Positions 1 through 64,000 of a stretch of DNA of 64,000 bases are shown here, one piece after another (within the stretch, counting starts at the first letter, position 1; each line of letters starts with the position of its first letter). The notes beneath the pieces are model-generated. The model was not told the DNA's origin. It worked only from the letters and a program-made list of their open reading frames with translations, and ran no database searches. Source of the DNA: Candidatus Peribacteria bacterium RIFOXYB1_FULL_54_35 (GTDB lineage: Bacteria > Patescibacteriota > Gracilibacteria > Peribacterales > Peribacteraceae). The stretch is taken from positions 83,130 through 147,129 of the forward strand of contig MFYJ01000013.1 of the NCBI GenBank assembly GCA_001787755.1, in the 5' to 3' direction. The translations under genes and the position numbers were made by a program.

Positions 1-330
1 AAGCTCAAGGGCAATACCCGCAGAGAGCCGCTTCCTGATTGTATTGCTGACGTAGAGGATGCTATCTGCCACGAGGTGCTCACATGCGAGACGAGCGGCA
101 AACAGTACAAAATCATCCGGCAGGAACTGGAATTCTACCGGGACACGCGTCTCCCCCTCCCGCGCAAGCACCCCGATGTGCGCATGCAGCGCAGGAGCAA
201 TATGCTCAGTGCACACAGGCTCTGGAACCGCACATGCGCGAAATGCGGGAAGAAGATACAGACTTCCTATGCACCTGATCGCCCGGAGATTGTGTATTGC
301 GAAAAGTGCTACCTCTCTGAAGTGTACTGA
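1..330 (+). CDS. Array copy 0: C-terminal fragment of a Cys-rich zinc-ribbon protein (5' end outside window)
   Basis: This is the last 109 codons of a gene that begins before the window. The reading frame is open from base 1 and ends in the array-wide C-terminal CxxC-x17-CxxC zinc ribbon (CAKC...CEKC) and the tail YLSEVY. The preceding C1 ribbon has lost its cysteine pairs: CETS replaces CxxC and HPDVR replaces CPDC, as in most paralogues. It is the first visible member of the tandem array and is followed after 71 bases by copy 1. The internal ATG at 76 is not a real start, because homology to the paralogues extends upstream of it. The function is unknown; two outer zinc sites are expected from the family pattern. 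Confidence 0.9.
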   Translation, partial: KLKGNTRREPLPDCIADVEDAICHEVLTCETSGKQYKIIRQELEFYRDTRLPLPRKHPDVRMQRRSNMLSAHRLWNRTCAKCGKKIQTSYAPDRPEIVYCEKCYLSEVY

Positions 331-401
331 CCAGAAGTCAGTAGGCAGAAGACAGAAGGCAGTTTAGAATAACTCCCTACTGACTTCTGACTTCTCACAT
401 C
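331..401. repeat. Family B intergenic hairpin
   Basis: This spacer is an inverted repeat built from the word CAGAAG/CTTCTG and its variants. A 13-bp arm at 333-345 is perfectly complementary to 376-388. A second member precedes copy 10 at about 17882-17952. It could act as a terminator for copy 0. No Shine-Dalgarno is visible before the ATG at 402. Confidence 0.8.
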
Positions 402-2069
402 ATGCAGAAAACATGTGAACAGTGCTCGGCTCCCTTCGACATAACCAATGAAGATCTTGCCCTGCTTGCAAGACTCTCGCTCACGCTCGACGGAAAAAAA
501 TTCGATCTTCCACCGCCGAGAGACTGTCCGGACTGCCGTCAGCAGCGCCGCATGTCGTTCCGGAATGAGCGAACACTCTACCGCAGGAAGTGCGACATTA
601 CAGGAAAGGACATCGTCTCCATCTTCCCGCCGGACTCTCCCTACAAAGTCTGCGACAAAGATTACTGGTACAGCGAGAAGTTCGATCCTTTTCCTTTTGG
701 CAGGAAATATGACTTCAACCGGCCATTCTTCGAACAATTCAAGGATCTGGAACTTTCCATTCCCCTGCCCTCCCTGCGCATAGAGCGCTCGGAGAACTGC
801 GACTTCAACAACGACATGCGTGACTGCAGGAACTGCTACCTCTGCTCACGTACACACGAATCGCAGGATCTGCTCTACACCTACCGCGGGAATAAGTCTT
901 CAAATTCCGTGGACTGCACGCAGATTACAAAATCGGAAATCATGCATGAGTGCGTGGAGTGCGTGAAGTGCTATAACTGCCGGTACCTCTTCTTCTGCAG
1001 CGAATGTACGGACTGTTCGTTCCTGCTCGACTGCAGAAGCTGCATGTCGTGCTTCATGTGCACGAACCTCCGCAATAAGCAGTACTGCTTCCTCAATGAG
1101 CAACTCACAAAAAACGAGTACAAGAAGAGGCTTGCGGAGTTTGATTTCGGCTCAGAGAATCACGTGCAGAAGGCCTATCGGATGTTCGCGGACATCAAGA
1201 AGAAAACCATACGGAGGGCTCTCATCCATGTGAATGCCGAAGATTCAACAGGCGATAACCTCTTTGACTGCAAGAACTGCCACCTCTGCTTCGGAACGCA
1301 GTTCTCACAGGACAGCCGGTACCTCTGGGACGTGAAGCTGTACAAAGATTCCATGGATGCATACAGCGGAGGGAGAAACAGCGAACTCATCTATTACACC
1401 ACTGCAGGGGCGGCATCCTACGGGGTGCAGTTCTGCCTCCGTACTTCCGAGTGCCACGATGTGCTGTACTCTTTCTTCCTCAATTCATCGGAGTATGTTT
1501 TCGGTTCCATCGGACTCAGGCGGGGAAAGTACTGCATTCTCAACAGGCAGTACTCAGAAGCGGAATACAGGCAACTGCTCCCGAAAATTGTGGAACACAT
1601 GGAAAGTACCGGAGAGTGGGGAGATTTCTTCCCGCCTTCCCTCTGCCCGTTTGCCTATAACGAGACAGTGGCACACGAGTACTTCCCCTTCACCAGCAAA
1701 GAGGCAAAAGAAAAGGGATACCGCTGGAAAGAACAGGACCCGAAGGACTATCGGAAGCAGACCCATCCCCTCCCCGAAAACATTGCCGATATTGGCGATG
1801 AGGTGACAAACACGATGCTTGCCTGTTCATCCTGCGGAAGGAATTACAAGATCGTTCCACAGGAGCTCAAATTCTACCGTGAACACACCGTTTCTGCTCC
1901 CCGCCTCTGCCCCGACTGCCGCCACATGCGCAGGCTCGGGACCAAGAATCCGCTGAAACTGCGGGAAGATACTTGCAGGAAGTGCAACAAGAGCATCATC
2001 ACTACATTCCCCGAGGGAACGGAAATGCAGATCTACTGCGACGAGTGCTATCTGAAAGAGGTGTATTAG
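402..2069 (+). CDS. Array copy 1: Cys-rich protein with terminal zinc ribbons and two internal Cys-repeat modules
   Basis: This 555-residue protein serves as the model for the family. Site N1 is CxxC...CPDC (C5, C8, C42, C45). Site N2, a CxxC-x17-CxxC ribbon in other copies, is degenerate here (CDIT...CDKD). Two Cys-rich modules follow (about 115-240 and 285-390), each a run of DCxxC-like steps ending in LR(x)KxYCxxN (near residues 223 and 372), which suggests a short-rung beta-helix with a cap. Then come a GEWGxFFP...FAYNET...EYFP segment, site C1 (C475, C478, C503, C506, intact, which is rare in the array) and site C2 (C525, C528, C546, C549). N1 resembles the zf-trcl-type ribbon and C2 fits the CxxC-x17-CxxC motif described for small zinc-binding proteins. 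No signal peptide or transmembrane segment is visible. Zinc binding is inferred and the biological role is unknown. Confidence 0.95.
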   Translation: MQKTCEQCSAPFDITNEDLALLARLSLTLDGKKFDLPPPRDCPDCRQQRRMSFRNERTLYRRKCDITGKDIVSIFPPDSPYKVCDKDYWYSEKFDPFPFGRKYDFNRPFFEQFKDLELSIPLPSLRIERSENCDFNNDMRDCRNCYLCSRTHESQDLLYTYRGNKSSNSVDCTQITKSEIMHECVECVKCYNCRYLFFCSECTDCSFLLDCRSCMSCFMCTNLRNKQYCFLNEQLTKNEYKKRLAEFDFGSENHVQKAYRMFADIKKKTIRRALIHVNAEDSTGDNLFDCKNCHLCFGTQFSQDSRYLWDVKLYKDSMDAYSGGRNSELIYYTTAGAASYGVQFCLRTSECHDVLYSFFLNSSEYVFGSIGLRRGKYCILNRQYSEAEYRQLLPKIVEHMESTGEWGDFFPPSLCPFAYNETVAHEYFPFTSKEAKEKGYRWKEQDPKDYRKQTHPLPENIADIGDEVTNTMLACSSCGRNYKIVPQELKFYREHTVSAPRLCPDCRHMRRLGTKNPLKLREDTCRKCNKSIITTFPEGTEMQIYCDECYLKEVY

Positions 2070-2125
2070 CGACTAGCGGTTAGCGTGTAGCGTATGGCTG
2101 CTAATCGCTAACCGCTAAACGCTCA
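2070..2125. repeat. Family A intergenic hairpin
   Basis: The perfect 11-bp arms AGCGGTTAGCG (2075-2085) and CGCTAACCGCT (2106-2116) lie between the stop of copy 1 and the promoter of copy 2. The arms and loop are variations on TAGCG/CGCTA. Confidence 0.85.
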
Positions 2126-2131
2126 TCGTTG

Positions 2132-2137
2132 TATACT
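2132..2137 (+). promoter_or_regulatory. -10 element TATACT of array copy 2
   Basis: TATACT lies 10 bases before the ATG at 2148, so transcription should start within about 4 bases of the start codon and give a leaderless mRNA. The same TATACT-N9/10-ATG arrangement precedes copies 4, 6, 8, 9 and 11. Confidence 0.7.
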
Positions 2138-2147
2138 TCAAAGCCTC

Positions 2148-3863
2148 ATGCAGAAGACCAGCCTTCATCAAGATTCCGGCCGGCAAGCGTGTGCCCAATG
2201 CTCGGCGTCCTTCGAAATCACCGCTGAAGATCTCGCGTTCCTCGAGAAGCTCTCGCCGAAGATTGGAGGGAAAATTTTGAAGATTCCTCCCCCTACGCTC
2301 TGCCCGGAGTGCCGCCGCCAGCGTCACATCACCTGGCGAAATGAGCGGACGCTCTACCAACGCACTTGCGACCTCTGCGGGAAGAGCATCATCTCGATCC
2401 ACGAGACCTCAGCTCTCTTCCCCGTCTACTGCAATGAGTGTTGGTGGAGCGATCGGTGGAACGCGCAGGTATTCGGCTGCCCGTACGATCCATCTCGATC
2501 GTTCCTCGCACAGATGCAGGAACTCCGAGCCGTCGTGCCCAGAAACGCCCTTTATCTCAAGAATACTGTCAATTGCGACTACTGCAATCACTCGCTCGAT
2601 ATCCGCAACTGCTACCTCTGCGTCTGTGTCGGATACAATTCTGAAGACGGCTACTACTCCAAGTGGATCATCAAGTCGAAAAACTTCTGTGACTGCTACC
2701 AGCTCATCGGCTGCGAGCTCCAGTACGAATCGTTCTACAGCAACGCCTGCTACAACTGCATCGTCGCAGAGAGATCCGAGGAATGCCGGGACAGCGCGTT
2801 CCTCTACGATTGCACAGGTTGCAGCGACTGCTTCTGCTGCTGGAACCTCCGGCACAAGCGGTTCTGCATCGAGAACGTGCAATACACGGAGAAGGAGTAC
2901 CGACAGAGGAGGAATGCGATCGACCTGGGATCGTACCACGTGTTCCAGGATTCCGTGGCACGGTACCGTTCCTTGATTGCAGCACGCGCTGTTCGTGTTT
3001 CCATGTTCTCGAGACAGTGTGAGAATGTGTCGGGGGATTTTCTCATTCGCTGCAAGAATGTCCACGATTCCTACGATGTGGAGGACGGGCAGGATGCGCG
3101 GTTTTGCTACGGCTGCGCAGGCATCCGGGACTGTTACGACATCAACGAGGCTGCAGTGGACTGCGAGCTCCAGTACGATGCTCAGTCCTGCGACTTGAGC
3201 CGACGCATCTGCTTCTCCCACACTTCCTACTACTGCAGCGACGGTCTCTACCTCGATTCCTGTCACAGCTGCAGGAGTTGCTTCGGTTCTGTAGGGCTGC
3301 GCAACGCACAGTACTGCATCTTCAACCACCAGTACACGAAGGAGGAGTTCGAAACGCTTGTTCCGAAGATCATCGAACAGATGCGGCAGGACGGCGAGTG
3401 GGGAGAATTCTTCCCGGCAGAACAGAGCCCCTTCGCTTACAACGAGACAACGGCGATGGAGTACTTCCCGCTCACGGAGGAGGAAGTTCTACGCCGCGGA
3501 TTGAAGTGGAAGAACCGGACAGATGAGCCTCCGAAAGTGGACCGCATCATCCCAGCGCACCAATTGCCGAATGCGATCGACGACATCCCCGATGACATCC
3601 TGAACTGGGCAATTGAATGCGAAGCCACAGGAAGACCGTTCCGGATTATCAAGCAGGAGCTCGACCTCTACAGAGCCATGCGGCTTCCCATTCCCCACCT
3701 CCACCCCGACGAACGGCACAGGAGGAGGATGGCTCTCAGGAATCCGCGGAAACTGTGGCAGAGGAAGTGTGCAAAGTGCGGGAAGGAGATACAGACGACG
3801 TACGCTCCCGAGAGACCGGAGATTGTGTACTGTGAGGCTTGTTACCTTGCGGAAGTGTATTGA
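2148..3863 (+). CDS. Array copy 2: Cys-rich zinc-ribbon protein
   Basis: This 571-residue paralogue has a 13-residue N-terminal extension (MQKTSLHQDSGRQ) before the first CxxC. Copy 4 carries the same extension and copy 9 a similar one. N1 (CAQC...CPEC) and N2 (CDLC...CNEC, exactly 17 residues apart) are intact; C1 has decayed (CEAT...HPDERH); C2 is intact. The start at 2148 is supported by the -10 box 10 bases upstream. Its last 250 bases are nearly identical to those of copy 3, while the central modules differ much more, a pattern expected from gene conversion of the ends. The function is unknown. Confidence 0.95.
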   Translation: MQKTSLHQDSGRQACAQCSASFEITAEDLAFLEKLSPKIGGKILKIPPPTLCPECRRQRHITWRNERTLYQRTCDLCGKSIISIHETSALFPVYCNECWWSDRWNAQVFGCPYDPSRSFLAQMQELRAVVPRNALYLKNTVNCDYCNHSLDIRNCYLCVCVGYNSEDGYYSKWIIKSKNFCDCYQLIGCELQYESFYSNACYNCIVAERSEECRDSAFLYDCTGCSDCFCCWNLRHKRFCIENVQYTEKEYRQRRNAIDLGSYHVFQDSVARYRSLIAARAVRVSMFSRQCENVSGDFLIRCKNVHDSYDVEDGQDARFCYGCAGIRDCYDINEAAVDCELQYDAQSCDLSRRICFSHTSYYCSDGLYLDSCHSCRSCFGSVGLRNAQYCIFNHQYTKEEFETLVPKIIEQMRQDGEWGEFFPAEQSPFAYNETTAMEYFPLTEEEVLRRGLKWKNRTDEPPKVDRIIPAHQLPNAIDDIPDDILNWAIECEATGRPFRIIKQELDLYRAMRLPIPHLHPDERHRRRMALRNPRKLWQRKCAKCGKEIQTTYAPERPEIVYCEACYLAEVY

Positions 3864-3972
3864 TCGTATATGGAATATCGTATGTAGTATGTCGGACGAG
3901 CTTCTTGAAGATCTTTTGATTTTCTCTCCTTTTCATTCCCCACATACGACATACCACATACCATATACGACT
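3864..3972. repeat. Family C intergenic hairpin
   Basis: This spacer carries arms made from the words CGTATGTGGAATGTCGTAT and CACATACGACATACCATA. The two halves are complementary around a central GAAGATCTT segment. Related spacers precede copies 5 and 7, and another lies at 35741-35856. Confidence 0.8.
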
Positions 3973-5652
3973 ATGGATAAGGTTTGCGCCCAATGTTCGG
4001 CATCGTTTGAAATCACAAATGAGGATCTTGCGTTCTACGAGAAGGTCTCGCCGACATTCGGAGGGAAGAAGTACCTCATTCCCCCTCCGACGCTCTGCCC
4101 GGACTGTCGGCAGCAACGCAGGCTCTCCTGGAGAAACGAGCGGAGTCTCTGCAAGAGAACCTGTGATCTCTGCGGAAAAGAGACAGTATCCATCTACCAC
4201 CTTCCCACACCGTTCCCCGTGTACTGCAATGAGTGCTGGTGGGGAGAGGGATGGGATGCTCTGAGTTTCGGCCGCGATTTTGACTTCTCAAAGCCATTTT
4301 TTGAGCAATTCAACGCATTGCAGCATGCAGTTCCCCGCAACGCTCTCTACAGGAAGAACGCTGTGAACAGCGACTTCTGCAACCACAGCGACGGCCTCAA
4401 GGACTGTTACATGGATGTCTGTGTGGCAGGTTCAGAAAAAGTGTTCTATTCGAAATGGATTATAGACAGCCATTCCATCTGTGACTCGTACCAGATGGTG
4501 GAATCCACTCAGTGCTACGAATGCTCGTACTCGGACTGGAACAGCAACTGCAGCTTCGTGAAGCACTCCAACAACTGCCGCGATTCTCATTTCCTCTTTG
4601 ACTGCGACGGATGCCACCACTGTTTCCAATGCTGGAATCTGCGCCACCGTGAATACTGCATACGAAATGAGCCGGTATCGCCGGATGCCTATGCAAAACA
4701 TGCGCAGGACATCCTTGGGTCCTACGGGAAAATGCAGAAGGCATGGACTGACTTCCAGCGCCTTGTGGAGGAGAAGGCCATCCACAGAGACCAGCGCCTA
4801 ACGCAGTGCGAGGACTGTTCCGGGAACCTGATGATGCAGTGCAAGAACGTGCATGACTCCTACGACATCATGAACTCGCAGGATTGCCGGTACTGCTACG
4901 ACTGCGAAGGGATGAAAGATTGTTACGACGCGTACGAACCGGCATTCAACTGCGAACTTCAGTACGAATCACACGCATGCAATCGCGGCGTTCATACGCT
5001 CTTCGCGCACGTTTCCTACGATGTGAATGATGTGACGTACGTCGACAGCTGCCACAACAGTTCTGACCTCCTTGGATGTGTTGCTCTGCGCCACAAGAAA
5101 TACTGCATCTTCAATAAGCAGTACATCAAAGAGGAATACACGGTGCTGGCTGCAAAGATCATCGAGAAAATGCAGGCCACTGGCGAATGGGGGGAGTTTT
5201 TCCCCTCACATCTCTCCTTTTTTGCCTACAACGATTCCACCGCAGAGGAATTCTTCCCTCTCGGAGAGAAAGAGGTACTGAGGAGGAACTGGCAGTGGCG
5301 GGAGGTGCGCGATGAAGTCCCAAAAGTGAAGAAAATCATCCCCGCAGAAAAGCTCCCGGACTCCATCGATGATATTCCTGATGACATTCTCAATTGGGCA
5401 ATTGAATGCGAAGCCACGGGGAGACCATTCCGGATCATCAAGCAGGAACTCGATCTCTACAGGACTATGCGGCTCCCTATCCCCCACTTCCACCCTGACG
5501 AGCGGCACAGGAGAAGAATGGCTCTGAGAAACCCGCGGAAACTGTGGCAGAGGAAGTGTGCGAAATGCGGGAAGGAGATACAGACGACGTACGCTCCCGA
5601 GAGACCGGAGATTGTGTACTGCGAGCAGTGCTACCTCGCTGAAGTGTATTAG
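3973..5652 (+). CDS. Array copy 3: Cys-rich zinc-ribbon protein
   Basis: This copy has 559 residues counted from the ATG at 3973 (MDKVCAQC). The open frame extends upstream through the spacer to 3613, but homology to the paralogues begins at MDKVC, so the upstream part is an accident of the spacer. N1 (CAQC...CPDC) and N2 (CDLC...CNEC) are intact, C1 has decayed (CEAT...HPDERH) and C2 is intact. Copies 5 and 7 share its MDKV start and its family C upstream spacer, which marks these three as the second member of a duplicated two-gene unit. The function is unknown. Confidence 0.95.
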   Translation: MDKVCAQCSASFEITNEDLAFYEKVSPTFGGKKYLIPPPTLCPDCRQQRRLSWRNERSLCKRTCDLCGKETVSIYHLPTPFPVYCNECWWGEGWDALSFGRDFDFSKPFFEQFNALQHAVPRNALYRKNAVNSDFCNHSDGLKDCYMDVCVAGSEKVFYSKWIIDSHSICDSYQMVESTQCYECSYSDWNSNCSFVKHSNNCRDSHFLFDCDGCHHCFQCWNLRHREYCIRNEPVSPDAYAKHAQDILGSYGKMQKAWTDFQRLVEEKAIHRDQRLTQCEDCSGNLMMQCKNVHDSYDIMNSQDCRYCYDCEGMKDCYDAYEPAFNCELQYESHACNRGVHTLFAHVSYDVNDVTYVDSCHNSSDLLGCVALRHKKYCIFNKQYIKEEYTVLAAKIIEKMQATGEWGEFFPSHLSFFAYNDSTAEEFFPLGEKEVLRRNWQWREVRDEVPKVKKIIPAEKLPDSIDDIPDDILNWAIECEATGRPFRIIKQELDLYRTMRLPIPHFHPDERHRRRMALRNPRKLWQRKCAKCGKEIQTTYAPERPEIVYCEQCYLAEVY

Positions 5653-5703
5653 CGACTAGCGGTTAGCGTGTAGCGTATAGCTGCTAATCGCTAACCGCTC
5701 AAA
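5653..5703. repeat. Family A hairpin between copy 3 and the convergent glycosyltransferase gene
   Basis: AGCGGTTAGCG pairs with CGCTAACCGCT around a TAGCGTATAGCTGCTAAT loop. It is placed to terminate copy 3 and possibly the convergent gene. Confidence 0.8.
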
Positions 5704-5733
5704 GTGGTGAACTCCCCACTTCAAAGGCATCAA

Positions 5734-6672
5734 TCAACCGTCATCTTTCCTATCCAGAAAGAATTGACGCACACGCGCATGGAGATTTGGCTTGTCTGTA
5801 GCCCAGTGCCAAAGCCCGTCCTTACCGATGGCAATATCCTTGGTGCAGTCGAAATCGTGTTCTTTCAGGTAGCCATAGCGTTCCAAGTACTGCCTGTTTG
5901 CGGAGTGGCCATGCCACAGATGAAAAATTCTTCCTTCCACGCATCCTACGGCGCCTTTGGCCATCTTTTGTGCCTTCTTCCTCCAATGCGCATAGTGCCT
6001 GTACATCTGTGTACTGAGCATCAACCGGGGATCCGGATGGTTATTCCACCCGAGAAATGCAGTCGCCATCAGAACGTCATTTCCTCCCACCACCAGATAA
6101 TCGTAGAGAGAACACCTGGAGAGCAGAGATCTTCTCGCGGCCCAGACAAATCCGGGTTGGAACACACGAAGATCTTCCATGGAAGCATGGTGTGCACCGG
6201 CTGCTTGCGCGAGCGATAGCCGCTGGAGCGCAGCAAACGTGTTGCTCCGATTGAATATTGAAACACTCGAGAAACACTGGGCCACCGGTACGTCTTCAAG
6301 AATGCGGGCCAGATCTGCCATCCAGTGACTGTTCTCAAACAGCACATCTGCATCCACCCATGCAACTTTGTCATACGCATGTACCGGGAGAGATGCAGCC
6401 AGAACATTCAATGCACGCTCCTTCTGCCAGAGAATATCAGGCGTACGTATCTGAAGCGTTTTTTCGGACGAAGGAAGAAAAAACTGCTGCTCTCCAAATG
6501 CCACTTCCACCGTCCACAAATCTGCACCCTGAGAACGCATGCTTTCGGCAAACCGCAGGTAGTTTTCTTTCAGTTTTTGGTACCCGGCGGGGTTGAAGTA
6601 CGGGGTGAGAACAGCAAGTTTTCCGGGAAGTTCCTTCCTGCCTGCCCGACGCGGAGAGAGAAAGAAATGCAT
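5734..6672 (-). CDS. Glycosyltransferase-like protein (GT-A type)
   Basis: This 312-residue protein starts at the ATG at 6672. The segment LAVLTPYFNPAGYQKLKENYLRF and the acidic motif VAWVDADVLFEN fit a GT-A fold in which DxD binds metal and nucleotide sugar. The frame stays open to a GTG at 6720, but TACAGT lies 9 bases before the ATG at 6672, matching the leaderless promoters of this window. A late W/H-rich stretch (GRIFHLWHGHSANRQYLERYGYL) resembles related glycan-transfer proteins. It is the only clearly enzymatic gene inside the array, on the opposite strand, and both flanks carry family A hairpins, as expected for a later insertion at a hairpin. Sugar donor and acceptor are unknown. Confidence 0.75.
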   Translation of the reverse strand: MHFFLSPRRAGRKELPGKLAVLTPYFNPAGYQKLKENYLRFAESMRSQGADLWTVEVAFGEQQFFLPSSEKTLQIRTPDILWQKERALNVLAASLPVHAYDKVAWVDADVLFENSHWMADLARILEDVPVAQCFSSVSIFNRSNTFAALQRLSLAQAAGAHHASMEDLRVFQPGFVWAARRSLLSRCSLYDYLVVGGNDVLMATAFLGWNNHPDPRLMLSTQMYRHYAHWRKKAQKMAKGAVGCVEGRIFHLWHGHSANRQYLERYGYLKEHDFDCTKDIAIGKDGLWHWATDKPNLHARVRQFFLDRKDDG

Positions 6673-6681
6673 GTATTCCCT

Positions 6682-6687
6682 ACTGTA
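6682..6687 (-). promoter_or_regulatory. -10 element TACAGT of the glycosyltransferase-like gene
   Basis: On the minus strand TACAGT is followed by 9 bases and then the ATG at 6672, which decides the start over the upstream GTG. Confidence 0.55.
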
Positions 6688-6737
6688 TGCACGAAAATGG
6701 AGACGCACAAGGAAGCGCACTGAGACGGTAAGCAGGA

Positions 6738-6781
6738 AGCGGTTAGCGTGTAGCGTTTAGCTGCTAATCGCTAACCGCTCA
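6738..6781. repeat. Family A hairpin upstream of array copy 4
   Basis: AGCGGTTAGCG and CGCTAACCGCT flank a TAGCGTTTAGCTGCTAAT loop. The sequence is almost the same as at 5653-5703, so the glycosyltransferase-like gene sits between two copies of one hairpin. Confidence 0.8.
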
Positions 6782-6783
6782 CC

Positions 6784-6812
6784 GCCTGTCCTGAGCTGTG
6801 TCGAAGGGCTCA
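6784..6812. repeat. REP-like element with the core CCTGAGCTGTGTCGAAGG
   Basis: This is a CTGAGC...TCGAAGGG imperfect palindrome of the type scattered in many bacterial genomes. The same 29 bases recur before copy 9 at 15750-15779. Confidence 0.7.
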
Positions 6813-6818
6813 TCGTTG

Positions 6819-6824
6819 TATACT
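6819..6824 (+). promoter_or_regulatory. -10 element TATACT of array copy 4
   Basis: TATACT lies 10 bases before the ATG at 6835. No Shine-Dalgarno is visible. Confidence 0.7.
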
Positions 6825-6834
6825 CCAAAGCCTC

Positions 6835-8541
6835 ATGCAGAAGACCAGCCTTCATCAAGATTCCGGCCGGCAAGCGTGTGCCCAATGCCCGGAATCATTT
6901 GAAATCACGGACGGCGATCTCGCGTTCTACGAGAAGGTATCGCCGGTCATTGGAGGGAAGAAGTATCCGATTCCCCCGCCGACGCTCTGCCCGGACTGCC
7001 GGTTGCAACGGAGACTTTCTGTACGCAACGAGCGGCATCTCTCCCGGCATCGCTGCGATCTGTGTGGGAAACCGTGCATTTCCTCCTTCCCTGCAGGGAA
7101 TACGTTCCCCGTCTACTGTACGGCATGCTGGTGGTCGGACCATTGGGATCCGAAGGACTATGGCCGGGATTTCGATTTTTCCCGTCCGTTCTTTGAGCAG
7201 TTTCAGGAACTCCTCCGCAATGTCCCGAAAGCCGGCGCACTGCAGATGAACAATGAGAACTGCGAGTTTAACCATCTCCTCGCCTTCAGCAGAAATTCCT
7301 ATTTGTGCCCAGGCAGTTACTTCATTGAAGACTGCATCTACGTGCGCAAAAGCCAGTACTGCCGCGACTGCGTAAACAGTAACGAGCTCAACCGGTGCGA
7401 GACCATCGCAGACAGCACCAATTGCGACAACTGCTCCTCCTCGCACCACCTCATCAACTGCCGGAATTGCCACTCTTCAAGCTATATGAATGATTGTACG
7501 GGGCTCACGAATTGTTTCATGTGCAGCGGGATGGTACAGAAGCAGTACCATTACAAGAATCAGCCGCTCGCGAAGGAAGCCTACGGGGAGGTGCTTGCGG
7601 ACGCCGCCCGCAAATCACCGGAGGAACTCCTGCGCACATACCAAGACTTCAGTCGCACTGTCCCCAAACGAGCGCAGATTCAGCTCAATTGCGAGCACTC
7701 CACGGGAGACTATCTGTACAACTGCAAAAATGCCCTGCACTGCTCCGATTGTTTCAATTGCGAAGATTCGATGTATCTCCTTGAGTGTGAGGGAGTGAAA
7801 GATTCCATGGATCTCTCCATGCACGACAAAGATATTGAGCTCTGTTACGAAATATGCTCCGGCGGGGAGAAGAGCTACCTCACCGCCTTCTGTTACTGCA
7901 CCATCGCCTCCCCGCGCTCCCTGTACTTAAGTTCCTGCTTCTACCAGCCCGACAGCTTCGGGTGCGATGGATTCCACGGCCACGGTCAGTACTGCATCCT
8001 GAACAAGCAATACACCAAGGAAGCGTACGAAGAACTCGTTCCCCGGATTATCGAACACATGCAAACGCACGGCGAATGGGGGGAGTTTTTTCCCATCAGC
8101 ATCAGCCCCAATGCCTATAACCAGACTGTGGCACAGGATGAGTTTCCGCTCACGGAAGCGGAGGCGAAAGCGCGCGGCTGGCCATGGCGCGGAGAGAAGG
8201 ACGAAATGCCAAAAGTCTCCAAGGTGATTCCTGCTGAGAAGCTCCCGAGCTCTATCGATGACATTCCGGATGACATTCTCAACTGGGCAATCGAATGCGA
8301 AGCAACCAAAAGACCGTTCAGGATCATCAAGCAGGAGCTCGACCTCTACAGAACCATGCGGCTCCCCATCCCCCGCTTCCATCCCGACGAGCGGCACAGA
8401 AGAATGATGGCTCTCAGGAATCCGCGGAAACTGTGGCAGAGGAAGTGCCATAAGTGCGGGAAGGAGATGCAGACGACGTACCAGCCTTCGCGGCCTGAAG
8501 TTGTCTATTGTGAGACTTGTTACCTTGCAGAGGTATACTGA
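6835..8541 (+). CDS. Array copy 4: Cys-rich zinc-ribbon protein
   Basis: This 568-residue copy has the same N-terminal extension as copy 2 (MQKTSLHQDSGRQACAQC), followed by CPESFEIT instead of CSASFEIT. N1 (CAQC...CPDC) and N2 (CDLC...CTAC) are intact, C1 is CEAT...HPDERH (decayed) and C2 is CHKC...CETC. The central modules contain the family landmarks but are strongly divergent from neighbours (SGMVQKQYHYKNQPL replaces the usual LRxKxYCIxN in the first module). It pairs with copy 5 as a probable duplicated unit. The function is unknown. Confidence 0.95.
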   Translation: MQKTSLHQDSGRQACAQCPESFEITDGDLAFYEKVSPVIGGKKYPIPPPTLCPDCRLQRRLSVRNERHLSRHRCDLCGKPCISSFPAGNTFPVYCTACWWSDHWDPKDYGRDFDFSRPFFEQFQELLRNVPKAGALQMNNENCEFNHLLAFSRNSYLCPGSYFIEDCIYVRKSQYCRDCVNSNELNRCETIADSTNCDNCSSSHHLINCRNCHSSSYMNDCTGLTNCFMCSGMVQKQYHYKNQPLAKEAYGEVLADAARKSPEELLRTYQDFSRTVPKRAQIQLNCEHSTGDYLYNCKNALHCSDCFNCEDSMYLLECEGVKDSMDLSMHDKDIELCYEICSGGEKSYLTAFCYCTIASPRSLYLSSCFYQPDSFGCDGFHGHGQYCILNKQYTKEAYEELVPRIIEHMQTHGEWGEFFPISISPNAYNQTVAQDEFPLTEAEAKARGWPWRGEKDEMPKVSKVIPAEKLPSSIDDIPDDILNWAIECEATKRPFRIIKQELDLYRTMRLPIPRFHPDERHRRMMALRNPRKLWQRKCHKCGKEMQTTYQPSRPEVVYCETCYLAEVY

Positions 8542-8651
8542 ATCGTATGTGGAATGTCGTATATCGTATGTCAGATGAGCCTCTTGAAGATCTTTAGGTT
8601 TCTCTCCCCTTCTCATTCCCCACATACGACATACCATATACCACATACAAC
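8542..8651. repeat. Family C hairpin, part of a 166-bp segment identical to one 3528 bp downstream
   Basis: This is an inverted repeat of CGTATGTGGAATGTCGTATA words. The segment 8516-8681, covering the end of copy 4, this spacer and the start of copy 5, is base-for-base identical to 12044-12209. Confidence 0.85.
8637..8642 (+). promoter_or_regulatory. -10-like element TATACC of array copy 5
   Basis: TATACC lies 9 bases before the ATG at 8652. The identical arrangement at 12165-12170 serves copy 7. It lies within the right arm of the family C hairpin. Confidence 0.5.
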
Positions 8652-10340
8652 ATGCCTATGGACAAGGTCTGCTCCCAATGTGCGGCATCATTCGAAATCA
8701 CGGATGGCGATCTCGCGTTCTACGAGAAGGTGTCGCCAGTCATTGGAGGGAAGAAGTATCCGATTCCCCCGCCGACGCTCTGTCCAGACTGCCGACAGCA
8801 GAGACGGCTCGTGTGGAGAAATGAACGGAACCTCTACCGTCGCACCTGCGACCAGTGCAACAAATCCATCATTTCCATCTATCCCAAGGCAAGTCCCTTC
8901 ACTGTCTTCTGCCCCGACTGTTGGTGGAGTGACACCTGGGATTCACGGGATTTCGGGCAAGAGATGGATTTTGGCCGCCCTCTCTTTGAACAGATGCGGG
9001 AATTGCAAGAAGAGGTACCGCGCCTGTCTCTCAACATCGTCAGTAACGAGAATTCCGAGTACATCAACCTCTCCGGATACAACAAGAACTGCTACCTCCT
9101 CTTTGCCGCAGAGTACAACGAAGACTGCCATTACGGCACCCAGGTAATCAAATCTACAGGATGTGTGGATGCGTTCGACTGCTATGAGTCCCGATATTGC
9201 TACGAAGTAGTCGATGCAGAGAAGTGCCACTCTGTGCTGTATTCACAAAATGTGAGTGCCTGCTCGGAAAGCCTGTTCCTCTTTGATTGCCGGGGATGCG
9301 CTCACTGCATTCTCTGCACAAATATGCGCAACCAGAAATACTGCATCCGCAACCAGCAGATGCAATCAGAGGCGTTCGCAGCAGAGAAAAAGCGGATTAC
9401 CGAAGAGATTGCCAAGGGAAAATTCCGAGAATACCAGGAAGAATTCGCTTCACTCAAACGAACATGCCTGCACCGTGCTGCAGATATCGTGAACTGTGAG
9501 AATGTCACCGGAGATTATCTGAAGAATTCTCACAATCTCCGAACCTGTTTCGATGTCTCATACGGAGAAGACTGTACATACGTGTACACAGGATTCCAGG
9601 TAAAAGACCTTGGTGATGTATGTCATACCACTGAGGCAGAGCTCGGCTACGACTCCCTCAGTCTTGGTTACGGCTCATATAACACTGCTTTTACACACGG
9701 ATCATGGAGTGCAAAAAATCTTCTCTACTGCGACATCATCCAGTCCGGCTCGGACATGATGGGGTGCGTATCCATGAAACCCGGAAAATACTGCATCCTC
9801 AATAAGCAATACACCAAAGAGAGGTATGAGAATTTCGTTCCCAAGGTCATTGCACACATGCAGGAAACGAAAGAATGGGGTGAGTTCTTCCCCGTTACCC
9901 TCAGTCCTTTCGCGTACAACGAAACGAACGCACAGCTTTACTATCCCCTTTCCGAGGTAGAAGTGCTTCAGCACGGATGGAGATGGCATAAACCGGAAGA
10001 TTCTCTCTCCGGAGTGAAGAAGACCATCCTCGCAGCGAAGCTGCCTGCATCCATCGAAAACATCCCCGATGACGTTCTCAACTGGGCAATCACCTGCGAA
10101 GAAACAAGACGCCCATTCAGAATCATCAAACAGGAACTGGAGTTCTACAGAAAAATGAAGCTCCCTATCCCCCACTTCCATCCTGATGAGCGGCATAAGA
10201 GGAGGATGGCCCTGCGTAATCCCCGGGTTCTGTGGCAGAGGAAATGCGGGAAATGCGGGAAGGAGGTACAGACAACGTATGCCCCCGATCGTCCTGAGAT
10301 TGTGTACTGTGAGGCTTGTTACCTTGCGGAGGTGTACTAG
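8652..10340 (+). CDS. Array copy 5: Cys-rich zinc-ribbon protein
   Basis: This copy has 562 residues from MPMDKVCSQC. The ATG at 8658 is an alternative start that would match copy 3. N1 (CSQC...CPDC) and N2 (CDQC...CPDC) are intact, C1 is CEET...HPDERH (decayed), and C2 is CGKC...CEAC. The DNA of the first 60 codons is nearly the same as in copies 4 and 6, while the central modules are unrelated at the DNA level, so the sharp transition is visible by eye. Its stop codon lies inside the left arm of the next hairpin. The function is unknown. Confidence 0.95.
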   Translation: MPMDKVCSQCAASFEITDGDLAFYEKVSPVIGGKKYPIPPPTLCPDCRQQRRLVWRNERNLYRRTCDQCNKSIISIYPKASPFTVFCPDCWWSDTWDSRDFGQEMDFGRPLFEQMRELQEEVPRLSLNIVSNENSEYINLSGYNKNCYLLFAAEYNEDCHYGTQVIKSTGCVDAFDCYESRYCYEVVDAEKCHSVLYSQNVSACSESLFLFDCRGCAHCILCTNMRNQKYCIRNQQMQSEAFAAEKKRITEEIAKGKFREYQEEFASLKRTCLHRAADIVNCENVTGDYLKNSHNLRTCFDVSYGEDCTYVYTGFQVKDLGDVCHTTEAELGYDSLSLGYGSYNTAFTHGSWSAKNLLYCDIIQSGSDMMGCVSMKPGKYCILNKQYTKERYENFVPKVIAHMQETKEWGEFFPVTLSPFAYNETNAQLYYPLSEVEVLQHGWRWHKPEDSLSGVKKTILAAKLPASIENIPDDVLNWAITCEETRRPFRIIKQELEFYRKMKLPIPHFHPDERHKRRMALRNPRVLWQRKCGKCGKEVQTTYAPDRPEIVYCEACYLAEVY

Positions 10341-10382
10341 CGGTTAGCGTGTAGCGACTAGCCGCTAACCGCTAACCGCTCG
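10338..10382. repeat. Family A hairpin overlapping the stop of copy 5
   Basis: AGCGGTTAGCG begins inside the TAG stop and pairs with CGCTAACCGCT around GTGTAGCGACTAGC. Confidence 0.8.
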
Positions 10383-10388
10383 TCGTTG

Positions 10389-10394
10389 TATACT
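10389..10394 (+). promoter_or_regulatory. -10 element TATACT of array copy 6
   Basis: TATACT lies 10 bases before the ATG at 10405. Confidence 0.7.
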
Positions 10395-10404
10395 TCAAAT
10401 CCTC

Positions 10405-12069
10405 ATGCAGAAAACTTGTAGCCAATGTTCGGCATCGTTCGAAATCACGGATGGCGATCTTGCGTTCTACGAGAAGGTGTCGCCGGTCATTGGAGGGAAG
10501 AAATTCTTGATTCCTCCTCCCACGCTCTGCCCGGACTGCCGACAGCAGCGCAGGCTCGGATTCCGCAATGAGCGCCGTCTCTACAGGCGCAAATGTGATT
10601 TCACCGGAAAACCGATCATTGCGCTGTTCGCACCGGATGCCCCCTACCCTGTCTATGGCCATGCTTCGTGGTACTCAGATGCCTGGGATCCGCTGGCGTA
10701 CGGCCGGGAATTTGATTTTAACACCCCGTTCTTCGACCAGCTGGATGCGCTCTGGAAGCGCGTGCCGCAGCTCGCCATCTTCAACACGAGAAACGAGAAC
10801 AGCGAGTACGCCACCTACAGCGAACAGGACAAGAACTGCTACCTCCTCTCTGCAAGCAACCGCAATGAAGATTGTTACTACTCGAGCTACATCTGGGACA
10901 GCATTTCCTGCTGCGATTGCCACAACGTGGAGAAGGCGGAGCTCTGCTACGAAGCAGTGGACTGCAGCGGTACATACAATGTCCGCTACTCACAGAATTG
11001 CCACGACTGCCGCGATTGCTCCCTCTGTTATGACTGCCGTTCCTGCCATGATCTGTATGCGTGCAGCGGCCTCCGCAGCAAGCAATACTGCATCCTCAAT
11101 GAGCAGTACAGTCCTGAGGAATACAAGAAGAAAATCAAGGAGCTACCCACACAGGAAGTGTATGAAAAGTTTCAAAAACTGAAGCTCCGCACGCCACGGC
11201 TCTTCGCAAACCTGCTCCATTGCGAAGATGTGTCCGGTGACTACCTCACTTCCTGCAGCCGGGCGGACCATTGCTTTAATTCGTTTGACCTTCAGGATGC
11301 CAAGTTCGTAGAGAACAGCCCAGGAGGTTCCCGCGACGTCATGGATATCAGCGGGTGCACGCACACGCAGTTTGCGTATGAGCTTGTAAGCGTTGCGTAC
11401 GGCTACGAAGTGATCTGGTGCATCACATCGCACATCGGTCTCAAGAACTCCCTGTACTGCGTCTCCTGCCACAGCGGCCGCAATCTATTCGGATGTGTGG
11501 GCATGAAGAAAGGACAGTACTGTCTCCTCAACAGGCAATACAGCAAGGAAGAATATGAAAAACTTGTACCGAAAGTGATTGCGCATATGCAATCGACGAA
11601 GGAATGGGGCGAATTCTTCCCTCTCTGTCTTTCACCCTTCGCATATAATGAAACTGTTGCCCAGGAGTATTTCCCTCTCTCGAAGCAAGAGGCTGCATCA
11701 CGAGGTTCGAACTGGAGAGACACCGTCGACGAAATGCCGGAAGTGAAGAAAACAATCCCCGCAGCGAAACTTCCTGACTCCATTGAGAGTATTCCCGATG
11801 ACATCCTCAACTGGGCAATCACCTGCGAAACAACGAAACGGCCGTTCAGAATCATCAAGCAGGAGCTGGAGTTCTACAGAACTATGCAGCTCCCCATTCC
11901 CCACTTCCACCCGGATGAGCGGCATAGGAGGAGGATGACCCTGCGAAACCCCCGGGTTCTGTGGCAGCGGAAATGCCATAAGTGCAGGAAGGAGATACAG
12001 ACGACGTACGCTCCCGAGAGACCGGAGATTGTGTATTGTGAGGCTTGTTACCTTGCAGAGGTATACTGA
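10405..12069 (+). CDS. Array copy 6: Cys-rich zinc-ribbon protein
   Basis: This 554-residue copy starts MQKTCSQC. Only N1 (CSQC...CPDC) and C2 (CHKC...CEAC) are intact. N2 reads CDFTGKP...VYGHASWYS, losing the second cysteine pair, and C1 is CETT...HPDERH. The first module carries the step pattern ELCYEAVDCSGTYNVRYSQNCHDC, and the second ends in a GMKKGQYCLLNRQY cap. It lies between a family A and a family C spacer like copies 2 and 4. The function is unknown. Confidence 0.95.
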   Translation: MQKTCSQCSASFEITDGDLAFYEKVSPVIGGKKFLIPPPTLCPDCRQQRRLGFRNERRLYRRKCDFTGKPIIALFAPDAPYPVYGHASWYSDAWDPLAYGREFDFNTPFFDQLDALWKRVPQLAIFNTRNENSEYATYSEQDKNCYLLSASNRNEDCYYSSYIWDSISCCDCHNVEKAELCYEAVDCSGTYNVRYSQNCHDCRDCSLCYDCRSCHDLYACSGLRSKQYCILNEQYSPEEYKKKIKELPTQEVYEKFQKLKLRTPRLFANLLHCEDVSGDYLTSCSRADHCFNSFDLQDAKFVENSPGGSRDVMDISGCTHTQFAYELVSVAYGYEVIWCITSHIGLKNSLYCVSCHSGRNLFGCVGMKKGQYCLLNRQYSKEEYEKLVPKVIAHMQSTKEWGEFFPLCLSPFAYNETVAQEYFPLSKQEAASRGSNWRDTVDEMPEVKKTIPAAKLPDSIESIPDDILNWAITCETTKRPFRIIKQELEFYRTMQLPIPHFHPDERHRRRMTLRNPRVLWQRKCHKCRKEIQTTYAPERPEIVYCEACYLAEVY

Positions 12070-12179
12070 ATCGTATGTGGAATGTCGTATATCGTATGTC
12101 AGATGAGCCTCTTGAAGATCTTTAGGTTTCTCTCCCCTTCTCATTCCCCACATACGACATACCATATACCACATACAAC
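12070..12179. repeat. Family C hairpin, identical copy of the spacer at 8542-8651
   Basis: It is part of the perfect 166-bp duplication 12044-12209. The identity extends into both flanking coding regions and stops abruptly, as expected for recent gene conversion or unequal crossover. Confidence 0.85.
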
Positions 12180-13865
12180 ATGCCTATGGACAAGGTCTGC
12201 TCCCAATGTTCGGCATCGTTTGAAATCACGGATGACGATCTTGCGTTCTACAAAGAAATTGCGCCGGTGTTCAACGGGAAGCAGTTCCCCATACCTTCAC
12301 CTATGCAATGCCCTGCCTGCCGGCTGCAGAGAAGGCTGCTCTTCCGCAATGAACGAAAACTCTACAAAAGGAATTCCGGCATAAGCAGGAAACCGATGGT
12401 GACGATGTTTGCGCCGGATAATCCCTACAAAACCTGTTCTCAGGAAGAGTGGTTCAGCGATACATGGGATCCAATGGCATACGGGAAGGAATGTAATTTC
12501 TCCCATCCGTTCTTCGATCAGCTGCGCGCGCTGAATCTCGCCGTGCCCCATCCGGGGCTGAACAATACGAATGTGGAAAATAGCGAATACACGAATTACG
12601 CGTTGAACCAGAAGAATTGCTACCTCATTTTCGGAGCCGCCGACAACGAAGACTGCCTCTATGGTAAATTTGTCATTTTCTCCAAGAACACGACGGACTG
12701 CCTGTCTGTCTATTCCTGCGAGTGGTGCTCCGAGGGTGTGGCATCGCAACAGTGCTACGGATGCCACTATTTCCTGAACTGCCACAACTGCAGTGATTGT
12801 TTCATGATCGAAGATTGCAGCGGATGCAAAAACTGCATTATGTGCTTCGGTCTCCGGCAGAGAGAATACTGCATCCTCAACAAACAACTGACTAGAGAGG
12901 AATTTTTGTCGCAGAAAGCGGCGTTGTATCCTTTGACCTCCCAAAAGATCGGACGGATGCAACAGCAACTGAATGAACTGCAAAAAAATCTCCCACACAT
13001 CGGTTCCCATATCTATGCGAGTGAAGACTGTACGGGGGACGCCATCTACAACAGCAAGGGGTGCAAGGAGTGTTTTGATATCAATCATTGCGAAGATTGC
13101 CACTGCACGGCATTCACTCCCAATGGAGTTTCTTCGTACGACAGTACATATTCAGCGCCGGACGGCGTGCAATGGTGCAACAACGTGACCTGCACCATCG
13201 GCCACCGGTGCCTGGGAACGTACATGTGCTGGTACACGAACGACGTGTATTACTCCATCAACTGCCGCCAGTGCGATTTCTGCTTTGGATGCGTGGGCTT
13301 AAGAAATAAGAAATATTGCATCTTCAACAGGCAGTACACGAAGGAGGACTACGAAGTGCTTGCCGGACGCATTGCTGAGAAAATGACGGCAGCCGGCGAG
13401 TGGGGGCACTTCCTTCCTCCGGATCTCTCGCACTTCGCCTACAACGAAACTATCGCACAGGAGTACTTCCCCCTCACAAGAGAACAGGCGCTGGCACTCA
13501 GGTTCCGATGGCGGCCAGAAGATGCCATTCTGCCGGATGCCAAGAAAACAATCCCGGGCGAGCAGCTGCCGGACACCATTGGAAACATTCCCGACGATAT
13601 CCTGCACTGGGCCATCATCTGCAGTGCAACGAAGAAACCGTTCCGCATCACCAAGCCGGAGCTCGATTTCTACAGGCGGATGGAACTTCCCGTCCCAAGG
13701 CTGCATCCGGATGAACGCCACAGGCTGCGCCTTGCAAAGAAGAAACCGTATCGCCTCTGGAACCGTACCTGTGCCAAATGCCAAAAGCCCATTGCCACGA
13801 GTTTCGCGCCTGATCGTCCTGAAATTGTGTACTGTGAGACCTGCTATCTCAGTGAAGTGTACTAA
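12180..13865 (+). CDS. Array copy 7: Cys-rich zinc-ribbon protein
   Basis: This 561-residue copy starts MPMDKVCSQC, like copy 5. N1 is CSQC...CPAC. N2 has no cysteines in its first half (NSGISRKP) and one in the second (TCSQEEWFS). C1 is CSATKKPF...HPDERH, and C2 is CAKC...CETC. The cap signatures LRQREYCILNKQL and LRNKKYCIFNRQY close the two modules. Its C-terminal third departs from the near-identical tails of copies 2-6 (KPELDFYRRMELPVPRLHPDE), so it has escaped recent homogenisation there. The function is unknown. Confidence 0.95.
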   Translation: MPMDKVCSQCSASFEITDDDLAFYKEIAPVFNGKQFPIPSPMQCPACRLQRRLLFRNERKLYKRNSGISRKPMVTMFAPDNPYKTCSQEEWFSDTWDPMAYGKECNFSHPFFDQLRALNLAVPHPGLNNTNVENSEYTNYALNQKNCYLIFGAADNEDCLYGKFVIFSKNTTDCLSVYSCEWCSEGVASQQCYGCHYFLNCHNCSDCFMIEDCSGCKNCIMCFGLRQREYCILNKQLTREEFLSQKAALYPLTSQKIGRMQQQLNELQKNLPHIGSHIYASEDCTGDAIYNSKGCKECFDINHCEDCHCTAFTPNGVSSYDSTYSAPDGVQWCNNVTCTIGHRCLGTYMCWYTNDVYYSINCRQCDFCFGCVGLRNKKYCIFNRQYTKEDYEVLAGRIAEKMTAAGEWGHFLPPDLSHFAYNETIAQEYFPLTREQALALRFRWRPEDAILPDAKKTIPGEQLPDTIGNIPDDILHWAIICSATKKPFRITKPELDFYRRMELPVPRLHPDERHRLRLAKKKPYRLWNRTCAKCQKPIATSFAPDRPEIVYCETCYLSEVY

Positions 13866-13888
13866 GGCATTTATTCTCAAGACAGGAC

Positions 13889-13933
13889 TCACCCTGAGAG
13901 ACCCCGAGCGAAGCCGAGGGGGAGTCGAAGGGC
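13889..13933. repeat. REP-like element fused to an array stub
   Basis: The segment contains CCCTGAGAGACCCCGAGCGAAGCC and ends GAGTCGAAGGGC, directly joined to the stub at 13934. Confidence 0.65.
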
Positions 13934-13963
13934 GAGGAATGTTACCTGAAAGAAGTGTATTAG
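13934..13963 (+). pseudogene. C-terminal stub of a lost array copy
   Basis: Thirty bases encode EECYLKEVY plus stop, the exact tail of an array protein (compare copy 8, whose gene ends with the same residues). It directly follows a TCGAAGGGC element and is followed by a family A hairpin and promoter, just as a real copy would be. It is best read as what remains after deletion of a full copy. A second stub of the same length and junction lies at 29095-29124. Confidence 0.8.
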
Positions 13964-14005
13964 CGGTAAGCTGCTTATCGCTTTCCGCTGACCGCTTACC
14001 GCCCA
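13961..14005. repeat. Family A-like hairpin (GCGGTAAGC words)
   Basis: GCGGTAAG and CTTACCGC arms are separated by iterated GCTTATCGCTTTCCGCTGACC words. Confidence 0.75.
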
Positions 14006-14018
14006 TCGTTCATAGCTG

Positions 14019-14024
14019 TATACT
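14019..14024 (+). promoter_or_regulatory. -10 element TATACT of array copy 8
   Basis: TATACT lies 10 bases before the ATG at 14035 and supports that start over the frame-open region upstream. Confidence 0.7.
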
Positions 14025-14034
14025 TCAAATCCTC

Positions 14035-15708
14035 ATGCAGAAGACCTGCACTCAATGTTCGTCCTCCTTTGAGATCACGGATGAGGATCTCGCCTTCTAC
14101 GAGAAGATTTCTCCGGTCTTTAATGGAAAGAAAGAATCCATTCCGCCACCAACCCAATGTCCGGAATGCCGGATGCAGCGACGACTGACGTTCCGGAATG
14201 ATCGGAGCTTGTACCACAGCACCTCGAACCTATCCGGGAAGGCAACCATCTCCATGTACCACCCTGACCGGAAATATATCATCTACACACAACAGGAATG
14301 GTGGAGCGACGCGTGGGATCCACTCGCTTTCGGAGCGTCATTCGACCCGTCCGTCCCTTTTTTCATGCAATTCACCGCGCTGCAGCAGCGCGTGCCCCGT
14401 TTTCCCCTCTTCAACGTAGATTCGGAAAACAGCGACTACGTGAACTACGCACCTCACTGCAAGAACTGCTACCTTCTCTTCGGTTCCTGGTTCAACCACG
14501 ACTGCTCCTACGGCCAAACACTCACAGAATGCAAATCATCCTTCGATAACCTCTTCCTGGAAAAATCTGAGCTCTGCTATGAGTGCGTTGACTGCGCGAG
14601 TAATTACCGAACGTCTTTCTGCCACAGTTGCTCCAACTGCTCTGACAGCATGTTCTGCTTCGACTGCAAAAACGTCCGCAGCAGCGTTGGATGCTGGAAT
14701 CTCCGCAACAAGGAGTACTACCTGTTCAACAAACCTGCAACCAAAGGAGAGATTGATACCACACTCGCCCAAATGCACTCCGACAGAGGCTTGCGCACAC
14801 TGCGGGAGCGATACGGTCAGATGATACGGGAACGCGCCGTGCATCAGGCATTGACCGGGTCGAACAACGACGAGAGTTCCGGGGATTTCCTCTTCGAGTG
14901 TAAGAATGTCCGCCAGTGTTTCTCTGCCTACAGATGCCAAGACATGGCCTACTCTGCACGACTCATGGACCAGAAGGATACGTGGGATTTTGAGGGCGGT
15001 GGCAAAGGGGAACTCGCTTACGAAAGCATGAGCAACGATTTCGCCTTCCATTCCATCGCCTGCACTACAAGCGAGCATCTCACGGACAGCCACTACTGTG
15101 ATCTGTGCTTCGAGTGCAAGGACTGTTTCGGTTGTGTGGGTCTGCGACACAAGCAATGCTGCATCTTGAACAGGCAATACAGCAAGGAGGAGTACGATCG
15201 GCTCATTCCTCAGATTATCGAGAAAATGCGAGCGGATGGAGAGTGGGGTGAGTTCTTCCCGGTAGAATCGAGCCCCTTCGCCTACAATGAGACCATGGCA
15301 CAGGAATACTTCTTCCTCACAAAGAAAGAAGTTCTGAAGCGAGGGTGGAAGTGGCGGGACCAGACGGATGAGATGCCGACGGTTTCCAAAATCATTCCGG
15401 CGATGCAACTGCCGGATTCTATCGATGATATTCCCGATGACATCCTCAACTGGGCTGTTGAATGCGAAGAAACAAAAAGGCCGTTTAAAATCATCAAACA
15501 GGAATTAGAGTTCTACAGGTTAATGAAACTCCCCATTCCTCACTTCCACCCCGATGAGCGGCATAAGAGAAGGATGGCACAGCGTAATCCGCGGAAACTG
15601 TGGCAGAGGAAGTGCCATAAGTGCGGGAAGGAGATGCAGACCACGTACGGTCCTGAGAGGCCTGAGAGGGTGTACTGTGAGGAATGTTACTTGAAAGAGG
15701 TGTATTAG
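14035..15708 (+). CDS. Array copy 8: Cys-rich zinc-ribbon protein
   Basis: This copy has 557 residues from MQKTCTQC. The frame is open back to 13522 through the stub and spacer, but the promoter and family alignment set the start at 14035. N1 is CTQC...CPEC. N2 is degenerate, with no cysteine pair (STSNLSGK...YTQQEWWS). C1 is CEET...HPDERH and C2 is CHKC...CEEC. The first module has the typical YECVDCASNYRTSFCHSCSNC run. Its tail YLKEVY matches the neighbouring stub. The function is unknown. Confidence 0.95.
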   Translation: MQKTCTQCSSSFEITDEDLAFYEKISPVFNGKKESIPPPTQCPECRMQRRLTFRNDRSLYHSTSNLSGKATISMYHPDRKYIIYTQQEWWSDAWDPLAFGASFDPSVPFFMQFTALQQRVPRFPLFNVDSENSDYVNYAPHCKNCYLLFGSWFNHDCSYGQTLTECKSSFDNLFLEKSELCYECVDCASNYRTSFCHSCSNCSDSMFCFDCKNVRSSVGCWNLRNKEYYLFNKPATKGEIDTTLAQMHSDRGLRTLRERYGQMIRERAVHQALTGSNNDESSGDFLFECKNVRQCFSAYRCQDMAYSARLMDQKDTWDFEGGGKGELAYESMSNDFAFHSIACTTSEHLTDSHYCDLCFECKDCFGCVGLRHKQCCILNRQYSKEEYDRLIPQIIEKMRADGEWGEFFPVESSPFAYNETMAQEYFFLTKKEVLKRGWKWRDQTDEMPTVSKIIPAMQLPDSIDDIPDDILNWAVECEETKRPFKIIKQELEFYRLMKLPIPHFHPDERHKRRMAQRNPRKLWQRKCHKCGKEMQTTYGPERPERVYCEECYLKEVY

Positions 15709-15779
15709 TGGTTAGCGTGTAGCGACTAGCTGCTAATCGCTAACCGCTCACCGCCTGTCCTGAGCTGTGTCGAAGGGCT
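15706..15779. repeat. Family A hairpin followed by a REP-like element
   Basis: GGTTAGCGTGTAGCGACTAGC pairs with GCTGCTAATCGCTAACC. It is followed by CCTGTCCTGAGCTGTGTCGAAGGG, the same composite as at 6738-6812. Confidence 0.75.
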
Positions 15780-15787
15780 CATCGTTG

Positions 15788-15793
15788 TATACT
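15788..15793 (+). promoter_or_regulatory. -10 element TATACT of array copy 9
   Basis: TATACT lies 9 bases before the ATG at 15803. This rejects the TTG at 15767 as start. Confidence 0.7.
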
Positions 15794-15802
15794 CGGAATC
15801 TC

Positions 15803-17488
15803 ATGCAGCAAACCAGCCTCCGCACAGGCTCCGGCCGGCAAGCCTGCACCGTCTGCGGCACCGAGTTTGCCCACACAGCAGAGCAGTTGTCGCTCTTTCA
15901 GAAATTCGGGATGGGAAGCCCCCCGACGCAGTGCCTCCCCTGCAGGCACAAGCACCGGCTGAGCTTTAGGAACGGCCGCGTGCTCTACCGGCGCAAGTGT
16001 GACTTCTCGGGGGAGAGTACCGTCTCCGTGTTCGCACCGGACAAACCGTACAAGGTGTATCGCACGGACATCTGGTGGAGCGACCAGTGGAATCCTCTCG
16101 ACTATGGCAGAGACTTTGATTTTTCCCGCCCCTTCTTCGAGCAATTCCATGATCTGCAGCTCCAGGTCCCCCGCCCGGCACTCGCCAACATCAAGCCGGA
16201 GAACAGCCCTTTCTGCAACATGTGCGAGGGGAACAAGAACTGCTACCTCATCTGCGGCGGGGACTTTAACGAGGACTGCATGTACGGCATCTACGGGATG
16301 CACAACCGCAATGTCATGGATTGTGACGGGAGCAATGACAGCGAGTACTGCTACTTCATGAGCGATTCGTTTGAGTGCTACGGATGCCAGTTCGCCTTCG
16401 ACTCCAAGAACTGCAGCAACTGCGCGTTCATCAGTGACTGTACCGGCTGCACAGAGTGCATTCTCTGCACCAATCTCGTGCAGAAGAAACACTGTATAGA
16501 GAATGAGGAACTCTCTCCGGAGGAGTACAGGAAGCAGAAAGCGGCACTCCTGAACGGCACATACTCCCAGCAACAGCGCAACTGGGAGAAATTTCTCGCT
16601 ATGCGCGCCAAACGCATCGCGAAGTATGCGCACATCCTCAACTGCGAGGATTGCACCGGCGACTACGTGGTGAACTCCAAAGGCTGCAAAAACTGCTTTG
16701 ACACGTGGGATTGCGAGGACCTCCTGGATGTGATTCTCGCAAGCAAGACGAAAGACACGTTCCACTCCACCTGTATCGGGGACGACTCGGTGCTGTGCTT
16801 CAATATGCAATCCACAGTAGACGCGTACGAATGTTCGCACTCCTACCTCGTGTACAACAGCAGTAATGTGGAATACAGCGACCACATCGGGAGTTCCAAG
16901 AATATCTTCGGATGCGTCGGCCTCCACAGGAACGAGGAGTGCATCTTCAACAGGCAGTACTCAAAGGAGGAGTTTGGGAAGCTACGGTCAAAGATTATTG
17001 ATCATATGAAAGAAACAGGAGAATGGGGGCAGTTCCTGCCCAAGGAATGCTCGTGCTTCGGATACAACGAGAGCACGGCAAACGACTACTTCCCTCTCAC
17101 GAAGAAAGAGGCGCTGGCTCAGGGATTCTCCTGGTATCACGCTTCGGAAGAGAAGCTTTCTGTGGAGAAATCGATCCCCGCTGCAAAGCTCCCTGATGCT
17201 ATCGAGGACATTCCGGACGATATCCTCAACTGGGCGGTGATCTGCGAGAAGAGCAAGAAACCCTTCCGCATCATTAAGCAGGAATTGAACTTCTACCGCA
17301 CACATGAAATCCCAGTACCGCATCTCTCCTTCGAAGAGCGACACCTCACGAGACTTGCTCTGCGCACCCCAAAGGAGCTCTTTGAACGCACATGTGATAA
17401 GTGCGGGACAGTGATGCAATCGGCATACGCTCCTGAGAGACCTGAGACGGTGTACTGTGAGGCTTGTTACCTTTCTGAGGTTTATTAG
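15803..17488 (+). CDS. Array copy 9: divergent Cys-rich zinc-ribbon protein
   Basis: This copy has 561 residues from MQQTSLRTGSGRQACTVC. It shares the GRQAC extension with copies 2 and 4, but N1 is CTVCGTEF...CLPC with a different linker (AHTAEQLSLFQKFGMGSP), so it is one of the more divergent members. N2 is half lost (CDFSGEST...YRTDIWWS), C1 is CEKS...LSFEERH, and C2 is CDKC...CEAC. Both module caps are present (LVQKKHCIENEEL; LHRNEECIFNRQY). The function is unknown. Confidence 0.95.
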   Translation: MQQTSLRTGSGRQACTVCGTEFAHTAEQLSLFQKFGMGSPPTQCLPCRHKHRLSFRNGRVLYRRKCDFSGESTVSVFAPDKPYKVYRTDIWWSDQWNPLDYGRDFDFSRPFFEQFHDLQLQVPRPALANIKPENSPFCNMCEGNKNCYLICGGDFNEDCMYGIYGMHNRNVMDCDGSNDSEYCYFMSDSFECYGCQFAFDSKNCSNCAFISDCTGCTECILCTNLVQKKHCIENEELSPEEYRKQKAALLNGTYSQQQRNWEKFLAMRAKRIAKYAHILNCEDCTGDYVVNSKGCKNCFDTWDCEDLLDVILASKTKDTFHSTCIGDDSVLCFNMQSTVDAYECSHSYLVYNSSNVEYSDHIGSSKNIFGCVGLHRNEECIFNRQYSKEEFGKLRSKIIDHMKETGEWGQFLPKECSCFGYNESTANDYFPLTKKEALAQGFSWYHASEEKLSVEKSIPAAKLPDAIEDIPDDILNWAVICEKSKKPFRIIKQELNFYRTHEIPVPHLSFEERHLTRLALRTPKELFERTCDKCGTVMQSAYAPERPETVYCEACYLSEVY

Positions 17489-17535
17489 CGTGTAGCGTGT
17501 AGCGACTAGCCGCTAATCGCTAACCGCTATTCGCT
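17489..17535. repeat. Family A hairpin after array copy 9
   Basis: Iterated TAGCG words are followed by GCTAATCGCTAACCGCTATTCGC. The left arm (GTGTAGCGTGTAGCGACTAGC) is imperfect. Confidence 0.65.
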
Positions 17536-17578
17536 GTGTACCTCGAAAACAAACCAAAAGCCTTATCATTTCGATTCA

Positions 17579-17800
17579 TTACTCCCCAAACATCGAGCGG
17601 CGCTCCAGTGGCTGACCATCTGCACCTACTCCTGGGGATACCCGACGGAAATCCGCTGCCGAAAGCCCCAAGGTCGCCCCATGCTCTCTGAGAGCATCTG
17701 ACACTTCGGTAACAACTCTGGGATCTGCTGCGCCTTCAACCCCTCCGGGAGCTGCTTCTGGAAGCTGCTCACCTGATCCAACCTGCTCTGCTTTTGTCAT
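17579..17800 (-). CDS. Possible small acidic protein of unknown function (73 aa)
   Basis: A 73-codon frame starts at the ATG at 17800 and runs opposite to the array. The product is rich in Gly, Ala, Glu and Arg with no Cys, membrane segment or recognised motif. In its favour is a well-formed minus-strand promoter just upstream (TTGACA, 17-base spacer, TTAAAT at 17825-17853), which no array copy would need. Against it are its shortness and the absence of any relative I recognise. It lies in a 464-base gap between copies 9 and 10. It may instead be a transcribed non-coding region. Confidence 0.45.
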   Translation of the reverse strand: MTKAEQVGSGEQLPEAAPGGVEGAADPRVVTEVSDALREHGATLGLSAADFRRVSPGVGADGQPLERRSMFGE

Positions 17801-17824
17801 AGGTATTGTGGGTAACTTGTGCGC

Positions 17825-17853
17825 ATTTAACTACTTTTATTTATGCATGTCAA
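17825..17853 (-). promoter_or_regulatory. Sigma70-type promoter TTGACA-N17-TTAAAT
   Basis: On the minus strand TTGACA (17853-17848) is followed by 17 bases and TTAAAT (17830-17825), with about 20 bases from the probable transcription start to the ATG at 17800. It is the best -35 match I noticed in the array region. Confidence 0.55.
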
Positions 17854-17881
17854 CAATGAGGGCAAGGTTTTTAAGGAACGG

Positions 17882-17952
17882 TCCAGAAGGCAGTGGGCAG
17901 AAGGCAGAAGGCAGTTTAAAATTACTGCCTACTGACTTCTGTCTTCCTGTCC
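17882..17952. repeat. Family B hairpin upstream of array copy 10
   Basis: CAGAAGGCAGTGGGCAGAAG words pair with CTGCCTACTGACTTCTG around a TTTAAAATTA loop. It is related to 331-401. Confidence 0.75.
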
Positions 17953-19638
17953 ATGCAAAAGGTCTGCTCCCAATGCTCGGCCCCCTTCGAGGTCACGGAA
18001 GCCGATCTGGCATTCTACGAGAGAATATCCCCGGGATTCGGCGGAAAGAGCTTCCCCCTCCTTCCCCCGACACTCTGCCCGGACTGCCGCAACATGCGGC
18101 GCCTGGCATTCCGCAATGAGCGCTGCCTCTACAGGCGCACATGTGATCTCACCGGGAAACCTCTCCTCTCCATCTACAACACCGATGTCTCCTTCCCCGT
18201 GTACAGCTACGACGCATGGTGGGGGGACGACTGGGACGCGCTCTCCTATGGGAGGGAGTTCGATCCCGCCCGTCCGTTCTTTGAGCAGTTCGAAAAACTC
18301 TTCCGCTGCGTACCGAGACTCGGGATAGTGACAGGGCACAACGAGAACTGCGACTACTGCAATTACACGAATTATTCAAAAAGCTCGTACCTCTGCTTCG
18401 GATGCCACAACGTCGACCACTGCTTCCACAACTGGCGCACACACTGGTGCGAGCACTGTGTGGACTGCCTGCAGCTCAACAAATGCACCCTCTGCTACGA
18501 GTGCATAGACTGCGACGAATGCTACAACCTGCGCTTCTCACAGGACTGTTCCACCTGTAGTGATTCCTCCTTCCTCTACGACTGTAAGGGATGCACGCAC
18601 TGCGTTGGCTGTGTGGGCCTCCGCAACAGAGAGTACTGCCTCTTTAACGAACAGCTCGATGAGCAAACATATGCACAGAAAATGAAGCAGCTGCAACTCC
18701 ATACGCCGGACGGGATAGAGAAGACACGGATGAAATTCGAAGAGTATAAGCAGGGAAAGCCACACCGGAACCTTTTCATCTCCAACTCGGAGAACGTGAG
18801 CGGCGACCACATCTGCGACAGCCACAATCTTCACGAGTGCTACCACGTGAAGCGCGCAGAAGACTGCAGTTACCTGGAGTCGTGCGAGGATATTCGTGAC
18901 AGCATGGATAGCTCCTTCAGCGGATGGCCCGCGGAACTTGTATACGAGACGATGAGTGCGGGCGTCACCTGCTATAACTTCCTCTTCTGCACGGCAAGCT
19001 GGAGCTGCAGTAACCTCATCTACTGCGACAACTGCCACCACAGCAGCGATCTCTTCGGATGCATAGGCCTGAGGAAGAAAAACCGGTACTGCATCCTCAA
19101 TAAGCAGTACACCAAAGAGGGATACGAGGAGCTTGTTCCAAAGGTGATTGCGCACATGCAATCCAGTGGGGAATGGGGGCAGTTCTTCCCGCAATGCTTA
19201 AGCCCGCACGCGTACAACGAAACGATTGCGAACGGGTACTACCCTCTCACAGAAACAGAAGCGAACAGCCGGGGCTGGGGGTGGAGAGAAGAAACGGATG
19301 AAATGCCAAAGATGGAGAAGGTCATTCCAGGTGACAGCCTCCCGAAAACTATCGACCAGACACCTGATGACGTGCTGAACTGGGCTATTCTCTGCAGAAT
19401 CTCAACTCGTCCCTTCAAGATCATTAAGCAGGAACTGGAGTTCTACCGCCAGATGCAGCTCCCTCTCCCACGCCTGCATCCGGACGAGCGGTACCGACGA
19501 AGGATGGCATGCAGGAATCCCCGGAAACTGTGGCAGAGGAAGTGTCCAAAGTGCGGGAAGGAGATGCAGACGACGTACGCTCCGGAAAGACCTGAGACTG
19601 TGTATTGCGAAGCTTGTTACCTTTCTGAGGTGTATTGA
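17953..19638 (+). CDS. Array copy 10: Cys-rich zinc-ribbon protein
   Basis: This 561-residue copy starts MQKVCSQC. N1 is CSQC...CPDC. N2 keeps one cysteine (CDLTGKPL...VYSYDAWWG). C1 is CRIS...HPDERY, and C2 is CPKC...CEAC. The first module is especially Cys-rich (CEHCVDCLQLNKCTLCYECIDC). The N-terminal DNA is less similar to copies 2-6 (ITEADLAFYERISPGFGG) and its upstream spacer is family B, so it belongs with copy 1 in spacer type. No TATACT box is visible at the usual place. The function is unknown. Confidence 0.95.
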   Translation: MQKVCSQCSAPFEVTEADLAFYERISPGFGGKSFPLLPPTLCPDCRNMRRLAFRNERCLYRRTCDLTGKPLLSIYNTDVSFPVYSYDAWWGDDWDALSYGREFDPARPFFEQFEKLFRCVPRLGIVTGHNENCDYCNYTNYSKSSYLCFGCHNVDHCFHNWRTHWCEHCVDCLQLNKCTLCYECIDCDECYNLRFSQDCSTCSDSSFLYDCKGCTHCVGCVGLRNREYCLFNEQLDEQTYAQKMKQLQLHTPDGIEKTRMKFEEYKQGKPHRNLFISNSENVSGDHICDSHNLHECYHVKRAEDCSYLESCEDIRDSMDSSFSGWPAELVYETMSAGVTCYNFLFCTASWSCSNLIYCDNCHHSSDLFGCIGLRKKNRYCILNKQYTKEGYEELVPKVIAHMQSSGEWGQFFPQCLSPHAYNETIANGYYPLTETEANSRGWGWREETDEMPKMEKVIPGDSLPKTIDQTPDDVLNWAILCRISTRPFKIIKQELEFYRQMQLPLPRLHPDERYRRRMACRNPRKLWQRKCPKCGKEMQTTYAPERPETVYCEACYLSEVY

Positions 19639-19700
19639 AGCGGTAAGCAGGGGGCGGGCAGCGGTAAGCTGCTTACCGCTTATCGCTTTCCGCTTGCCGT
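19639..19700. repeat. Family A-like hairpin with a 21-base perfect palindrome
   Basis: AGCGGTAAGC-T-GCTTACCGCT forms a perfect 10-bp stem within iterated GCGG/CCGC words. Confidence 0.8.
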
Positions 19701-19702
19701 TG

Positions 19703-19708
19703 TATACT
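19703..19708 (+). promoter_or_regulatory. -10 element TATACT of array copy 11
   Basis: TATACT lies 9 bases before the ATG at 19718. Confidence 0.7.
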
Positions 19709-19717
19709 TCAAAACTC

Positions 19718-21415
19718 ATGCACAAGACCTGTGCCCACTGCTCGGCATCGTTCGAAATCACCGATGACGATCTCGCGTACTACAGCAAAATCTCGCCTGT
19801 GTTCCCTTCGACTGAGCTCAGGGCAGGCTACGGAAAGAACTACCCTGTCCCACCACCGACACACTGTCCGCAATGCCGTCAGCAGCGCCGCTACGCAATC
19901 CGCAATGAGCGCAATTTGCACAGACGGAACTGTGCTATGTGCAAGAGAAACATTCTTTCGATGTACTCTCAGGACAAACCCTTCACGGTGTTCTGCCCGG
20001 AATGCTGGTGGGGGAACAAATGGCACGGAGCTGACTATGGAAGGGGCATTGACTTCGGAAGACCGTTCTTCGAGCAGTTTGCCGAACTGCAGCGCAGCGT
20101 TCCGCGCATCAGCCTGTACCTGGTGAACTCGGAGAACTGTGACTTCTGCAACTTCGTTGGCGATTGTAAAAGCTGCTACCTGACGTTTGGCTCCGTCTAC
20201 TCTGAGGATTGCCTGTACGGATCGGCGTACTACTCCAAAAACTGCGTCGACAGCCTCGTCACTCGTGAGTGTGAACTCAGCTATGAGTGCTCGGATTGCA
20301 GGAAACTCTACCGGTGCCTGTTCTGTCAGGACTGTTACGGCTCAGACCACCTCCTCTACTGCTACGACATGCAGGGGTGCAGCGAGTGCATCGCCTGCGC
20401 AGGACTCCGGAACAAGCAGTACTACATTGGGAACACACCATTCTCCAAAAGTGAATATGAGGAAAGGAAGAGAAAGATCGACCTCTGCAGCGCGGCACAG
20501 ACAGAGAAACTCCGGAAGCAACTGGAGAGTATCAAGCTCGGCATTGTCCGCCATTACATGCCAAGTACCAACGTGCAGAACGTGAGCGGCACGCACATCT
20601 ACAACTCCAAGAACACATTCCAGTCATTCTACGTGGACCGCTGTGAAGACTGCGCGTACTGCATGCAGGTGGTGGATCTGAAGGATTGCCACGACAACAA
20701 CTACACGGAAGAGAATGAGCTCTGCTATGAGTACCTCGGCATGTACGGGGCGAAGAACACGTTCTTCTCCAACTTCTGCCGCCATACCTACGGGGTGTGC
20801 TGCTCCGACTACTGCATCAACAGCAAGTACCTCTTTGGCTGCTCCGGAATGCGTGATAAGGACTACTGCATCTTCAACAAACCGTACACGAAGGAGCAGT
20901 ACGAAGAACTGGTCCCAAAGCTCATAGCGCACATGCAAGCCACAAAGGAATGGGGGGAGTTCTTCCCTACCGCTATTTCTCCTTTCTGCTACAACGAGAC
21001 TGTCGCCCAGGAATACTTCCCTCTCACGAAGGATCAGGCATTGGGTAAGGGATACCGATGGCAGGATACGAAAGACGACATGCCTGAAGTGCAGAAAGTG
21101 ATTGCTGCAAGAGAGCTTCCTGCCGCCATCGAGGATATTCCCGACGATGTGCTGCACTGGGCCATACGATGCGAGGCAACCGGCAGACCTTTTAAGATCA
21201 TCAGGCAGGAACTGGACTTCTACCGTCAGATGCGGCTCCCCCTCCCTCACCTCCATCCGGATGAGCGCCACAGGAGAAGACTCTCGCTCAGAAATCCGCG
21301 AAAGCTTTGGCCGAGAACATGCGGAAAGTGCGGGGAGGAGATACAGACCACATACGCACCCGAGAGACCGGAGAAAGTGTATTGTGAAGCTTGTTACCTC
21401 TCTGAGGTGTATTAG
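19718..21415 (+). CDS. Array copy 11: Cys-rich zinc-ribbon protein with an in-frame REP insertion
   Basis: This copy has 565 residues from MHKTCAHC. N1 (CAHC...CPQC) and N2 (CAMC...CPEC) are intact, C1 is CEAT...HPDERH, and C2 is CGKC...CEAC. Between SPVF and GKNYP the protein has nine extra residues (PSTELRAGY) that no other copy has; their DNA (19805-19831) is a CCTTCGACTGAGCTCAGG element of the kind found between genes here. The frame is kept and the insert lies in the N1 linker between the two cysteine pairs, so it lengthens a loop without removing a ligand. Its stop lies in a hairpin shared with the convergent TrmB gene. The function is unknown. Confidence 0.95.
   Translation: MHKTCAHCSASFEITDDDLAYYSKISPVFPSTELRAGYGKNYPVPPPTHCPQCRQQRRYAIRNERNLHRRNCAMCKRNILSMYSQDKPFTVFCPECWWGNKWHGADYGRGIDFGRPFFEQFAELQRSVPRISLYLVNSENCDFCNFVGDCKSCYLTFGSVYSEDCLYGSAYYSKNCVDSLVTRECELSYECSDCRKLYRCLFCQDCYGSDHLLYCYDMQGCSECIACAGLRNKQYYIGNTPFSKSEYEERKRKIDLCSAAQTEKLRKQLESIKLGIVRHYMPSTNVQNVSGTHIYNSKNTFQSFYVDRCEDCAYCMQVVDLKDCHDNNYTEENELCYEYLGMYGAKNTFFSNFCRHTYGVCCSDYCINSKYLFGCSGMRDKDYCIFNKPYTKEQYEELVPKLIAHMQATKEWGEFFPTAISPFCYNETVAQEYFPLTKDQALGKGYRWQDTKDDMPEVQKVIAARELPAAIEDIPDDVLHWAIRCEATGRPFKIIRQELDFYRQMRLPLPHLHPDERHRRRLSLRNPRKLWPRTCGKCGEEIQTTYAPERPEKVYCEACYLSEVY
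19804..19828. repeat. REP-like palindrome inserted in the coding region of array copy 11
   Basis: The core CCTTCGACTGAGCTCAGG matches the inverted form of the CCTGAGC...TCGAAGG elements at 6784, 15752 and 41110. Twenty-seven bases are added in frame. Confidence 0.75.
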
Positions 21416-21450
21416 CGGTTAGCGTGTAGCGACTAGCCGCTCATCGCTCA
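21412..21450. terminator. Family A hairpin containing the stop codons of two convergent genes
   Basis: TAGCGGTTAGCG...CTAGCCGCTCATCGC forms an imperfect stem. Copy 11 stops at 21413-21415 and the minus-strand TrmB gene stops at 21421-21419, both inside the left arm. It is a likely bidirectional terminator, although no T-run is present. Confidence 0.55.
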
Positions 21451-22219
21451 TCACCGCCGCCCCCCACATCACCTCAAACCATGCCCGGAACGTATCTGCC
21501 AGGTGCTTGTTCTCTATGCGCACGATGGTTTTCTCGTCATCGAAGGCAAAGAGAGCAACCGTATTACCAAAGACGACCGTGTCGGTATCGAAGCTGATTC
21601 CTTTTGGAAGAAGGCGGACATCGTAGCCCTCATGCATTGGAACCTCTTTGAGGTATTTCCTCGACCCTTCGTTATCCACAAGTAAATCACGACCCCGGAT
21701 GATTGCGTCTTCCCCGAAAAGAATGGTGACAATGTTTCCTCCGAATGTTTTGTAGGAGACCTCCGGGTTGTAGATGCCAACAAACTCCTGTACGAGGATC
21801 TCGCGGTACACCTGGCGCATCCCGCTGAGACCGCTGAGGGTCGTCACCCGCGGCGTACTTGGGAGCGGTGCCTTCATGTTATCCAACAGTGGCAATGCCC
21901 CTTCCACCAGAGGGCGCAGATCTTCCAGTTTCTGCACACGATCCTCCAGGTACCCGAGTAGCCGCTTCGGTGACTCCGCCACAAAGTGGATGATCTTCCC
22001 GCGCTCAATTTCGGACACAAGTCCCCTCTCTTTGAGCTCCCGAAGAATGAGGTACGTGTGGCTGCGCGACTGGCGTGCTGCTTTCGCGACGGTACTCGCA
22101 CGCGCCATCTTGAGCGGCAGCAACGCGAGATATATTTCAATCTCCTTGTCTTCCAGCCCCAGCTGCCTGAGGAGCGGGCGGATTGCCTGCGTGCCGGAGA
22201 TATGTGGTGAGGTGGTCAT
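21419..22219 (-). CDS. TrmB-family transcriptional regulator
   Basis: This protein has 266 residues from MTTSPHISG. The N-terminal winged helix (LRQLGLEDKEIEIYLALLPLKMARASTVAKAARQSRSHTYLILRELKERGLV) is typical of TrmB proteins, followed by a coiled segment and a larger effector or dimerisation domain. The open frame runs 25 codons further upstream through REP-like sequence, so I place the start at the first ATG after it. The last residues (MSDERLVATR) are encoded by the intergenic hairpin. It is divergent from the small membrane protein gene at 22496, and the 276-base gap between them holds a near-perfect 20-bp palindrome, a likely operator for autoregulation and for the membrane-protein/copy 12 operon. 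The effector is unknown. Confidence 0.8.
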   Translation of the reverse strand: MTTSPHISGTQAIRPLLRQLGLEDKEIEIYLALLPLKMARASTVAKAARQSRSHTYLILRELKERGLVSEIERGKIIHFVAESPKRLLGYLEDRVQKLEDLRPLVEGALPLLDNMKAPLPSTPRVTTLSGLSGMRQVYREILVQEFVGIYNPEVSYKTFGGNIVTILFGEDAIIRGRDLLVDNEGSRKYLKEVPMHEGYDVRLLPKGISFDTDTVVFGNTVALFAFDDEKTIVRIENKHLADTFRAWFEVMWGAAVMSDERLVATR

Positions 22220-22239
22220 AGTATGCAAAGGTGCAAAGC

Positions 22240-22345
22240 ACGTCATCCCGAGCGTCACCCTGAGCGGAGCCGAAGGGCGAGGGCCGACTGTCATCCTGAG
22301 GTGCGACCCCGAGCGCAGCGAGGGGGAGCCTCGAAGGATAAGTCG
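22240..22345. repeat. Cluster of REP-like elements
   Basis: The cluster contains CATCCCGAGCG, CCCTGAGCGGAGCCGAAGGGCGAGGG and GACCCCGAGCGCAGCGAGGGGG in succession, all variations of the CTGAGC...TCGAAGG palindrome. Confidence 0.7.
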
Positions 22346-22381
22346 GCCACCTCACCATGACATGCAGACCCCCGGAGGATG

Positions 22382-22401
22382 TTGTCTATAATTGTAGACA
22401 A
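22382..22401. promoter_or_regulatory. Candidate TrmB operator, 20-bp palindrome
   Basis: TTGTCTATAATTGTAGACAA is palindromic with one mismatched pair. A related half-site, TTAGACAATTTTAGAT, lies at about 22459-22475. It sits between the divergent TrmB and membrane-protein genes. Confidence 0.6.
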
Positions 22402-22495
22402 TTTATCTTCTAATGTAAATAGAGACCTAATATAAGCCTATACTATTTGTATAAATACATTAGACAATTTTAGATACCTCCGTCAATATGCTCCT

Positions 22496-22924
22496 GTGAA
22501 TCCGCTCCAGAGCTCCATGGCTCTCACCATTCTCGGCTACTTCACCTACCATATCTTCCAGAAGTCGGTTCCTGCCGGAGTACATCCGATTGCCGCCATC
22601 ATCATGGCGTACGGAATGGGGCTGCTCTTCGGCCTTGTACTCCTGTTCCTCACAGGAGATCCCGCAACGGCGCTTCGAACCTCCAGATACGCCAACTGGG
22701 CAGTGTATGGCATAGGGCTTTCCGTCTTCGTCATGGAAACAGGATTCCTGCTCTCGTACAGGAACGGCTGGAACATGAGCACCGGCGTCACCGTGTGCAA
22801 TGTGGTGGTCATCCTGCTACTCATACCCATCGGCACCATCTTTTTCCGCGAGTATTTGAACATAGCCAATATGCTCGGTATCTTCCTGTGTATTGCAGGA
22901 CTTCTTCTCCTTCACACACCATAA
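22496..22924 (+). CDS. Small EamA/DMT-like membrane protein (4 TM)
   Basis: This 142-residue protein has four predicted hydrophobic helices (about 8-24, 30-50, 68-88 and 95-140) and ends YLNIANMLGIFLCIAGLLLLHTP, like the last helices of a DMT/EamA half-transporter or a small multidrug-resistance protein. It is about half the usual EamA length, so it would have to dimerise. I use the GTG at 22496; an ATG at 22517 is the alternative. Array copy 12 begins two bases after its stop, so the two are co-transcribed. It is the only case in the window where an array copy is in an operon with another gene. The substrate is unknown. Confidence 0.75.
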   Translation: MNPLQSSMALTILGYFTYHIFQKSVPAGVHPIAAIIMAYGMGLLFGLVLLFLTGDPATALRTSRYANWAVYGIGLSVFVMETGFLLSYRNGWNMSTGVTVCNVVVILLLIPIGTIFFREYLNIANMLGIFLCIAGLLLLHTP

Positions 22925-22926
22925 GT

Positions 22927-24606
22927 ATGCAACAAACATGCGCACAGTGCTCGGCAGCGTTCAGCGTTCACAATGAGGATCTGCAAATGCTCGATGAGCT
23001 CTCTCCCGTCATCGGAGGAGTGAAGCTGAGCCTCCCCTCCCCGACCATGTGCCCGGACTGCAGACTGCAACGAAGACAGGCACATGTGAACCACGTAAAC
23101 CTCTACGAGAGAACATGCGATCTTTCCGGAGCACCCATCATCTCCAATACGCACCCCTCTGCCCCATACACGGTGTACGACCAGGAAGTCTGGTACAGCG
23201 ACAAATGGGATGCACATAAGTACCAGAGAAAGTACGACTTCTCCCGACCGTTCTTTGAGCAACTCAAGGAACTGATAGATGAGGTACCACGACCAAATCT
23301 GATGACCGGATACGAATTCGATGAGAACTGCGACTACACAAACTACGCCGGGAAGAACAAGGACTGTTACCTGATATTTGACAGTGATGAGAATCGGGAC
23401 TGCTTCTACAGCTACAGCCTAAACCACTGTGTCAATTGCGTCGGGTGCTACAGGACCCGCAAGTCGGAACTCTGTTACGAGTGCGTCGACTGCGTGAAGT
23501 GTTACGGCTCTGCGTACCTGCAAGACTGCGATAACTGTGCCGACTCGGTCTTCCTCAAAAATTGCACGGGATGCAAGAACTGTCTGATGTGCAGCAACAT
23601 CAAGAATAAAGAGTACTGGGTGGAGAATAAGCCCGTCGGCAAAGAAGAATTCGGAAAGCTCCGCGCAATGCTGGGCAGCCACTCGGCGGTGGAATCCGCA
23701 AGAGGACGGTTCGAGAAACTGAAGCTTGAATTCCCGCAGAAGTATATGCACGGCGTACAGAATGAAGATGTGGAAGGCGATTACCTGGTGAACTGCAAAA
23801 ATGCCTTCAACTGTTTCGACAGCGAAGACTTGTGGGACTGCAGATACGTCTATCAGGGCTTCATGCCACTGAAGACCTGCATGGACATCCACGAGTGCGG
23901 TGAAGGAGAACGGTTGTACGAATGCTCCGTGGCAGGCTATGAGATCAACAGTTGCTGCTTCTGCAACCACACGCTCGCCAATATGAGCGACATGCTCTAC
24001 TGCTCACTCTGCCACCACTCAAACCACTGCTTCGGATGTGTGGGCCTGCGCCGAAAGAAATACTGCATTCTCAATAAGCAGCACAGCAAAGAGGAGTACG
24101 AGGAGCTGGTACCCAAGATTGTGGAACACATGCGCGGCACCGGAGAGTGGGGCGAGTTCTTCCCTGTCTCCATTGCCACATACGCGTACAACGAAACCAT
24201 CGCGCAGGATTACTACCCTCTCACGAAAGATGAGGTGAAACGCAGGGGCTGGCAGTGGTTTGATGATGTGGAGAAGAAGGAGCAGAAAACGGGAGAGCCT
24301 GCGGAACTTCCGGACAGCATAGATGACACCCCCGAAGATATATGCGGAAAGATCCTGACCTGCGAGGAATCCGGGAGGCAGTACAAAGTTATCCCGCAGG
24401 AACTGGAATTTCATAAGAAACTGCACGTACCGCTCCCCCGTACCAGCTTCTTCAAGCGGTACAGAAACCAGCTCGCCATGCGGAACAAGCGCATCCTCCA
24501 CAATAGGAAATGTGACAAGTGCGGTGCAGCCATTCGTACGAGTTACCAACCAGGCCGGCCCGAGCAAATATACTGCGAACCCTGCTACCAGGAATCACTG
24601 AGTTAG
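22927..24606 (+). CDS. Array copy 12: divergent Cys-rich zinc-ribbon protein in an operon with a membrane protein
   Basis: This copy has 559 residues from MQQTCAQC. The ATG follows the TAA of the preceding gene after two bases (TAAGTATG), so the upstream open frame to 22795 is not used. N1 is CAQC...CPDC. N2 keeps one cysteine (CDLSGAPI...YDQEVWYS). C1 has changed completely (CEESGRQY...TSFFKRYRNQ), and C2 is CDKC...CEPC with an unusual tail YQESLS instead of YLxEVY. It is the most divergent C terminus in the array and seems outside the gene-conversion group. The function is unknown. Confidence 0.95.
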   Translation: MQQTCAQCSAAFSVHNEDLQMLDELSPVIGGVKLSLPSPTMCPDCRLQRRQAHVNHVNLYERTCDLSGAPIISNTHPSAPYTVYDQEVWYSDKWDAHKYQRKYDFSRPFFEQLKELIDEVPRPNLMTGYEFDENCDYTNYAGKNKDCYLIFDSDENRDCFYSYSLNHCVNCVGCYRTRKSELCYECVDCVKCYGSAYLQDCDNCADSVFLKNCTGCKNCLMCSNIKNKEYWVENKPVGKEEFGKLRAMLGSHSAVESARGRFEKLKLEFPQKYMHGVQNEDVEGDYLVNCKNAFNCFDSEDLWDCRYVYQGFMPLKTCMDIHECGEGERLYECSVAGYEINSCCFCNHTLANMSDMLYCSLCHHSNHCFGCVGLRRKKYCILNKQHSKEEYEELVPKIVEHMRGTGEWGEFFPVSIATYAYNETIAQDYYPLTKDEVKRRGWQWFDDVEKKEQKTGEPAELPDSIDDTPEDICGKILTCEESGRQYKVIPQELEFHKKLHVPLPRTSFFKRYRNQLAMRNKRILHNRKCDKCGAAIRTSYQPGRPEQIYCEPCYQESLS

Positions 24607-24609
24607 TTG

Positions 24610-24615
24610 TACAAT
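24610..24615 (+). promoter_or_regulatory. -10 element TACAAT of array copy 13
   Basis: TACAAT lies 9 bases before the ATG at 24625, only four bases after the stop of copy 12, so this very short spacer still carries its own -10 box. Confidence 0.6.
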
Positions 24616-24624
24616 GTCGCTCCA

Positions 24625-26316
24625 ATGCTGAAGACATGCGCTCAGTGCGGTTCGGCCTTCGACATCACCGACGAAGATCTCGCTCTCCTCGACAAAGTTT
24701 CTCCCGTTGTCGGGGATAAAAAGTTCGCACTCCCTCCCCCGACCATGTGTTTTCACTGCCGCCTGCAGAGACGGCTGGCCTTCTATAATGCCCGATCGCT
24801 GTATCACCGGAAGTGTGATCTCACAAAGCAACCAATTGTCTCAATCTATTCACCAGACAAACCATTCACGGTATATGAGCGCCGCGCATGGTATGGCGAT
24901 GGATGGGACCCCCTGGAGTATGGAATGGATTTTGATTTTAGCAGGCCGTTCTGTGATCAGTTCCGAGCACTGATGGAAACCGTGCCGCTTCTTTCATTGG
25001 CAGTATTAAGCGATAACGTGAATAGTGAATTTACCAATGATAACCTGGCACTGAAAAATTGCTACCTTATTTTTGATGGTGAGCGTGCAGAAGAGTGCCT
25101 GTACGGACACACTTTTGCCGGCATAAAATCCTGCCTGGATTTTGTAGTTTTAACCGACTGTGAGCTGTGTTACGAGTGCATACACTGCGAGAATTGCTAC
25201 AATTGTAAATATGCCCGATACAGCATCAACTGCAGCGATAGCTGGTTTTTAAGAGATTGTATCAGCTGCAAATATTGCTTTGGGTGCGCAAATTTGCGGC
25301 AGAGAAAATTTTGTATCTTCAATGAACAGAAGACAAAAGAAGAATATGGAGCGTTCATGCGGCAGTTTCAAACTTCATCCTTTCCCGCAGCCCAGGAGAT
25401 GAAGAAGAAATCCGATGCCTTCTCTCTCACACAACCAGTTAAAGCAGTACGGGGCGAGCAGAACATTGACGTCATGGGAGATAATATCTACCAGTCCAAA
25501 GATTCATCATCCTGCTTTGACTGCTATAGAATGCAGGATTGCCAGTACTGCACCGATTGCCTTGTCGGCGCCAAAGATTGCTGCGATATCCATATTTGGG
25601 GTGACGCAATGGAACTCAGCTACAACTGCTGCGTTGCCGGCGTCCGGGTGCGGAACCTGCTCAGCTGCTACTACGTTTCGGAAGGATGCGATAATGTATT
25701 CTATTCAATCTACTGCAGCCGGCAGAGCCGGAATCTGTTCGGATGCATCGGCCTGAGGCATAAGAGCAACTGCATCTTCAATAAGCAGTACAGCAATGAA
25801 GAATTTGAGCAACTCGCACAGAAAATTATTGAGCACATGCAGCGCACAGGTGAGTGGGGGGAGTTCTTCCCTCCCACCATCTCTTCATTCGGCTATAACG
25901 AAACCATGGCACAAACCTTCTTCCCTCTGGAAAAAAAAGAAGTACTAGCACGCGGATGGCAGTGGGGTGACTTCGAGGCACCGGTGGAAGCCGATCGTAC
26001 GATCAGGACAAGCCAGTTGCCCGACGATGCGAATGATACCCCGGATGACGTGCTCAACTGGGCTCTCCTCTGCGAAGTGACCGGAAAGCCTTTCAAAATC
26101 ATCAAACAGGAACTGCAATTCTATAGAGATCACCGGTTACCGCTCCCCCGCCGCCACCCGAACCAGCGCCACGCTGACCGGTACGGATTCAAGAACCCAT
26201 ACAGGCTCTGGAACCGCGCATGTGCCCATTGCAGGAAGCCGATAACCACAAGCTACGCACCCGAGCGGCCGGAGAAGGTGCTCTGCGAGGAATGCTATTT
26301 AAAAGAGGTGTACTAG
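24625..26316 (+). CDS. Array copy 13: Cys-rich zinc-ribbon protein
   Basis: This copy has 563 residues from MLKTCAQC; a TTG at 24607 would add six codons but would lie between the -10 box and the ATG. N1 is CAQC...CFHC, and N2 keeps one cysteine (CDLTKQPI...YERRAWYG). C1 is CEVT...HPNQRH and C2 is CAHC...CEEC. Base composition is visibly more A/T-rich in the middle (about 25000-25350) than in neighbouring copies. No hairpin separates it from copy 12. The function is unknown. Confidence 0.95.
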   Translation: MLKTCAQCGSAFDITDEDLALLDKVSPVVGDKKFALPPPTMCFHCRLQRRLAFYNARSLYHRKCDLTKQPIVSIYSPDKPFTVYERRAWYGDGWDPLEYGMDFDFSRPFCDQFRALMETVPLLSLAVLSDNVNSEFTNDNLALKNCYLIFDGERAEECLYGHTFAGIKSCLDFVVLTDCELCYECIHCENCYNCKYARYSINCSDSWFLRDCISCKYCFGCANLRQRKFCIFNEQKTKEEYGAFMRQFQTSSFPAAQEMKKKSDAFSLTQPVKAVRGEQNIDVMGDNIYQSKDSSSCFDCYRMQDCQYCTDCLVGAKDCCDIHIWGDAMELSYNCCVAGVRVRNLLSCYYVSEGCDNVFYSIYCSRQSRNLFGCIGLRHKSNCIFNKQYSNEEFEQLAQKIIEHMQRTGEWGEFFPPTISSFGYNETMAQTFFPLEKKEVLARGWQWGDFEAPVEADRTIRTSQLPDDANDTPDDVLNWALLCEVTGKPFKIIKQELQFYRDHRLPLPRRHPNQRHADRYGFKNPYRLWNRACAHCRKPITTSYAPERPEKVLCEECYLKEVY

Positions 26317-26351
26317 CAACTAGCCGTTAACCGCTATGCGCTACCCGCTTA
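26315..26351. repeat. Degenerate family A sequence between convergent genes
   Basis: Thirty-five bases of CTAGCCGTTAACCGCTATGCGCTACCCGC words separate copy 13 from the convergent TrmB gene. Confidence 0.5.
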
Positions 26352-27113
26352 TTATCCTCTCCCCAGTAAATCAAAAATGAAGTGGAAAATCTGGCTCAGT
26401 TCCGCCTGCTTGATCTTCAGGCCTACCTGACCGCCTTTGTACGTCGCGAGGTAGACCGCATGCCCCGCAACAAAGATGTTGCTCGTCCCCCGCGCAATGG
26501 GGAGCCGGGAAAGATCGAGTTCCGCGGGAGGGACTTTCTTCAGGTGTTCCGGTATGAGGCCACCGGTGGCCTCAAACAATTCCACCTGAATTTTCCGCTT
26601 TCGCAGATCTTCGAAGAACGCCCGCACGGTTTTGCTCAGTGGCTCATCCTCCACCCGCTCCTCAAAGGTGTTGGAGCTGAGCATCCGGAGTTGCTTCAGC
26701 TCACTGGACAGAAGCTCATGCAGCATGTCGCGAAAGAGACTTTTAATGCCCGCTTCACCTTCGAACATCTGGAGCTTGGGGATGATGTCCTCCTGACTCC
26801 GCAGGGACTGAAGGATATTCAGTGCCGTGGGGAACTGCTTCATGAGTTCCTCATACTTCTCCACTCCGTCCTTAAGATGCTCCTCAATGGCATCGAAACT
26901 CTCTATCCCGAAACACTGCACACCTTCCCGAAAATACGTTTTCACAAATCCACGTTCAGCGAGTTTCTTGAGATGCTTGTAGGTTGTAATGCGGTCAAGA
27001 TCGCACCGGCGGGCAATCACCGATGCCGGCTGCACACCAAGTTCTGCGAGAACCAGGTAGATGGCACGCTCTTTCTCGGTAAAATCCAGTTTGGCAAGGT
27101 ACTGCGAGAGCAT
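26352..27113 (-). CDS. TrmB-family transcriptional regulator
   Basis: This protein has 253 residues. The N-terminal HTH (LAKLDFTEKERAIYLVLAELGVQPASVIARRCDLDRITTYKHLKKLAERGFV) is clear, followed by a helical linker and a C-terminal sensor-like domain with the segment GTSNIFVAGHAVYLATYKGGQVGLKIKQAELSQIFHFIFDLL, the usual closing element of the TrmB effector domain. It is convergent with copy 13 and divergent from copy 14 across a 262-base gap that contains three inverted repeats. Like the regulator at 21419-22219 it faces array copies on both sides, which suggests, but does not prove, control of array expression. Confidence 0.8.
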   Translation of the reverse strand: MLSQYLAKLDFTEKERAIYLVLAELGVQPASVIARRCDLDRITTYKHLKKLAERGFVKTYFREGVQCFGIESFDAIEEHLKDGVEKYEELMKQFPTALNILQSLRSQEDIIPKLQMFEGEAGIKSLFRDMLHELLSSELKQLRMLSSNTFEERVEDEPLSKTVRAFFEDLRKRKIQVELFEATGGLIPEHLKKVPPAELDLSRLPIARGTSNIFVAGHAVYLATYKGGQVGLKIKQAELSQIFHFIFDLLGRG

Positions 27114-27130
27114 CAGAAAGGAGGAAATAA

Positions 27131-27212
27131 AGCGTTGTACACTGTCCTCTTCGTTTCCTCGTTGGCTCGTTTAAACGAAAAACGAGTGAACGAGCAAACG
27201 AGCTAACGATAC
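27131..27212. repeat. Family D hairpin (CTCGTT words)
   Basis: CGTTTCCTCGTTGGCTCGTTT pairs with AAACGAGTGAACGAGCAAACG around GTTTAAAC. The outer bases GTTGTA (27133-27138) and TACAAC complete the stem. Other members lie at 36618-36690 and, as a half, 47299-47340. Confidence 0.75.
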
Positions 27213-27242
27213 AACACCTGTGGGGCTGTTTTCCAAGAGGGC

Positions 27243-27257
27243 ATGCAGGTCCTGCAT
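27243..27257. promoter_or_regulatory. 15-bp palindrome, possible operator
   Basis: ATGCAGG-T-CCTGCAT is a perfect inverted repeat in the gap between the TrmB gene and copy 14. Confidence 0.35.
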
Positions 27258-27279
27258 GACCTAAGTATACCAATTCTGT

Positions 27280-27297
27280 TGTTCTTTGTGAAGAACA
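27280..27297. promoter_or_regulatory. Inverted repeat, possible operator
   Basis: TGTTCTT-TGTG-AAGAACA has perfect 7-bp arms. Fourteen bases of the right side (AAGAACAGTTTACA) recur in the promoter of the ZIP gene at 32289-32302. Confidence 0.4.
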
Positions 27298-27375
27298 GTT
27301 TACAAGCTCCATTAAAATATTTATAAACATACAGCTATTTTGATGAAGATTTTACATAGTTTTCCTGTTCTTCCT

Positions 27376-29055
27376 ATGGAACGCATATGTAAACGCTGCC
27401 AGGCACACTTCATAGTCCACAAAGACGAAGAAGACTTCCTGCAGAAGATCGGATTCAAGTATGGGAAAACGGAGGTGCATCTTCCTCTCCCCGTCTACTG
27501 CCCGGACTGCCGGTGCCAGTTACGTACCTGCCACAGGAACGAACGGAACATGTACAAAGTCCGCTCCTCCTTCTCCGGGAAGGACATCATCTCCGTGTAC
27601 GCACAGGAACAGTCCTGGGGAGACAAGCCCTTTAAAATCTACTCCCAGGAAGAGTGGCGGAGTGACGCGTGGGATCCTATGGAGTATGGGAGGAACTTTG
27701 ATTTCACCCGCCCATTCTTCGATCAGTTTGCAGAGCTACAGCAGCAAGTCCCCCGACAAGCGCTCATTTCCATCAGCAACGAAAACTCGGGGTTCACAAC
27801 GGGAACGGGCTTCTGTAAGAACTGCTACCTCATTAACTCCTCGGAGTACTGTGAGGACTGCTACTACGGCAAGCTCCTGCAGACTTGTAAGGACTCCGTG
27901 GACTGCAGCTACCTCTACAATTCCGAGCTCTGCTACGAGTGCTTCAGCTGCTACGAGTGCTATAACTGCCAGTACGTCTCCTTCAGTACCAACTGCTCGG
28001 ACTGCATGTTTTCCAGCAACCTCAAGTCCTGCACAAACTGCTGCCTGTGCACGAACCTCTCCCAGAAGGAGTACCACTTCATGAATGAGCCTCTGAGCAA
28101 GGAGGAGTACGAAAAGCGGCTGAAGGATTTCCGCGGGAGCTATCCCCTCACGGAGAAAATGCGGAATCTCTACCGGAAGACGATTGGCACGATGGTCCGC
28201 AAGTACGCCAACATCGTGAGCTGCCAAAACTGTACCGGCGACTACGTAGAACACTCCAAGAACTGCCTCGATTGCTACGATGTGAATGAGAGCGAAGACT
28301 GCCGGTACGTGCAGGTTGGCGTGCAGGTGAAGGATAACTACGACTGCTCCAACATGTACATCAAACCGGAGCTCTGTTACGAGACACTGGGAACCATAGA
28401 AGTGTATGGCAGCGCGTATTGTCTCTTCATCTTCCACAGCAAGCGGATGCTGTACTGCGACTTCTGCTACCACAGCGAAGACTGCTTCGCCTGCACGGGG
28501 CTCACCCACAAGAAGCACTGCATCTTCAATAAGCAGTACAGCAAGGAGGAGTACGAAGCACTTGTGCCGAAAATCATCGCACACATGCAATTGACCGGGG
28601 AATGGGGCTTGTACTTCCCATCACGGTACGCCCCATTCGGATACAACGAATCCCTTGCATTTGAATATTTTCCTCTCAGTAAAGAAGAAGCGCTGAAGCA
28701 GGGATTTCTGTGGAGGGACTCCGACGCAAAGGACAGAAAACCGCAAACAGCTGCGTTTCCGGACAGCATCGCGGACGCAGCAGACAGCATTACGCAGGAA
28801 ATTTTCTGCTGCAGCGACTGCAGCAAGAACTTCCGGATTATTCCGCAGGAACTGGATTTCTACCGCAGGCAGGCTCTCCCCATCCCCCGCAAGTGCCAGG
28901 AATGCCGTCATACGGACAGAATGCACTTCAGGAACCCCCGCAGGCTCTGGAATCGCACATGCGCGAAGTGCAGAGAAGCTGTGCAGAGCACCTCTGCACC
29001 TGATCGTCCTGAAACGATCTATTGCGAATCCTGTTACATTAAGACAGTCTACTAA
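27376..29055 (+). CDS. Array copy 14: divergent Cys-rich zinc-ribbon protein, last full copy
   Basis: This copy has 559 residues from MERICKRC, the start that matches the family; TTG/ATG codons at 27340-27345 would add 12 residues. N1 is CKRC...CPDC with a longer linker. N2 is lost entirely (SSFSGKDI...IYSQEEWRS, with a 6-residue insert), but C1 is intact (CSDC...CQEC), a state shared only with copy 1. C2 is CAKC...CESC, tail YIKTVY. The two copies with intact C1 are therefore the first and last complete ones. The modules retain the caps LSQKEYHFMNEPL and LTHKKHCIFNKQY. The function is unknown. Confidence 0.95.
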   Translation: MERICKRCQAHFIVHKDEEDFLQKIGFKYGKTEVHLPLPVYCPDCRCQLRTCHRNERNMYKVRSSFSGKDIISVYAQEQSWGDKPFKIYSQEEWRSDAWDPMEYGRNFDFTRPFFDQFAELQQQVPRQALISISNENSGFTTGTGFCKNCYLINSSEYCEDCYYGKLLQTCKDSVDCSYLYNSELCYECFSCYECYNCQYVSFSTNCSDCMFSSNLKSCTNCCLCTNLSQKEYHFMNEPLSKEEYEKRLKDFRGSYPLTEKMRNLYRKTIGTMVRKYANIVSCQNCTGDYVEHSKNCLDCYDVNESEDCRYVQVGVQVKDNYDCSNMYIKPELCYETLGTIEVYGSAYCLFIFHSKRMLYCDFCYHSEDCFACTGLTHKKHCIFNKQYSKEEYEALVPKIIAHMQLTGEWGLYFPSRYAPFGYNESLAFEYFPLSKEEALKQGFLWRDSDAKDRKPQTAAFPDSIADAADSITQEIFCCSDCSKNFRIIPQELDFYRRQALPIPRKCQECRHTDRMHFRNPRRLWNRTCAKCREAVQSTSAPDRPETIYCESCYIKTVY

Positions 29056-29059
29056 TATG

Positions 29060-29094
29060 GATTCGCCCTGAGCGAGTGAAACGAGTCGAAGGGC
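29060..29094. repeat. REP-like element fused to the second array stub
   Basis: TTCGCCCTGAGCG...GAGTCGAAGGGCGAA has 8-bp outer arms and directly abuts the stub at 29095. Confidence 0.65.
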
Positions 29095-29124
29095 GAAGAA
29101 TGCTACCTGGCGGAAGTGTATTGA
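29095..29124 (+). pseudogene. Second C-terminal stub of a lost array copy
   Basis: Thirty bases encode EECYLAEVY plus stop. The junction (TCGAAGGGC followed by the EECYL codons) is the same as at 13934, and a family A-type hairpin follows, as after complete copies. Confidence 0.8.
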
Positions 29125-29185
29125 GGCGGTAAGCAGGAAGCAGGAAGCGGTAAGCTGCTTACCGCATACCGCTTACCGCTTCGCC
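29125..29185. repeat. Family A-like hairpin closing the array
   Basis: GGCGGTAAGCAGGAAGCAGGAAGCGGTAAGC pairs with GCTTACCGCATACCGCTTACCGC. Confidence 0.75.
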
Positions 29186-29217
29186 GCGTAATTCGTTTAC
29201 CAAAGCACCCTTTCCTG

Positions 29218-29223
29218 TAGAAT
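29218..29223 (+). promoter_or_regulatory. -10 element TAGAAT of the TraG/HerA-like gene
   Basis: TAGAAT lies 9 bases before the ATG at 29233, with TTTACC 16 bases upstream as a possible -35. Confidence 0.55.
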
Positions 29224-29232
29224 ATCTCTCCA

Positions 29233-31476
29233 ATGGCAGACCTGCGCCACCTCCATATCATCATCCCCCAGGGCATAGAGAGTAAAGAGAAGATGGAACC
29301 GAAATTCCAGGAGTTGCTCATCAGTCTGCGCAATACGGTCACAGGAGTACGCTTCGCGTTCGAGTATTTCGGGTACGAGCAGTACACCTACTTCTACATC
29401 ACGGTGGAGGAAAACTTCAAAAAAACGATTGAAGGCCTCCTCTACTCCCTGTTCCCGGAAGCGGAAATCTCCGAAACACAGGATTACACCCTGCAATTCG
29501 ACCCGGAGAAACAAGTGGTGGCAGGTGCACAGATCAAACTCCGGGAAAAGGACGTGTACCCCATCCGCACGTACGAGCAGTTCGAGGAAGACAGCATGTC
29601 CCGGCTCTTCTCTGTCATCTCAAAAATCCAGAGCGGGGAGCAGGTTTGGGTACAGATTATCGTGGAACCCCACGATGACACCGCCCGGTTCCACTTCCTC
29701 CGCAACTGGCGCTTCGTCTTCGTGCGTCTCAAGAAGTTCTTCTCCATCCGAGATCGCATGCGCAAGGAAGGACTGAAAGGCATCAACCAGGTGCGGTTTG
29801 ATATGGCAAAGGAGAAGGAGAAAACAAAACCTTTCCGCGTGAGCATCCGCTGCGCGTACGTCGGCAGGAACGAAGCAGAGGCGCGCCAGAAGCTGAAAGC
29901 CGTCGCCAACAGTTTCTACCACTTCAACGACACGGATATCAACGGGTTCCAGGTGAGCAAGATCACCACAAGCCCTGCCTTCGTGAAACAGTACCAGAGC
30001 CGCAAGCATGGAACGGATTTCATCCTGAGCGCCAAAGAGGTTGCGACGCTCTACTACTTCCCCAATGCCGATGCGGTCCCGCACATCGTGCATGTGCTCG
30101 CGCGGAAGTCCGACCCCCCGCAGGACCTGCCACACGCGAAGGAACAGAATGTGAGCGCATTCGGCATTACGAATTACCACAACAACTTCGTTCCGTTCGG
30201 CATACGGCGTGAAGACCGCAGAAGGCACCTGTACATCGTCGGAAAATCCGGCGTGGGGAAGAGCAAGCTCTTAGAGCTCCTTGTGAATCACGACCTCCAG
30301 GCCGGGCACGGTGTCGCCGTGCTGGATCCGCACGGCGATCTTGTGGATGCCATTCTCCGCTTTGTCCCGCCGGAACGCGTGAATGACGTGATTGTCTTCG
30401 ATCCCGCTGACACCGGTTTCCCCATTGCGTTCAATCCGCTGGAGAAAGTGGATCCTGCCTACAAGATGCAACTCACCATCGGCATCCTGGACATCTTCAA
30501 AAAACTCTTCGGAACCAACTGGTCCGACCGCCTGGAACACGTGCTGCGCTACACCATCCTTGCCCTGCTCGACAGCCCGGATACAACGGTGATATCGATC
30601 TTGAAAATGCTCTCCGATAAGAACTACCGCCAGAAAATTGTGGCGCGTATAGAGGACAACGTGGTGAAGAGCTTCTGGGTCTCGGAGTTCGCCGCATGGT
30701 CCGAGAAGTTCGACGCGGACGCCATCACTCCCCTCCTCAACAAAGTGGGACAGTTCGTGGCAACGAACATGATGCGCAACGTCGTGGGACAGCCGCTCAC
30801 ACGTTTCAGCATCCGGGATATCATGGATAACCGCAAAATCCTGCTCATGAAAGTCTCCAAAGGGCTTCTGGGAGAGGAAAACTCACAGCTCATGGGCGCC
30901 ATGATCATCACTAAGATCTACCAGGCTGCTATGAGCCGCGCCGATACGCCGGAGGAGCAGCGGCCGGACTTCTACTTCTACGTGGATGAGTTCCAGAACT
31001 TCGCCACAGACACGTTCTACGAGATTATGTCGGAAGCGAGGAAGTACCACCTCAATCTCACCATCGCACACCAGTACATGGGGCAGCTCAGCCAGAAGAT
31101 CCGCCAGACGGTCTTTGGAAACATTGGCTCCATGATCAGCTTCCGGGTCGGCGCGGAAGACGCATCGGTCATGGCAGAAGAGTTTTCTCCCATCTTCAAA
31201 GAGCGCGATATCATTAACCTCGGCGTACGCGAGTTCTACATTAAGATGTCGGTGAATGGCGAAATCCGCGAGCCGTTCTCCGGGAGAACGCTGGATGTGC
31301 CAGCTGTGACACAGGATAACACTGCACGCATCATAGAACAGTCACGCAGGAAGTACTGCCGGCCCAAAGCAGAAGTAGAAGAGGTATTGCAGAAATGGGA
31401 TGAAGCGGCGGCAAAACCTCCCTCCAAAGAAGAGCTCGCTATGGTGGAGGAGAAGTTCGAGGAACCGATTATTTAG
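29233..31476 (+). CDS. HerA/TraG-like conjugation-type ATPase
   Basis: This 747-residue protein has an N-terminal alpha/beta region (1-300) that is not a standard membrane anchor. Then follow Walker A GKSGVGKS (residues 337-344), the segment VAVLDPHGDLVDAIL, Walker B-like FYFYVDEFQNF, and a TraG/TraD C-terminal motif (ARKYHLNLTIAHQYMGQLSQKIR...FGNIGSMISFRVGAEDA). Such DUF87/TraM-recognition-type ATPases are frequent in CPR genomes, often near type IV pilus or secretion genes. No transmembrane helix is visible, so membrane docking would need a partner. It is a single-gene unit with no VirB/pilus genes beside it. Role as a DNA or protein translocation motor is inferred from family. Confidence 0.85.
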   Translation: MADLRHLHIIIPQGIESKEKMEPKFQELLISLRNTVTGVRFAFEYFGYEQYTYFYITVEENFKKTIEGLLYSLFPEAEISETQDYTLQFDPEKQVVAGAQIKLREKDVYPIRTYEQFEEDSMSRLFSVISKIQSGEQVWVQIIVEPHDDTARFHFLRNWRFVFVRLKKFFSIRDRMRKEGLKGINQVRFDMAKEKEKTKPFRVSIRCAYVGRNEAEARQKLKAVANSFYHFNDTDINGFQVSKITTSPAFVKQYQSRKHGTDFILSAKEVATLYYFPNADAVPHIVHVLARKSDPPQDLPHAKEQNVSAFGITNYHNNFVPFGIRREDRRRHLYIVGKSGVGKSKLLELLVNHDLQAGHGVAVLDPHGDLVDAILRFVPPERVNDVIVFDPADTGFPIAFNPLEKVDPAYKMQLTIGILDIFKKLFGTNWSDRLEHVLRYTILALLDSPDTTVISILKMLSDKNYRQKIVARIEDNVVKSFWVSEFAAWSEKFDADAITPLLNKVGQFVATNMMRNVVGQPLTRFSIRDIMDNRKILLMKVSKGLLGEENSQLMGAMIITKIYQAAMSRADTPEEQRPDFYFYVDEFQNFATDTFYEIMSEARKYHLNLTIAHQYMGQLSQKIRQTVFGNIGSMISFRVGAEDASVMAEEFSPIFKERDIINLGVREFYIKMSVNGEIREPFSGRTLDVPAVTQDNTARIIEQSRRKYCRPKAEVEEVLQKWDEAAAKPPSKEELAMVEEKFEEPII

Positions 31477-31515
31477 CGGTAAGCGGTTAGCGGCTAGTCG
31501 CTACACGCTAATCAT
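31475..31515. repeat. Family A hairpin after the TraG/HerA-like gene
   Basis: TAGCGGTAAGCGGTTAGCGGCTAG pairs with CTAGTCGCTACACGCTAAT. It separates convergent genes, so the family is not confined to the array. Confidence 0.65.
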
Positions 31516-31528
31516 CCACCACCTCGTC

Positions 31529-32284
31529 CTAATGCGCATGCCCCGCAGCCAGGAAGTACATGAGTGCGATGCCTGCAACCATGGAGAGCAGCTGAATGAA
31601 CGCCTTCCGGGGGTGGTTTTCTTTGTGGAGTTCGGGGATGAGGTCGACCCCCGCAATGTAGAGGAAGTTCCCTGCGGCAAGCGGCAGCAGCACCTGTTCA
31701 ATGTTTTCCACATGCGTGCTCAGCAGAAGAACGACCACCGCTCCAACGAGTGCTGTGAGTGCGGAGAGGAAGTTGAAAAAGAGCGCTCTCCCTTTGGGAA
31801 AACCGCTGTGCAGGAGCACAACAAAATCCCCTATCTCCTGCGGAATCTCGTGGAAAAGAACCGCAATGGTGGTCGAAATTCCCAGGGGGATACTCACGAG
31901 GTAGCTCGTGGCGATGAGGATGCCATCCAGAATGTTGTGCGCAGCATCGCCAACAAGAACGAGCATCCCCGCGGGATGGATGTTGGCCGTGCAATCGAGG
32001 TCATGGCAGTGCCGCCAGTGAATGAATTTTTCAATGACAAACGAGCCGAGAATACCGAGAAGGACAATAAACATCGCATCCGGAAAATGAGGAGCATGCT
32101 CGGCAATTTCCGGGAGGAAGTGGAGGAAGACGCTCCCGAGCAGGGCACCCGTGGAGAAGCTCACAAAATACAGGAGCACTTTCTTGAGTGCGCGGTCATG
32201 GAGCAGAAGAAACATGATCCCCACAAGTGAAACAACACTCACAAAGAGAACACTGAGGAAGATTATTAGAATAGTTTGAGCCAT
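31529..32284 (-). CDS. ZIP-family divalent metal transporter
   Basis: This protein has 251 residues from MAQTILIIF, the start fixed by TAAACT 10 bases upstream; the frame extends 44 codons further without support. Seven to eight hydrophobic helices are apparent. The metal-binding signatures of ZIP transporters are present: HNILDG in helix 4 and HEIPQE in helix 5. The variable loop between helices 3 and 4 contains HWRHCHDLDC, a His/Cys cluster that fits metal sensing or delivery. It should import zinc or a related divalent cation into the cytoplasm. In this window it is notable because the array would create a very large zinc demand if expressed. Confidence 0.9.
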   Translation of the reverse strand: MAQTILIIFLSVLFVSVVSLVGIMFLLLHDRALKKVLLYFVSFSTGALLGSVFLHFLPEIAEHAPHFPDAMFIVLLGILGSFVIEKFIHWRHCHDLDCTANIHPAGMLVLVGDAAHNILDGILIATSYLVSIPLGISTTIAVLFHEIPQEIGDFVVLLHSGFPKGRALFFNFLSALTALVGAVVVLLLSTHVENIEQVLLPLAAGNFLYIAGVDLIPELHKENHPRKAFIQLLSMVAGIALMYFLAAGHAH

Positions 32285-32294
32285 AACAAAGAAC

Positions 32295-32300
32295 AGTTTA
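32295..32300 (-). promoter_or_regulatory. -10 element TAAACT of the ZIP gene
   Basis: On the minus strand TAAACT is followed by 10 bases and the ATG at 32284. It overlaps the AAGAACAGTTTACA sequence shared with 27291-27304, a possible regulatory site. Confidence 0.55.
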
Positions 32301-32365
32301 CAGAAGAAAATGTGTGCGCGGAATGATTCGGAGAGAATCTGTATCTTCTTAGGGAATCGGATTAG

Positions 32366-32495
32366 ACACGGCGCCGTTTGTCGGTGAACATCATTGCTGC
32401 GGTGACGGCTGAGCAAAGCCAGTGAAGCTCCACGGGCTTACGCCCGTGGCCTCCTGCGGAGTCGGGTGAAAGTTTGATTGGAAACGGCGCTGTGT
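32366..32495. mobile_element. MITE-like element, copy 1 (130 bp)
   Basis: The terminal inverted repeats are ACACGGCGCCGTTT (32366-32379) and AAACGGCGCTGTGT (32482-32495). The interior holds a CCACGGGC...GCCCGTGG hairpin. The interior is collinear with the reverse complement of the element at 40790-40955. There is no coding capacity. Confidence 0.8.
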
Positions 32496-32508
32496 TTAAC
32501 ATAGAACC

Positions 32509-32991
32509 ATGAAGCGTCTGACTACCTTCTTCCTGAGCTTGTTTGGTGTTGGCTTCATCTCCGGCATCGAGGGAACGCTCGCGAGCATCCTGAGTATCCC
32601 CATTATTCTGCAGATATACCCTCTCCTCCCCTCCTCTCAGCCGAAACGATTCCTCCTGTACGGGTGCATTTTCCTGGTGCTCATGGTGTTTGGCACTGTT
32701 GCCATCTCCCACTGCTCCCGGGCTCCCAAAGACAACGTGGACCAGTCTTTCATCGTGTTGGATGAAATGGTGGGCATGATGGTGGCACTCCTGCCCATGA
32801 TGATGACAGGACAGTTTGTCTGGTATACCCCCGTCATTGCTCTCGGGCTCTTCCGCTTCTTCGACATAGTCAAACCCCTCGGAATCGGCGCGATCGACCG
32901 AAAGAATACTCCGCTCTCGGTGATGATGGACGACGTGCTCGCAGGAGCGTACTCCGCCCTTGTCCTCCTCTTTCTTATGAACGTACTGTAA
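32509..32991 (+). CDS. pgpA: Phosphatidylglycerophosphatase A
   Basis: This 160-residue membrane protein matches PgpA in length and motif order: the N-terminal GFISGIEGTLASILSIP, the central VDQSFIVLDEMVGMMVAL (DExxG metal-binding motif) and the C-terminal FRFFDIVKPLGIGAID...MMDDVLAGAYSAL. It would dephosphorylate phosphatidylglycerophosphate to phosphatidylglycerol at the inner membrane. Three to four hydrophobic helices are visible. The gene is solitary, next to a MITE-like element. Phospholipid genes are often missing from CPR genomes, so its presence is of some interest. Confidence 0.88.
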   Translation: MKRLTTFFLSLFGVGFISGIEGTLASILSIPIILQIYPLLPSSQPKRFLLYGCIFLVLMVFGTVAISHCSRAPKDNVDQSFIVLDEMVGMMVALLPMMMTGQFVWYTPVIALGLFRFFDIVKPLGIGAIDRKNTPLSVMMDDVLAGAYSALVLLFLMNVL

Positions 32992-33033
32992 GGCTTTGAC
33001 AGAACAATCCTGGAAGTCAACAATGACTATCCT

Positions 33034-34869
33034 ATGTCCCCTCTGAAGACCATCACATTCGAGGAATTGCGAGAGAGAAATGAGAACGCACTCACACGAG
33101 TCAACTACACTCCTGAAGGTGACTTCAGCGTTCTCACCGCCTATCAGCGGCGGAGAGTGCAACAGCTCCTGACCGATCGTGCCCATTTGGAAGATCTCGC
33201 TTCCACCCAAAATCAGAGGGAATCGTACGGCATAGAGCATTGGCACAGTCAGTTCGTGCGTCTGCGCGATACGGGAACTCATCCGGACTCCACGCTGGAA
33301 GGAGACGAGCTCCGGCAACGCATTTGGGATGCCGTGCCGAACTCACGCTTCAGGCGGTTCCAGGAGGCATTCTGCCACCCCCACCAGTTCATTGCCCCCC
33401 CATTCAAAATTCATGAGGGAAACCGGGTGGAATTCACCGGCAACCCAGACTTCAATACGATAAGTCTGGAGCCATGCCTCGTGAGCGCGGACCGCATCCC
33501 GGAGAAACTGGCAGAAGACCTTGGCCTGGTGGAATTGGAGGAATCGGACCGGAGCCACCCGTACGAGAGACTGAAGAAGAAAGCGGAACTACATGCCATC
33601 GCACGCTTAAAGAAGATCTGGGAATCGGCGGTGCCGCTCCAGAGGGGGCATCACCGCATTCTCGCCATCCAGCAATCCACTACCACAGTGGATGCCCGCT
33701 ACCCCGGTGTGGCAGAACCGGGAGATGGACTCGCTGGCACCATCCTCTATACGCGGGAAGAGGAGAACGGGAGAGAGCAGGCCAAAGCAGCAACAGAACC
33801 CCCGCGGCAGCTCTCTGTGCAACATTTCAGAAGCGTGTATTCCGCACATCGGAAAACATTCCACGAAGCAAAAGCATACAACAGAGAGATCGACCAGCTC
33901 GGCAAACTGCAGGAAGAATTGCAGCTGCTGAATACTCAGATAGACCGTGAGTGGAAAAAGGAGACGCCAGAGGAAGACAAGGATCGCATGCTTGCCGAAG
34001 CCCGCACACTGGTTGCACAGGGACATAAGTTGCTCGCAGCCTGCGAGAACAAATACAAAGTGCGGGCAGACGATCTCCTCGCAGGCCTCACGGAGTTGGG
34101 ACCGGAGAAGCACAAGCAGAGAATCAGTGCTTCTCTCAGTAAGATGGTCGCTGTTATCAACCGCCTGCAGAGCCGCTTCGAAGAGATGTACCCCAAAGGA
34201 GGGTATAACGAGCAGGACCAGATGGTCCTGGGGACGCACATCACACGGAACGAACGCTGCATGCGGCAATTCCGTGGTCACGTGCAGCAGAATGCGCCTG
34301 TTCTGGACAATGGTCTGGCTCTCTTTGGGGGGAAACCGCTCACAGAACCGCAAGTGGAGACCCAAACAACCGGCGTACTGCGCAGGATGCACATCCACCC
34401 GGACGACCTGAACGGGGTGCAGCTGCGCCCGTTCACTGTGTACGCCGGAAAACTGCGGGAGAAGTGCAGTGCACTCGGATCCGCCTTAAGAGCACGCAAC
34501 CAGCGTGGTGCCAAAGACGCGGTAGTGCAGATGCATGTCATCGGGAAATTCCAGGAGGTACGCACCTGCTTTGAACAAATCAAACAATACGTCATTGATG
34601 GAGAGCGTATCCCCATAGCCCGTATCCGGGACTTCGTGCACCACATGAACGGGCTCTTCTCCACGTTCCAAGTTTTCCCTGATCACATTGTGGCAGGATA
34701 CGAGGGGCCGTTCACGCATATGCGCGATGAGCTTGAGCGCATAGAGCAGGGACTTGCCTACTATGCAGACCGGGACGTAGACGTCGGCACGCGCGCAGAA
34801 ATCTACAAGAGTCTGAAGCAGTACATTGAACAATTTGATATTGAGGAAATGGTCACAGCACTTGCCTGA
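33034..34869 (+). CDS. Large helical protein of unknown function
   Basis: This 611-residue soluble protein has no signal peptide or membrane helix. Residues about 265-350 are strongly helical with coiled-coil character (FHEAKAYNREIDQLGKLQEELQLLNTQIDREWKKE and following). The remainder is a mixed-charge sequence without a motif I recognise. It starts at ATG 33034, 42 bases after pgpA. The codon use is like that of its neighbours. It is followed by the gene-free region that I interpret as a structured RNA. A scaffold or helicase-accessory role cannot be judged from sequence. Confidence 0.75.
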   Translation: MSPLKTITFEELRERNENALTRVNYTPEGDFSVLTAYQRRRVQQLLTDRAHLEDLASTQNQRESYGIEHWHSQFVRLRDTGTHPDSTLEGDELRQRIWDAVPNSRFRRFQEAFCHPHQFIAPPFKIHEGNRVEFTGNPDFNTISLEPCLVSADRIPEKLAEDLGLVELEESDRSHPYERLKKKAELHAIARLKKIWESAVPLQRGHHRILAIQQSTTTVDARYPGVAEPGDGLAGTILYTREEENGREQAKAATEPPRQLSVQHFRSVYSAHRKTFHEAKAYNREIDQLGKLQEELQLLNTQIDREWKKETPEEDKDRMLAEARTLVAQGHKLLAACENKYKVRADDLLAGLTELGPEKHKQRISASLSKMVAVINRLQSRFEEMYPKGGYNEQDQMVLGTHITRNERCMRQFRGHVQQNAPVLDNGLALFGGKPLTEPQVETQTTGVLRRMHIHPDDLNGVQLRPFTVYAGKLREKCSALGSALRARNQRGAKDAVVQMHVIGKFQEVRTCFEQIKQYVIDGERIPIARIRDFVHHMNGLFSTFQVFPDHIVAGYEGPFTHMRDELERIEQGLAYYADRDVDVGTRAEIYKSLKQYIEQFDIEEMVTALA

Positions 34870-34979
34870 GAAACTATCCAGACAGAAACCCCCTGTAGCC
34901 AGATACCTACACCCTAAGCTGCAGAAGGTAATTTTTTGCAGTCTCCTCGCCATCTTCGCAAAGACATTGTATAAGCTAT

Positions 34980-35740
34980 GAATTTCTTCCGAGCCCTACT
35001 GTAAGCCAAAAATGAGATAACACTCTCGTACAAAAAATATATTCAAGAAACAGTATTTGGCTTTGGCTAGGGCTCTTTCTTGCATAGCAGGCATGCCATG
35101 AGTACGATGCCCAGATTTGCTCCGAAAAACGGAACGCAAATCAAGGCCATCAGCCTACGCCCTCAGTACAGAGGGCACCCTCGATCCTTCAGCGCTGACT
35201 ACGGACTTACCACGGCTTCGGCCGACACGTCAGCCTAGTGACCCTTGCGGTCTCAAGAGATACACACAAACAAACACACGTCCGGTCGGACAGACAAACA
35301 GTCTCTGTCCGACCGGACACATCTCGCTCCTTCCCACCACCGATGCTGTAGAGAGAATGGTGATCATGCACATGCCGAAGCACATACTTCTCCCAACTCC
35401 CTATGTTGGGCACAGAAGTCCTTGTCTTCTCCCGCATGTGTCCGTGATTACCATTCTCTCTGCTGTGCAATGTTCGTGCCGCCGCAATAGAGGAGAGCTG
35501 GTGGCATGCACCCCCTTGCTCCCCAGTGTTCTCTGTCGCCCTCGTGCACAGTGTAAAAGAGCCGGTACGGGGACTTCGTCGGTCACGAGGAGAAACAAGA
35601 GACCAGAGCTCGGCAGCGGGTTGAGGGCTCCTCCCCTCACTGACCTACTTCACTGACTCAGTAGCTTCCTAGACTAGCTATTGATAGTCAGAAGGTCACA
35701 CACACAAACAAAAAGGACCAGCCATTCTGGTCTTTTTTGT
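34980..35740 (+). ncRNA. Candidate large structured non-coding RNA
   Basis: About 760 bases without a plausible gene contain a succession of long stems: 34991-34998/35068-35075 with 35003-35010/35056-35063; 35114-35124/35130-35142; 35159-35164/35171-35176; 35194-35199/35229-35234 enclosing a CGGC-TTCG-GCCG tetraloop stem; a perfect 15-bp stem 35280-35294/35304-35318; a 16-bp helix 35351-35366/35445-35460 (one G-U) that encloses two smaller hairpins; 35540-35546/35584-35590; and 35653-35658/35686-35691. AC-rich linkers join the stems. A TATAAG box at about 34970-34975 precedes it and an intrinsic terminator ends it. I find no match to tmRNA, RNase P RNA, SRP RNA, 6S or rRNA motifs. The strand is inferred from the promoter and terminator placement. 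Confidence 0.6.
35711..35738 (+). terminator. Intrinsic terminator
   Basis: AAAAGGACCAG-CCATT-CTGGTCTTTTTT is a classical stem with a T-run (35711-35738). The A-run on the left could make it bidirectional. Confidence 0.85.
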
Positions 35741-35856
35741 AAGGAATGTGGAATATGGAATGTGGTATATCGGGAAAGGAGCAAATGAGTAAAGACCAAA
35801 GGGAAAAAGCCCACATTCCACATACGATATACGACATTCCATATTCAATCCCCCGA
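35741..35856. repeat. Family C hairpin outside the array
   Basis: GGAATATGGAATGTGGTATATCG words pair with CGATATACGACATTCCATATTC. It is related to the spacers before array copies 3, 5 and 7. Confidence 0.75.
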
Positions 35857-36357
35857 TCAGGCTCCCAAAACGCTGTGCTCGTGCCTCAGGAGCCACTCCT
35901 TCCTCCATGCGCCATGCGCGTACTCCCCTACCTCCCCGGAAACAGGAACAACCCTATGACAGGGAATAAGCAGTGAAAGCGGGTTGCGGCCAACCGCGGA
36001 ACCTACTGCCCGCACCGCTTTTGGATGGCCAATACCGGCAGCCACCTGGCTGTACGTTCTCGTTTCCCCGTAGGGAATGGTGATAAGATACTCCCAGACT
36101 TGAAGCTGGAAATCCGTACTCTGGATTGCGAGGGGCAGGGAGTGGAAATTATGCTGCGACCCCGAAAAATACGCATGGAGCTGATCCATGCAGGGCTGGA
36201 GAATCTCGTAGACACCTGCATCTTCCCGTTCCCCTTCCACAAACAGAACACTGGAAATGCCACGCTCGGATCCACGGACGAGAAGGAGCCCAATCGGACT
36301 CTCGTAGTAACTGTGGACATGCGCGGAAACACCCTGCATTTGCGAAAAGGATACCAT
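35857..36357 (-). CDS. ogt: Methylated-DNA--protein-cysteine S-methyltransferase
   Basis: This 166-residue protein carries the catalytic PCHRV motif (LLIPCHRVVPVSG), preceded by the helix-turn-helix FQLQVWEYLITIPYGETRTYSQVAAGIGHPKAVRAVGSAVGRNP, which binds DNA. The N-terminal part (YYESPIGLLLVRGSERGISSVLF) matches the Ogt/AGT N-terminal domain. It would remove alkyl groups from O6-alkylguanine or O4-alkylthymine in a suicide reaction. It is a single gene, with family C hairpin at its 3' side, divergent from the small membrane protein at 36398. Confidence 0.93.
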   Translation of the reverse strand: MVSFSQMQGVSAHVHSYYESPIGLLLVRGSERGISSVLFVEGEREDAGVYEILQPCMDQLHAYFSGSQHNFHSLPLAIQSTDFQLQVWEYLITIPYGETRTYSQVAAGIGHPKAVRAVGSAVGRNPLSLLIPCHRVVPVSGEVGEYAHGAWRKEWLLRHEHSVLGA

Positions 36358-36397
36358 GTGAAAACGCGAAAAAAGAAAAAGTGGTACACTGCCTCCT

Positions 36398-36616
36398 ATG
36401 TTTCACCTCTTTCGGCGCTCCATCGCATACGTCTCACAGCAGCAGGCACGCTCAGCCGGCTCCGGGCTCCTCTTCAATGGACTCATTTGCGTTCTCTTCT
36501 CCATCGCTATCTTCACGAATCCCGATTTACTCGCATTCCTCGTCGCCACGTTCCTCCTGATCATCGGGGTTTCACTCCTCACCACCTGGTGGAAGATGCG
36601 GAACTGGATAAAGTGA
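36398..36616 (+). CDS. Small two-helix membrane protein
   Basis: This 72-residue protein has two hydrophobic helices (about 22-40 and 44-63) and a basic N terminus (MFHLFRRS) and C terminus (KMRNWIK). TACACT lies 7 bases before the ATG, so the message should be leaderless, which supports a real gene. I do not recognise the family. Family D hairpin DNA follows its stop, before the convergent O-antigen-ligase-like gene. Confidence 0.65.
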   Translation: MFHLFRRSIAYVSQQQARSAGSGLLFNGLICVLFSIAIFTNPDLLAFLVATFLLIIGVSLLTTWWKMRNWIK

Positions 36617-36617
36617 G

Positions 36618-36690
36618 ATAACCCGTTCTCTCGTTAGCTCGTTCCTCGTTCGAACAAGCCAACGAGGAAACGAGCGAACGAATCAACGTG
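36618..36690. terminator. Family D hairpin between convergent genes
   Basis: CGTTCTCTCGTTAGCTCGTTCCTCG pairs with CGAGGAAACGAGCGAACG around TTCGAACAAGCCAA. The position suggests bidirectional termination without a T-run. Confidence 0.55.
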
Positions 36691-36717
36691 AGTCATCCAT
36701 GAGACAAACGCCCATCT

Positions 36718-38604
36718 TCAGGATGCCCTCTCGGTGTACTCCAGAACCTCCGAGAGCCACGGGTGCTCCTTCCAGAGGATCCTGCCGTACGGCGACTCCG
36801 GATCTTCCCAGCTTGGTGGCAGCACCTGCATGAGTTCTTCGTAGATCTGCTCTTTCTTCTCCTGATTCTGAAGAAGCTCGTAGCAGTGGAGTGCAATGCG
36901 GAAGTGCACCACACCTGCGGGCTTCTTCCCGCTCGCCTGTGCGAGAAGAACGTCCACACTCTCCTCATCCCCTTCTATCGCCCTCCCCCATGCCCAGAGC
37001 AACAGCACCATGCCATCTTCCCCTCCCGTGAGGGCTTCCAGCCGCCTCAGCTGGAGCTCAATGAGCACTTTCAGTCCTGAAGCTGTCTCTTCGTTCGCTG
37101 CATTCTCCAGCGCGAAGAGATCCGTTTCTACGGCCTGCGTGAGCATCTGCCGGTCGAAGCGGAACGTATTGGCTGCTTCTGCGTACCCCGCAATGGACCG
37201 GACCAGATTGCCTGCAGCAAACCACTGTTCCGCCCTCTCCATCATGATCTGCGCACGCGTCCACTTCCCGGCTGTGACGAGGAGAACAACGAGAAGGAGT
37301 GAGAGAACGAGGAGCACAGGACGATCCCATTTCTGCAATGACTCTCGCTCTGGAAGAACCGCCCCCAGCATCATCCCGACAATGAGCCAGAAGAATGAGG
37401 CAGTGACAAGGACATCAAACCCGAAGAGAAGAGCGATACTCGCACCGAGTAGAGAGAGAAAACCTGCAAGATAGTACCGTTGCATCTCCTCTTTCCTCCT
37501 GTGCCAGAGTTGGATCAAGAGACCGATGAGGAGACCGTAGTACGCGAGGAAGCCGAGCGGACCGAGCGTGAGGAGAAGATCGAGCGGCTTGCTGTGCGCA
37601 CGATCAATGCGCGTGGTCAGCGACTCGAACCGCAGGATAGAGTCACTCATGGAGCGAGCGGAGAGAATGCCCACCGTCTCAAGCCCATACCCCTGCGGGC
37701 GCTCAGCAAGCATCTGCATGCCACCAGTCCAGATGAGGAGCCGGGAATCGACGGAGCGCTCAGACTCTGTGGGAACGGAGAACCGCTTGAGCATGTAATG
37801 CGTTCCCAGTGCGGCCAGGATAAGTGCGCAGACAACGAGCAGAGCCCACTGCTTCCTGCTCAGAATCCGTGCACGGCCGTGCATCCACACCGTGGCAAAC
37901 AGAAATGCGATGCCAAGGCCGAGGATGGCGCTGCGACTGGCGGTGGAGAGGAGTACGACGATGTTGAGCAGAAAGAGGATGAGTCCTGCGATACGCCACC
38001 ACCGGGGACCGAGCCGTGCAGAGAGAATGACGAAGGGAACAGTGAGCACCAGGAAAAGCCCCAGAGTATTTGGCTGCCCGATGAGCGAGAACGTGCGCCC
38101 GAGGAACACATCGCTCCCCCAGAGGAACGCGAGAGGATCGAGCGAAACAACCTGCAGCACTCCGTATGCCACAATACCTACGTTGGCGATGACAATGGTT
38201 TTCACGAGAATGCGCCTCCCCTCCTCCGTCGTAGCCCCAAGCATGGCAAGGAGCGCAATGGTGACGTAGAGCATGTGCGTCAGCACGCCTTCGTAGCGCG
38301 GAGCAGAACCAAAGAAACTCAGCAGCGGTGCTACGGACCACAGGAGCGAAAGGGGCACAACGACAGCGAAGAGCAGCAGGCACCATCCTGCCCAGTGCGA
38401 GACGAGCCTCCCAAGCACGCCCAGTGAGGGGTGGAAAGCAAGAGAGACACAGAAAATAAGTGTGACAAAACCAAGAATGAGAATCTTCGGGAGTCCGAAT
38501 GCAAGGGATGGGAGTGGCACCACCAACCAGGATGCGAGAACGAGGCCAGCCCCAAACAGGAGTAGAAGCCAGCGGTCCACGGCACTTCTGCCAGAAGGCG
38601 TCAT
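36718..38604 (-). CDS. O-antigen ligase/polymerase-like membrane protein with TPR-like tail
   Basis: This protein has 628 residues from MTPSGRSAVDRW. The ATG at 38604 is preceded by a TATTGT box 5 bases upstream; the open frame continues 57 codons further, over the divergent promoter. About eleven hydrophobic helices fill residues 10-430, with a large loop (GFLSARSMSDSILRFESLTTRIDRAHSKPLDLLLTLG) that fits the Wzy_C/WaaL-type periplasmic loop (the RxH...H-like region). The C-terminal third is helical and soluble, with TPR-like spacing. It may ligate or polymerise surface polysaccharide, which agrees with the SLH proteins nearby. The exact acceptor is unknown. Confidence 0.8.
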   Translation of the reverse strand: MTPSGRSAVDRWLLLLFGAGLVLASWLVVPLPSLAFGLPKILILGFVTLIFCVSLAFHPSLGVLGRLVSHWAGWCLLLFAVVVPLSLLWSVAPLLSFFGSAPRYEGVLTHMLYVTIALLAMLGATTEEGRRILVKTIVIANVGIVAYGVLQVVSLDPLAFLWGSDVFLGRTFSLIGQPNTLGLFLVLTVPFVILSARLGPRWWRIAGLILFLLNIVVLLSTASRSAILGLGIAFLFATVWMHGRARILSRKQWALLVVCALILAALGTHYMLKRFSVPTESERSVDSRLLIWTGGMQMLAERPQGYGLETVGILSARSMSDSILRFESLTTRIDRAHSKPLDLLLTLGPLGFLAYYGLLIGLLIQLWHRRKEEMQRYYLAGFLSLLGASIALLFGFDVLVTASFFWLIVGMMLGAVLPERESLQKWDRPVLLVLSLLLVVLLVTAGKWTRAQIMMERAEQWFAAGNLVRSIAGYAEAANTFRFDRQMLTQAVETDLFALENAANEETASGLKVLIELQLRRLEALTGGEDGMVLLLWAWGRAIEGDEESVDVLLAQASGKKPAGVVHFRIALHCYELLQNQEKKEQIYEELMQVLPPSWEDPESPYGRILWKEHPWLSEVLEYTERAS

Positions 38605-38608
38605 ATGG

Positions 38609-38614
38609 TACAAT
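38609..38614 (+). promoter_or_regulatory. Overlapping divergent -10 elements
   Basis: TACAAT (38609-38614, + strand) serves the SLH gene. On the minus strand TATTGT (38615-38610) serves the ligase-like gene. The two boxes overlap almost completely, so the two promoters probably exclude each other. Confidence 0.5.
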
Positions 38615-38625
38615 ACTAGGATACT

Positions 38626-39681
38626 TTGCTGAGAAAGAACATCCTCCACCGGCGGCTCAGGGCCACAAAACTCCACTTCCACCGGAAGAGACACAGGAGG
38701 AAACTCGCGCAGATCTTGCATCCATTTGCTGTGCTCGTCGTGAGCATGGTGGTTGCGACAGGAGTCATCACACATGAATCACTGACGAGAGCAGATATCC
38801 TCCCTCCGCTGCATAACTTCAGAATTCGCCCACTGGACAGCACGGAGATGGAGGTGGGCCAGAACCTGCGGCTGACAGCAGAGGGGTACTACGGGACATC
38901 ACCTGTTGTCGTGAAAGCGCAGTGGAACCTTCTTGGAGATCAGAACTTGGGATACCTGATGGACTGCGGGGAAAGTCCGGATTGCACGTTCGTTGCGACG
39001 AATCCCGGCACAGCAGTGATAGAGGCGGAGGCGCATGATCAATTCGCCCATGTGACGGTGGATATCCGCGGGCCCGTGACCCCCGTGCAGAACACATTCA
39101 CCGACACACTCCCCCCGTGGGCAGAACGCCCGATACTGGACCTGCGGCAGCGCAGCATCATCCACGGATACGAGGACGGACGCTTTGGGAGCGCGGACAC
39201 CCTGACGAGAGGACAACTCATCACGCTCATCTACAGGATGCTCCTGCACTTGGAACTCATCGCAGCACCAGCGAACTGCCGGCAGTACTACGACGACGTG
39301 CCGCCGGACCACTTCGCCTACGATGCCGCCTGCGTGTTCTACGCACGGGGCTGGTCTTCCGGCCTGCGTCAGTTTGACACAGATGCACCGGCGAGCCGCG
39401 CACAGGCGGCTCAGTTCATACACAGCATTCTCGGCGCACCGCTCCTTCGGCACTGGGGACTCACACTCGGCGACATAGCACAGGAAGGAGCGCTATACCC
39501 GGACGTGCCGGAAGACCACTACATGTTCTATGAGAGCGTCGTGCTCAACCGTGCGGGAATCATGACAGGGTACGGAAGCGGGCTCTTTGGCCCGGAAGAC
39601 ACCCTCAATCGTGCGCAGGCGGCAACGCTCGTGCACCGGGCGCTGAGAAAAGCAGAGGAGCTGCAGCTACGGCTGTTCTAG
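38626..39681 (+). CDS. SLH-domain surface protein
   Basis: This protein has 351 residues from a TTG at 38626. It has a very basic N terminus (LRKNILHRRLRATKLHFHRKRHRRK), then a signal-anchor-like helix (FAVLVVSMVVATGVI), a beta-rich Ig-like segment (65-155) and three S-layer-homology repeats: DLRQRSIIHGYEDGRFGSADTLTRGQLITLIYR, a middle unit with YYDDVPPDHFAYDAACVFYARGWSSG, and VVLNRAGIMTGYGSGLFGPEDTLNRAQAATLVHRAL. It should attach to cell-wall polymer by the SLH domains. The divergent neighbour is an O-antigen-ligase-like protein, a plausible source of that polymer. Confidence 0.85.
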   Translation: MLRKNILHRRLRATKLHFHRKRHRRKLAQILHPFAVLVVSMVVATGVITHESLTRADILPPLHNFRIRPLDSTEMEVGQNLRLTAEGYYGTSPVVVKAQWNLLGDQNLGYLMDCGESPDCTFVATNPGTAVIEAEAHDQFAHVTVDIRGPVTPVQNTFTDTLPPWAERPILDLRQRSIIHGYEDGRFGSADTLTRGQLITLIYRMLLHLELIAAPANCRQYYDDVPPDHFAYDAACVFYARGWSSGLRQFDTDAPASRAQAAQFIHSILGAPLLRHWGLTLGDIAQEGALYPDVPEDHYMFYESVVLNRAGIMTGYGSGLFGPEDTLNRAQAATLVHRALRKAEELQLRLF

Positions 39682-39689
39682 AATGAGGA

Positions 39690-39794
39690 TTTGGGGCTGG
39701 GGTTAGGGTTAGGACATAGGAGAATAATCAACACTCAAAGAGCAGATCAATACATTCTCATCTCTAACCCTAGCCCTAACCCTAACCTTAGAAC
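39690..39794. terminator. Family E hairpin built from CCCTAA words
   Basis: GGGGCTGGGGTTAGGGTTAGG pairs with CCTAACCCTAACC words across an AT-rich loop, between the stops of convergent genes. The words are telomere-like, but the inverted layout is that of the other hairpin families. Confidence 0.7.
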
Positions 39795-40742
39795 CTACCG
39801 CCTCAGAGGCCCAATTTCCATGAGGCGTGATGGCATGATGCGCAGTTTCGTGAGAGGGACATTGATGAAGAAGATACCGAACGCCATGAGTCCCAGGCTC
39901 GCCAGCTGCGTGGGGCTCACCTGCTCACCCAGGAATGCAACTGCCATGAGGATCCCAATGCCCGGAGCCGAGGCGACGATGATCCCCGCATCGAGAGTGG
40001 AGATCTTCGCGAGCGCACGGAAGTACAGGAAGTACGGGAGAATGTAGCTCACGATGGCCAGCCCCAGCACCAGCCAGATACTTGGGGGATTACGCAGCAT
40101 CTGGAATGTCTCTGGTTCAGTGAGAGCAATGATGATCCCGATAACCACCAGGCTGAGGAATGTGCGCACGAGGACCACGGAATCGAGGTGACGGTGCCTC
40201 ACATACTTCTTGTGGAGCGTCGTCGTGAGCGCGCTGGCAAGGGAGGAGAAGAGGATGAGAGGAGCACCCAAACTCAGCTCCGCATGGAAAACATCCTTCC
40301 AGAGCAGCACCACTGTGCCTGCAAGAAGAAAAGCTGCTCCCACGAACATGTTGCGATTGAACTTCTCCTGCAGCATGCACACCGCGAACATGACGATGAA
40401 GAGCGGTGAGAGGCTCGAGATGAGCACTGCCTCCGATGCCTGCACAAAGCGCAGGCCATTGAGGAACAGTATGGGTGCGAGAATGCCACCTGTGAGAGTC
40501 GTGAGCAGCGTCCCTTTAATGTCCCTTCTGTCCATCTCCCACTTCTCCCCCGCCTCCAGAAGCATGAACTCATGCAGAGCCAGTACGATGGCCATCACGA
40601 GGAGCGCAAGGAAGTACATGCCGAGAGGTGTCCACTCCTCCTTCAGGAGCAGCTTCGTGAAGACGGGGTTCGTCTGGGAGAGGATGACAGCGAACAGAAT
40701 ACCTGCGAGCGCCACTCTGTTCGTTTTTCGTATGAGGAACAC
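39795..40742 (-). CDS. EamA/DMT-family exporter
   Basis: This protein has 315 residues from the GTG at 40742, with ten hydrophobic helices arranged as two EamA halves (ends NGLRFVQASEAVLISSLSPLFIVMF and FRALAKISTLDAGIIVASAPGIGILMA). The first open codon, GTG at 40793, lies in the terminal repeat of the MITE-like element, so I prefer the internal GTG, which has TACGAT nine bases upstream. DMT proteins export metabolites or drugs; the substrate is unknown. It is one of three DMT-like genes in the window. Confidence 0.82.
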   Translation of the reverse strand: MFLIRKTNRVALAGILFAVILSQTNPVFTKLLLKEEWTPLGMYFLALLVMAIVLALHEFMLLEAGEKWEMDRRDIKGTLLTTLTGGILAPILFLNGLRFVQASEAVLISSLSPLFIVMFAVCMLQEKFNRNMFVGAAFLLAGTVVLLWKDVFHAELSLGAPLILFSSLASALTTTLHKKYVRHRHLDSVVLVRTFLSLVVIGIIIALTEPETFQMLRNPPSIWLVLGLAIVSYILPYFLYFRALAKISTLDAGIIVASAPGIGILMAVAFLGEQVSPTQLASLGLMAFGIFFINVPLTKLRIMPSRLMEIGPLRR

Positions 40743-40789
40743 AGTGGAGTGATCGTAGCAGCGACTGCAGAGAATGCAAAAGCTTCTCG

Positions 40790-40955
40790 ACACGGCGCCG
40801 TTTCCAATCGAACTTTCACCCGACTCCGCAGGAGGCCACGGCCGTAAGGCCGTGCCTGCACGCCGGAGTGCGTTTCGGCACGCAGGCGTGGAGCTTCACT
40901 GGCTCTGCGCAGCCGTTATCGCAGCAATGATGTTCACCGACAAACGACGCCGTGT
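40790..40955. mobile_element. MITE-like element, copy 2 (166 bp)
   Basis: The terminal inverted repeats are ACACGGCGCCGTTT (40790-40803) and AAACGACGCCGTGT (40942-40955), flanked on both sides by CTCG, a possible 4-bp target duplication. The interior is the reverse complement of the element at 32366-32495 plus about 36 extra bases that form a second hairpin (GCACGCC...GGCGTG). There is no coding capacity. Confidence 0.8.
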
Positions 40956-41200
40956 CTCGCGCAGCATACGTGGGTTTCCTCTGCTTGGCTGAGGAGCACA
41001 CAGCACAGGAGACTGACCGCCTCTTAGGAAAGCTCTGTAAAACTAATCAGCATGGTGAGCTTGCCGAACTGCTGCAGCCACCCAATAGCACGTCATCCCG
41101 AGCTGTCATCCTGAGCGTAGTCGAAGGACGAGGGACGACGTGCACGCCATGGTTCGGCTCCGCTCACCATGACGTGCTTCCATAATTCCTCAGAACTTCC
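40956..41200. repeat. Gene-free region with REP-like palindromes
   Basis: The region contains a composite of nested inverted repeats at about 41086-41180: GCACGTCATCC...GACGACGTGC, and CATCCTGAGCGTAGTCGAAGGACG inside it, followed by GCACGCCATGGTTCGG...CCATGACGTGC. I see no gene in it. Confidence 0.6.
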
Positions 41201-41707
41201 TCAGCTCCTGCGCCTCAGGATCCAGCTCAACCAGCTCCGGTTCTTCACCCTCTGCCCTCCTGCAGGAGTACCCCCCTGCTCCCTGTCTGCCTCAATGACG
41301 GGTGCAGCACGCTCAGCACCGTCTTCTTTAGCATCACTCAAATCAAGCTTTTTTGCTGTTCCAATGACCAGACGGTAGATGCTGTTCCTCGTGTGCAACC
41401 AGTAGGAACCGTCACTCATCCTGTCAATCCGCAGAATGGAAGAGGTGTGGTTTGACCGGTCTGCATCTGGGGGACGCACGTACAGTGCACACCCCTTGCC
41501 CGCTCTGCCTTGTATGTTTAACTGCCCACTTGCCACTTTCCCGTTGAAATCAAATGAAACTGCCAGGGATTCCCCGGTCGCAGGATCAATTTTCCCCATG
41601 GTCACATCAGTGCCGACTCCGACGCCGGGGATTTCTTCGAGATCCCCCTCCACAACCGTGGGGAGAGAAAATTCCTGACTGGGTTCTCCTTCTGCTGCTT
41701 GTGTCAT
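41201..41707 (-). CDS. Hypothetical soluble protein (168 aa)
   Basis: This protein has 168 residues from MTQAAEGE. The start is fixed by a perfect TATAAT 10 bases upstream, whereas the open frame continues 28 codons further without support. The central part is beta-rich (DVTMGKIDPATGESLAVSFDFNGKVASGQLNIQG...SYWLHTRNSIYRLVIGTAKK) and the C terminus is basic and disordered (GGTPAGGQRVKNRSWLSWILRRRS). It has no membrane segment. I do not recognise the family. The gene stands alone between repeat clusters. Confidence 0.7.
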   Translation of the reverse strand: MTQAAEGEPSQEFSLPTVVEGDLEEIPGVGVGTDVTMGKIDPATGESLAVSFDFNGKVASGQLNIQGRAGKGCALYVRPPDADRSNHTSSILRIDRMSDGSYWLHTRNSIYRLVIGTAKKLDLSDAKEDGAERAAPVIEADREQGGTPAGGQRVKNRSWLSWILRRRS

Positions 41708-41717
41708 TTCAATGAAT

Positions 41718-41723
41718 ATTATA
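41718..41723 (-). promoter_or_regulatory. Consensus -10 TATAAT, leaderless arrangement
   Basis: On the minus strand TATAAT is followed by exactly 10 bases and the ATG at 41707. Confidence 0.75.
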
Positions 41724-41799
41724 GCACATTTTTCGCATTGATGGAACATCCGATGGCAGAGACGCACGGTAACTGCCCACCGACTGCGCACTGGTATCG

Positions 41800-41915
41800 C
41801 AATTCGCGCTGAAGCCCCCTCCCAAATGCTGCTGCATTTGCCCCTCCCCCGGAACGGGGGAGGGGCAGCGAGTCCGCCCGGGGCGGACGAGCGGGGAGAG
41901 GGCGCAATTCCGGGA
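41800..41915. repeat. GC-rich multi-hairpin repeat element
   Basis: Three consecutive stems are visible: CAAATGC/GCATTTG, GCCCCTCCCCC/GGGGGAGGGGC and GTCCGCCC/GGGCGGAC. GCGCAATT-type flanks lie at both ends (GCAATTCGCGC and GCGCAATTCC). It resembles the dispersed non-coding repeats of many bacterial genomes. Confidence 0.65.
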
Positions 41916-41996
41916 GCAGAGAATTCGTGAGGTCAGTGAGCAGTAACGACGCACGCAATTGCCCAAAATGGCAAAATACGCTAAAATAATAGGATA

Positions 41997-43286
41997 ATGC
42001 GAAAAAGACACATTGCTCTCCGTTCTCCCTTCAGACGACCGGGTTTCGCTCTCACTGCGTTCGTACTCTCCGTGACGTTGACGAGTGTCGCTGCCATGCA
42101 GGCAGGAACAGAGGAACGAGCATGGCTCCTCGCACAGACTGCGTGCGGCAATGGTATCTGCGAGGCAGGCGAAGACACCCCCCTGTGCCCCCCCTGCCTC
42201 GAGGGCATGCCTCCGGAGTTCTGCCAGTGCGTGCCAATCTGTGAGCTGGACTGCACGCTGGAAGAGGATGCGCCTATCGTGATTCCCCCGGACCCCTGCA
42301 CAAATCTCTTCTGCCCCTACGGCTGCATGAACGGGCAGTGCCTCCCGAACCCCGCAAGCGAAGACCTCTGCAAAGGCAAATTCTGCACGTACGGTTGCGT
42401 GAACGGCCTGTGTCTCCCCCCTCCCGCCATACCCTGCGACCCGTACATCTGCGCAGACGGATCGCAGCGACCACGATGTGCCGGGGATGGCAAACCCATC
42501 AACTACTTTGGGGATCCCTGCACGACGGGACACACATTCTGCCATTCGTCTGCCGAGTGCGACGCAGGGAAAACCTGCACGGTGGAACTGGGTGACTGCC
42601 TGAGTGATCCCTCCTGCCCCGGGTGCGACGTGTGCGTGGGAACCTGCATTCTCACAGAGCAGGTGCAGGTACAGCAGTCCAGCTCTTCCCAGACACCAGA
42701 GGAGAGTGCGATCACCGCACACCGTTCACAGAAACTGCTCCCCGAACCGGCAAAGAACTGGTTCCCTGATACGGACCCTCAAAGTGAAACCGGGAAAGCC
42801 GCGAACCTCCTGCGCGACGCCAAGGTCATCAGCGGCTACCCCGATGGCACGTTCCGCGAGAGCAACCCGGTCATCCGGGCAGAGGCGGCGAAGTTCCTGC
42901 TCACCGCCCGTTACGGGGAATTTCCGCAGACAGGCAACAGCGGAAAGTTCTGGGACGTGCAGGACAATGAATGGTACGTGCGGTACGTGATTGGCGCAGC
43001 GAACCTCAGTATCATCAACGGATACCCGGACGGGACCTTTCGGCCGGCGGCAACGGTGAATACGGCTGAGTTTCTCAAGATGCTCGTGAAGACATTCGAC
43101 CTCGAGACAGGACTCCCCTACTACTCCACGGATGTACCCCCGAACGCGTGGTATGCCCGGTACGTTGGTATTGCGGAGCTGATGAACCTCTTCCCGAAAC
43201 GTACGGCCAAGCTTGGCCCGGAGATCCTGCTCACACGCGGGGAGGTGGCGGAAGCAATCGCCCGTGTCCTCATGCTCACCGAATAA
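41997..43286 (+). CDS. Surface protein with Cys-rich region and SLH domains
   Basis: This 429-residue protein has a signal peptide (1-34, basic RKRH...RRPG then a hydrophobic run to VAAMQA), a Cys-rich extracellular region (49-222) with repeated CTNLFCPYGCMNGQCLP- and CKGKFCTYGCVNGLCLP-type units, probably disulphide-bonded, a Ser/Gln linker and about three SLH repeats (about 250-429; KVISGYPDGTFRESNPVIRAEAAKFL, SIINGYPDGTFRPAATVNTAEFLKML). Anchoring to the cell wall is expected. The next gene starts two bases after its stop, so the pair forms an operon of surface proteins. Unlike the array proteins its cysteines are outside the cell. Confidence 0.88.
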   Translation: MRKRHIALRSPFRRPGFALTAFVLSVTLTSVAAMQAGTEERAWLLAQTACGNGICEAGEDTPLCPPCLEGMPPEFCQCVPICELDCTLEEDAPIVIPPDPCTNLFCPYGCMNGQCLPNPASEDLCKGKFCTYGCVNGLCLPPPAIPCDPYICADGSQRPRCAGDGKPINYFGDPCTTGHTFCHSSAECDAGKTCTVELGDCLSDPSCPGCDVCVGTCILTEQVQVQQSSSSQTPEESAITAHRSQKLLPEPAKNWFPDTDPQSETGKAANLLRDAKVISGYPDGTFRESNPVIRAEAAKFLLTARYGEFPQTGNSGKFWDVQDNEWYVRYVIGAANLSIINGYPDGTFRPAATVNTAEFLKMLVKTFDLETGLPYYSTDVPPNAWYARYVGIAELMNLFPKRTAKLGPEILLTRGEVAEAIARVLMLTE

Positions 43287-43288
43287 AC

Positions 43289-45109
43289 ATGCGTGTATCC
43301 CATTCTCTGCCGGCATTGATCCTCGCTCTGCACTCGTTCATACCCGTCTCCCTCGCTGCGCAGGACTTTGACTTCCGTCAGAGTATCGAAGTGCCCCCTC
43401 TGCAAAACCCTGTCACAGCGGGAGTGGAGCTGCGCCCGCAGGAACACAGTCTCCTCAGGCCATACTGGATTTTGGATAACAGCAATACCCCTGTCCCCAT
43501 ACAGACAGTGGACATACAGACTGATGTCCTCCATACAGCGCGCATCCTCTCCGGGCCAGATGCTGCCTCGGAGGGCAGTTCTCTCACACAGGTATTCGAC
43601 GGCAACCCGGAGACGGCATTCACACCGGCAGCCACAACAGAGCACCGCTTCCTCCTCCAGACAGAAGAACCGGCATCACCCCAGTTCCTCCTCTGCCAGC
43701 TCAGAAGCGGCGCCATCGACAGCATGCGCTTCCGCTACGGCAGGAGCGAGGACCTCCTTACGCAGAGCTTCCAGGGAACACCGTCCGGCACGCGGATTCC
43801 CGTCTTTAGCTCTCCTGCAACCGTGTTCGAGATTGTCCTCGAAACATCCGGCACGCTGGAAATCGCAGAACTGCAACTTCTCGAAACGACAAAGGTGATC
43901 CTCTTCACCGCGGAGCCCGGGCAGCGCTACACGCTCGCGTATGACTTCTCCGCCTCGGAAGAGAAGCCGCCCACAGATACAAACCTTCGCTTTGCCGGCG
44001 CAGTGAAAGCGAAGCTCAGCACCGCCCTGTATGCCGGAAAGCAGGGGGCAGATGCGGACGGCGACTTCATTCCCGATGCCAAAGACAACTGCCCACGGGA
44101 ATCCAATACCGGCCAGAAGGATGCTGACCGCGACGGCATCGGAGATGCTTGCGACGTCGCTCCCGCACTCTCCAATACCAGGCAACCGGACACGGACGGA
44201 GACGGTATTCACGACGGCGCCGATAACTGCCCTTCCTTCCCCAACCCGGACCAGAAGGACATCGACGGCGACGGAACAGGCTGGATGTGTGACGATGCGG
44301 ACGGGGACGGGGTCATGAATGGAACGGATAACTGCATCGGGGTGCCAAACACCGGGCAGCAGCGCACAGGCGGAAGCGCCCTCGGAGACGCCTGCAAAGG
44401 TGATCCCGACGGAGACGGCATCTCCACTGAGAACGACAACTGCAAGGAAGTCCCCAACGCAGACCAGGCAGATGAAGATGGAGACCGCGTGGGCGATGCC
44501 TGCGACGTGTGCCCTCTCCTCTACGACCCGCCGCAACAGGACAGGGATGCCGATGGCACCGGCGACCGGTGCCAGAGCGGCGCGGGCGGGCAGGATGCGG
44601 ACAGGGACGGCATAGGGAACGAAAGGGACATCTGCGTTTTCACTGCAGATCCCGGGCAGGAGGATGGTGACGGGGACGGTGTGGGGGATGCATGCGATAA
44701 CTGCCCGCAGGAGAGCAACGTTCTCCAGCAGGATACCAACACCGACGGGAGAGGCGATGCGTGTTCTGACACGGACCGTGACGGCGTTTCTGACGCCATG
44801 GACAACTGTCCGGCACACAGCAACCCGGAGCAGGAAGACAGCAACGGAAACGGGGTGGGCGGCCTCTGCGAAGATACGGACAGAGACCGTGTCCTCAATA
44901 CGGAGGACAACTGCCCTTCCGCAGAAAACCCCATGCAGGAAGATGCGGACGGGGACGGCATCGGCGATGCGTGCGACGACAGGGACAACAGGACCCCCGA
45001 AGGGAAAAAACCATGGGCCCCCTTCCTGTTTGGCGGAGCAATCGCAGTGTTAGCAGTTATTATTGAAATACATAATAAAAGGGTTGTCGATCAACAGAAC
45101 GTGGTCTGA
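43289..45109 (+). CDS. Thrombospondin type 3 repeat protein with C-terminal membrane anchor
   Basis: This protein has 606 residues from MRVSHSLPALILALHS (ATG two bases after the previous stop; the open frame from 43148 is a shadow). It has a signal peptide (1-24), an F5/8 (discoidin)-like beta domain (about 85-215, FDGNPETAF...LEIAELQLLE), and then about ten TSP3 units of the form DxDxDGIxDxxDNCP (about 255-570), each expected to bind calcium. A hydrophobic helix near the C terminus (APFLFGGAIAVLAVIIEI) anchors it. It is a calcium-dependent extracellular stalk or adhesin by family analogy, partner of the preceding SLH protein. Confidence 0.9.
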   Translation: MRVSHSLPALILALHSFIPVSLAAQDFDFRQSIEVPPLQNPVTAGVELRPQEHSLLRPYWILDNSNTPVPIQTVDIQTDVLHTARILSGPDAASEGSSLTQVFDGNPETAFTPAATTEHRFLLQTEEPASPQFLLCQLRSGAIDSMRFRYGRSEDLLTQSFQGTPSGTRIPVFSSPATVFEIVLETSGTLEIAELQLLETTKVILFTAEPGQRYTLAYDFSASEEKPPTDTNLRFAGAVKAKLSTALYAGKQGADADGDFIPDAKDNCPRESNTGQKDADRDGIGDACDVAPALSNTRQPDTDGDGIHDGADNCPSFPNPDQKDIDGDGTGWMCDDADGDGVMNGTDNCIGVPNTGQQRTGGSALGDACKGDPDGDGISTENDNCKEVPNADQADEDGDRVGDACDVCPLLYDPPQQDRDADGTGDRCQSGAGGQDADRDGIGNERDICVFTADPGQEDGDGDGVGDACDNCPQESNVLQQDTNTDGRGDACSDTDRDGVSDAMDNCPAHSNPEQEDSNGNGVGGLCEDTDRDRVLNTEDNCPSAENPMQEDADGDGIGDACDDRDNRTPEGKKPWAPFLFGGAIAVLAVIIEIHNKRVVDQQNVV

Positions 45110-45445
45110 GTTCGGCAGAGCTCTGCGGGGATACCTTCTTTTGAACACATTATTTGTACACTCGCGAAGCATTCTCTATGACGTATCACCTCTCCCCTGT
45201 CAAACACTTACAATTCGCAGCCAGGAGCCCCAAACCTTCCAATATTATGGCAATAAAACCAAAGAAACGTGACCATAATCACATTTTTTGAATACAAAAT
45301 AAGTACAGAATGGAAAACAGAACATACCATACTTGGCAGAAGGGTTGATTGATTTTACAGAAGCCAAAAAAGGAAAATGTGCTGTCCTTATTTTCTGCAC
45401 GTTTTGTGTGCACTGAGGATCCTACTGAGTATACTATTCTTGACA
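45110..45445. promoter_or_regulatory. AT-rich intergenic region upstream of the SpeD-like gene
   Basis: These 336 bases contain no convincing gene. The palindrome GCAGAGCTCTGC (45115-45126) just after the TSP3 stop may aid termination. The 3' end carries the -10 box described separately. Confidence 0.5.
45430..45435 (+). promoter_or_regulatory. -10 element TATACT of the SpeD-like gene
   Basis: TATACT lies exactly 10 bases before the ATG at 45446 and rejects the upstream start at 45377. Confidence 0.7.
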
Positions 45446-45967
45446 ATGAATGCCGCTTCTCATTTCGGGCTCCTGCATGAGATACTCGTCCTCGACGCGC
45501 ATCTCAAGCATCCGCTGGAGGCAACCAACCCCAAACCTCTCGTCCGGGAACTCGTCGATACGCTGCTCACGACGCTGCGCATGGAAGAACTGGGCGAACT
45601 GCAGATTTACCCCGCCACGGACCTGCGCGCTCCGGGGTGGTCATTCATACAACCTATCACTACGAGCCACATCAGCGGCCACTATTTTGAAAAGCCGGGA
45701 AGGCGGCCGAACATTCACATGGATATCTACAGCTGCTGCAGCGTGAACTGGATGAAAAGCATCGAAATCATCCACGAATACCTGAATCTCGCCGACTGGA
45801 GAGCGACCTTCATTGACCGGCAAATTGAACCTGATATTCCGCGGCACATGCTCGAGATAGCAGGAGAGGGCAGCCGCATCTTCTCCGAAGCAACACTCCA
45901 AGCACAGGCCCTGCTCACCCGCGTCGCAGCCGCGAAAAAGAAGGAAACGGTGGGTGCTACTGCCTAA
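45446..45967 (+). CDS. S-adenosylmethionine decarboxylase (SpeD)-like protein
   Basis: This protein has 173 residues from MNAASHFGLLHE. The region GWSFIQPITTSHISGHYFEKPGRRPNIHMDIYSCCSV aligns with the SpeD active site (ESHISIHTWPE...D.FTC): the pyruvoyl-forming serine, the following histidine and the catalytic cysteine appear present, but the residue before the serine is Thr instead of Glu. SpeD proteins self-cleave to a pyruvoyl enzyme. Relatives are known that decarboxylate arginine or ornithine instead of AdoMet, so the substrate is open. It lies 292 bases before a DHS-like gene, and an agmatinase is encoded at 60113, which would fit an arginine decarboxylase. Assignment to the fold is fairly sure, the substrate is not. 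Confidence 0.7.
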   Translation: MNAASHFGLLHEILVLDAHLKHPLEATNPKPLVRELVDTLLTTLRMEELGELQIYPATDLRAPGWSFIQPITTSHISGHYFEKPGRRPNIHMDIYSCCSVNWMKSIEIIHEYLNLADWRATFIDRQIEPDIPRHMLEIAGEGSRIFSEATLQAQALLTRVAAAKKKETVGATA

Positions 45968-45984
45968 GGAAACTCTGAAAAACC

Positions 45985-46120
45985 CAAAAGCATGTCATGG
46001 TGAGCACTGCCGAACCACGACATGCGCCAAATTGTCGCAGTTCCTGCCTGCCGGCAGGCAGGAACCATACCATCGGTGCCATCCTTCGTCAGAGCTCAGG
46101 ATGACACCTCTATGTCAGGG
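45985..46120. repeat. Composite of intergenic palindromes
   Basis: CATGTCATGGTGAGC...CGACATG is followed by a perfect 26-base palindrome at 46040-46065 (GTTCCTGCCTGCC and its complement) and an ATCCTTCGTCAGAGCTCAGGAT element (46082-46103). It lies between the SpeD-like and DHS-like genes. Confidence 0.7.
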
Positions 46121-46259
46121 GATAGTCGCCCAAAAGAAAGAAGGAGAAAAAGAAAAAGAACGAAAATGCAAGAAAATGAGAAATTGGCCAGAATCTTCTG
46201 CATAAATCGCGATTTGTGGTACAATTACCAACCGTTCCTGTCCCCTCCCAAGCACTGCC

Positions 46260-47297
46260 ATGTCCATCGCTTCGTTCCTCGAGAAAAACTACAAGCACTT
46301 CAATGCACGCGAAACGCTCGCTGCGGCAAAAGCATGGCATGAGTTCTGCAGGAAAGGAGGGAAAATGCTCGTTTCTCTTGCGGGAGCCATGAGCACAGCC
46401 GAGATCGGCATCACTCTCGCCCCGCTCATCCGCGCAGGGAAGGTACACGCCATCTCCTCCACCGCAGCCAATATGGAGGAGGATCTCTTCAACCTCGTGG
46501 GCAACTCCCGCTACAAGCTCCAGCCCAAGTGGCGGTACCTGACTATGGAAGACGACCTGCGCACACGCGAGGAGGGGTTCAACCGCGTGACCGACACCTG
46601 CATTCCGGAGGACGTAATGATCCAGATACACGAAGCCATGAGAGAACTCTGGGCGGCGGCGCGCAGCGGCGAGCGCTCCTTCCACTGGGAGTACTTCTAC
46701 AAGCTCATCCGCAGCGGGTTCTTTGCAGACAAGCACGACGTCCCCCTGGAGCATTCCTGGGTAGTGGCCGCCTGCGAAATGGACATTCCCATCTATACGC
46801 CGGGCATGGAAGACTCCACCCTCGGCAACATGTTCTGCGCCGACGTCATGCAGGGGCACGTCGGGAGCCACAACGTCATCAAATCCGGTACGGAGCAGTT
46901 TGAGCACCTCACCAACTGGTACTACGAGAACCAGAAAAAGGCAGACATCGGGTTCTTCCAGATAGGGGGAGGCATAGCGGGAGACTTTGCCATGTGCGTG
47001 ATACCGGGGCTGGTGTTCGACCACAAGCACGAGGACTGCAAGTGCTGGAAGTACTTCTGCCATATCGGGGACTCCACCACATCGTACGGCAGCTACTCCG
47101 GCTGCCCCGCCAACGAGAAGGTCTCCTGGTACAAGCTGGACCCGGGCACCGTAAACTTCACCATCAATTCCGACGCAAGCATCGTGGCTCCCCTCATCTT
47201 CTCCTACCTGCTCGAGAAGCACATGGAGGAAGTGGCTGCCGGGAAGGCGGAGGAACTGGGGAAGGGGAAAATGAGGAAGAAGGGGGTGGAGGTGTAG
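46260..47297 (+). CDS. Deoxyhypusine synthase-like protein, possible homospermidine synthase
   Basis: This 345-residue protein matches the DHS family over its length: LVSLAGAMSTAEIGITLAPLIRAGKV near the N terminus, SSTAANMEEDLFNLVG (NAD-binding region), GGGIAGDF and the active-site region SYSGCPANEKVSWYKL with the catalytic lysine at residue 292 (compare VSWGK in eukaryotic enzymes). Bacteria lack deoxyhypusine on eIF5A, and bacterial family members make homospermidine from putrescine or spermidine with NAD. The likely reaction here is homospermidine synthesis. A TACAAT box lies at about 46219, so this message has a leader of about 30 bases, unlike most in the window. Its last eight codons are repeated exactly at the end of the methyltransferase gene at 48420. 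Confidence 0.85.
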   Translation: MSIASFLEKNYKHFNARETLAAAKAWHEFCRKGGKMLVSLAGAMSTAEIGITLAPLIRAGKVHAISSTAANMEEDLFNLVGNSRYKLQPKWRYLTMEDDLRTREEGFNRVTDTCIPEDVMIQIHEAMRELWAAARSGERSFHWEYFYKLIRSGFFADKHDVPLEHSWVVAACEMDIPIYTPGMEDSTLGNMFCADVMQGHVGSHNVIKSGTEQFEHLTNWYYENQKKADIGFFQIGGGIAGDFAMCVIPGLVFDHKHEDCKCWKYFCHIGDSTTSYGSYSGCPANEKVSWYKLDPGTVNFTINSDASIVAPLIFSYLLEKHMEEVAAGKAEELGKGKMRKKGVEV

Positions 47298-47298
47298 G
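47275..47298. repeat. 24-bp direct repeat, left copy
   Basis: The sequence 47275-47298, covering the last codons and stop of the DHS-like gene, is identical to 49048-49071. It bounds the XRE/methyltransferase block on the left. Confidence 0.75.
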
Positions 47299-47340
47299 GC
47301 AACTGCTCGTTCGCTCGTTCTCTCGTTTCCTCGTTCAATT
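47299..47340. repeat. Half of a family D hairpin
   Basis: CTCGTTCGCTCGTTCTCTCGTTTCCTCGTT words are present without the complementary arm, as if the hairpin had been cut at the cassette boundary. Confidence 0.55.
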
Positions 47341-47403
47341 GGTACAGCACAAAGAATCAGCGCCGCTGCAGCCTGCCCCGTCTCCGCTCCTGTGCAGGCT
47401 CAA

Positions 47404-47616
47404 TTAAGCTGCAAATAAATCAGACGGCTCAATGCCGAATCCCTTCGCGAGTTTCTCAATCGAGCTGAGCCGCATGTCCTTCAATGTGTTGCTTTCGTAG
47501 CGTTGATACTGCTTGTACTCCATCTCACATAGGTCAGCAGCTTCTTCCTGAGTAATCCCACGCTGTTTGCGGAGTTCTTTTAAATTCTTCGCCACTTTTT
47601 TTACCAAAATGCCCAT
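47404..47616 (-). CDS. XRE-family HTH regulator
   Basis: This protein has 70 residues from MGILVKKVAK (a TTG at 47640 would add eight). The sequence NLKELRKQRGITQEEAADLCEMEYKQYQRYESNTLKDMRLSSIEKLAKGFGI is a complete Cro/C1-type helix-turn-helix domain and nothing else. It is divergent from the methyltransferase pair. A perfect 7-bp inverted repeat at 47651-47670 in the shared promoter region is a likely operator. It would be a small repressor of itself and of the methyltransferases, as in restriction-control and phage systems. Confidence 0.85.
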   Translation of the reverse strand: MGILVKKVAKNLKELRKQRGITQEEAADLCEMEYKQYQRYESNTLKDMRLSSIEKLAKGFGIEPSDLFAA

Positions 47617-47650
47617 CCCAATGAGTATCGGGATTGGCAACCGTATTTTA

Positions 47651-47670
47651 CACCAACTTTATTGTTGGTG
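47651..47670. promoter_or_regulatory. Candidate operator of the XRE regulator
   Basis: CACCAACTTTATTGTTGGTG has perfect 7-bp arms and a 6-base centre, 35 bases upstream of the XRE start and 43 bases upstream of the methyltransferase start. Confidence 0.6.
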
Positions 47671-47712
47671 TGCAAATTGTAATACTTTATTCTAATAATA
47701 CTTTCTGAGAAA

Positions 47713-48423
47713 ATGCGAGAACATTTCTCCCGTTGCCGCCACAAGAGAAAAATTTCAGACCGACTGCATTACTCTGCTCATATGCCCATGAATGCCCGCC
47801 GCCGGCCGCAAACAACGCGCGGAGTTCTTGAGGTGTGGACAGAGGTGATACGCGGAAGGGTTCTGGATCTCGGAGCCGGCCGCGCGAAGTACAAGCAACT
47901 TCTGCAGAAGACCGCTACGGACTACACGGCATTCGACATGGTGGACGGGCCGAACATCGATGTTGTGGGCGACGTGCACAATCTGCCGTTCGACCCGTGT
48001 AAGTTCGGGACGGTGGTCTGCACGCAGGTCATCGAGCACGTCCGCGAGCCATGGCGGGTGGTGGAGGAGATCGCGCGGGTGCTGCTGCCGGGCGGACACT
48101 GCCTCCTGACAACACCGTTCATGATGCCCCACCACGCGGACCCGCACGACTTCTACCGCTACACGCCTGATGGCGTGCGCCATTTGTGCGGTCGCGCCGG
48201 TCTGGAGATTGTCGCCAGCGGCAAGTACGGCGGGGCGAACGTCGTGGCAGCGGAGACGCTCAAATTCCTCTTCTGCAACCCATACGCGCCTCACAAGCCC
48301 GGCATTGTCCGACGGAATATCTTCCGAATGCTCTACGGCCTGCTGCTGCGAATACAACGAGGAGCAGCCGATCGGAGCGTCGTGTACGCGAACGTCTACG
48401 TCGTCGCCCGCAAGCCCGTATGA
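47713..48423 (+). CDS. SAM-dependent methyltransferase, class I (Methyltransf_11 type)
   Basis: This 236-residue protein has motif I GRVLDLGAGRAKYKQ, motif II-like TDYTAFDMVDGPNIDVVGDVHNLPF, and motif IV FGTVVCTQVIEHVREPWRVVEEIARVLLPGGHCLLTTPFM, all typical of small-molecule or lipid methyltransferases. The segment DPHDFYRYTPDGVRHL is common in glycan-cluster methyltransferases. I use the ATG at 47713, which has a TACTTT box 8 bases upstream; ATGs at 47782 and 47788 are alternatives. Its stop overlaps the next start (ATGA). The acceptor is unknown. Confidence 0.85.
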   Translation: MREHFSRCRHKRKISDRLHYSAHMPMNARRRPQTTRGVLEVWTEVIRGRVLDLGAGRAKYKQLLQKTATDYTAFDMVDGPNIDVVGDVHNLPFDPCKFGTVVCTQVIEHVREPWRVVEEIARVLLPGGHCLLTTPFMMPHHADPHDFYRYTPDGVRHLCGRAGLEIVASGKYGGANVVAAETLKFLFCNPYAPHKPGIVRRNIFRMLYGLLLRIQRGAADRSVVYANVYVVARKPV

Positions 48424-49070
48424 CCATCTTCCAGCCGGACAGGCACCTCCTCCTGCAGTTCGTCCAAGAGCATGCCAGCCGGTTTGAAGGTTTCGTACTG
48501 GATGTCGGCGGCGGGAATGGGCGCTACAGGCGATTATTCCGCCATGTGCAGCGGTACGTGATCCTCGACAAGGATGCGCTTCAGAATCCTGACATCATTG
48601 CCAGCGTGGAGAGCATTCCTCTTGAGAGCAATAGTGTTGACGGGATTATCTGTACGCAGGTCCTCGGCGACGTGTGGGACGTCCAAAAGGCAGTCGATGA
48701 GATCATCAGGGTGCTGAAACCGGGCGGCCTTCTTATGCTGACCGAGTCATATGTGGCCGAACTGCATGACGAACCCCGCGACTACTGGAGGTTCTCAGGT
48801 GAGGCTCTCACCAAGCTCGTCGGCGGCACATGCGACGTGCTGGTCCTGGAACCCCGTGGCGGCTACTATTCGCTCCAGGCCCAGCAGAAGATACGTTACC
48901 TGATCGATAGGTATGACCTGTATAATCGGCCGTTCCTAGGCAAAGTCGTGAATAGCTATGCACTTGTGACCGGATATTCCGCTATCTATAGAGACCGGAG
49001 GCGGAAAAGAAATGGCAAGATCACAATCGGCTATAATTTACTCGCACGGAAGAAGGGGGTGGAGGTGTAG
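48420..49070 (+). CDS. SAM-dependent methyltransferase, second of a pair
   Basis: This protein has 216 residues from the ATG at 48420, which overlaps the previous stop by 4 bases, so the two are translationally coupled. Motif I FVLDVGGGNGRYRRLF, acidic LDKDALQNPDIIASVESIPLESNSVDGIICTQVLGDVWDVQKAVDEIIRVLKPGG and DEPRDYWRFSGEALTKL show it is a paralogue of the upstream gene. The C-terminal RKKGVEV and stop are encoded by the 24-bp repeat that also ends the DHS-like gene, so the tail has been exchanged or created on integration. The acceptor is unknown. Confidence 0.85.
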   Translation: MTIFQPDRHLLLQFVQEHASRFEGFVLDVGGGNGRYRRLFRHVQRYVILDKDALQNPDIIASVESIPLESNSVDGIICTQVLGDVWDVQKAVDEIIRVLKPGGLLMLTESYVAELHDEPRDYWRFSGEALTKLVGGTCDVLVLEPRGGYYSLQAQQKIRYLIDRYDLYNRPFLGKVVNSYALVTGYSAIYRDRRRKRNGKITIGYNLLARKKGVEV

Positions 49071-49071
49071 G
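49048..49071. repeat. 24-bp direct repeat, right copy
   Basis: It is identical to 47275-47298. The distance between the copies is 1773 bp and encloses exactly the XRE and two methyltransferase genes. Confidence 0.75.
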
Positions 49072-49078
49072 TCTCTTC

Positions 49079-50512
49079 TCAGTCTGAGAAGGGATATTGC
49101 CCAATCCTGACCTTTGCGATGTCTACGTACTGGTCAATGCTCGGCGAAGTGAGCGATCGAGCAGCCCCGAAAATTACATTAAAAGCAACTCCCTCAACCA
49201 GGTCATCTGCTCCGCTCCGAATCCCGGCTCTTTCGCTGTATATCAGTAGTTCATCATCCATAGATAATTTGATGATGCCATTGAGATGAATAGGGTCAAC
49301 CGTATTCACTTCGAGGAATAAGTCTATCTTGTGCCACTCGCCATCCGTCGGGAACGGATCGGACGCATACGCCATGCGGTCACGACCGGAAATGAACATG
49401 GACAAATGCCCCCGGGAATCCCAACTCAGAACCGTAGGGAAATCCCCGGCGCCAAACACACCATACTCACTTCCCGCCAGACCTCCTCCCAGACTGGGGA
49501 GTATACCTGTTTTCGTAAAATCAAAGTTCTTCGGAAAACGAACGTAGTACTGCAAGTAGAGTCTGCGCGTTGGTTCTATATTCCCCGTGGCGTACAGATT
49601 CACTCCTCCTGCAGGTTTGTGGTGCTGTTTCGCTTCCACCGGATCGTAGGAACCTTTTGGTATGTGAATCCTAAAATACGTGTCGAATATCTCGTCATCA
49701 TGTCGCGGCTCAACATTCTCGGTACTGACCTCCTCATACCATGAGGCCGCCTCAATTTTCGTCGTCCTTGTGGTCCGATACATGGGAGGAATATCTACTG
49801 TGAGAAGCCCCCACCTGTCCTGCCAGCCCTCCCCCATTGGGAACTCAAATGGCAAAGGTGTATACGCAACCTGTGATATGGCAGAAGATGAGGAGGCAGA
49901 TTCCTCTGCTACACCGGAAGGGGCTACAATTCTCCAAATCATCTCTGCCATTTCCCCTCTAGTAACAAAGTGCGATGGATCGGCGGCAGAGTCCGGCAAT
50001 GCGCCCGCATCCTGCAGCGCAGCAAGATAGAGCTCGTACCATGGGCCTTCTGCTTCCTGCGTGGCAAGCCCGAACGTATTCACAAAAATCTTCGCAGCTT
50101 CTGCCGTATTTATGTTGTCTCCCGGATGGAATGTGCCATCCGGATGCCCCCCTACTACACCATTGTTCTTGGCTGCACAGACAAAAGATGCAAACCATTC
50201 ATCCCGCACATCCGGGAAGCAGTTCTGCGCAGACTCCTCCACCTGGAGAGACGATGCGCCCATGAGGATTTTGGTGAACTCCGCCCGGTTGATGGGTGTA
50301 TCCGGCCTGTAGGTTCCATCCGGATACCCATCCACAATGCCTGCTGCGCGGACGTACTCAATAGCTGCTGCATTTTCATGATCTGGAGAGAGGTCGCTAA
50401 ACGCAAAGGTGCTTTTCGGTGCAAGCAAAATCCCAGAAACAAGAAGCAAACAAGCCGCAGTGAATACAGAAGAACATTTGGACGGGAAGCCGAGGGGGAG
50501 TGGTAACATCAT
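49079..50512 (-). CDS. SLH-domain protein with polysaccharide-lyase-like C-terminal domain
   Basis: This 477-residue protein has a signal peptide (1-37, LLLVSGILLAPKSTFA), three SLH repeats (38-about 205; GIVDGYPDGTYRPDTPINRAEFTKIL, GVVGGHPDGTFHPGDNINTAEAAKIF), a short Ser-rich linker and a concanavalin-like beta-jelly-roll region (about 225-477) with LYLQYYVRFPKNFDFTKTGILPSLGGG...HLSMFISGRD...WHKIDLFLEVNT, resembling the polysaccharide lyase family 14/alginate-lyase-like fold. It could degrade or bind an extracellular polyuronate while held on the wall. It is convergent with the methyltransferase gene with 8 bases between stops. Confidence 0.8.
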   Translation of the reverse strand: MMLPLPLGFPSKCSSVFTAACLLLVSGILLAPKSTFAFSDLSPDHENAAAIEYVRAAGIVDGYPDGTYRPDTPINRAEFTKILMGASSLQVEESAQNCFPDVRDEWFASFVCAAKNNGVVGGHPDGTFHPGDNINTAEAAKIFVNTFGLATQEAEGPWYELYLAALQDAGALPDSAADPSHFVTRGEMAEMIWRIVAPSGVAEESASSSSAISQVAYTPLPFEFPMGEGWQDRWGLLTVDIPPMYRTTRTTKIEAASWYEEVSTENVEPRHDDEIFDTYFRIHIPKGSYDPVEAKQHHKPAGGVNLYATGNIEPTRRLYLQYYVRFPKNFDFTKTGILPSLGGGLAGSEYGVFGAGDFPTVLSWDSRGHLSMFISGRDRMAYASDPFPTDGEWHKIDLFLEVNTVDPIHLNGIIKLSMDDELLIYSERAGIRSGADDLVEGVAFNVIFGAARSLTSPSIDQYVDIAKVRIGQYPFSD

Positions 50513-50540
50513 AGGTGTAGGGAGAAGCTAGCGACAGAAG

Positions 50541-50954
50541 TTAAAATGCATAAATAGGATTCATTCTTCCATAGAAAGCAAAATACCAGAATAGAGCATA
50601 TGCGCCAACTGCGATCGTCCAGTTCAAGACAAAATGAAGATGCCATTTTAGACGAAGCTTCGAGATAGCTAATTCACCGAGCAGATTCAGCAAAAATATT
50701 ACGGGAATTGAAATGTAAAATACTGAAATAGCTATGATCCCATATATCCAAGAATCAAATATGGTCGCCTTAAAAGACCACATAAAATTGTAGAAGAACT
50801 GCTCTTCCGCGGTCATATTCAAGGCACTGCCAGGAACATCATGAAAAGCCCAATACAATCTGAAAATGTAACGGAAAGGAAAATATAAAATTGGAGTACA
50901 TACAGTCAGTATTGCCACTCGTATGGACTTGGATGCTATCAAATCAGCACTCAT
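50541..50954 (-). CDS. Small membrane protein, paralogue of the one at 51398-51805
   Basis: This 137-residue protein has four hydrophobic helices (about 12-35, 62-80, 85-105 and 112-133). The segment FYISIPVIFLLNLLGELAISKL matches YYISIPTIFVLNWAGQKLLTMI in the protein at 51398-51805, so the two are paralogues. The DNA is richer in A and T than the surrounding genes, which suggests recent acquisition. No family is recognised. It lies in a run of four small membrane proteins on one strand downstream of the giant protein. Confidence 0.7.
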   Translation of the reverse strand: MSADLIASKSIRVAILTVCTPILYFPFRYIFRLYWAFHDVPGSALNMTAEEQFFYNFMWSFKATIFDSWIYGIIAISVFYISIPVIFLLNLLGELAISKLRLKWHLHFVLNWTIAVGAYALFWYFAFYGRMNPIYAF

Positions 50955-50989
50955 ATACAGATAGGTTAGAGCCTTTGCACTGCAGGATT

Positions 50990-51385
50990 TTATGCATCAA
51001 GACCAGCAAACATAAGGATTATAAAAATTATCCCGATATTAATCGCTACAGGAATCATGACCAGAAAAAGCAACCAGTATCTCTTTTGGGATATTGATTC
51101 AAAGAGTAAAGGATAAAAAGGTATCGTACTCAAAGAAAAGAAAATTTCCGATTGTCCCCAAGAAGAGCGTAACAGGTGTTCAAGCCCATACATCGGAACC
51201 AGAATCAGCAATGGCAAAGCAAGTCCTGAACCAGCCGCAACTAAACTGTATTCGATAATAGCCGCTAGGCATCCGATAATCGCCCAAAGAATTAAAGGTA
51301 GTACTGGTCTCTTATGACTAACAATCCAAAGAAGCAGTACCAATGTGGCAAAGGGCAGTAACTGTGATGGGAGTTGAACTAGCAT
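50990..51385 (-). CDS. Small hydrophobic membrane protein
   Basis: This 131-residue protein consists almost entirely of four hydrophobic helices (LLPFATLVLLLWIV, LPLILWAIIGCLAAIIEYSLVAAG, ALPLLILVPMYGLEHLL, YWLLFLVMIPVAINIGIIFIILMFAG). No motif is recognised. It is second from the 3' end of the four-gene run. Spacing to its neighbours is 12 and 35 bases, so co-transcription is likely. Confidence 0.65.
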   Translation of the reverse strand: MLVQLPSQLLPFATLVLLLWIVSHKRPVLPLILWAIIGCLAAIIEYSLVAAGSGLALPLLILVPMYGLEHLLRSSWGQSEIFFSLSTIPFYPLLFESISQKRYWLLFLVMIPVAINIGIIFIILMFAGLDA

Positions 51386-51397
51386 TTGCGGGTTTAA

Positions 51398-51805
51398 TTA
51401 AGATTTTACATATATCGATGCAAACAAATAAAAAGCTAAACCCGAAAATATCAAACTAACAACGTAATAGAGATACCGGTTTAAAGGGATCATTGTTAAT
51501 AACTTCTGACCTGCCCAGTTCAATACAAATATTGTGGGTATCGAAATATAATATTTAACATACGCCAGTACTAAATACAGCCACACAAACCTGTACCTTG
51601 TATTAAACGCTGTCGAACTGAAAATGCTAATAATTCTTTCGAAACCAGTTAACCTTGAGGTGTATCCAGACGGTTCTAAAAAGGTTGAAATTAGTACCTC
51701 TATGTAAAGCATCGGCAGGAAGGCTAAAGGCGAGAGAAGAGAGAAAAGCACTACTCTCATCCAAAACTTGCCTTTATAGTTTAAAGAACTGTTCCGTCTA
51801 CCCAT
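51398..51805 (-). CDS. Small membrane protein, paralogue of the one at 50541-50954
   Basis: This 135-residue protein has four hydrophobic helices. N-terminal RVVLFSLLSPLAFLPMLYIEVLI and central VKYYISIPTIFVLNWAGQKLL resemble the corresponding parts of the protein at 50541-50954. Its start overlaps the stop of the upstream gene by 8 bases, which supports both as real and coupled. No family is recognised. Confidence 0.7.
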   Translation of the reverse strand: MGRRNSSLNYKGKFWMRVVLFSLLSPLAFLPMLYIEVLISTFLEPSGYTSRLTGFERIISIFSSTAFNTRYRFVWLYLVLAYVKYYISIPTIFVLNWAGQKLLTMIPLNRYLYYVVSLIFSGLAFYLFASIYVKS

Positions 51806-52154
51806 AAGAAAGAAGCCCGCTAATTAGCCAGAATGCAATGACACCAATAACATAACAACACACAAAGGTGAAAATTATTGTTCCAGGCTTCGAGCTTTTC
51901 TTAATGAGTTTGTATGATGCAAAAAACAAAACAATCCAAAATAAACTTACAAAAGTAAAAATAATTTCCAAAAACCTGTCATTCATGCATCCCAACAGGC
52001 CGGTTGGCGGCTCGCTCATTGTCTTTTGATGATTAGGTCTATCCAAACACCATTTGAACACGTTCAGATAGAATTCAAAATATACGAATGGTATAAAGCC
52101 TATCAAGTAAGCAGCTAGCTGCTTATAAGAGATATGGGAAGAAAATGCTTTCAT
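51798..52154 (-). CDS. Small membrane protein of unknown function
   Basis: This 118-residue protein has three hydrophobic helices (AAYLIGFIPFVYFEFYL, LEIIFTFVSLFWIVLFFAS, IIFTFVCCYVIGVIAFWLISGLL) and a soluble loop. It begins 14 bases after the stop of the 1769-residue gene, so the four small genes may be in an operon with that surface protein. No family is recognised. Confidence 0.7.
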   Translation of the reverse strand: MKAFSSHISYKQLAAYLIGFIPFVYFEFYLNVFKWCLDRPNHQKTMSEPPTGLLGCMNDRFLEIIFTFVSLFWIVLFFASYKLIKKSSKPGTIIFTFVCCYVIGVIAFWLISGLLSYG

Positions 52155-52168
52155 AGGATGCAGTAGGA

Positions 52169-55100
52169 TTAATAATTGAAATCATCGGACCAATCCCATG
52201 GATCTAACCATCTCATACCTTCGGGGAATCCGGAAGAGACAAACAGGGGCCCTCTTGGTGCAGTATCACCAAGCTCCCAGTCCACTAAATTGCTATCACC
52301 CCAATAACCCGTGTACAGCAACCATGAAAGATCGGAGTGTGCACCTATAGCTGCAGCTCTAGGTATGTAAAATGCACTTCCCCTCGCATCGTAAGTAATC
52401 CCACTGCCATCATGTACTTCTGTTTTAAATACATCCGGGCTTAGAGTAGGCCACACAGTCTCATCTGCCTCAAAATAGAGTGCATGCCCTCCCAGCCCAA
52501 CATAGAGATGCGGTTGACTTCCTCCTTGCAACTCCACAGCATTCCAGAGCCTATTCTCTCCGCCATCAGATTTATCAGTCTGCCCCCCCGCAAATTGAAT
52601 GTGCTGCCCAACTGCGATTCTATCTGGCTCCCACTTCATATCACCATTCATCTTCAAGAATACAGTTGCTGCTTCCCAGTCCCCTTCGTGCGTGTTGGCC
52701 CCACCATGCTCCTCCCAGTTGCTCCTCGGGAAGTAGAAGTTGTAGGTAATTGCAATCTCGCCGAGTTCTTCATTCTCGAGCACAGAAGCATATACGGCAC
52801 TCTCTGTGTTGCTGCTATCAAAAATACCTGTCTCGTATAGAGAGAGATCTAGCTCTGTATCGCTTTTTCCATCCGAAGGGATGATGTTGGGATCAACTGC
52901 GAACGGAACAGAAAATCTCTCTCCTCCCGTAAAGTGCAGTATCGGAGCAAAGTGATTGATGAGCGCGGTCACTCCCGTAAGAGAATCTACCTGCCCATCC
53001 ACATTCACCGTGAATGGGGTGGTTTCATCGAACTCCTCCGGATGATCCGCAATGAGCATAGTTTCCAACTTGGATGCGGCGAAAGGGGCAAAGCCATTGA
53101 TGTTCCAAAGGATGAAGGAGGCATCTGAGACCCCTGCTTCCTGCGGCACACCAAGACCGATGACCCGGAAGGTGTGACCTCCGGCGGAGAGGTGGAAGTT
53201 GAGACGGGAATTCTGGCTTACAAGCGGCATGGCATGCTGGTTATCGATGATGACCATGGCGCGGTCGAGGTCCCAGTTGTCGCATCCCTGAAGCTGGAGG
53301 GAGTAGGTGCCATCCTGGTCTACAGAAGTGCTCCAGGTGATCTCGATGGGAGCTTCTCCCCTTGTTGCATACCAGCGGTCGAGGGCATTAGTTCCTGACT
53401 GTACTTCGGGATTTGCCGTGCGCACGTCGTAGGCAGAGAGGATGATCACCTCCGATTGCGTGCCATCAAGATCGTTCCAGACTTCTTCCGCGAAGCGGTT
53501 GCCGATATAGGGGATGCCTGCGAGGCGGTCACGGTGGAGAGCGAGTGTTTCGCGGAGAGACTCACCTGTTACGGACAGGCGGGAGAGGCCTCCCGTGAAA
53601 GCCAGAGTGCCAAAGAATGCATCAGTCGCTGCATATAACTCACTTTGAACCCCCTCCCCCATCACCTGCGCCGCATCCTTCAGGCTGTCATGCAGGGCAA
53701 TGGAAGGGGCAACGGGAAAGGAGTGCTCCACGCCTTCCACGGTGTAGACGAGGACTTGGATGCCGTCCCGGACTTCGGTGTGGAGATCCTGCGCGAGCCA
53801 GGCGAAGCGGGGGTCGTTTGAGATATCCCCGTCTTCGCGGGCGAGGAGGATATTGCGGATACGGGGATCTGTGCCTGCCTCGTACACCTGCTTTACCAGA
53901 ATGGCGTTAAAGAGGCTGCGGCTGCCCGGGGAGAGGGAGGCGATGATCTCTAAGCGGTTCTCCTGCCGGTTCACGTAGGCAATGGCCTGCTGCATCTTCT
54001 CGTCACGCTCTGTGCCTGAGGCTTCTCCTGCACGGGCAAGGAGATCGTTGGCTATACGGGCGGCCTGCGAAGCAGCGGTGCGGACGACCTCGGGGCCGGG
54101 GCCATCTCCCCCATCGGGGCTCTGGGCAGTCCCAAAGGTACTCTGGGACAGTGCCGTCTCGTACTGAACGATCTGGGTATGGCCATCCGGGTAGATGACC
54201 TCCAGCACCACTTTGCCGTGCGTCTGGTCCGTGGGAGGGGTGCCATTGAGCGCGAAATTGGCGGTGAGGCCGACTGTTTCGTTGGCCTGGATTTCGGAGA
54301 CGTATGTGCCCTGCAGAGGATTGGCCGTGCCCTCCAGATACCCGCTGTACACGTTCACAATCACCTGCCCGCCGGCCTGGCCGTCATTCACGATATTGGC
54401 CTGCAGATGGGCTGCGCCGAAGACGACGGGGTTCTTGTAGCGGCTGGGTGGCTGGACTCTCCCGCCGAAACCCGCCTGATCGGTGAAGCCGTTACTTACC
54501 TGCTCTATGTTCACGGTGAGGTTCATATCCTCCGCCGGGGCAACCTCGCTATAGAACTGCCCGGGGGTGACGCCGAGGGCGGGATTGTAGCCCCCGGCAA
54601 TCGCCAGGTGCTCCGGTGCGCCGGGACCGACCACGATGCGCCGGGCATCGATGACTTCGTACCACTCCGGGGGCAGCGTGTGGATGCCGTTTGCATCCAG
54701 GTAGTAGAGGGAGCCGAGAATGGCGTTCACCGGCCGGCCATTCAGCTCCTCGGGCATGGAGAGGCGCAGGTACGCGCCGGGACTGTGGTGGATGTACTGC
54801 CGGCCGCACCAGTAATCCCCCATGGAAAACCCTACGCCGTTTGCGTACGCAACGGGCACCAGATCGAACGATGCCGTGTTCCCCATGGGGAATGCCGCCT
54901 GCGAGAGCGCAGAGCTGCTCACCGGATTGAGAGATGCGACGTCGAGCTGGTCAATATTCTTCGTACCCGTGATTGTGAGCGCGCTCAGCGTCACCTGCGT
55001 TCCGGTTCCCGCAGGAAGGATGACGACGCCGGTGATGCCGGCGGCATCTTCGTAGGAAACCGTCTCCCCGGAAGCCGCCTGCAGCACATGTGCTTCGCGG

Positions 55101-57478
55101 TCCCCGCGCTGGAAGACGACCTGCACCGGGGAGGCATCTCCCGTCTGCACGGTAAAGGAAACGCCCGTGACGAACGAATCGCTCTCAGAAAGATCCAGTG
55201 CAAGGGCACCTCCGGTCCCGGTGATGGATTCTGTGCCATCGGGGAGCTGCCCCGGTGTGACGGTGGCGGATGCGGCAGTCCCCTGCCATGCGCGCAGCTG
55301 CGCAGTGCCGCCAAGCTCTGTAAGTATGAGCGAGACGCGCTGCCCGTACTCCACTGCTTCCGCGGCCATGCCGCTGAGCGCCACGGAACCCGTGACTGTG
55401 TGCGGCATGTTCATATTCATAAGCTCTTCGAACTCCTGCTGCTGGACCTGGAAGAACGAACCGGTATCGCGCAGCTGGTCCACCGCAAGCGTGAGATCTT
55501 CCGTACTGAGCAGAGAAACATCGGCCTGCTGCATGGCAAGGCTGCGCGCACCGACGGATTCATATGCGCGCTGCAGCTCCCCGAACTTCAGCGCAACGGC
55601 AGCTTCCGGGTCCATGAGGCGGAGCACGCTCAGAGATGTGTACGGGAGCACGGATGCACTCCCAAGCTTCTGGAGATCCGTGTGCTCCACTGCAAGATCG
55701 TGGACGCGCACGCCGCCGAGCACCGGGTGCCGCTCGTTGCTCACGCCCATGTGCCCGCCTCCGGAGAGGTGTCCTGGAATGGGCACACTCATCTGGCGGA
55801 TGCGGGTGCCTGCTTCATCCAGGATCGTGAGCGTAGCCGTTTGAGCATCGCAGACGACGTGGAACTGGTACTGCACGTTCTGCTCCAGACGGATCTCCGC
55901 CTGTGCAAGCTCCGTGTACGCGCCGTCCTGGATGCTGTGCGCCGTGAGAACGGGATGTCCTGTATCCAGCATATTCACCGCAAACTGCAGTTCATTTCTT
56001 GGCCGGTGCCCCTCGTAACCGAGGGTGCTCCCCGTGTACACGTTGATGAAGAGCTGCTCCGCATCAACAAAGGAGAATGTGCCGGAGAAGTCCACAAGAT
56101 CCGTCTCCGTGCCTGTAAACGTCTCCACCGTGCGGAACCGGTCGCGGTTGCCAAGCAGAAGCATATCCCCCTGCGCCGCCGTATTGCCGTTTGCCCACGT
56201 GCTCTCCTGGTTAAGGAACTTTGATGTATCCCACCCTCCTTCAAATGATTCTGTGAGCAGCGTTTCGGAGGTGGACTGCACCGGGGTGGCAACGAGATTC
56301 AGCGATTGCAGCACCGGGCTCGTTGCAGCATCCAGGTCTGTGAGGAGTCCGCGCTCCTGCGCCGTGAGGGGCTGCGCATTCAGCAGAAGAGAGATGTCTT
56401 CGTACAATGAAGGATCGGACGCGACGAGGAACGGATACCCGCCCCCGGGACGGTGGATGTTTCCATTCGGGAGGATGATCACCCAATCGCTTAAAGTGTC
56501 TGACCAGAATTCCTTCTCGCTCATCTTATGTTCGTTAAAGTACAGCTTTCCATTGATGCGGAACCCGTACTGCTGATCGAGATCGTAGGCCAGTTGCTTC
56601 AGCTCCAGCTGCCGGCGCACCGTCTCACTGGCAATGAGATCGATGGGATCCACAGGGTCTTCTCCGGGAGGAGGATCTTCCGGCGGGTCACCTGCCACAT
56701 CTGCAGTTCCGTGGGCAACCATGAAATTATCGGTAGCGAATTGCCTGCACCAGTTGGAGTACCCCGCCCTGTTCACCGCATTCTGAACGGTGCTCTCACC
56801 GGAGACAGCGTACTGCCCTATGGAAACACCAATGGCAGTACCATCGTCTTTCACCTTCAGCGTGAGATCCTGGCGGAGCGGCAAATCCACATTTGAAAGT
56901 TCTCCGATGACACGCATGCCTCCTTTCTGCACTTCAAAGATTCTGAGAAGCTTGCTCACCATATCCAGCTCCACCCGTATCTCGTTGTTGCTCCTGTATC
57001 CCCCGACTGCGGTGGATCCTTCTGACCGGGTGAACACGTAGAGCGAATCGGGTTCCGTGAAGTTGACTGTGAGAGAAACTTCCAGCGGCATTTCGGCAGT
57101 CGGCTTGTATTCTTTTTCCGTCACCAATGAATCCCGCACGCCCATCACAACCCCCTCGTTTTCCATATGAATACGCTTGCTCTCGTGGTTGCTCAAAACA
57201 AAAAACACCTCAGAAGCAGTGTTATGGCCGAAGTTGTTCTCCAGTATGACGGGTTCCGGCGGAGCCGCGCTCATGAGAGTGCGGTCTTCCAGCTGTTCCA
57301 TCTGCAGGGACCTGCGGGATTGCCGCCTGCGCTGCGGGCTGCTGCCAAAGAAGCGGCGATACCCCGCGGAGAGGGAGCTTAGGAGCCCGGAAACAGAGGA
57401 AGACCGGTTCCCGGCGGATTCCGGTGAAGAGGAGGGAGCTTCGCGCATGGGTGGGAGCGGGGAAAACGTCGCTCCCAT
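52169..57478 (-). CDS. Giant surface protein with LEPRxLL-type N-terminal motif and Vps62-like C-terminal domain
   Basis: This is the largest gene in the window (1769 residues). The N terminus is Ser/Arg-rich and leads to RRSLQMEQLEDRTLMSA (residues 55-71), which matches the MExLExRxLLSA motif found at the start of many giant exported planctomycete proteins in place of a normal signal peptide. Residues about 75-260 and 400-620 look like concanavalin-like beta sandwiches. A middle helical and fibronectin-like part follows. The C-terminal 250 residues (YAPI-like HFAPILHFTGGERFSVPF, THEGDWEAATVFL, HLYVGLGGHALYFEA) match the Vps62 fold. Export and display on the surface are inferred. The ATG at 57448 is an alternative start. 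Confidence 0.85.
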   Translation of the reverse strand: MGATFSPLPPMREAPSSSPESAGNRSSSVSGLLSSLSAGYRRFFGSSPQRRRQSRRSLQMEQLEDRTLMSAAPPEPVILENNFGHNTASEVFFVLSNHESKRIHMENEGVVMGVRDSLVTEKEYKPTAEMPLEVSLTVNFTEPDSLYVFTRSEGSTAVGGYRSNNEIRVELDMVSKLLRIFEVQKGGMRVIGELSNVDLPLRQDLTLKVKDDGTAIGVSIGQYAVSGESTVQNAVNRAGYSNWCRQFATDNFMVAHGTADVAGDPPEDPPPGEDPVDPIDLIASETVRRQLELKQLAYDLDQQYGFRINGKLYFNEHKMSEKEFWSDTLSDWVIILPNGNIHRPGGGYPFLVASDPSLYEDISLLLNAQPLTAQERGLLTDLDAATSPVLQSLNLVATPVQSTSETLLTESFEGGWDTSKFLNQESTWANGNTAAQGDMLLLGNRDRFRTVETFTGTETDLVDFSGTFSFVDAEQLFINVYTGSTLGYEGHRPRNELQFAVNMLDTGHPVLTAHSIQDGAYTELAQAEIRLEQNVQYQFHVVCDAQTATLTILDEAGTRIRQMSVPIPGHLSGGGHMGVSNERHPVLGGVRVHDLAVEHTDLQKLGSASVLPYTSLSVLRLMDPEAAVALKFGELQRAYESVGARSLAMQQADVSLLSTEDLTLAVDQLRDTGSFFQVQQQEFEELMNMNMPHTVTGSVALSGMAAEAVEYGQRVSLILTELGGTAQLRAWQGTAASATVTPGQLPDGTESITGTGGALALDLSESDSFVTGVSFTVQTGDASPVQVVFQRGDREAHVLQAASGETVSYEDAAGITGVVILPAGTGTQVTLSALTITGTKNIDQLDVASLNPVSSSALSQAAFPMGNTASFDLVPVAYANGVGFSMGDYWCGRQYIHHSPGAYLRLSMPEELNGRPVNAILGSLYYLDANGIHTLPPEWYEVIDARRIVVGPGAPEHLAIAGGYNPALGVTPGQFYSEVAPAEDMNLTVNIEQVSNGFTDQAGFGGRVQPPSRYKNPVVFGAAHLQANIVNDGQAGGQVIVNVYSGYLEGTANPLQGTYVSEIQANETVGLTANFALNGTPPTDQTHGKVVLEVIYPDGHTQIVQYETALSQSTFGTAQSPDGGDGPGPEVVRTAASQAARIANDLLARAGEASGTERDEKMQQAIAYVNRQENRLEIIASLSPGSRSLFNAILVKQVYEAGTDPRIRNILLAREDGDISNDPRFAWLAQDLHTEVRDGIQVLVYTVEGVEHSFPVAPSIALHDSLKDAAQVMGEGVQSELYAATDAFFGTLAFTGGLSRLSVTGESLRETLALHRDRLAGIPYIGNRFAEEVWNDLDGTQSEVIILSAYDVRTANPEVQSGTNALDRWYATRGEAPIEITWSTSVDQDGTYSLQLQGCDNWDLDRAMVIIDNQHAMPLVSQNSRLNFHLSAGGHTFRVIGLGVPQEAGVSDASFILWNINGFAPFAASKLETMLIADHPEEFDETTPFTVNVDGQVDSLTGVTALINHFAPILHFTGGERFSVPFAVDPNIIPSDGKSDTELDLSLYETGIFDSSNTESAVYASVLENEELGEIAITYNFYFPRSNWEEHGGANTHEGDWEAATVFLKMNGDMKWEPDRIAVGQHIQFAGGQTDKSDGGENRLWNAVELQGGSQPHLYVGLGGHALYFEADETVWPTLSPDVFKTEVHDGSGITYDARGSAFYIPRAAAIGAHSDLSWLLYTGYWGDSNLVDWELGDTAPRGPLFVSSGFPEGMRWLDPWDWSDDFNY

Positions 57479-57564
57479 TGCACCGCAGATGCCCTCCCGA
57501 AGGGAGGGGGGTGAGAAAATATCGTGAAGATGGATACGACTTTTTGGCTTGTGGAAGACCTTCT

Positions 57565-57592
57565 TGGCGTTCTATTCCTCAATAGAACGCCA
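57565..57592. terminator. Perfect 12-bp hairpin in the divergent gap
   Basis: TGGCGTTCTATT-CCTC-AATAGAACGCCA lies between the giant gene and the DMT gene, both of which point away from it. That position fits an operator or an attenuator better than a terminator. Confidence 0.5.
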
Positions 57593-57635
57593 GACAATTC
57601 TCTTATAACTTCTTTTCCTATTTAGTCAAGCATGT

Positions 57636-57641
57636 TAAGAT
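57636..57641 (+). promoter_or_regulatory. -10 element TAAGAT of the DMT-family gene
   Basis: TAAGAT lies 9 bases before the ATG at 57651. Confidence 0.55.
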
Positions 57642-57650
57642 TCGCCTCCT

Positions 57651-58571
57651 ATGTGGTTGGCTTTTGCGCTACTGGCTCCGCTTTTCTTCGCCGCTGTTCA
57701 CACAATAGATGCATATTGCGTGGAAGAATTACTTAACAAACCCTGGATGGGAGCGATTACCAGTTCGATCGCAACCATTGTAGTAATTTTCGTGCCACTC
57801 CCCTATCTCCTTCCTTTTATTGAGTTCGATATTCCAAGCACACACATTCTGCTTTTGGGGCTCACCGCTGGACTCCTCATCCAATTGAGCCAGATCCTAT
57901 ATTTTCAATCCCTCTCATACTCAGAAGCAGGAATAGTGGCTGCATACTGGAATATGATCCCTGCGATACTCCCCGCTTTGAGCTTTGTTCTTTTTGGACA
58001 TGTTCTTGCCACCCAACAATACATCGGCATTGCATTACTAATTTTTGCATCAACATGCATGCTTATCCTAGACTCAACTCTGCGAAGCAGAATACATACG
58101 TTCCTATTAATGCTTGCCGCCTGTCTTTTTCAGGCTTTAGCGTACTTGGCACAAGATGCTGTTTTTGAAGAAATTAATTTTTTCTCAGGTTTCCTCCTGC
58201 TATCGATCGGGCTCATTGCCGGTGGTCTCCTTCCTCTCGCCTTTCAACATGTAAGAAGAGAAATCTATTCCAATAGAAAAAAAATCCTTCTTGCCGGCAA
58301 ACTCTTTGTTCTTGTTGAGTTTATTAATGTCATCGCGCTTATCTGCGCGCAGAGAGCAATTTCCCTTGGAGACCCTTCGCTGGTAGCAGCAATTGAAACA
58401 ACCATTCCTGCTTTCACATTCATAAATGCACTTCTCCTGCTTGCTTACACAAAAACTCTTGGCGACCCACGCACAAAACACAAAATCCATTGGAAGTTTG
58501 GATGTATCGCACTCATGGCGATTGGCGTATTTCTTGTTTCCCAAACTACTTCTGCCCTTCCTTCGGTGTAA
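57651..58571 (+). CDS. EamA/DMT-family transporter
   Basis: This 306-residue protein has ten hydrophobic helices in two EamA halves (QILYFQSLSYSEAGIVAAYWNMIPAILPALSFVLFG in the first; RAISLGDPSLVAAIETTIPAFTFINALLLLAY in the second). It would export a small metabolite or drug; the substrate is unknown. It overlaps the convergent kinase gene by 26 bases at the 3' end. Base composition is more A/T-rich than the giant gene next to it. Confidence 0.85.
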   Translation: MWLAFALLAPLFFAAVHTIDAYCVEELLNKPWMGAITSSIATIVVIFVPLPYLLPFIEFDIPSTHILLLGLTAGLLIQLSQILYFQSLSYSEAGIVAAYWNMIPAILPALSFVLFGHVLATQQYIGIALLIFASTCMLILDSTLRSRIHTFLLMLAACLFQALAYLAQDAVFEEINFFSGFLLLSIGLIAGGLLPLAFQHVRREIYSNRKKILLAGKLFVLVEFINVIALICAQRAISLGDPSLVAAIETTIPAFTFINALLLLAYTKTLGDPRTKHKIHWKFGCIALMAIGVFLVSQTTSALPSV

Positions 58572-60018
58572 TCAGAGGAATAGCAACGGTGAATGTGGTT
58601 CCCTCTCCCCCTGCACTTACAAAGCTGATAGATCCGCCCTGTGCTTCCACAGCACCTTTTGCAACAAAAAGCCCGAATCCGTTTCCGGATACATTCAGCA
58701 CATTGCTCGCACGGAAGAGCTTGGTGAACATCTTCTTCTGCTCGGCCTTCGGAATACCACAACCAGTGTCTTTGACTATGTACTCAAGCACATCATCTTT
58801 TACTGTCACGCGGAGTTCCACGCTCCCCTTCTCCGGTGTGTACTTCACGGCATTGCTCAGGAGGTTTTCCAGCGTCATACGCATGAGGCGCCTATCCAGC
58901 ATGGCAACCGGCAGCTTCTCCGGGAGGGAAACACTGAATTTCACTTTCTTTTCCTCCGCCTTCGGCTCTATGACAGTTAAGATTTCCTTAAAGAACTCAC
59001 TGAGATCCAGAGCTTCTCTATCCACCTGCATGCGGCCGAGCTGCACACGCGACACATCCAGAATCATGCTCACAAGATCTGTGAGATTCTCTGCAATTCC
59101 CTGAATGGAATGTACGTGCTCCCCCTGCTTGGGTGTGAGCTTGCCCACATCACCATCCTGCAACATCTCCAGGTACCACTTGGCAGAGGAAACTGGAGTC
59201 GCCAGCTGGTGGCTCACGATGCTGAGAAGTTCGTCTTTCTGTCTGTCGATTTCCCGCATTGCTCTCACACGTTCTCCGTAGAATCGGATCAAAAGCAGAG
59301 TGAGAAGAGTGAGAAGAGCAATAAGGAAAAAGATGAACAGAAGAAATGGCAAGAGCATCGTCTGTGTCCTTTGTTTAAAGTTTTCAATTGTTACATCAAT
59401 ACCTACAATTGCAACTGTATCGCCTGCACTATCAAAAATTGGAGCATAGGCAGATAGCTGTACAGACCACTGATCTTCTTCCAGTTCATTGGCTGCAACA
59501 GGATGATAAAAGGCTTCGTAATTAAGAGTAGGATATTCATTCACATCAAACAGGTCACCCGGCAGAGGAGCAACCTCTGTGTCATCGACCTCTCCATCGT
59601 CATTAATGTCCAGCTCTTCAGCACTGAGAAGGCTATCTGCGTCGGCCACAAATGCAACAACATTTGGGTCATCTGTTCTCCTCATCATGTATGCGTATGT
59701 GATATCTGGATTTGCTTCCCTCATAGCACCTAATTGGCCCACAATTCTCTCCAATTCAGGCTTCCCGATATCCAGTTCGTTCCCTTCAATAGCCTGGATA
59801 TCCGATACCTCAAAAGTTCTGGCAGCCGTCGAGACAATCGCAACTAACCTCTCCTGCATTCTCTCCTTCAACAGCACTTGAGTGTAATTGTAGAGAATGT
59901 AAGTAATCCCAGCAGCCAACAGAGCGCAGGAAACTACAACAGCCACAACGCGGAAATGGGGCATGATATCGGCAACAAGCCCAGAACTTTCTTGCGTTTG
60001 TTTTTCTGTATTCACCAT
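58546..60018 (-). CDS. Sensor histidine kinase with EF-hand-containing extracellular sensor
   Basis: This 490-residue protein has TM1 (23-45), an extracellular PDC/Cache-like sensor (46-220) and TM2 (222-246), then HisKA with His270 (SIVSHQLATPV) and HATPase: N box ENLLSNAVKYTPEKG, G1 VKDTGCGIPKAE, F box FTKLFRAS, G2 GNGFGLFVAKGAVEAQGG. All boxes are intact, so it should be active. The sensor has DINDDGEVDDTE (137-148), a complete 12-residue EF-hand loop, suggesting calcium binding. The sensor's ends match those of the TrmB-HTH protein at 61094-62662. No response regulator is adjacent. A consensus TATAAT lies 8 bases before the ATG. Confidence 0.92.
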   Translation of the reverse strand: MVNTEKQTQESSGLVADIMPHFRVVAVVVSCALLAAGITYILYNYTQVLLKERMQERLVAIVSTAARTFEVSDIQAIEGNELDIGKPELERIVGQLGAMREANPDITYAYMMRRTDDPNVVAFVADADSLLSAEELDINDDGEVDDTEVAPLPGDLFDVNEYPTLNYEAFYHPVAANELEEDQWSVQLSAYAPIFDSAGDTVAIVGIDVTIENFKQRTQTMLLPFLLFIFFLIALLTLLTLLLIRFYGERVRAMREIDRQKDELLSIVSHQLATPVSSAKWYLEMLQDGDVGKLTPKQGEHVHSIQGIAENLTDLVSMILDVSRVQLGRMQVDREALDLSEFFKEILTVIEPKAEEKKVKFSVSLPEKLPVAMLDRRLMRMTLENLLSNAVKYTPEKGSVELRVTVKDDVLEYIVKDTGCGIPKAEQKKMFTKLFRASNVLNVSGNGFGLFVAKGAVEAQGGSISFVSAGGEGTTFTVAIPLITPKEGQK

Positions 60019-60026
60019 TACTTAAT

Positions 60027-60032
60027 ATTATA
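60027..60032 (-). promoter_or_regulatory. Consensus -10 TATAAT of the histidine kinase gene
   Basis: On the minus strand TATAAT is followed by 8 bases and the ATG at 60018. Confidence 0.65.
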
Positions 60033-60112
60033 TCACATTTGCAAATCACCATCAAATTCTTTAACGAACTACCAAATAGCACTAGAATGGGACCTGTTTT
60101 CCAGTGCTTTCT

Positions 60113-61132
60113 ATGCCAGTTTTTGATCCAAATGGGGCAGCAACAGAAGATTCTGGCATTTTTGGGTTTTTCTTCACTCCAGAGGAATCTGCCCTTGTTC
60201 TCATTCCAGTCCCTTGGGAAGCAACAGCATCCTATGGTTCCGGATGTTCCAGAGCACCAGAAGCAATTTTCAAGGCAAGTATGTTTGTAGAGCTTTTTAG
60301 CTTCGATCTAAGAAATTTCTTCGAGAAAGGCATTTCTCTGGCTCCAGAAAAACCAATGATCCGAACGCTGAACAAAAAAGCGCGGAAAGCAGCAGAACCA
60401 ATTATTAAGAAAGGTGGATTGCTCAAGAGTGATTCGAAACTCGTCAATAATGCTCATTCTGCCTACATGTCCTGCAAAAGGGCAAATGAGGAAATTAAAG
60501 CAGAGGTTGCTACATGGATTGGTGCCGGGAAAAAAGTCGGAATCATCGGCGGAGACCATTCTGTTACACTTGGGTCTCTTGCAGCCCACACAGAAAAATA
60601 TCCTAATTTGGGAGTTCTCCAAATTGATGCACACGCCGATCTTCGAGCAGCTTTTGAGGGACTTACCTATTCTCACGCCTCTGTGATGTACAACGTGCTC
60701 AAAGAAACAAATATCAAGAAGCTAGTACAGGTTGGAGTGCGAGGATTTTGCGAAGAAGAATTCATACGAATTACTGGTTCGAATAACAGAGTTGTGACTT
60801 ATTTTGACAGTGAAATCCAAAAAAACCTTTTTGAAGGAGTCAAATGGGCTGAACTCTGCGATGGAATCATCAGTGATTTACCTGAGCAGGTGTACATAAG
60901 CTTTGATGTAGACGGATTGGATCCCAAACTCTGTCCTGGTACAGGTACACCGATCCCCGGAGGCCTGGATTACCAGCAAGCAATTTTTCTTCTTAAGAAG
61001 CTTGTTAGTGCCGGGAAAAAAGTTGTTGGTTTTGATCTTGTTGAGGTTTCCCCTTTAAAAAACAATGACTGGGATGCAATCCTAGCTGCTCATCTACTTT
61101 ACCAGCTTTGTGGCATCGCTTTGGTTTCGTAA
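60113..61132 (+). CDS. speB: Agmatinase / ureohydrolase family enzyme
   Basis: This protein has 339 residues from MPVFDPNG; a GTG at 60104 is the alternative start. Manganese ligands of the arginase/agmatinase family are visible: GGDHS (about 146-150), DAHAD (172-176) and SFDVDGLDP (D265, D267). PVPWEATASYGSG is the usual N-terminal signature of agmatinases. It should hydrolyse agmatine to putrescine and urea, though formiminoglutamase- or guanidinobutyrase-like substrates cannot be excluded. It lies between a histidine kinase and a TrmB protein with the same sensor, and overlaps the latter by 39 bases. Confidence 0.88.
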   Translation: MPVFDPNGAATEDSGIFGFFFTPEESALVLIPVPWEATASYGSGCSRAPEAIFKASMFVELFSFDLRNFFEKGISLAPEKPMIRTLNKKARKAAEPIIKKGGLLKSDSKLVNNAHSAYMSCKRANEEIKAEVATWIGAGKKVGIIGGDHSVTLGSLAAHTEKYPNLGVLQIDAHADLRAAFEGLTYSHASVMYNVLKETNIKKLVQVGVRGFCEEEFIRITGSNNRVVTYFDSEIQKNLFEGVKWAELCDGIISDLPEQVYISFDVDGLDPKLCPGTGTPIPGGLDYQQAIFLLKKLVSAGKKVVGFDLVEVSPLKNNDWDAILAAHLLYQLCGIALVS

Positions 61133-62662
61133 TCTCGGCTCTTCTTGACTGGAAAATTGGAAAATCATAAAACCAAGAAAAAGCACAAAGAACAGAGAAA
61201 ACCACCGCCAAATGCTGCTTTTTTTGTTCGTCAAATGAAGCACATCGGTAACATCCATATCTACCCCAAGAATCGCAATAGTATCGCCACCCTCATTTTG
61301 GATGGGGGCATAGGCAGCTAAGTTAGTCCCCCACTCATCTGTTACAAAGTCATCTTCTGCGAAGGGCTCATTCGGAATAGCGTATTTAAGTAATGATTCT
61401 GGATAACTAATATCATAAAAAGTACCGGGGGCAACTACATCAACCTCAGCCATCCCTTCCTCCTGCATAGCCACTAATTCCCAACTGGAATCTGCATCAG
61501 CAACAAACTGCCAGAGCGTTTCTTGATCTGTAGGTCTCAGTACATAAACATATCGAATATTCTCATTCTGATCTCGAATCTGGTTCAGCTTCTCAAAAAT
61601 TCGTGAATACTCTGCAGTACCCATATCGCGCGCAAAATGAATTTTCTGGATATCATTTTCCGACAGCTCGGGCGCTGCGGTGGCAACGATTGAGAGGAGC
61701 CGCTCACCTACTTGCTGCTTTAGAGTCCTATACATATACAGATGCAGCGACTGTGCGATGACACCCGCAATAACAGCACACACAGCAAGCCCCACCAAAC
61801 CTTTCTTACTCCGGAATAACCATTTGACACCTGAATGAACGGAACTATTTGTGAGTGTATTTTCTTCTTCCAATGGACATTCATCTGCTCCTTTTTGACG
61901 TTTTGCAGTTACCTCAAACATCTCCCTCTCCGCCTCCGCCAGCTCCGGGTAATGGATAAAGCACGCCCGCTTCTGCTCATGATTAAAACAGGCAATGGAA
62001 TCCCCTGCTATCGCCTTCTCGAACGAGAGAGGGCACGCGGACTGCGGCACCAGCACCGTCTTCCTGAACTCAAACTGGTCCCTGGACTGGTAGCGCTTTC
62101 CGAGCGGGCATTCGTGCCCGACGACCCGGAGGAAAATTTTCCGTCTTTTGCGCTCACGCGCAAATTGCGCGCGGCACTCCCCCAGCGGATCTTCCTCCTC
62201 TTTGCAGAGCATGGGCAGATACAAAAAAAGCTCCTTGTCTGAGAGATCAAGGAGCTTCCCGTAGGCTTTCTTCAGGCCCTCCTCCCCCTCAAAATACTCA
62301 ATCTGGGGACGGGCGATATCCTGCTCGATGGAGCGGACGAAGGACTCGAAATCCTGCTCCTTCCTCCGGAGAATCTTCTGCTTCTCCTGAATGTCCTTCT
62401 TCATCCAGAGCCGGATGTCCTCCGGGGAAGCAAGGGCAAACTTTGGCGTATCATTCACCATTTCCCGCCGGAGAATCTTCCTTGTGAGCAGCTTCTTCAT
62501 CGCCTGGTCCAGCACCCCCGTGCTCTTGCCTGTTTTCGTGGCGAGTTCCCGCAGCGTCATGGCTTCCCCATGCAGGAGATGCCGGAGAGCGAGTACTTCT
62601 GTACTGGAAAACCCGGCCTCTTCCGTGAGATACTTCTCGATGCTGGAAGGTAAAGAATTCAT
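61094..62662 (-). CDS. Membrane-bound TrmB-HTH one-component regulator with PDC/Cache-like sensor
   Basis: This protein has 522 residues from MNSLPSSIEK. It has an N-terminal TrmB winged helix (LTEEAGFSSTEVLALRHLLHGEAMTLRELATKTGKSTGVLDQAMKKLL), a cytoplasmic domain (90-260) with several Cys, TM1 (about 287-309), an extracellular sensor (313-485) and TM2 (about 490-510). The sensor parallels that of the kinase at 58546-60018: RLLSIVATAAPELSENDIQKI, YVYVLRPTDQ...FVADADS and YAPIQNEGGDTIAILGVDMDV. Thus one extracellular cue may feed both a kinase and a DNA-binding protein. The EF-hand loop is absent here. The architecture resembles ToxR/CadC with a different HTH. The start is set by homology; the frame is open 13 codons further. 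Confidence 0.88.
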   Translation of the reverse strand: MNSLPSSIEKYLTEEAGFSSTEVLALRHLLHGEAMTLRELATKTGKSTGVLDQAMKKLLTRKILRREMVNDTPKFALASPEDIRLWMKKDIQEKQKILRRKEQDFESFVRSIEQDIARPQIEYFEGEEGLKKAYGKLLDLSDKELFLYLPMLCKEEEDPLGECRAQFARERKRRKIFLRVVGHECPLGKRYQSRDQFEFRKTVLVPQSACPLSFEKAIAGDSIACFNHEQKRACFIHYPELAEAEREMFEVTAKRQKGADECPLEEENTLTNSSVHSGVKWLFRSKKGLVGLAVCAVIAGVIAQSLHLYMYRTLKQQVGERLLSIVATAAPELSENDIQKIHFARDMGTAEYSRIFEKLNQIRDQNENIRYVYVLRPTDQETLWQFVADADSSWELVAMQEEGMAEVDVVAPGTFYDISYPESLLKYAIPNEPFAEDDFVTDEWGTNLAAYAPIQNEGGDTIAILGVDMDVTDVLHLTNKKSSIWRWFSLFFVLFLGFMIFQFSSQEEPRLRNQSDATKLVK

Positions 62663-62848
62663 AGCAAACGTGTAATATACAGCAATATTACATAAAGTCA
62701 AATCCTATTTTCTGCCCTTGCCTGAGAGCGCAATTGCGGCTTTCACCCATGCATCTGGAAATAGTACATGGAGAGGAGAAGTGGGCACAAGTGCCGGTTC
62801 TACGGCCCTTTGGAACCGGGAATTTGGCTTACAGAAGCGCAAAGTAAG
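62663..62848. promoter_or_regulatory. Intergenic region upstream of the TrmB-HTH gene
   Basis: The region contains TATATT 11 bases before the ATG at 62662 (minus strand), the likely promoter of the regulator. I see nothing else. Confidence 0.45.
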
Positions 62849-63085
62849 CTACACGATCCCCGGTTGCTGCCTCCTGAGCCTCCCAAGAAGAACAGAGACC
62901 GATTGCTCCTTCATCCGGCCGGCTGCCAGTTCCTCAAGCATGCGGAGCGCGCCGGAGAAGCGCAAGCGGAGCAGGCCGCAGAATTCCGCGTATGCCGCAT
63001 TCCAGCTGCAGATTGCCCGTTCGTAACGGCGCGGCCGTTCTTCCTGCTGCGCGCCGGAGCTCTGTTCCCACTGGTCACGGAGCAC
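62849..63085 (-). CDS. Possible small basic protein (78 aa)
   Basis: This frame has a GTG start 12 bases after the stop of the upstream gene, on the same strand. The product is rich in Arg, Glu, Gln and Leu (EQSSGAQQEERPRRYERAICSWNAAYAEFC) and likely helical. There is no recognised family. The tight spacing favours a third gene in the operon, but the GTG start and the high GC, which makes long chance frames common, keep this uncertain. Confidence 0.35.
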   Translation of the reverse strand: MLRDQWEQSSGAQQEERPRRYERAICSWNAAYAEFCGLLRLRFSGALRMLEELAAGRMKEQSVSVLLGRLRRQQPGIV

Positions 63086-63097
63086 CGGAAGGTTGTA

Positions 63098-63709
63098 TCA
63101 GAGGAGGTCGCGCTCGTGCGCGTCCATGAAGCAGTGGTAATGGAGGAAGCGCAGATCGTGACGGTACTTCTCCAGAATGCGCAGGAAGCCGCTGAAATAG
63201 GAATAGGGAGGACGTGCGGCTGCCGGAGGCTCTTCCTCTATGAACGCCAGCCACGCGGGCCTGGGCGGGGTGGCATGCTCAGACTCCCCGGGCAGATTCC
63301 CCGGGCGGAACAGGCGGCACGTTCCGTCTCCGGCGTGCTGCCACGCGCGGGCGATGGAGCGGAGGATACCGTACGGAGGGCAGCGCTCCAGCGCCGCAGC
63401 CTGCAGCATCCAGGCCCGGAGAAGAGAGGCACTGAACTGCCCCTTCCGGTCAATGATGCTCAGGTCGTGGAGCACGGCTGCTTCGTACCATGCGTCCCTG
63501 CGAATGAGCCCCCGGATGCGCATTGCCGTTTCTTCCGGCACCGCTTTCCGCATACCCGCCTCCGCGAGGACAGAGAAGAGGTCTCCCGCGAATGCCCCGT
63601 GGGAACGGTAGTCGCCCGGACGCGCGGGAGGGAGTTCCTCCAGGAGGAGCCGGATGCGCCCTGCAGAAGGAATAGCCGGCCCTGTGCGGGAACCGGCGGT
63701 ATCAGACAT
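63098..63709 (-). CDS. Hypothetical soluble protein in an operon
   Basis: This protein has 203 residues from MSDTAGSRTG, whose ATG overlaps the stop of the upstream gene by 8 bases (ATGTCTGA). It is mostly helical, with segments IRLLLEELPPARPGDYRSHGAFAGDLFSVLAEAGMRKAVPEETAMRIRGL and SYFSGFLRILEKYRHDLRFLHYHCFMDAHERDLL. I do not recognise the family. Coupling to the partial gene upstream implies a shared function or complex. Confidence 0.65.
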   Translation of the reverse strand: MSDTAGSRTGPAIPSAGRIRLLLEELPPARPGDYRSHGAFAGDLFSVLAEAGMRKAVPEETAMRIRGLIRRDAWYEAAVLHDLSIIDRKGQFSASLLRAWMLQAAALERCPPYGILRSIARAWQHAGDGTCRLFRPGNLPGESEHATPPRPAWLAFIEEEPPAAARPPYSYFSGFLRILEKYRHDLRFLHYHCFMDAHERDLL

Positions 63710-64000
63710 GCTGCGCACTGTAAATATCGCCGCCCGTGAGGCGGATCTTCGTGAGTTTCTTCAATTCGTTGATGTCATCCGGCATGCGGCGGACATCGCC
63801 GTCCCAGAGCGCAGCGAGTGTCATCGCATCCTCAAAGGCGAAGCCCGGACTTTCGGGACTCCCCGTTACGGGGCTCTCCCCCTCGTGCATCACGAGGCCG
63901 TTCGGCACGTACTTCTCCAGCGCCTGCCGAAAGAGCTGCATGCGGGAGCGGTTGACTGTTCCGTGCGCATCGAGAATGCCGAGATCCCGGAGGCGTTCTT
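63702..64000 (-). CDS. Partial gene of unknown function (5' end beyond window)
   Basis: The frame is open on the minus strand from the window edge (RLRDLGILDAHGTVNRSR...) to the stop at 63704-63702. The ATG at 63941 is in frame, but the reading continues upstream, so I treat it as partial. The visible 98 residues include YVPNGLVMHEGESPVTGSPESPGFAFEDAMTLAALWDGDVRRMPDDINELKKLTKIRLTGGDIYSAQHV. No motif is recognised. It is translationally coupled to the gene at 63098-63709. Confidence 0.6.
   Translation of the reverse strand, partial: ERLRDLGILDAHGTVNRSRMQLFRQALEKYVPNGLVMHEGESPVTGSPESPGFAFEDAMTLAALWDGDVRRMPDDINELKKLTKIRLTGGDIYSAQHV

Follow-up and report, generated by a model that had tools for sequence, protein, structure and literature searches.

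Co-inheritance of a tandem family of cysteine-rich ribbon-solenoid proteins with a T4CP-type ATPase in Peribacteria and their relatives

The window analyzed here, a 64,000-nucleotide stretch from a Candidatus Peribacteria bacterium, carries between positions 1 and 29055 fourteen whole genes and one partial gene of a single cysteine-rich family, all on the + strand. The tandem arrangement described in the initial annotation is thus confirmed. The fifteenth copy, which had been called a fragment, is an intact gene that runs across the window edge, and the array itself, though real, is larger than the 15 copies then counted: it starts about 13.4 kb upstream of the window edge and spans 42.5 kb (C13:69662-112181), with 21 intact genes arranged head to tail. 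A 22nd copy, open over 640 codons, lies on contig C7, and a short two-gene form of the family (341 and 110 codons) was found on contig C11. Three minus-strand genes interrupt the array (Table 1). The array proteins in the window are 554-573 aa long; the frames of all 21 array copies are open, and those of the relatives are nearly all open too. The 21 copies share only 34-59% pairwise identity, same-strand arrays of the family recur in other assemblies and the cysteines follow a period-3 spacing (below). This rules out chance or a collapsed assembly as the source of the array, and with it the artefact that the initial annotation had allowed for.

Table 1. Genes of the array locus, in window coordinates
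Feature	Position	Strand	Remarks
Array gene 7, 3′ end	1..330	+	C13:81732-83456, intact 575-codon frame crossing the window edge
Array gene 8	402..2069	+	555 aa; C1 ribbon ligands complete
Array gene 9	2148..3863	+	571 aa
Array gene 10	3973..5652	+	559 aa from conserved ATG; listed ORF start 3613
Interspersed gene	5734..6720	-	Glycosyltransferase-like by eye; no Pfam match
Array gene 11	6835..8541	+	568 aa
Array gene 12	8652..10340	+	562 aa
Array gene 13	10405..12069	+	554 aa; model mc775a314d4e8, pLDDT 88.5, pTM 0.89
Array gene 14	12180..13865	+	561 aa
Array gene 15	14035..15708	+	Start at conserved ATG; listed ORF start 13522
Array gene 16	15803..17488	+	Start at likely ATG; listed ORF start GTG 15767
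Array gene 17	17953..19638	+	561 aa; solenoid-only model m18327ec08938, pLDDT 84.5, pTM 0.78
Array gene 18	19718..21415	+	Start at likely ATG; listed ORF start TTG 19694
TrmB-type regulator	21419..22294	-	PF01978 45.8 bits vs 25.6; upstream of array gene 19
Array gene 19	22927..24606	+	Start at likely ATG; listed ORF start GTG 22795
Array gene 20	24625..26316	+	Start at likely ATG; listed ORF start TTG 24607
TrmB-type regulator	26352..27113	-	PF01978 37.8 bits vs 25.6; upstream of array gene 21
Array gene 21	27376..29055	+	C1 ribbon ligands complete; next array-locus gene is the ATPase
T4CP-type ATPase	29233..31476	+	747 aa; PF10412, PF02534 and PF12696 above cut-off

The array proteins follow a ribbon-solenoid-solenoid-ribbon plan in which each end is a ribbon pair, and the earlier description of Cys-rich zinc-ribbon and solenoid proteins, with N1 and N2 ribbons, two Cys-repeat modules and C1 and C2 ribbons, was right. 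By hhalign, the ribbon pair at the N-terminal end is homologous to that at the C-terminal end (99.7%), as the two Cys modules, or solenoids, are to one another (99.85%), with ribbon-versus-solenoid controls below 1%; judged by these alignments, the ribbon pairs and the solenoid pair are both internal duplications. Full CxxC...CxxC sets were matched by regular expression in N1 and C2 of all 14 window proteins, in N2 of 5/14 and in C1 of 2/14, and by this count several predicted zinc sites lack a full ligand set. Among Cys pairs no more than 40 residues apart, 79% are spaced at a multiple of 3, versus 32.5 ± 1.2% in shuffles. Both ends carry a conserved R-x3-R-x3-R-N pattern, one near-invariant set at each end (R46/R50/R54/N55 and R506/R510/R514/N515), and over 132 homologs few parts are as well conserved as the C-terminal ribbons (mean entropy 1.06 bits); the N-terminal ribbons are conserved among homologs as well. 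A right-handed beta-helix had been proposed for the Cys modules; the predicted solenoid structure instead weakly resembles left-handed beta-helices, the fold class of LpxA, LpxD and GlmU. None of the five window proteins (of 14) that were scanned reached a Pfam or NCBIfam cut-off, the best scores being 25.5 bits versus 27 for zf_Tbcl_2 (PF23477) and 19 bits versus 24 for zf_Tbcl (PF13451). The ribbons also resemble NCBIfam TIGR04272, below its cut-off, a precomputed PF23477 or PF13451 match occurs in 7 of 120 homologs among the matches listed, and a weak match of the C-terminal ribbons to LIM domains indicates nothing specific. By hydropathy, no signal peptide or transmembrane segment was found in any of the 22 copies of this genome, which bears out the reported absence of signal peptides.

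Between paralogs the solenoids are the most divergent part of the protein, at 30-36% identity; between orthologs of two sister species they are the best conserved part, at 94%. In 14 ortholog pairs from these species (G135 and G376), solenoid dN was 0.031-0.034 and dN/dS 0.05-0.06, versus a dN/dS of 0.10-0.15 elsewhere, and the solenoid was better conserved than the ends in 14/14. It exceeded the ends in 84/90 whole-protein reciprocal best pairs versus 212/3,479 other pairs, and in only 62/101 when pairs were defined on the ends alone. Synonymous divergence was higher in the ends (dS 0.85-1.0, against 0.56-0.63), which may reflect gene conversion; the higher dS inflates end divergence. Homologs lay in the same genome for 11-13 of 93 solenoids and, more often, for 26-28 of 93 ends, those of solenoids being mostly in other genomes. 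Orthologs across genera were recovered at 57-79% identity for 14 of the 21 array copies, compared with a paralog mean of 42%. These data support the strong selection first proposed for the family. That the solenoids are diverse between paralogs and conserved between orthologs contradicts the proposed variable protein reservoir and suggests old, fixed specificities carried on shared ends; recognition of diverse ligands, also proposed at the outset, would fit the same sequence pattern. A reservoir for antigenic or phase variation, or a store of metal, is very improbable: tandem paralogs, the 5.9-8.0% Cys of the 14 window proteins and hints of exchange between paralog ends are in keeping with it, but the persistence of orthologs across genera, the lowest dN falling in the solenoids and the open frames of the array copies and of nearly all relatives argue against it. 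Moreover, homologs replace the solenoid Cys by S/T/V/L, which is what core packing would lead one to expect, and no positive evidence for metal storage was found.

The ATPase gene that follows the array exceeds the Pfam gathering scores for coupling-protein domains (TrwB_AAD_bind, 32.1 vs 20.5; T4SS-DNA_transf, 27.8 vs 20.1; TraG-D_C, 22.4 vs 22). Its similarity to DNA translocases of the TraD/VirD4/CedD type falls below the curated NCBIfam cut-offs (TIGR03743, 46.8 vs 366 bits; NF045973, 43.5 vs 250). No hydrophobic transmembrane segment was seen in its first 330 residues. Likewise, across 22 class genomes and G014, G274, G307 and G340 (the frame from G046 being partial, 693 codons), the maximum 19-residue hydropathy mean of the array-type ATPases was 0.57-1.36, so that by hydropathy they have no N-terminal membrane anchor; 7 of 20 ATPase paralogs reached 2.26-3.03, and the other 13, some of them cut at the ends of the fetched stretch, stayed at or below 1.54. 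No relaxase, mobilization or type IV secretion gene was recognized among the neighbors examined beside the ATPase (Pfam, 9 neighbors and 10 window proteins).

Across the class, array and ATPase are co-inherited. Full-length family members (E ≤ 1e-100) occur in 98 of 192 genomes, about half, and a close ATPase (E ≤ 1e-175) in 76; 75 genomes have both, one (G450) the ATPase without a detected array, 23 the array only and 93 neither. Sixteen of the 23 array-only genomes read TGA as Gly and carry a 750-778-codon ATPase of the same clade, with array genes inside the stretch fetched around it in 13/16; another (G496) has an ATPase fragment at a contig end beside the array. An array-type ATPase is thereby present in 92/98 array genomes and in 1/94 genomes without an array, at the threshold used, and none was found in the remaining six array genomes (G530, G392, G440, G495, G452 and G527). 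In an earlier genome set the figures were 21/21 and 0/15. The two also come and go together within genera: G276 has both and G325 neither, G064 and G342 have both and G078 neither, and G506 has both and G106 neither. The array-linked ATPases form one clade. In 15 of the 22 class genomes that were inspected, an array gene lies directly upstream of the ATPase on the same strand, with no other frame of 200+ codons separating the two, and 7 of the 8 array-type ATPases at the named loci come straight after an array gene. No array gene directly precedes the ATPase in the other 7 of the 22; the stretch fetched around the ATPase held no array gene in G342 and G046, and in G309 the contig ends there.

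Only array genes, the ATPase and TrmB-type genes recur widely at array loci. The initial annotation's statement that nothing in the neighborhood names a function was partly wrong, since array genes repeatedly have a T4CP-type ATPase and TrmB-type regulators beside them. Of 78 named loci, 24 contain TrmB-type frames, and 28 of these 30 frames run opposite to the array; TrmB genes as such are frequent in these genomes. A relative of the regulator upstream of array gene 19 (52% identity) was found in the array of G251, and in G259 nothing matched the upstream TrmB. PADLOC gave weak CARF/CasR/Csa3 matches for one TrmB-type regulator.

A single-query protein search returned at least 7,311 relatives of the family among 7,997 candidates, and the named homologs belong to Peribacteria, Peregrinibacteria and Gracilibacteria, in support of the CPR/Patescibacteria setting first assumed. 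Presence of the family is patchy, even inside genera, and copy number varies widely among genomes. This distribution, together with the resemblance of the ATPase in PADLOC to mad8 (1.8e-12, 45.4 bits) and HerA (3.2e-06, 23.8 bits), could point to a conflict or defence system in which a HerA/T4CP-like ATPase works with a set of sensors and every solenoid recognizes one class of foreign molecule. We consider this improbable: the solenoids are under strong purifying rather than diversifying selection, genes for nucleases or other effectors do not recur beside the array, PADLOC gave no match for the two array proteins scanned, and viral contigs yielded only one partial relative.

Because the family occurs with the ATPase in 92/98 genomes, a fixed set of recognition parts for that motor is likely. 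Our preferred reading, to which we assign a probability of about 0.4, is that the array proteins are interchangeable recognition subunits, or adaptors, for the co-inherited T4CP-type ATPase. Each solenoid would bind one fixed partner molecule, and the shared treble-clef-like ends with their R-x3-R-x3-R-N pattern would dock on the ATPase or on nucleic acid. TrmB-type regulators would choose which sub-groups of the array are expressed, and the ATPase would move or remodel whatever a bound adaptor brings, all of these steps being cytoplasmic unless the ATPase passes cargo to a type IV secretion machine. The near-invariant arginines, the treble-clef Pfam similarity of the ribbons, below cut-off, and the likeness of the ATPase to DNA translocases could also be accommodated if the array proteins were nucleic-acid-binding factors, such as RNA or DNA chaperones or chromosome organizers, that bind through their Arg-rich ends while the ATPase translocates on the same DNA. 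Alone, this rather unlikely alternative leaves unexplained why 21 paralogs have different, highly conserved solenoids.

We regard it as less likely that the array proteins are cargo than that they are adaptors. As cargo, the repertoire would pass from the ATPase to the type IV secretion machine of Patescibacteria and from there reach the inside or the surface of partner cells, with the conserved ends as export signal and the solenoid as the working part. The Pfam scores of the ATPase for coupling proteins, the conservation of the C-terminal ribbons and the absence of signal peptides, which calls for another export route, would suit such export. A VirB4-like gene (PF19044, above cut-off) was present in 7/7 genomes tested, and in the cited passages type IV secretion genes of Patescibacteria are reported as essential for epibiotic growth, with their substrates open (PMC12857230, PMC12102498). 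However, the array-type ATPase lacks an N-terminal membrane segment by hydropathy, the VirB4-like gene also occurs in array-less relatives and in this genome lies on contig C7, apart from the array and ATPase on C13, and the N-terminal ribbons are conserved as well, which argues against a single-end signal. A Saccharibacteria T4CP-type gene, moreover, is reported in a passage of PMC12102498 not to be essential. On balance export of the array proteins seems unlikely.

The tie to one T4CP-type clade gives the family its first testable partner. We tentatively extend the adaptor reading, in a form that we hold to be doubtful, to Peribacteria and Gracilibacteria at large: an orphan T4CP would have been repurposed as the hub of a modular recognition machine, serving an evolutionarily fixed panel of zinc-capped solenoid subunits, up to dozens in number, that each have a conserved target of their own, with sub-groups switched by TrmB-type regulators. 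If true, the thousands of orphan T4CP genes in Patescibacteria would for the first time include one with a known partner or cargo repertoire. For a streamlined genome it is unusual to keep a solenoid panel that is diverse between paralogs yet frozen between orthologs.

We found no description of the array family in the literature searched. Like zf_Tbcl and zf_Tbcl_2, its ribbons have two CxxC pairs as putative zinc ligands, in N1 and C2 of all 14 window proteins; in contrast to those families, each chain has two ribbon pairs flanking two solenoids, and several of the zinc sites have lost ligands. In the same class, the passages of PMC4736985 describe a cluster of secreted Cys-rich genes in Ca. 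Peribacter riflensis, but its proteins average 1,655 aa and mostly have signal peptides, whereas the array proteins are about 560 aa long and lack a hydrophobic N-terminus in all 22 copies. The ATPase resembles the T4CPs VirD4, TraG, TraD and TrwB in its coupling domains, above Pfam cut-offs, and differs from them and their coupling complexes in its missing N-terminal membrane segment, by hydropathy, and in its co-inheritance with a large tandem solenoid family. In Legionella, according to a passage of PMC12857230, substrates are known to be recognized by proteins separate from the coupling-type ATPase, and DotL with IcmS/W of the Dot/Icm system would be the counterpart of what we propose for the array. 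Also close to our case are the orphan VirD4-type T4CP genes of Patescibacteria, for which passages of PMC12102498 give 5,713 homologues in 2,918 genomes, only 148 of them near virB4, and hold exaptation possible. Those passages mention neither the array family nor an array-tied T4CP sub-clade. The array partner is the same kind of ATPase, and these numerous and unexplained orphan genes would thereby gain a first candidate role.

The tandem same-strand array proposed in the initial annotation was borne out: 14 complete genes lie in the window together with the end of another, and the entire array comprises 21 open frames, with an extra open copy on contig C7 of the source genome (G000; 1.56 Mb, 16 contigs, 97.85% complete). 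The 21 copies share 34-59% identity (mean 42%), and minus-strand genes interrupt the array or sit just 5′ of it. The final array gene is directly followed by a 747-aa ATPase with coupling-protein domains. Of the 22 class genomes (G numbers) inspected, 15 have an array gene immediately upstream of this ATPase in the same orientation, and no other frame of 200 or more codons intervenes (G000, G092, G376, where it is an array tail at the contig start, G135, G259, G188, G276, G234, G251, G360, G284, G226, G155, G198 and G242). One gene separates the two in G064, array genes are near and not directly upstream in G004 and G217, a short two-gene form (one frame for the solenoid, another for the C-terminal ribbon) lies directly downstream in G121, the contig of G309 ends at the ATPase, and no array genes were found within the stretch fetched around it in G342 and G046.

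The two components also occur together. Among the 36 genomes compared first, a close ATPase (at least 52% identity) was present in 21/21 array genomes versus 0/15 others. When two hit lists were compared across 192 class genomes, 75 had both, 1 the ATPase only, 23 the array only and 93 neither. Re-examination of the 23 array-only genomes and G450 revealed a full-length ATPase of the same clade in 16 recoded array genomes (TGA read as Gly), with array genes within the fetched stretch in 13, and in G496 an ATPase fragment at a contig end, adjoining the array. The array-type ATPase is thus present in 92 of 98 array genomes, and was not found in G530, G392, G440, G495, G452 and G527. Paralogous ATPases, common here in genomes with and without arrays alike, fall outside the array-linked clade. 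Same-genus pairs differ in array and ATPase together (G276/G325; G064 and G342/G078; G506/G106).

We propose, with a probability of roughly 40%, that the array proteins are recognition subunits of a dedicated, repurposed coupling-type ATPase; how the subunits dock, what they target, how energy is used and where they act are presumed. By hydropathy, the array-type ATPases lack a hydrophobic segment at the N terminus. A Saccharibacterium is reported to require its T4SS genes (PMC12857230, PMC12102498); according to the latter, Patescibacteria VirD4-type genes lie mostly far from virB4, other uses remaining possible, and the Saccharibacterium coupling gene itself is not essential. This reported dispensability counts against a simple export model, and that the array proteins are export cargo is doubtful. 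That they are nucleic-acid factors we consider rather unlikely, and a role in defense seems improbable.

Solenoids and ribbon ends were then compared. Non-orthologous copies share 33% identity in the solenoid versus 47% in the ends, and whole-protein reciprocal best pairs 74.5% versus 65%; the solenoid exceeds the ends in 84/90 such pairs versus 212/3,479 others. For pairs defined on the ends alone, mean identities were 62% (solenoid) and 64% (ends), with the solenoid ahead in 62/101. Between the sister species G135 and G376 the solenoid was ahead in 14/14 ortholog pairs (Wilcoxon p 1.2e-4), and dN/dS (Nei-Gojobori, custom script) was 0.050 and 0.061 for solenoids, 0.142 and 0.100 for ribbons and 0.15 for the linker and mid-C parts. 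The pattern of identity and selection is that of fixed specificities on shared ends; that the array is a reservoir or store, as first suggested, is very unlikely. Of 93 ribbon ends, 26 and 28 had their nearest neighbor in the same genome, as against 13 and 11 of 93 solenoids; together with the higher dS of the ends, this suggests that paralogs have exchanged ends to some degree.

A protein search returned at least 7,311 relatives among 7,997 candidates scored, and at least 78 public loci (L numbers) carry members. Titles of listed loci name Peribacteria, Peregrinibacteria, Gracilibacteria, Abawacabacteria or Patescibacteria, some only 'bacterium', and one 'Micrarchaeota': L107 (DUGF01000091.1, Micrarchaeota archaeon UBA10214), with a full-length member, perhaps a binning error. 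Among the matches listed, all member frames are on one strand in 57/58 loci with two or more. Full-length members occur in 98/192 class-sample genomes; in scored genomes, full counts were 21 in G135, 16 in the contigs fetched of G376, 15 in G251, 8 in G259, 4 each in G188 and G234, and 3 in G276. At 11 loci (L071, L103, L106, L108, L114, L117, L119, L122, L123, L126, L139), belonging to Gracilibacteria-type genomes, array genes broken in the standard code gave frames of at least 560 codons with TGA as Gly (code 25) in 11/11; retention of the family thus extends to recoded lineages.

Relatives of the TrmB-type gene upstream of the array (at least 72% identity) are at the array 5′ end in G135, G376, G276, G234 and G092; G188 has a distant one (32%) and G259 no match. 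Among the matches listed, TrmB-type frames occur in 24/78 named loci, 28/30 of them opposite in strand to the array; the same genomes carry TrmB-type regulators at other sites too, so part of the association is background. A promoter-like GTTGTATACT-type / GTTGTATACTNNAAA element (at most 1 mismatch), resembling an extended -10 element, immediately precedes the start codon of six array genes, and several copies may therefore be transcribed separately. A hairpin-type repeat, AGCGGTTAGCGNNTAGCG (at most 2 mismatches), has 24 intergenic occurrences versus a mean of 0.02 expected in shuffles.

Coordinates of the array, its neighbors and short relatives (C, contig)
Feature	Location	Strand	Context
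Window	C13:83130-147129		
Array genes in window	window 1-29055	+	
Entire array	C13:69662 to 112181		
TrmB-type regulator	C13:68667	-	before array gene 1
TrmB-type regulator	window 21419-22294	-	inside array
TrmB-type regulator	window 26352-27113	-	inside array
Two glycosyltransferase-like genes		-	inside/just before array; by eye
GTTGTATACTNNAAA element	window 2128, 6815, 10385, 14015, 15784, 19699		before array start codons
AGCGGTTAGCGNNTAGCG repeat span	window 2068-21431 and 31475-31499		nearly all between array genes
1,769-aa frame and SLH or thrombospondin type 3 repeat proteins	window 52169-57478 and 38626-45109	- (frame)	3′ of ATPase; frame has EDRTLMS-like stretch (by eye)
Short two-gene form	G000:C11:114588-115903 (L008); L055:7934-9176; L059:3487-4854		
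Ribbon-pair-only frames, examples	G166:C1:963742-964002; G106:C2:268706-268969; G000:C11:28712-28972		

The short two-gene form, which adjoins the ATPase in G334 as in G121, may be related to the array protein and simpler in build. Frames of about 104-139 codons in many genomes, with or without arrays, match the C-terminal ribbon pair only and are possibly the ancestral ribbon protein. None of the 5 of 14 window array proteins scanned reached a Pfam or NCBIfam cut-off, no close fold was found in the PDB, and our literature search found no description of the family. No known match was found for a co-inherited module combining ribbons, solenoids, a T4CP-type ATPase and TrmB regulators; its parts, namely treble-clef-like ribbons, a beta-solenoid, a T4CP (type IV coupling protein)-type ATPase and TrmB regulators, are of known kinds.
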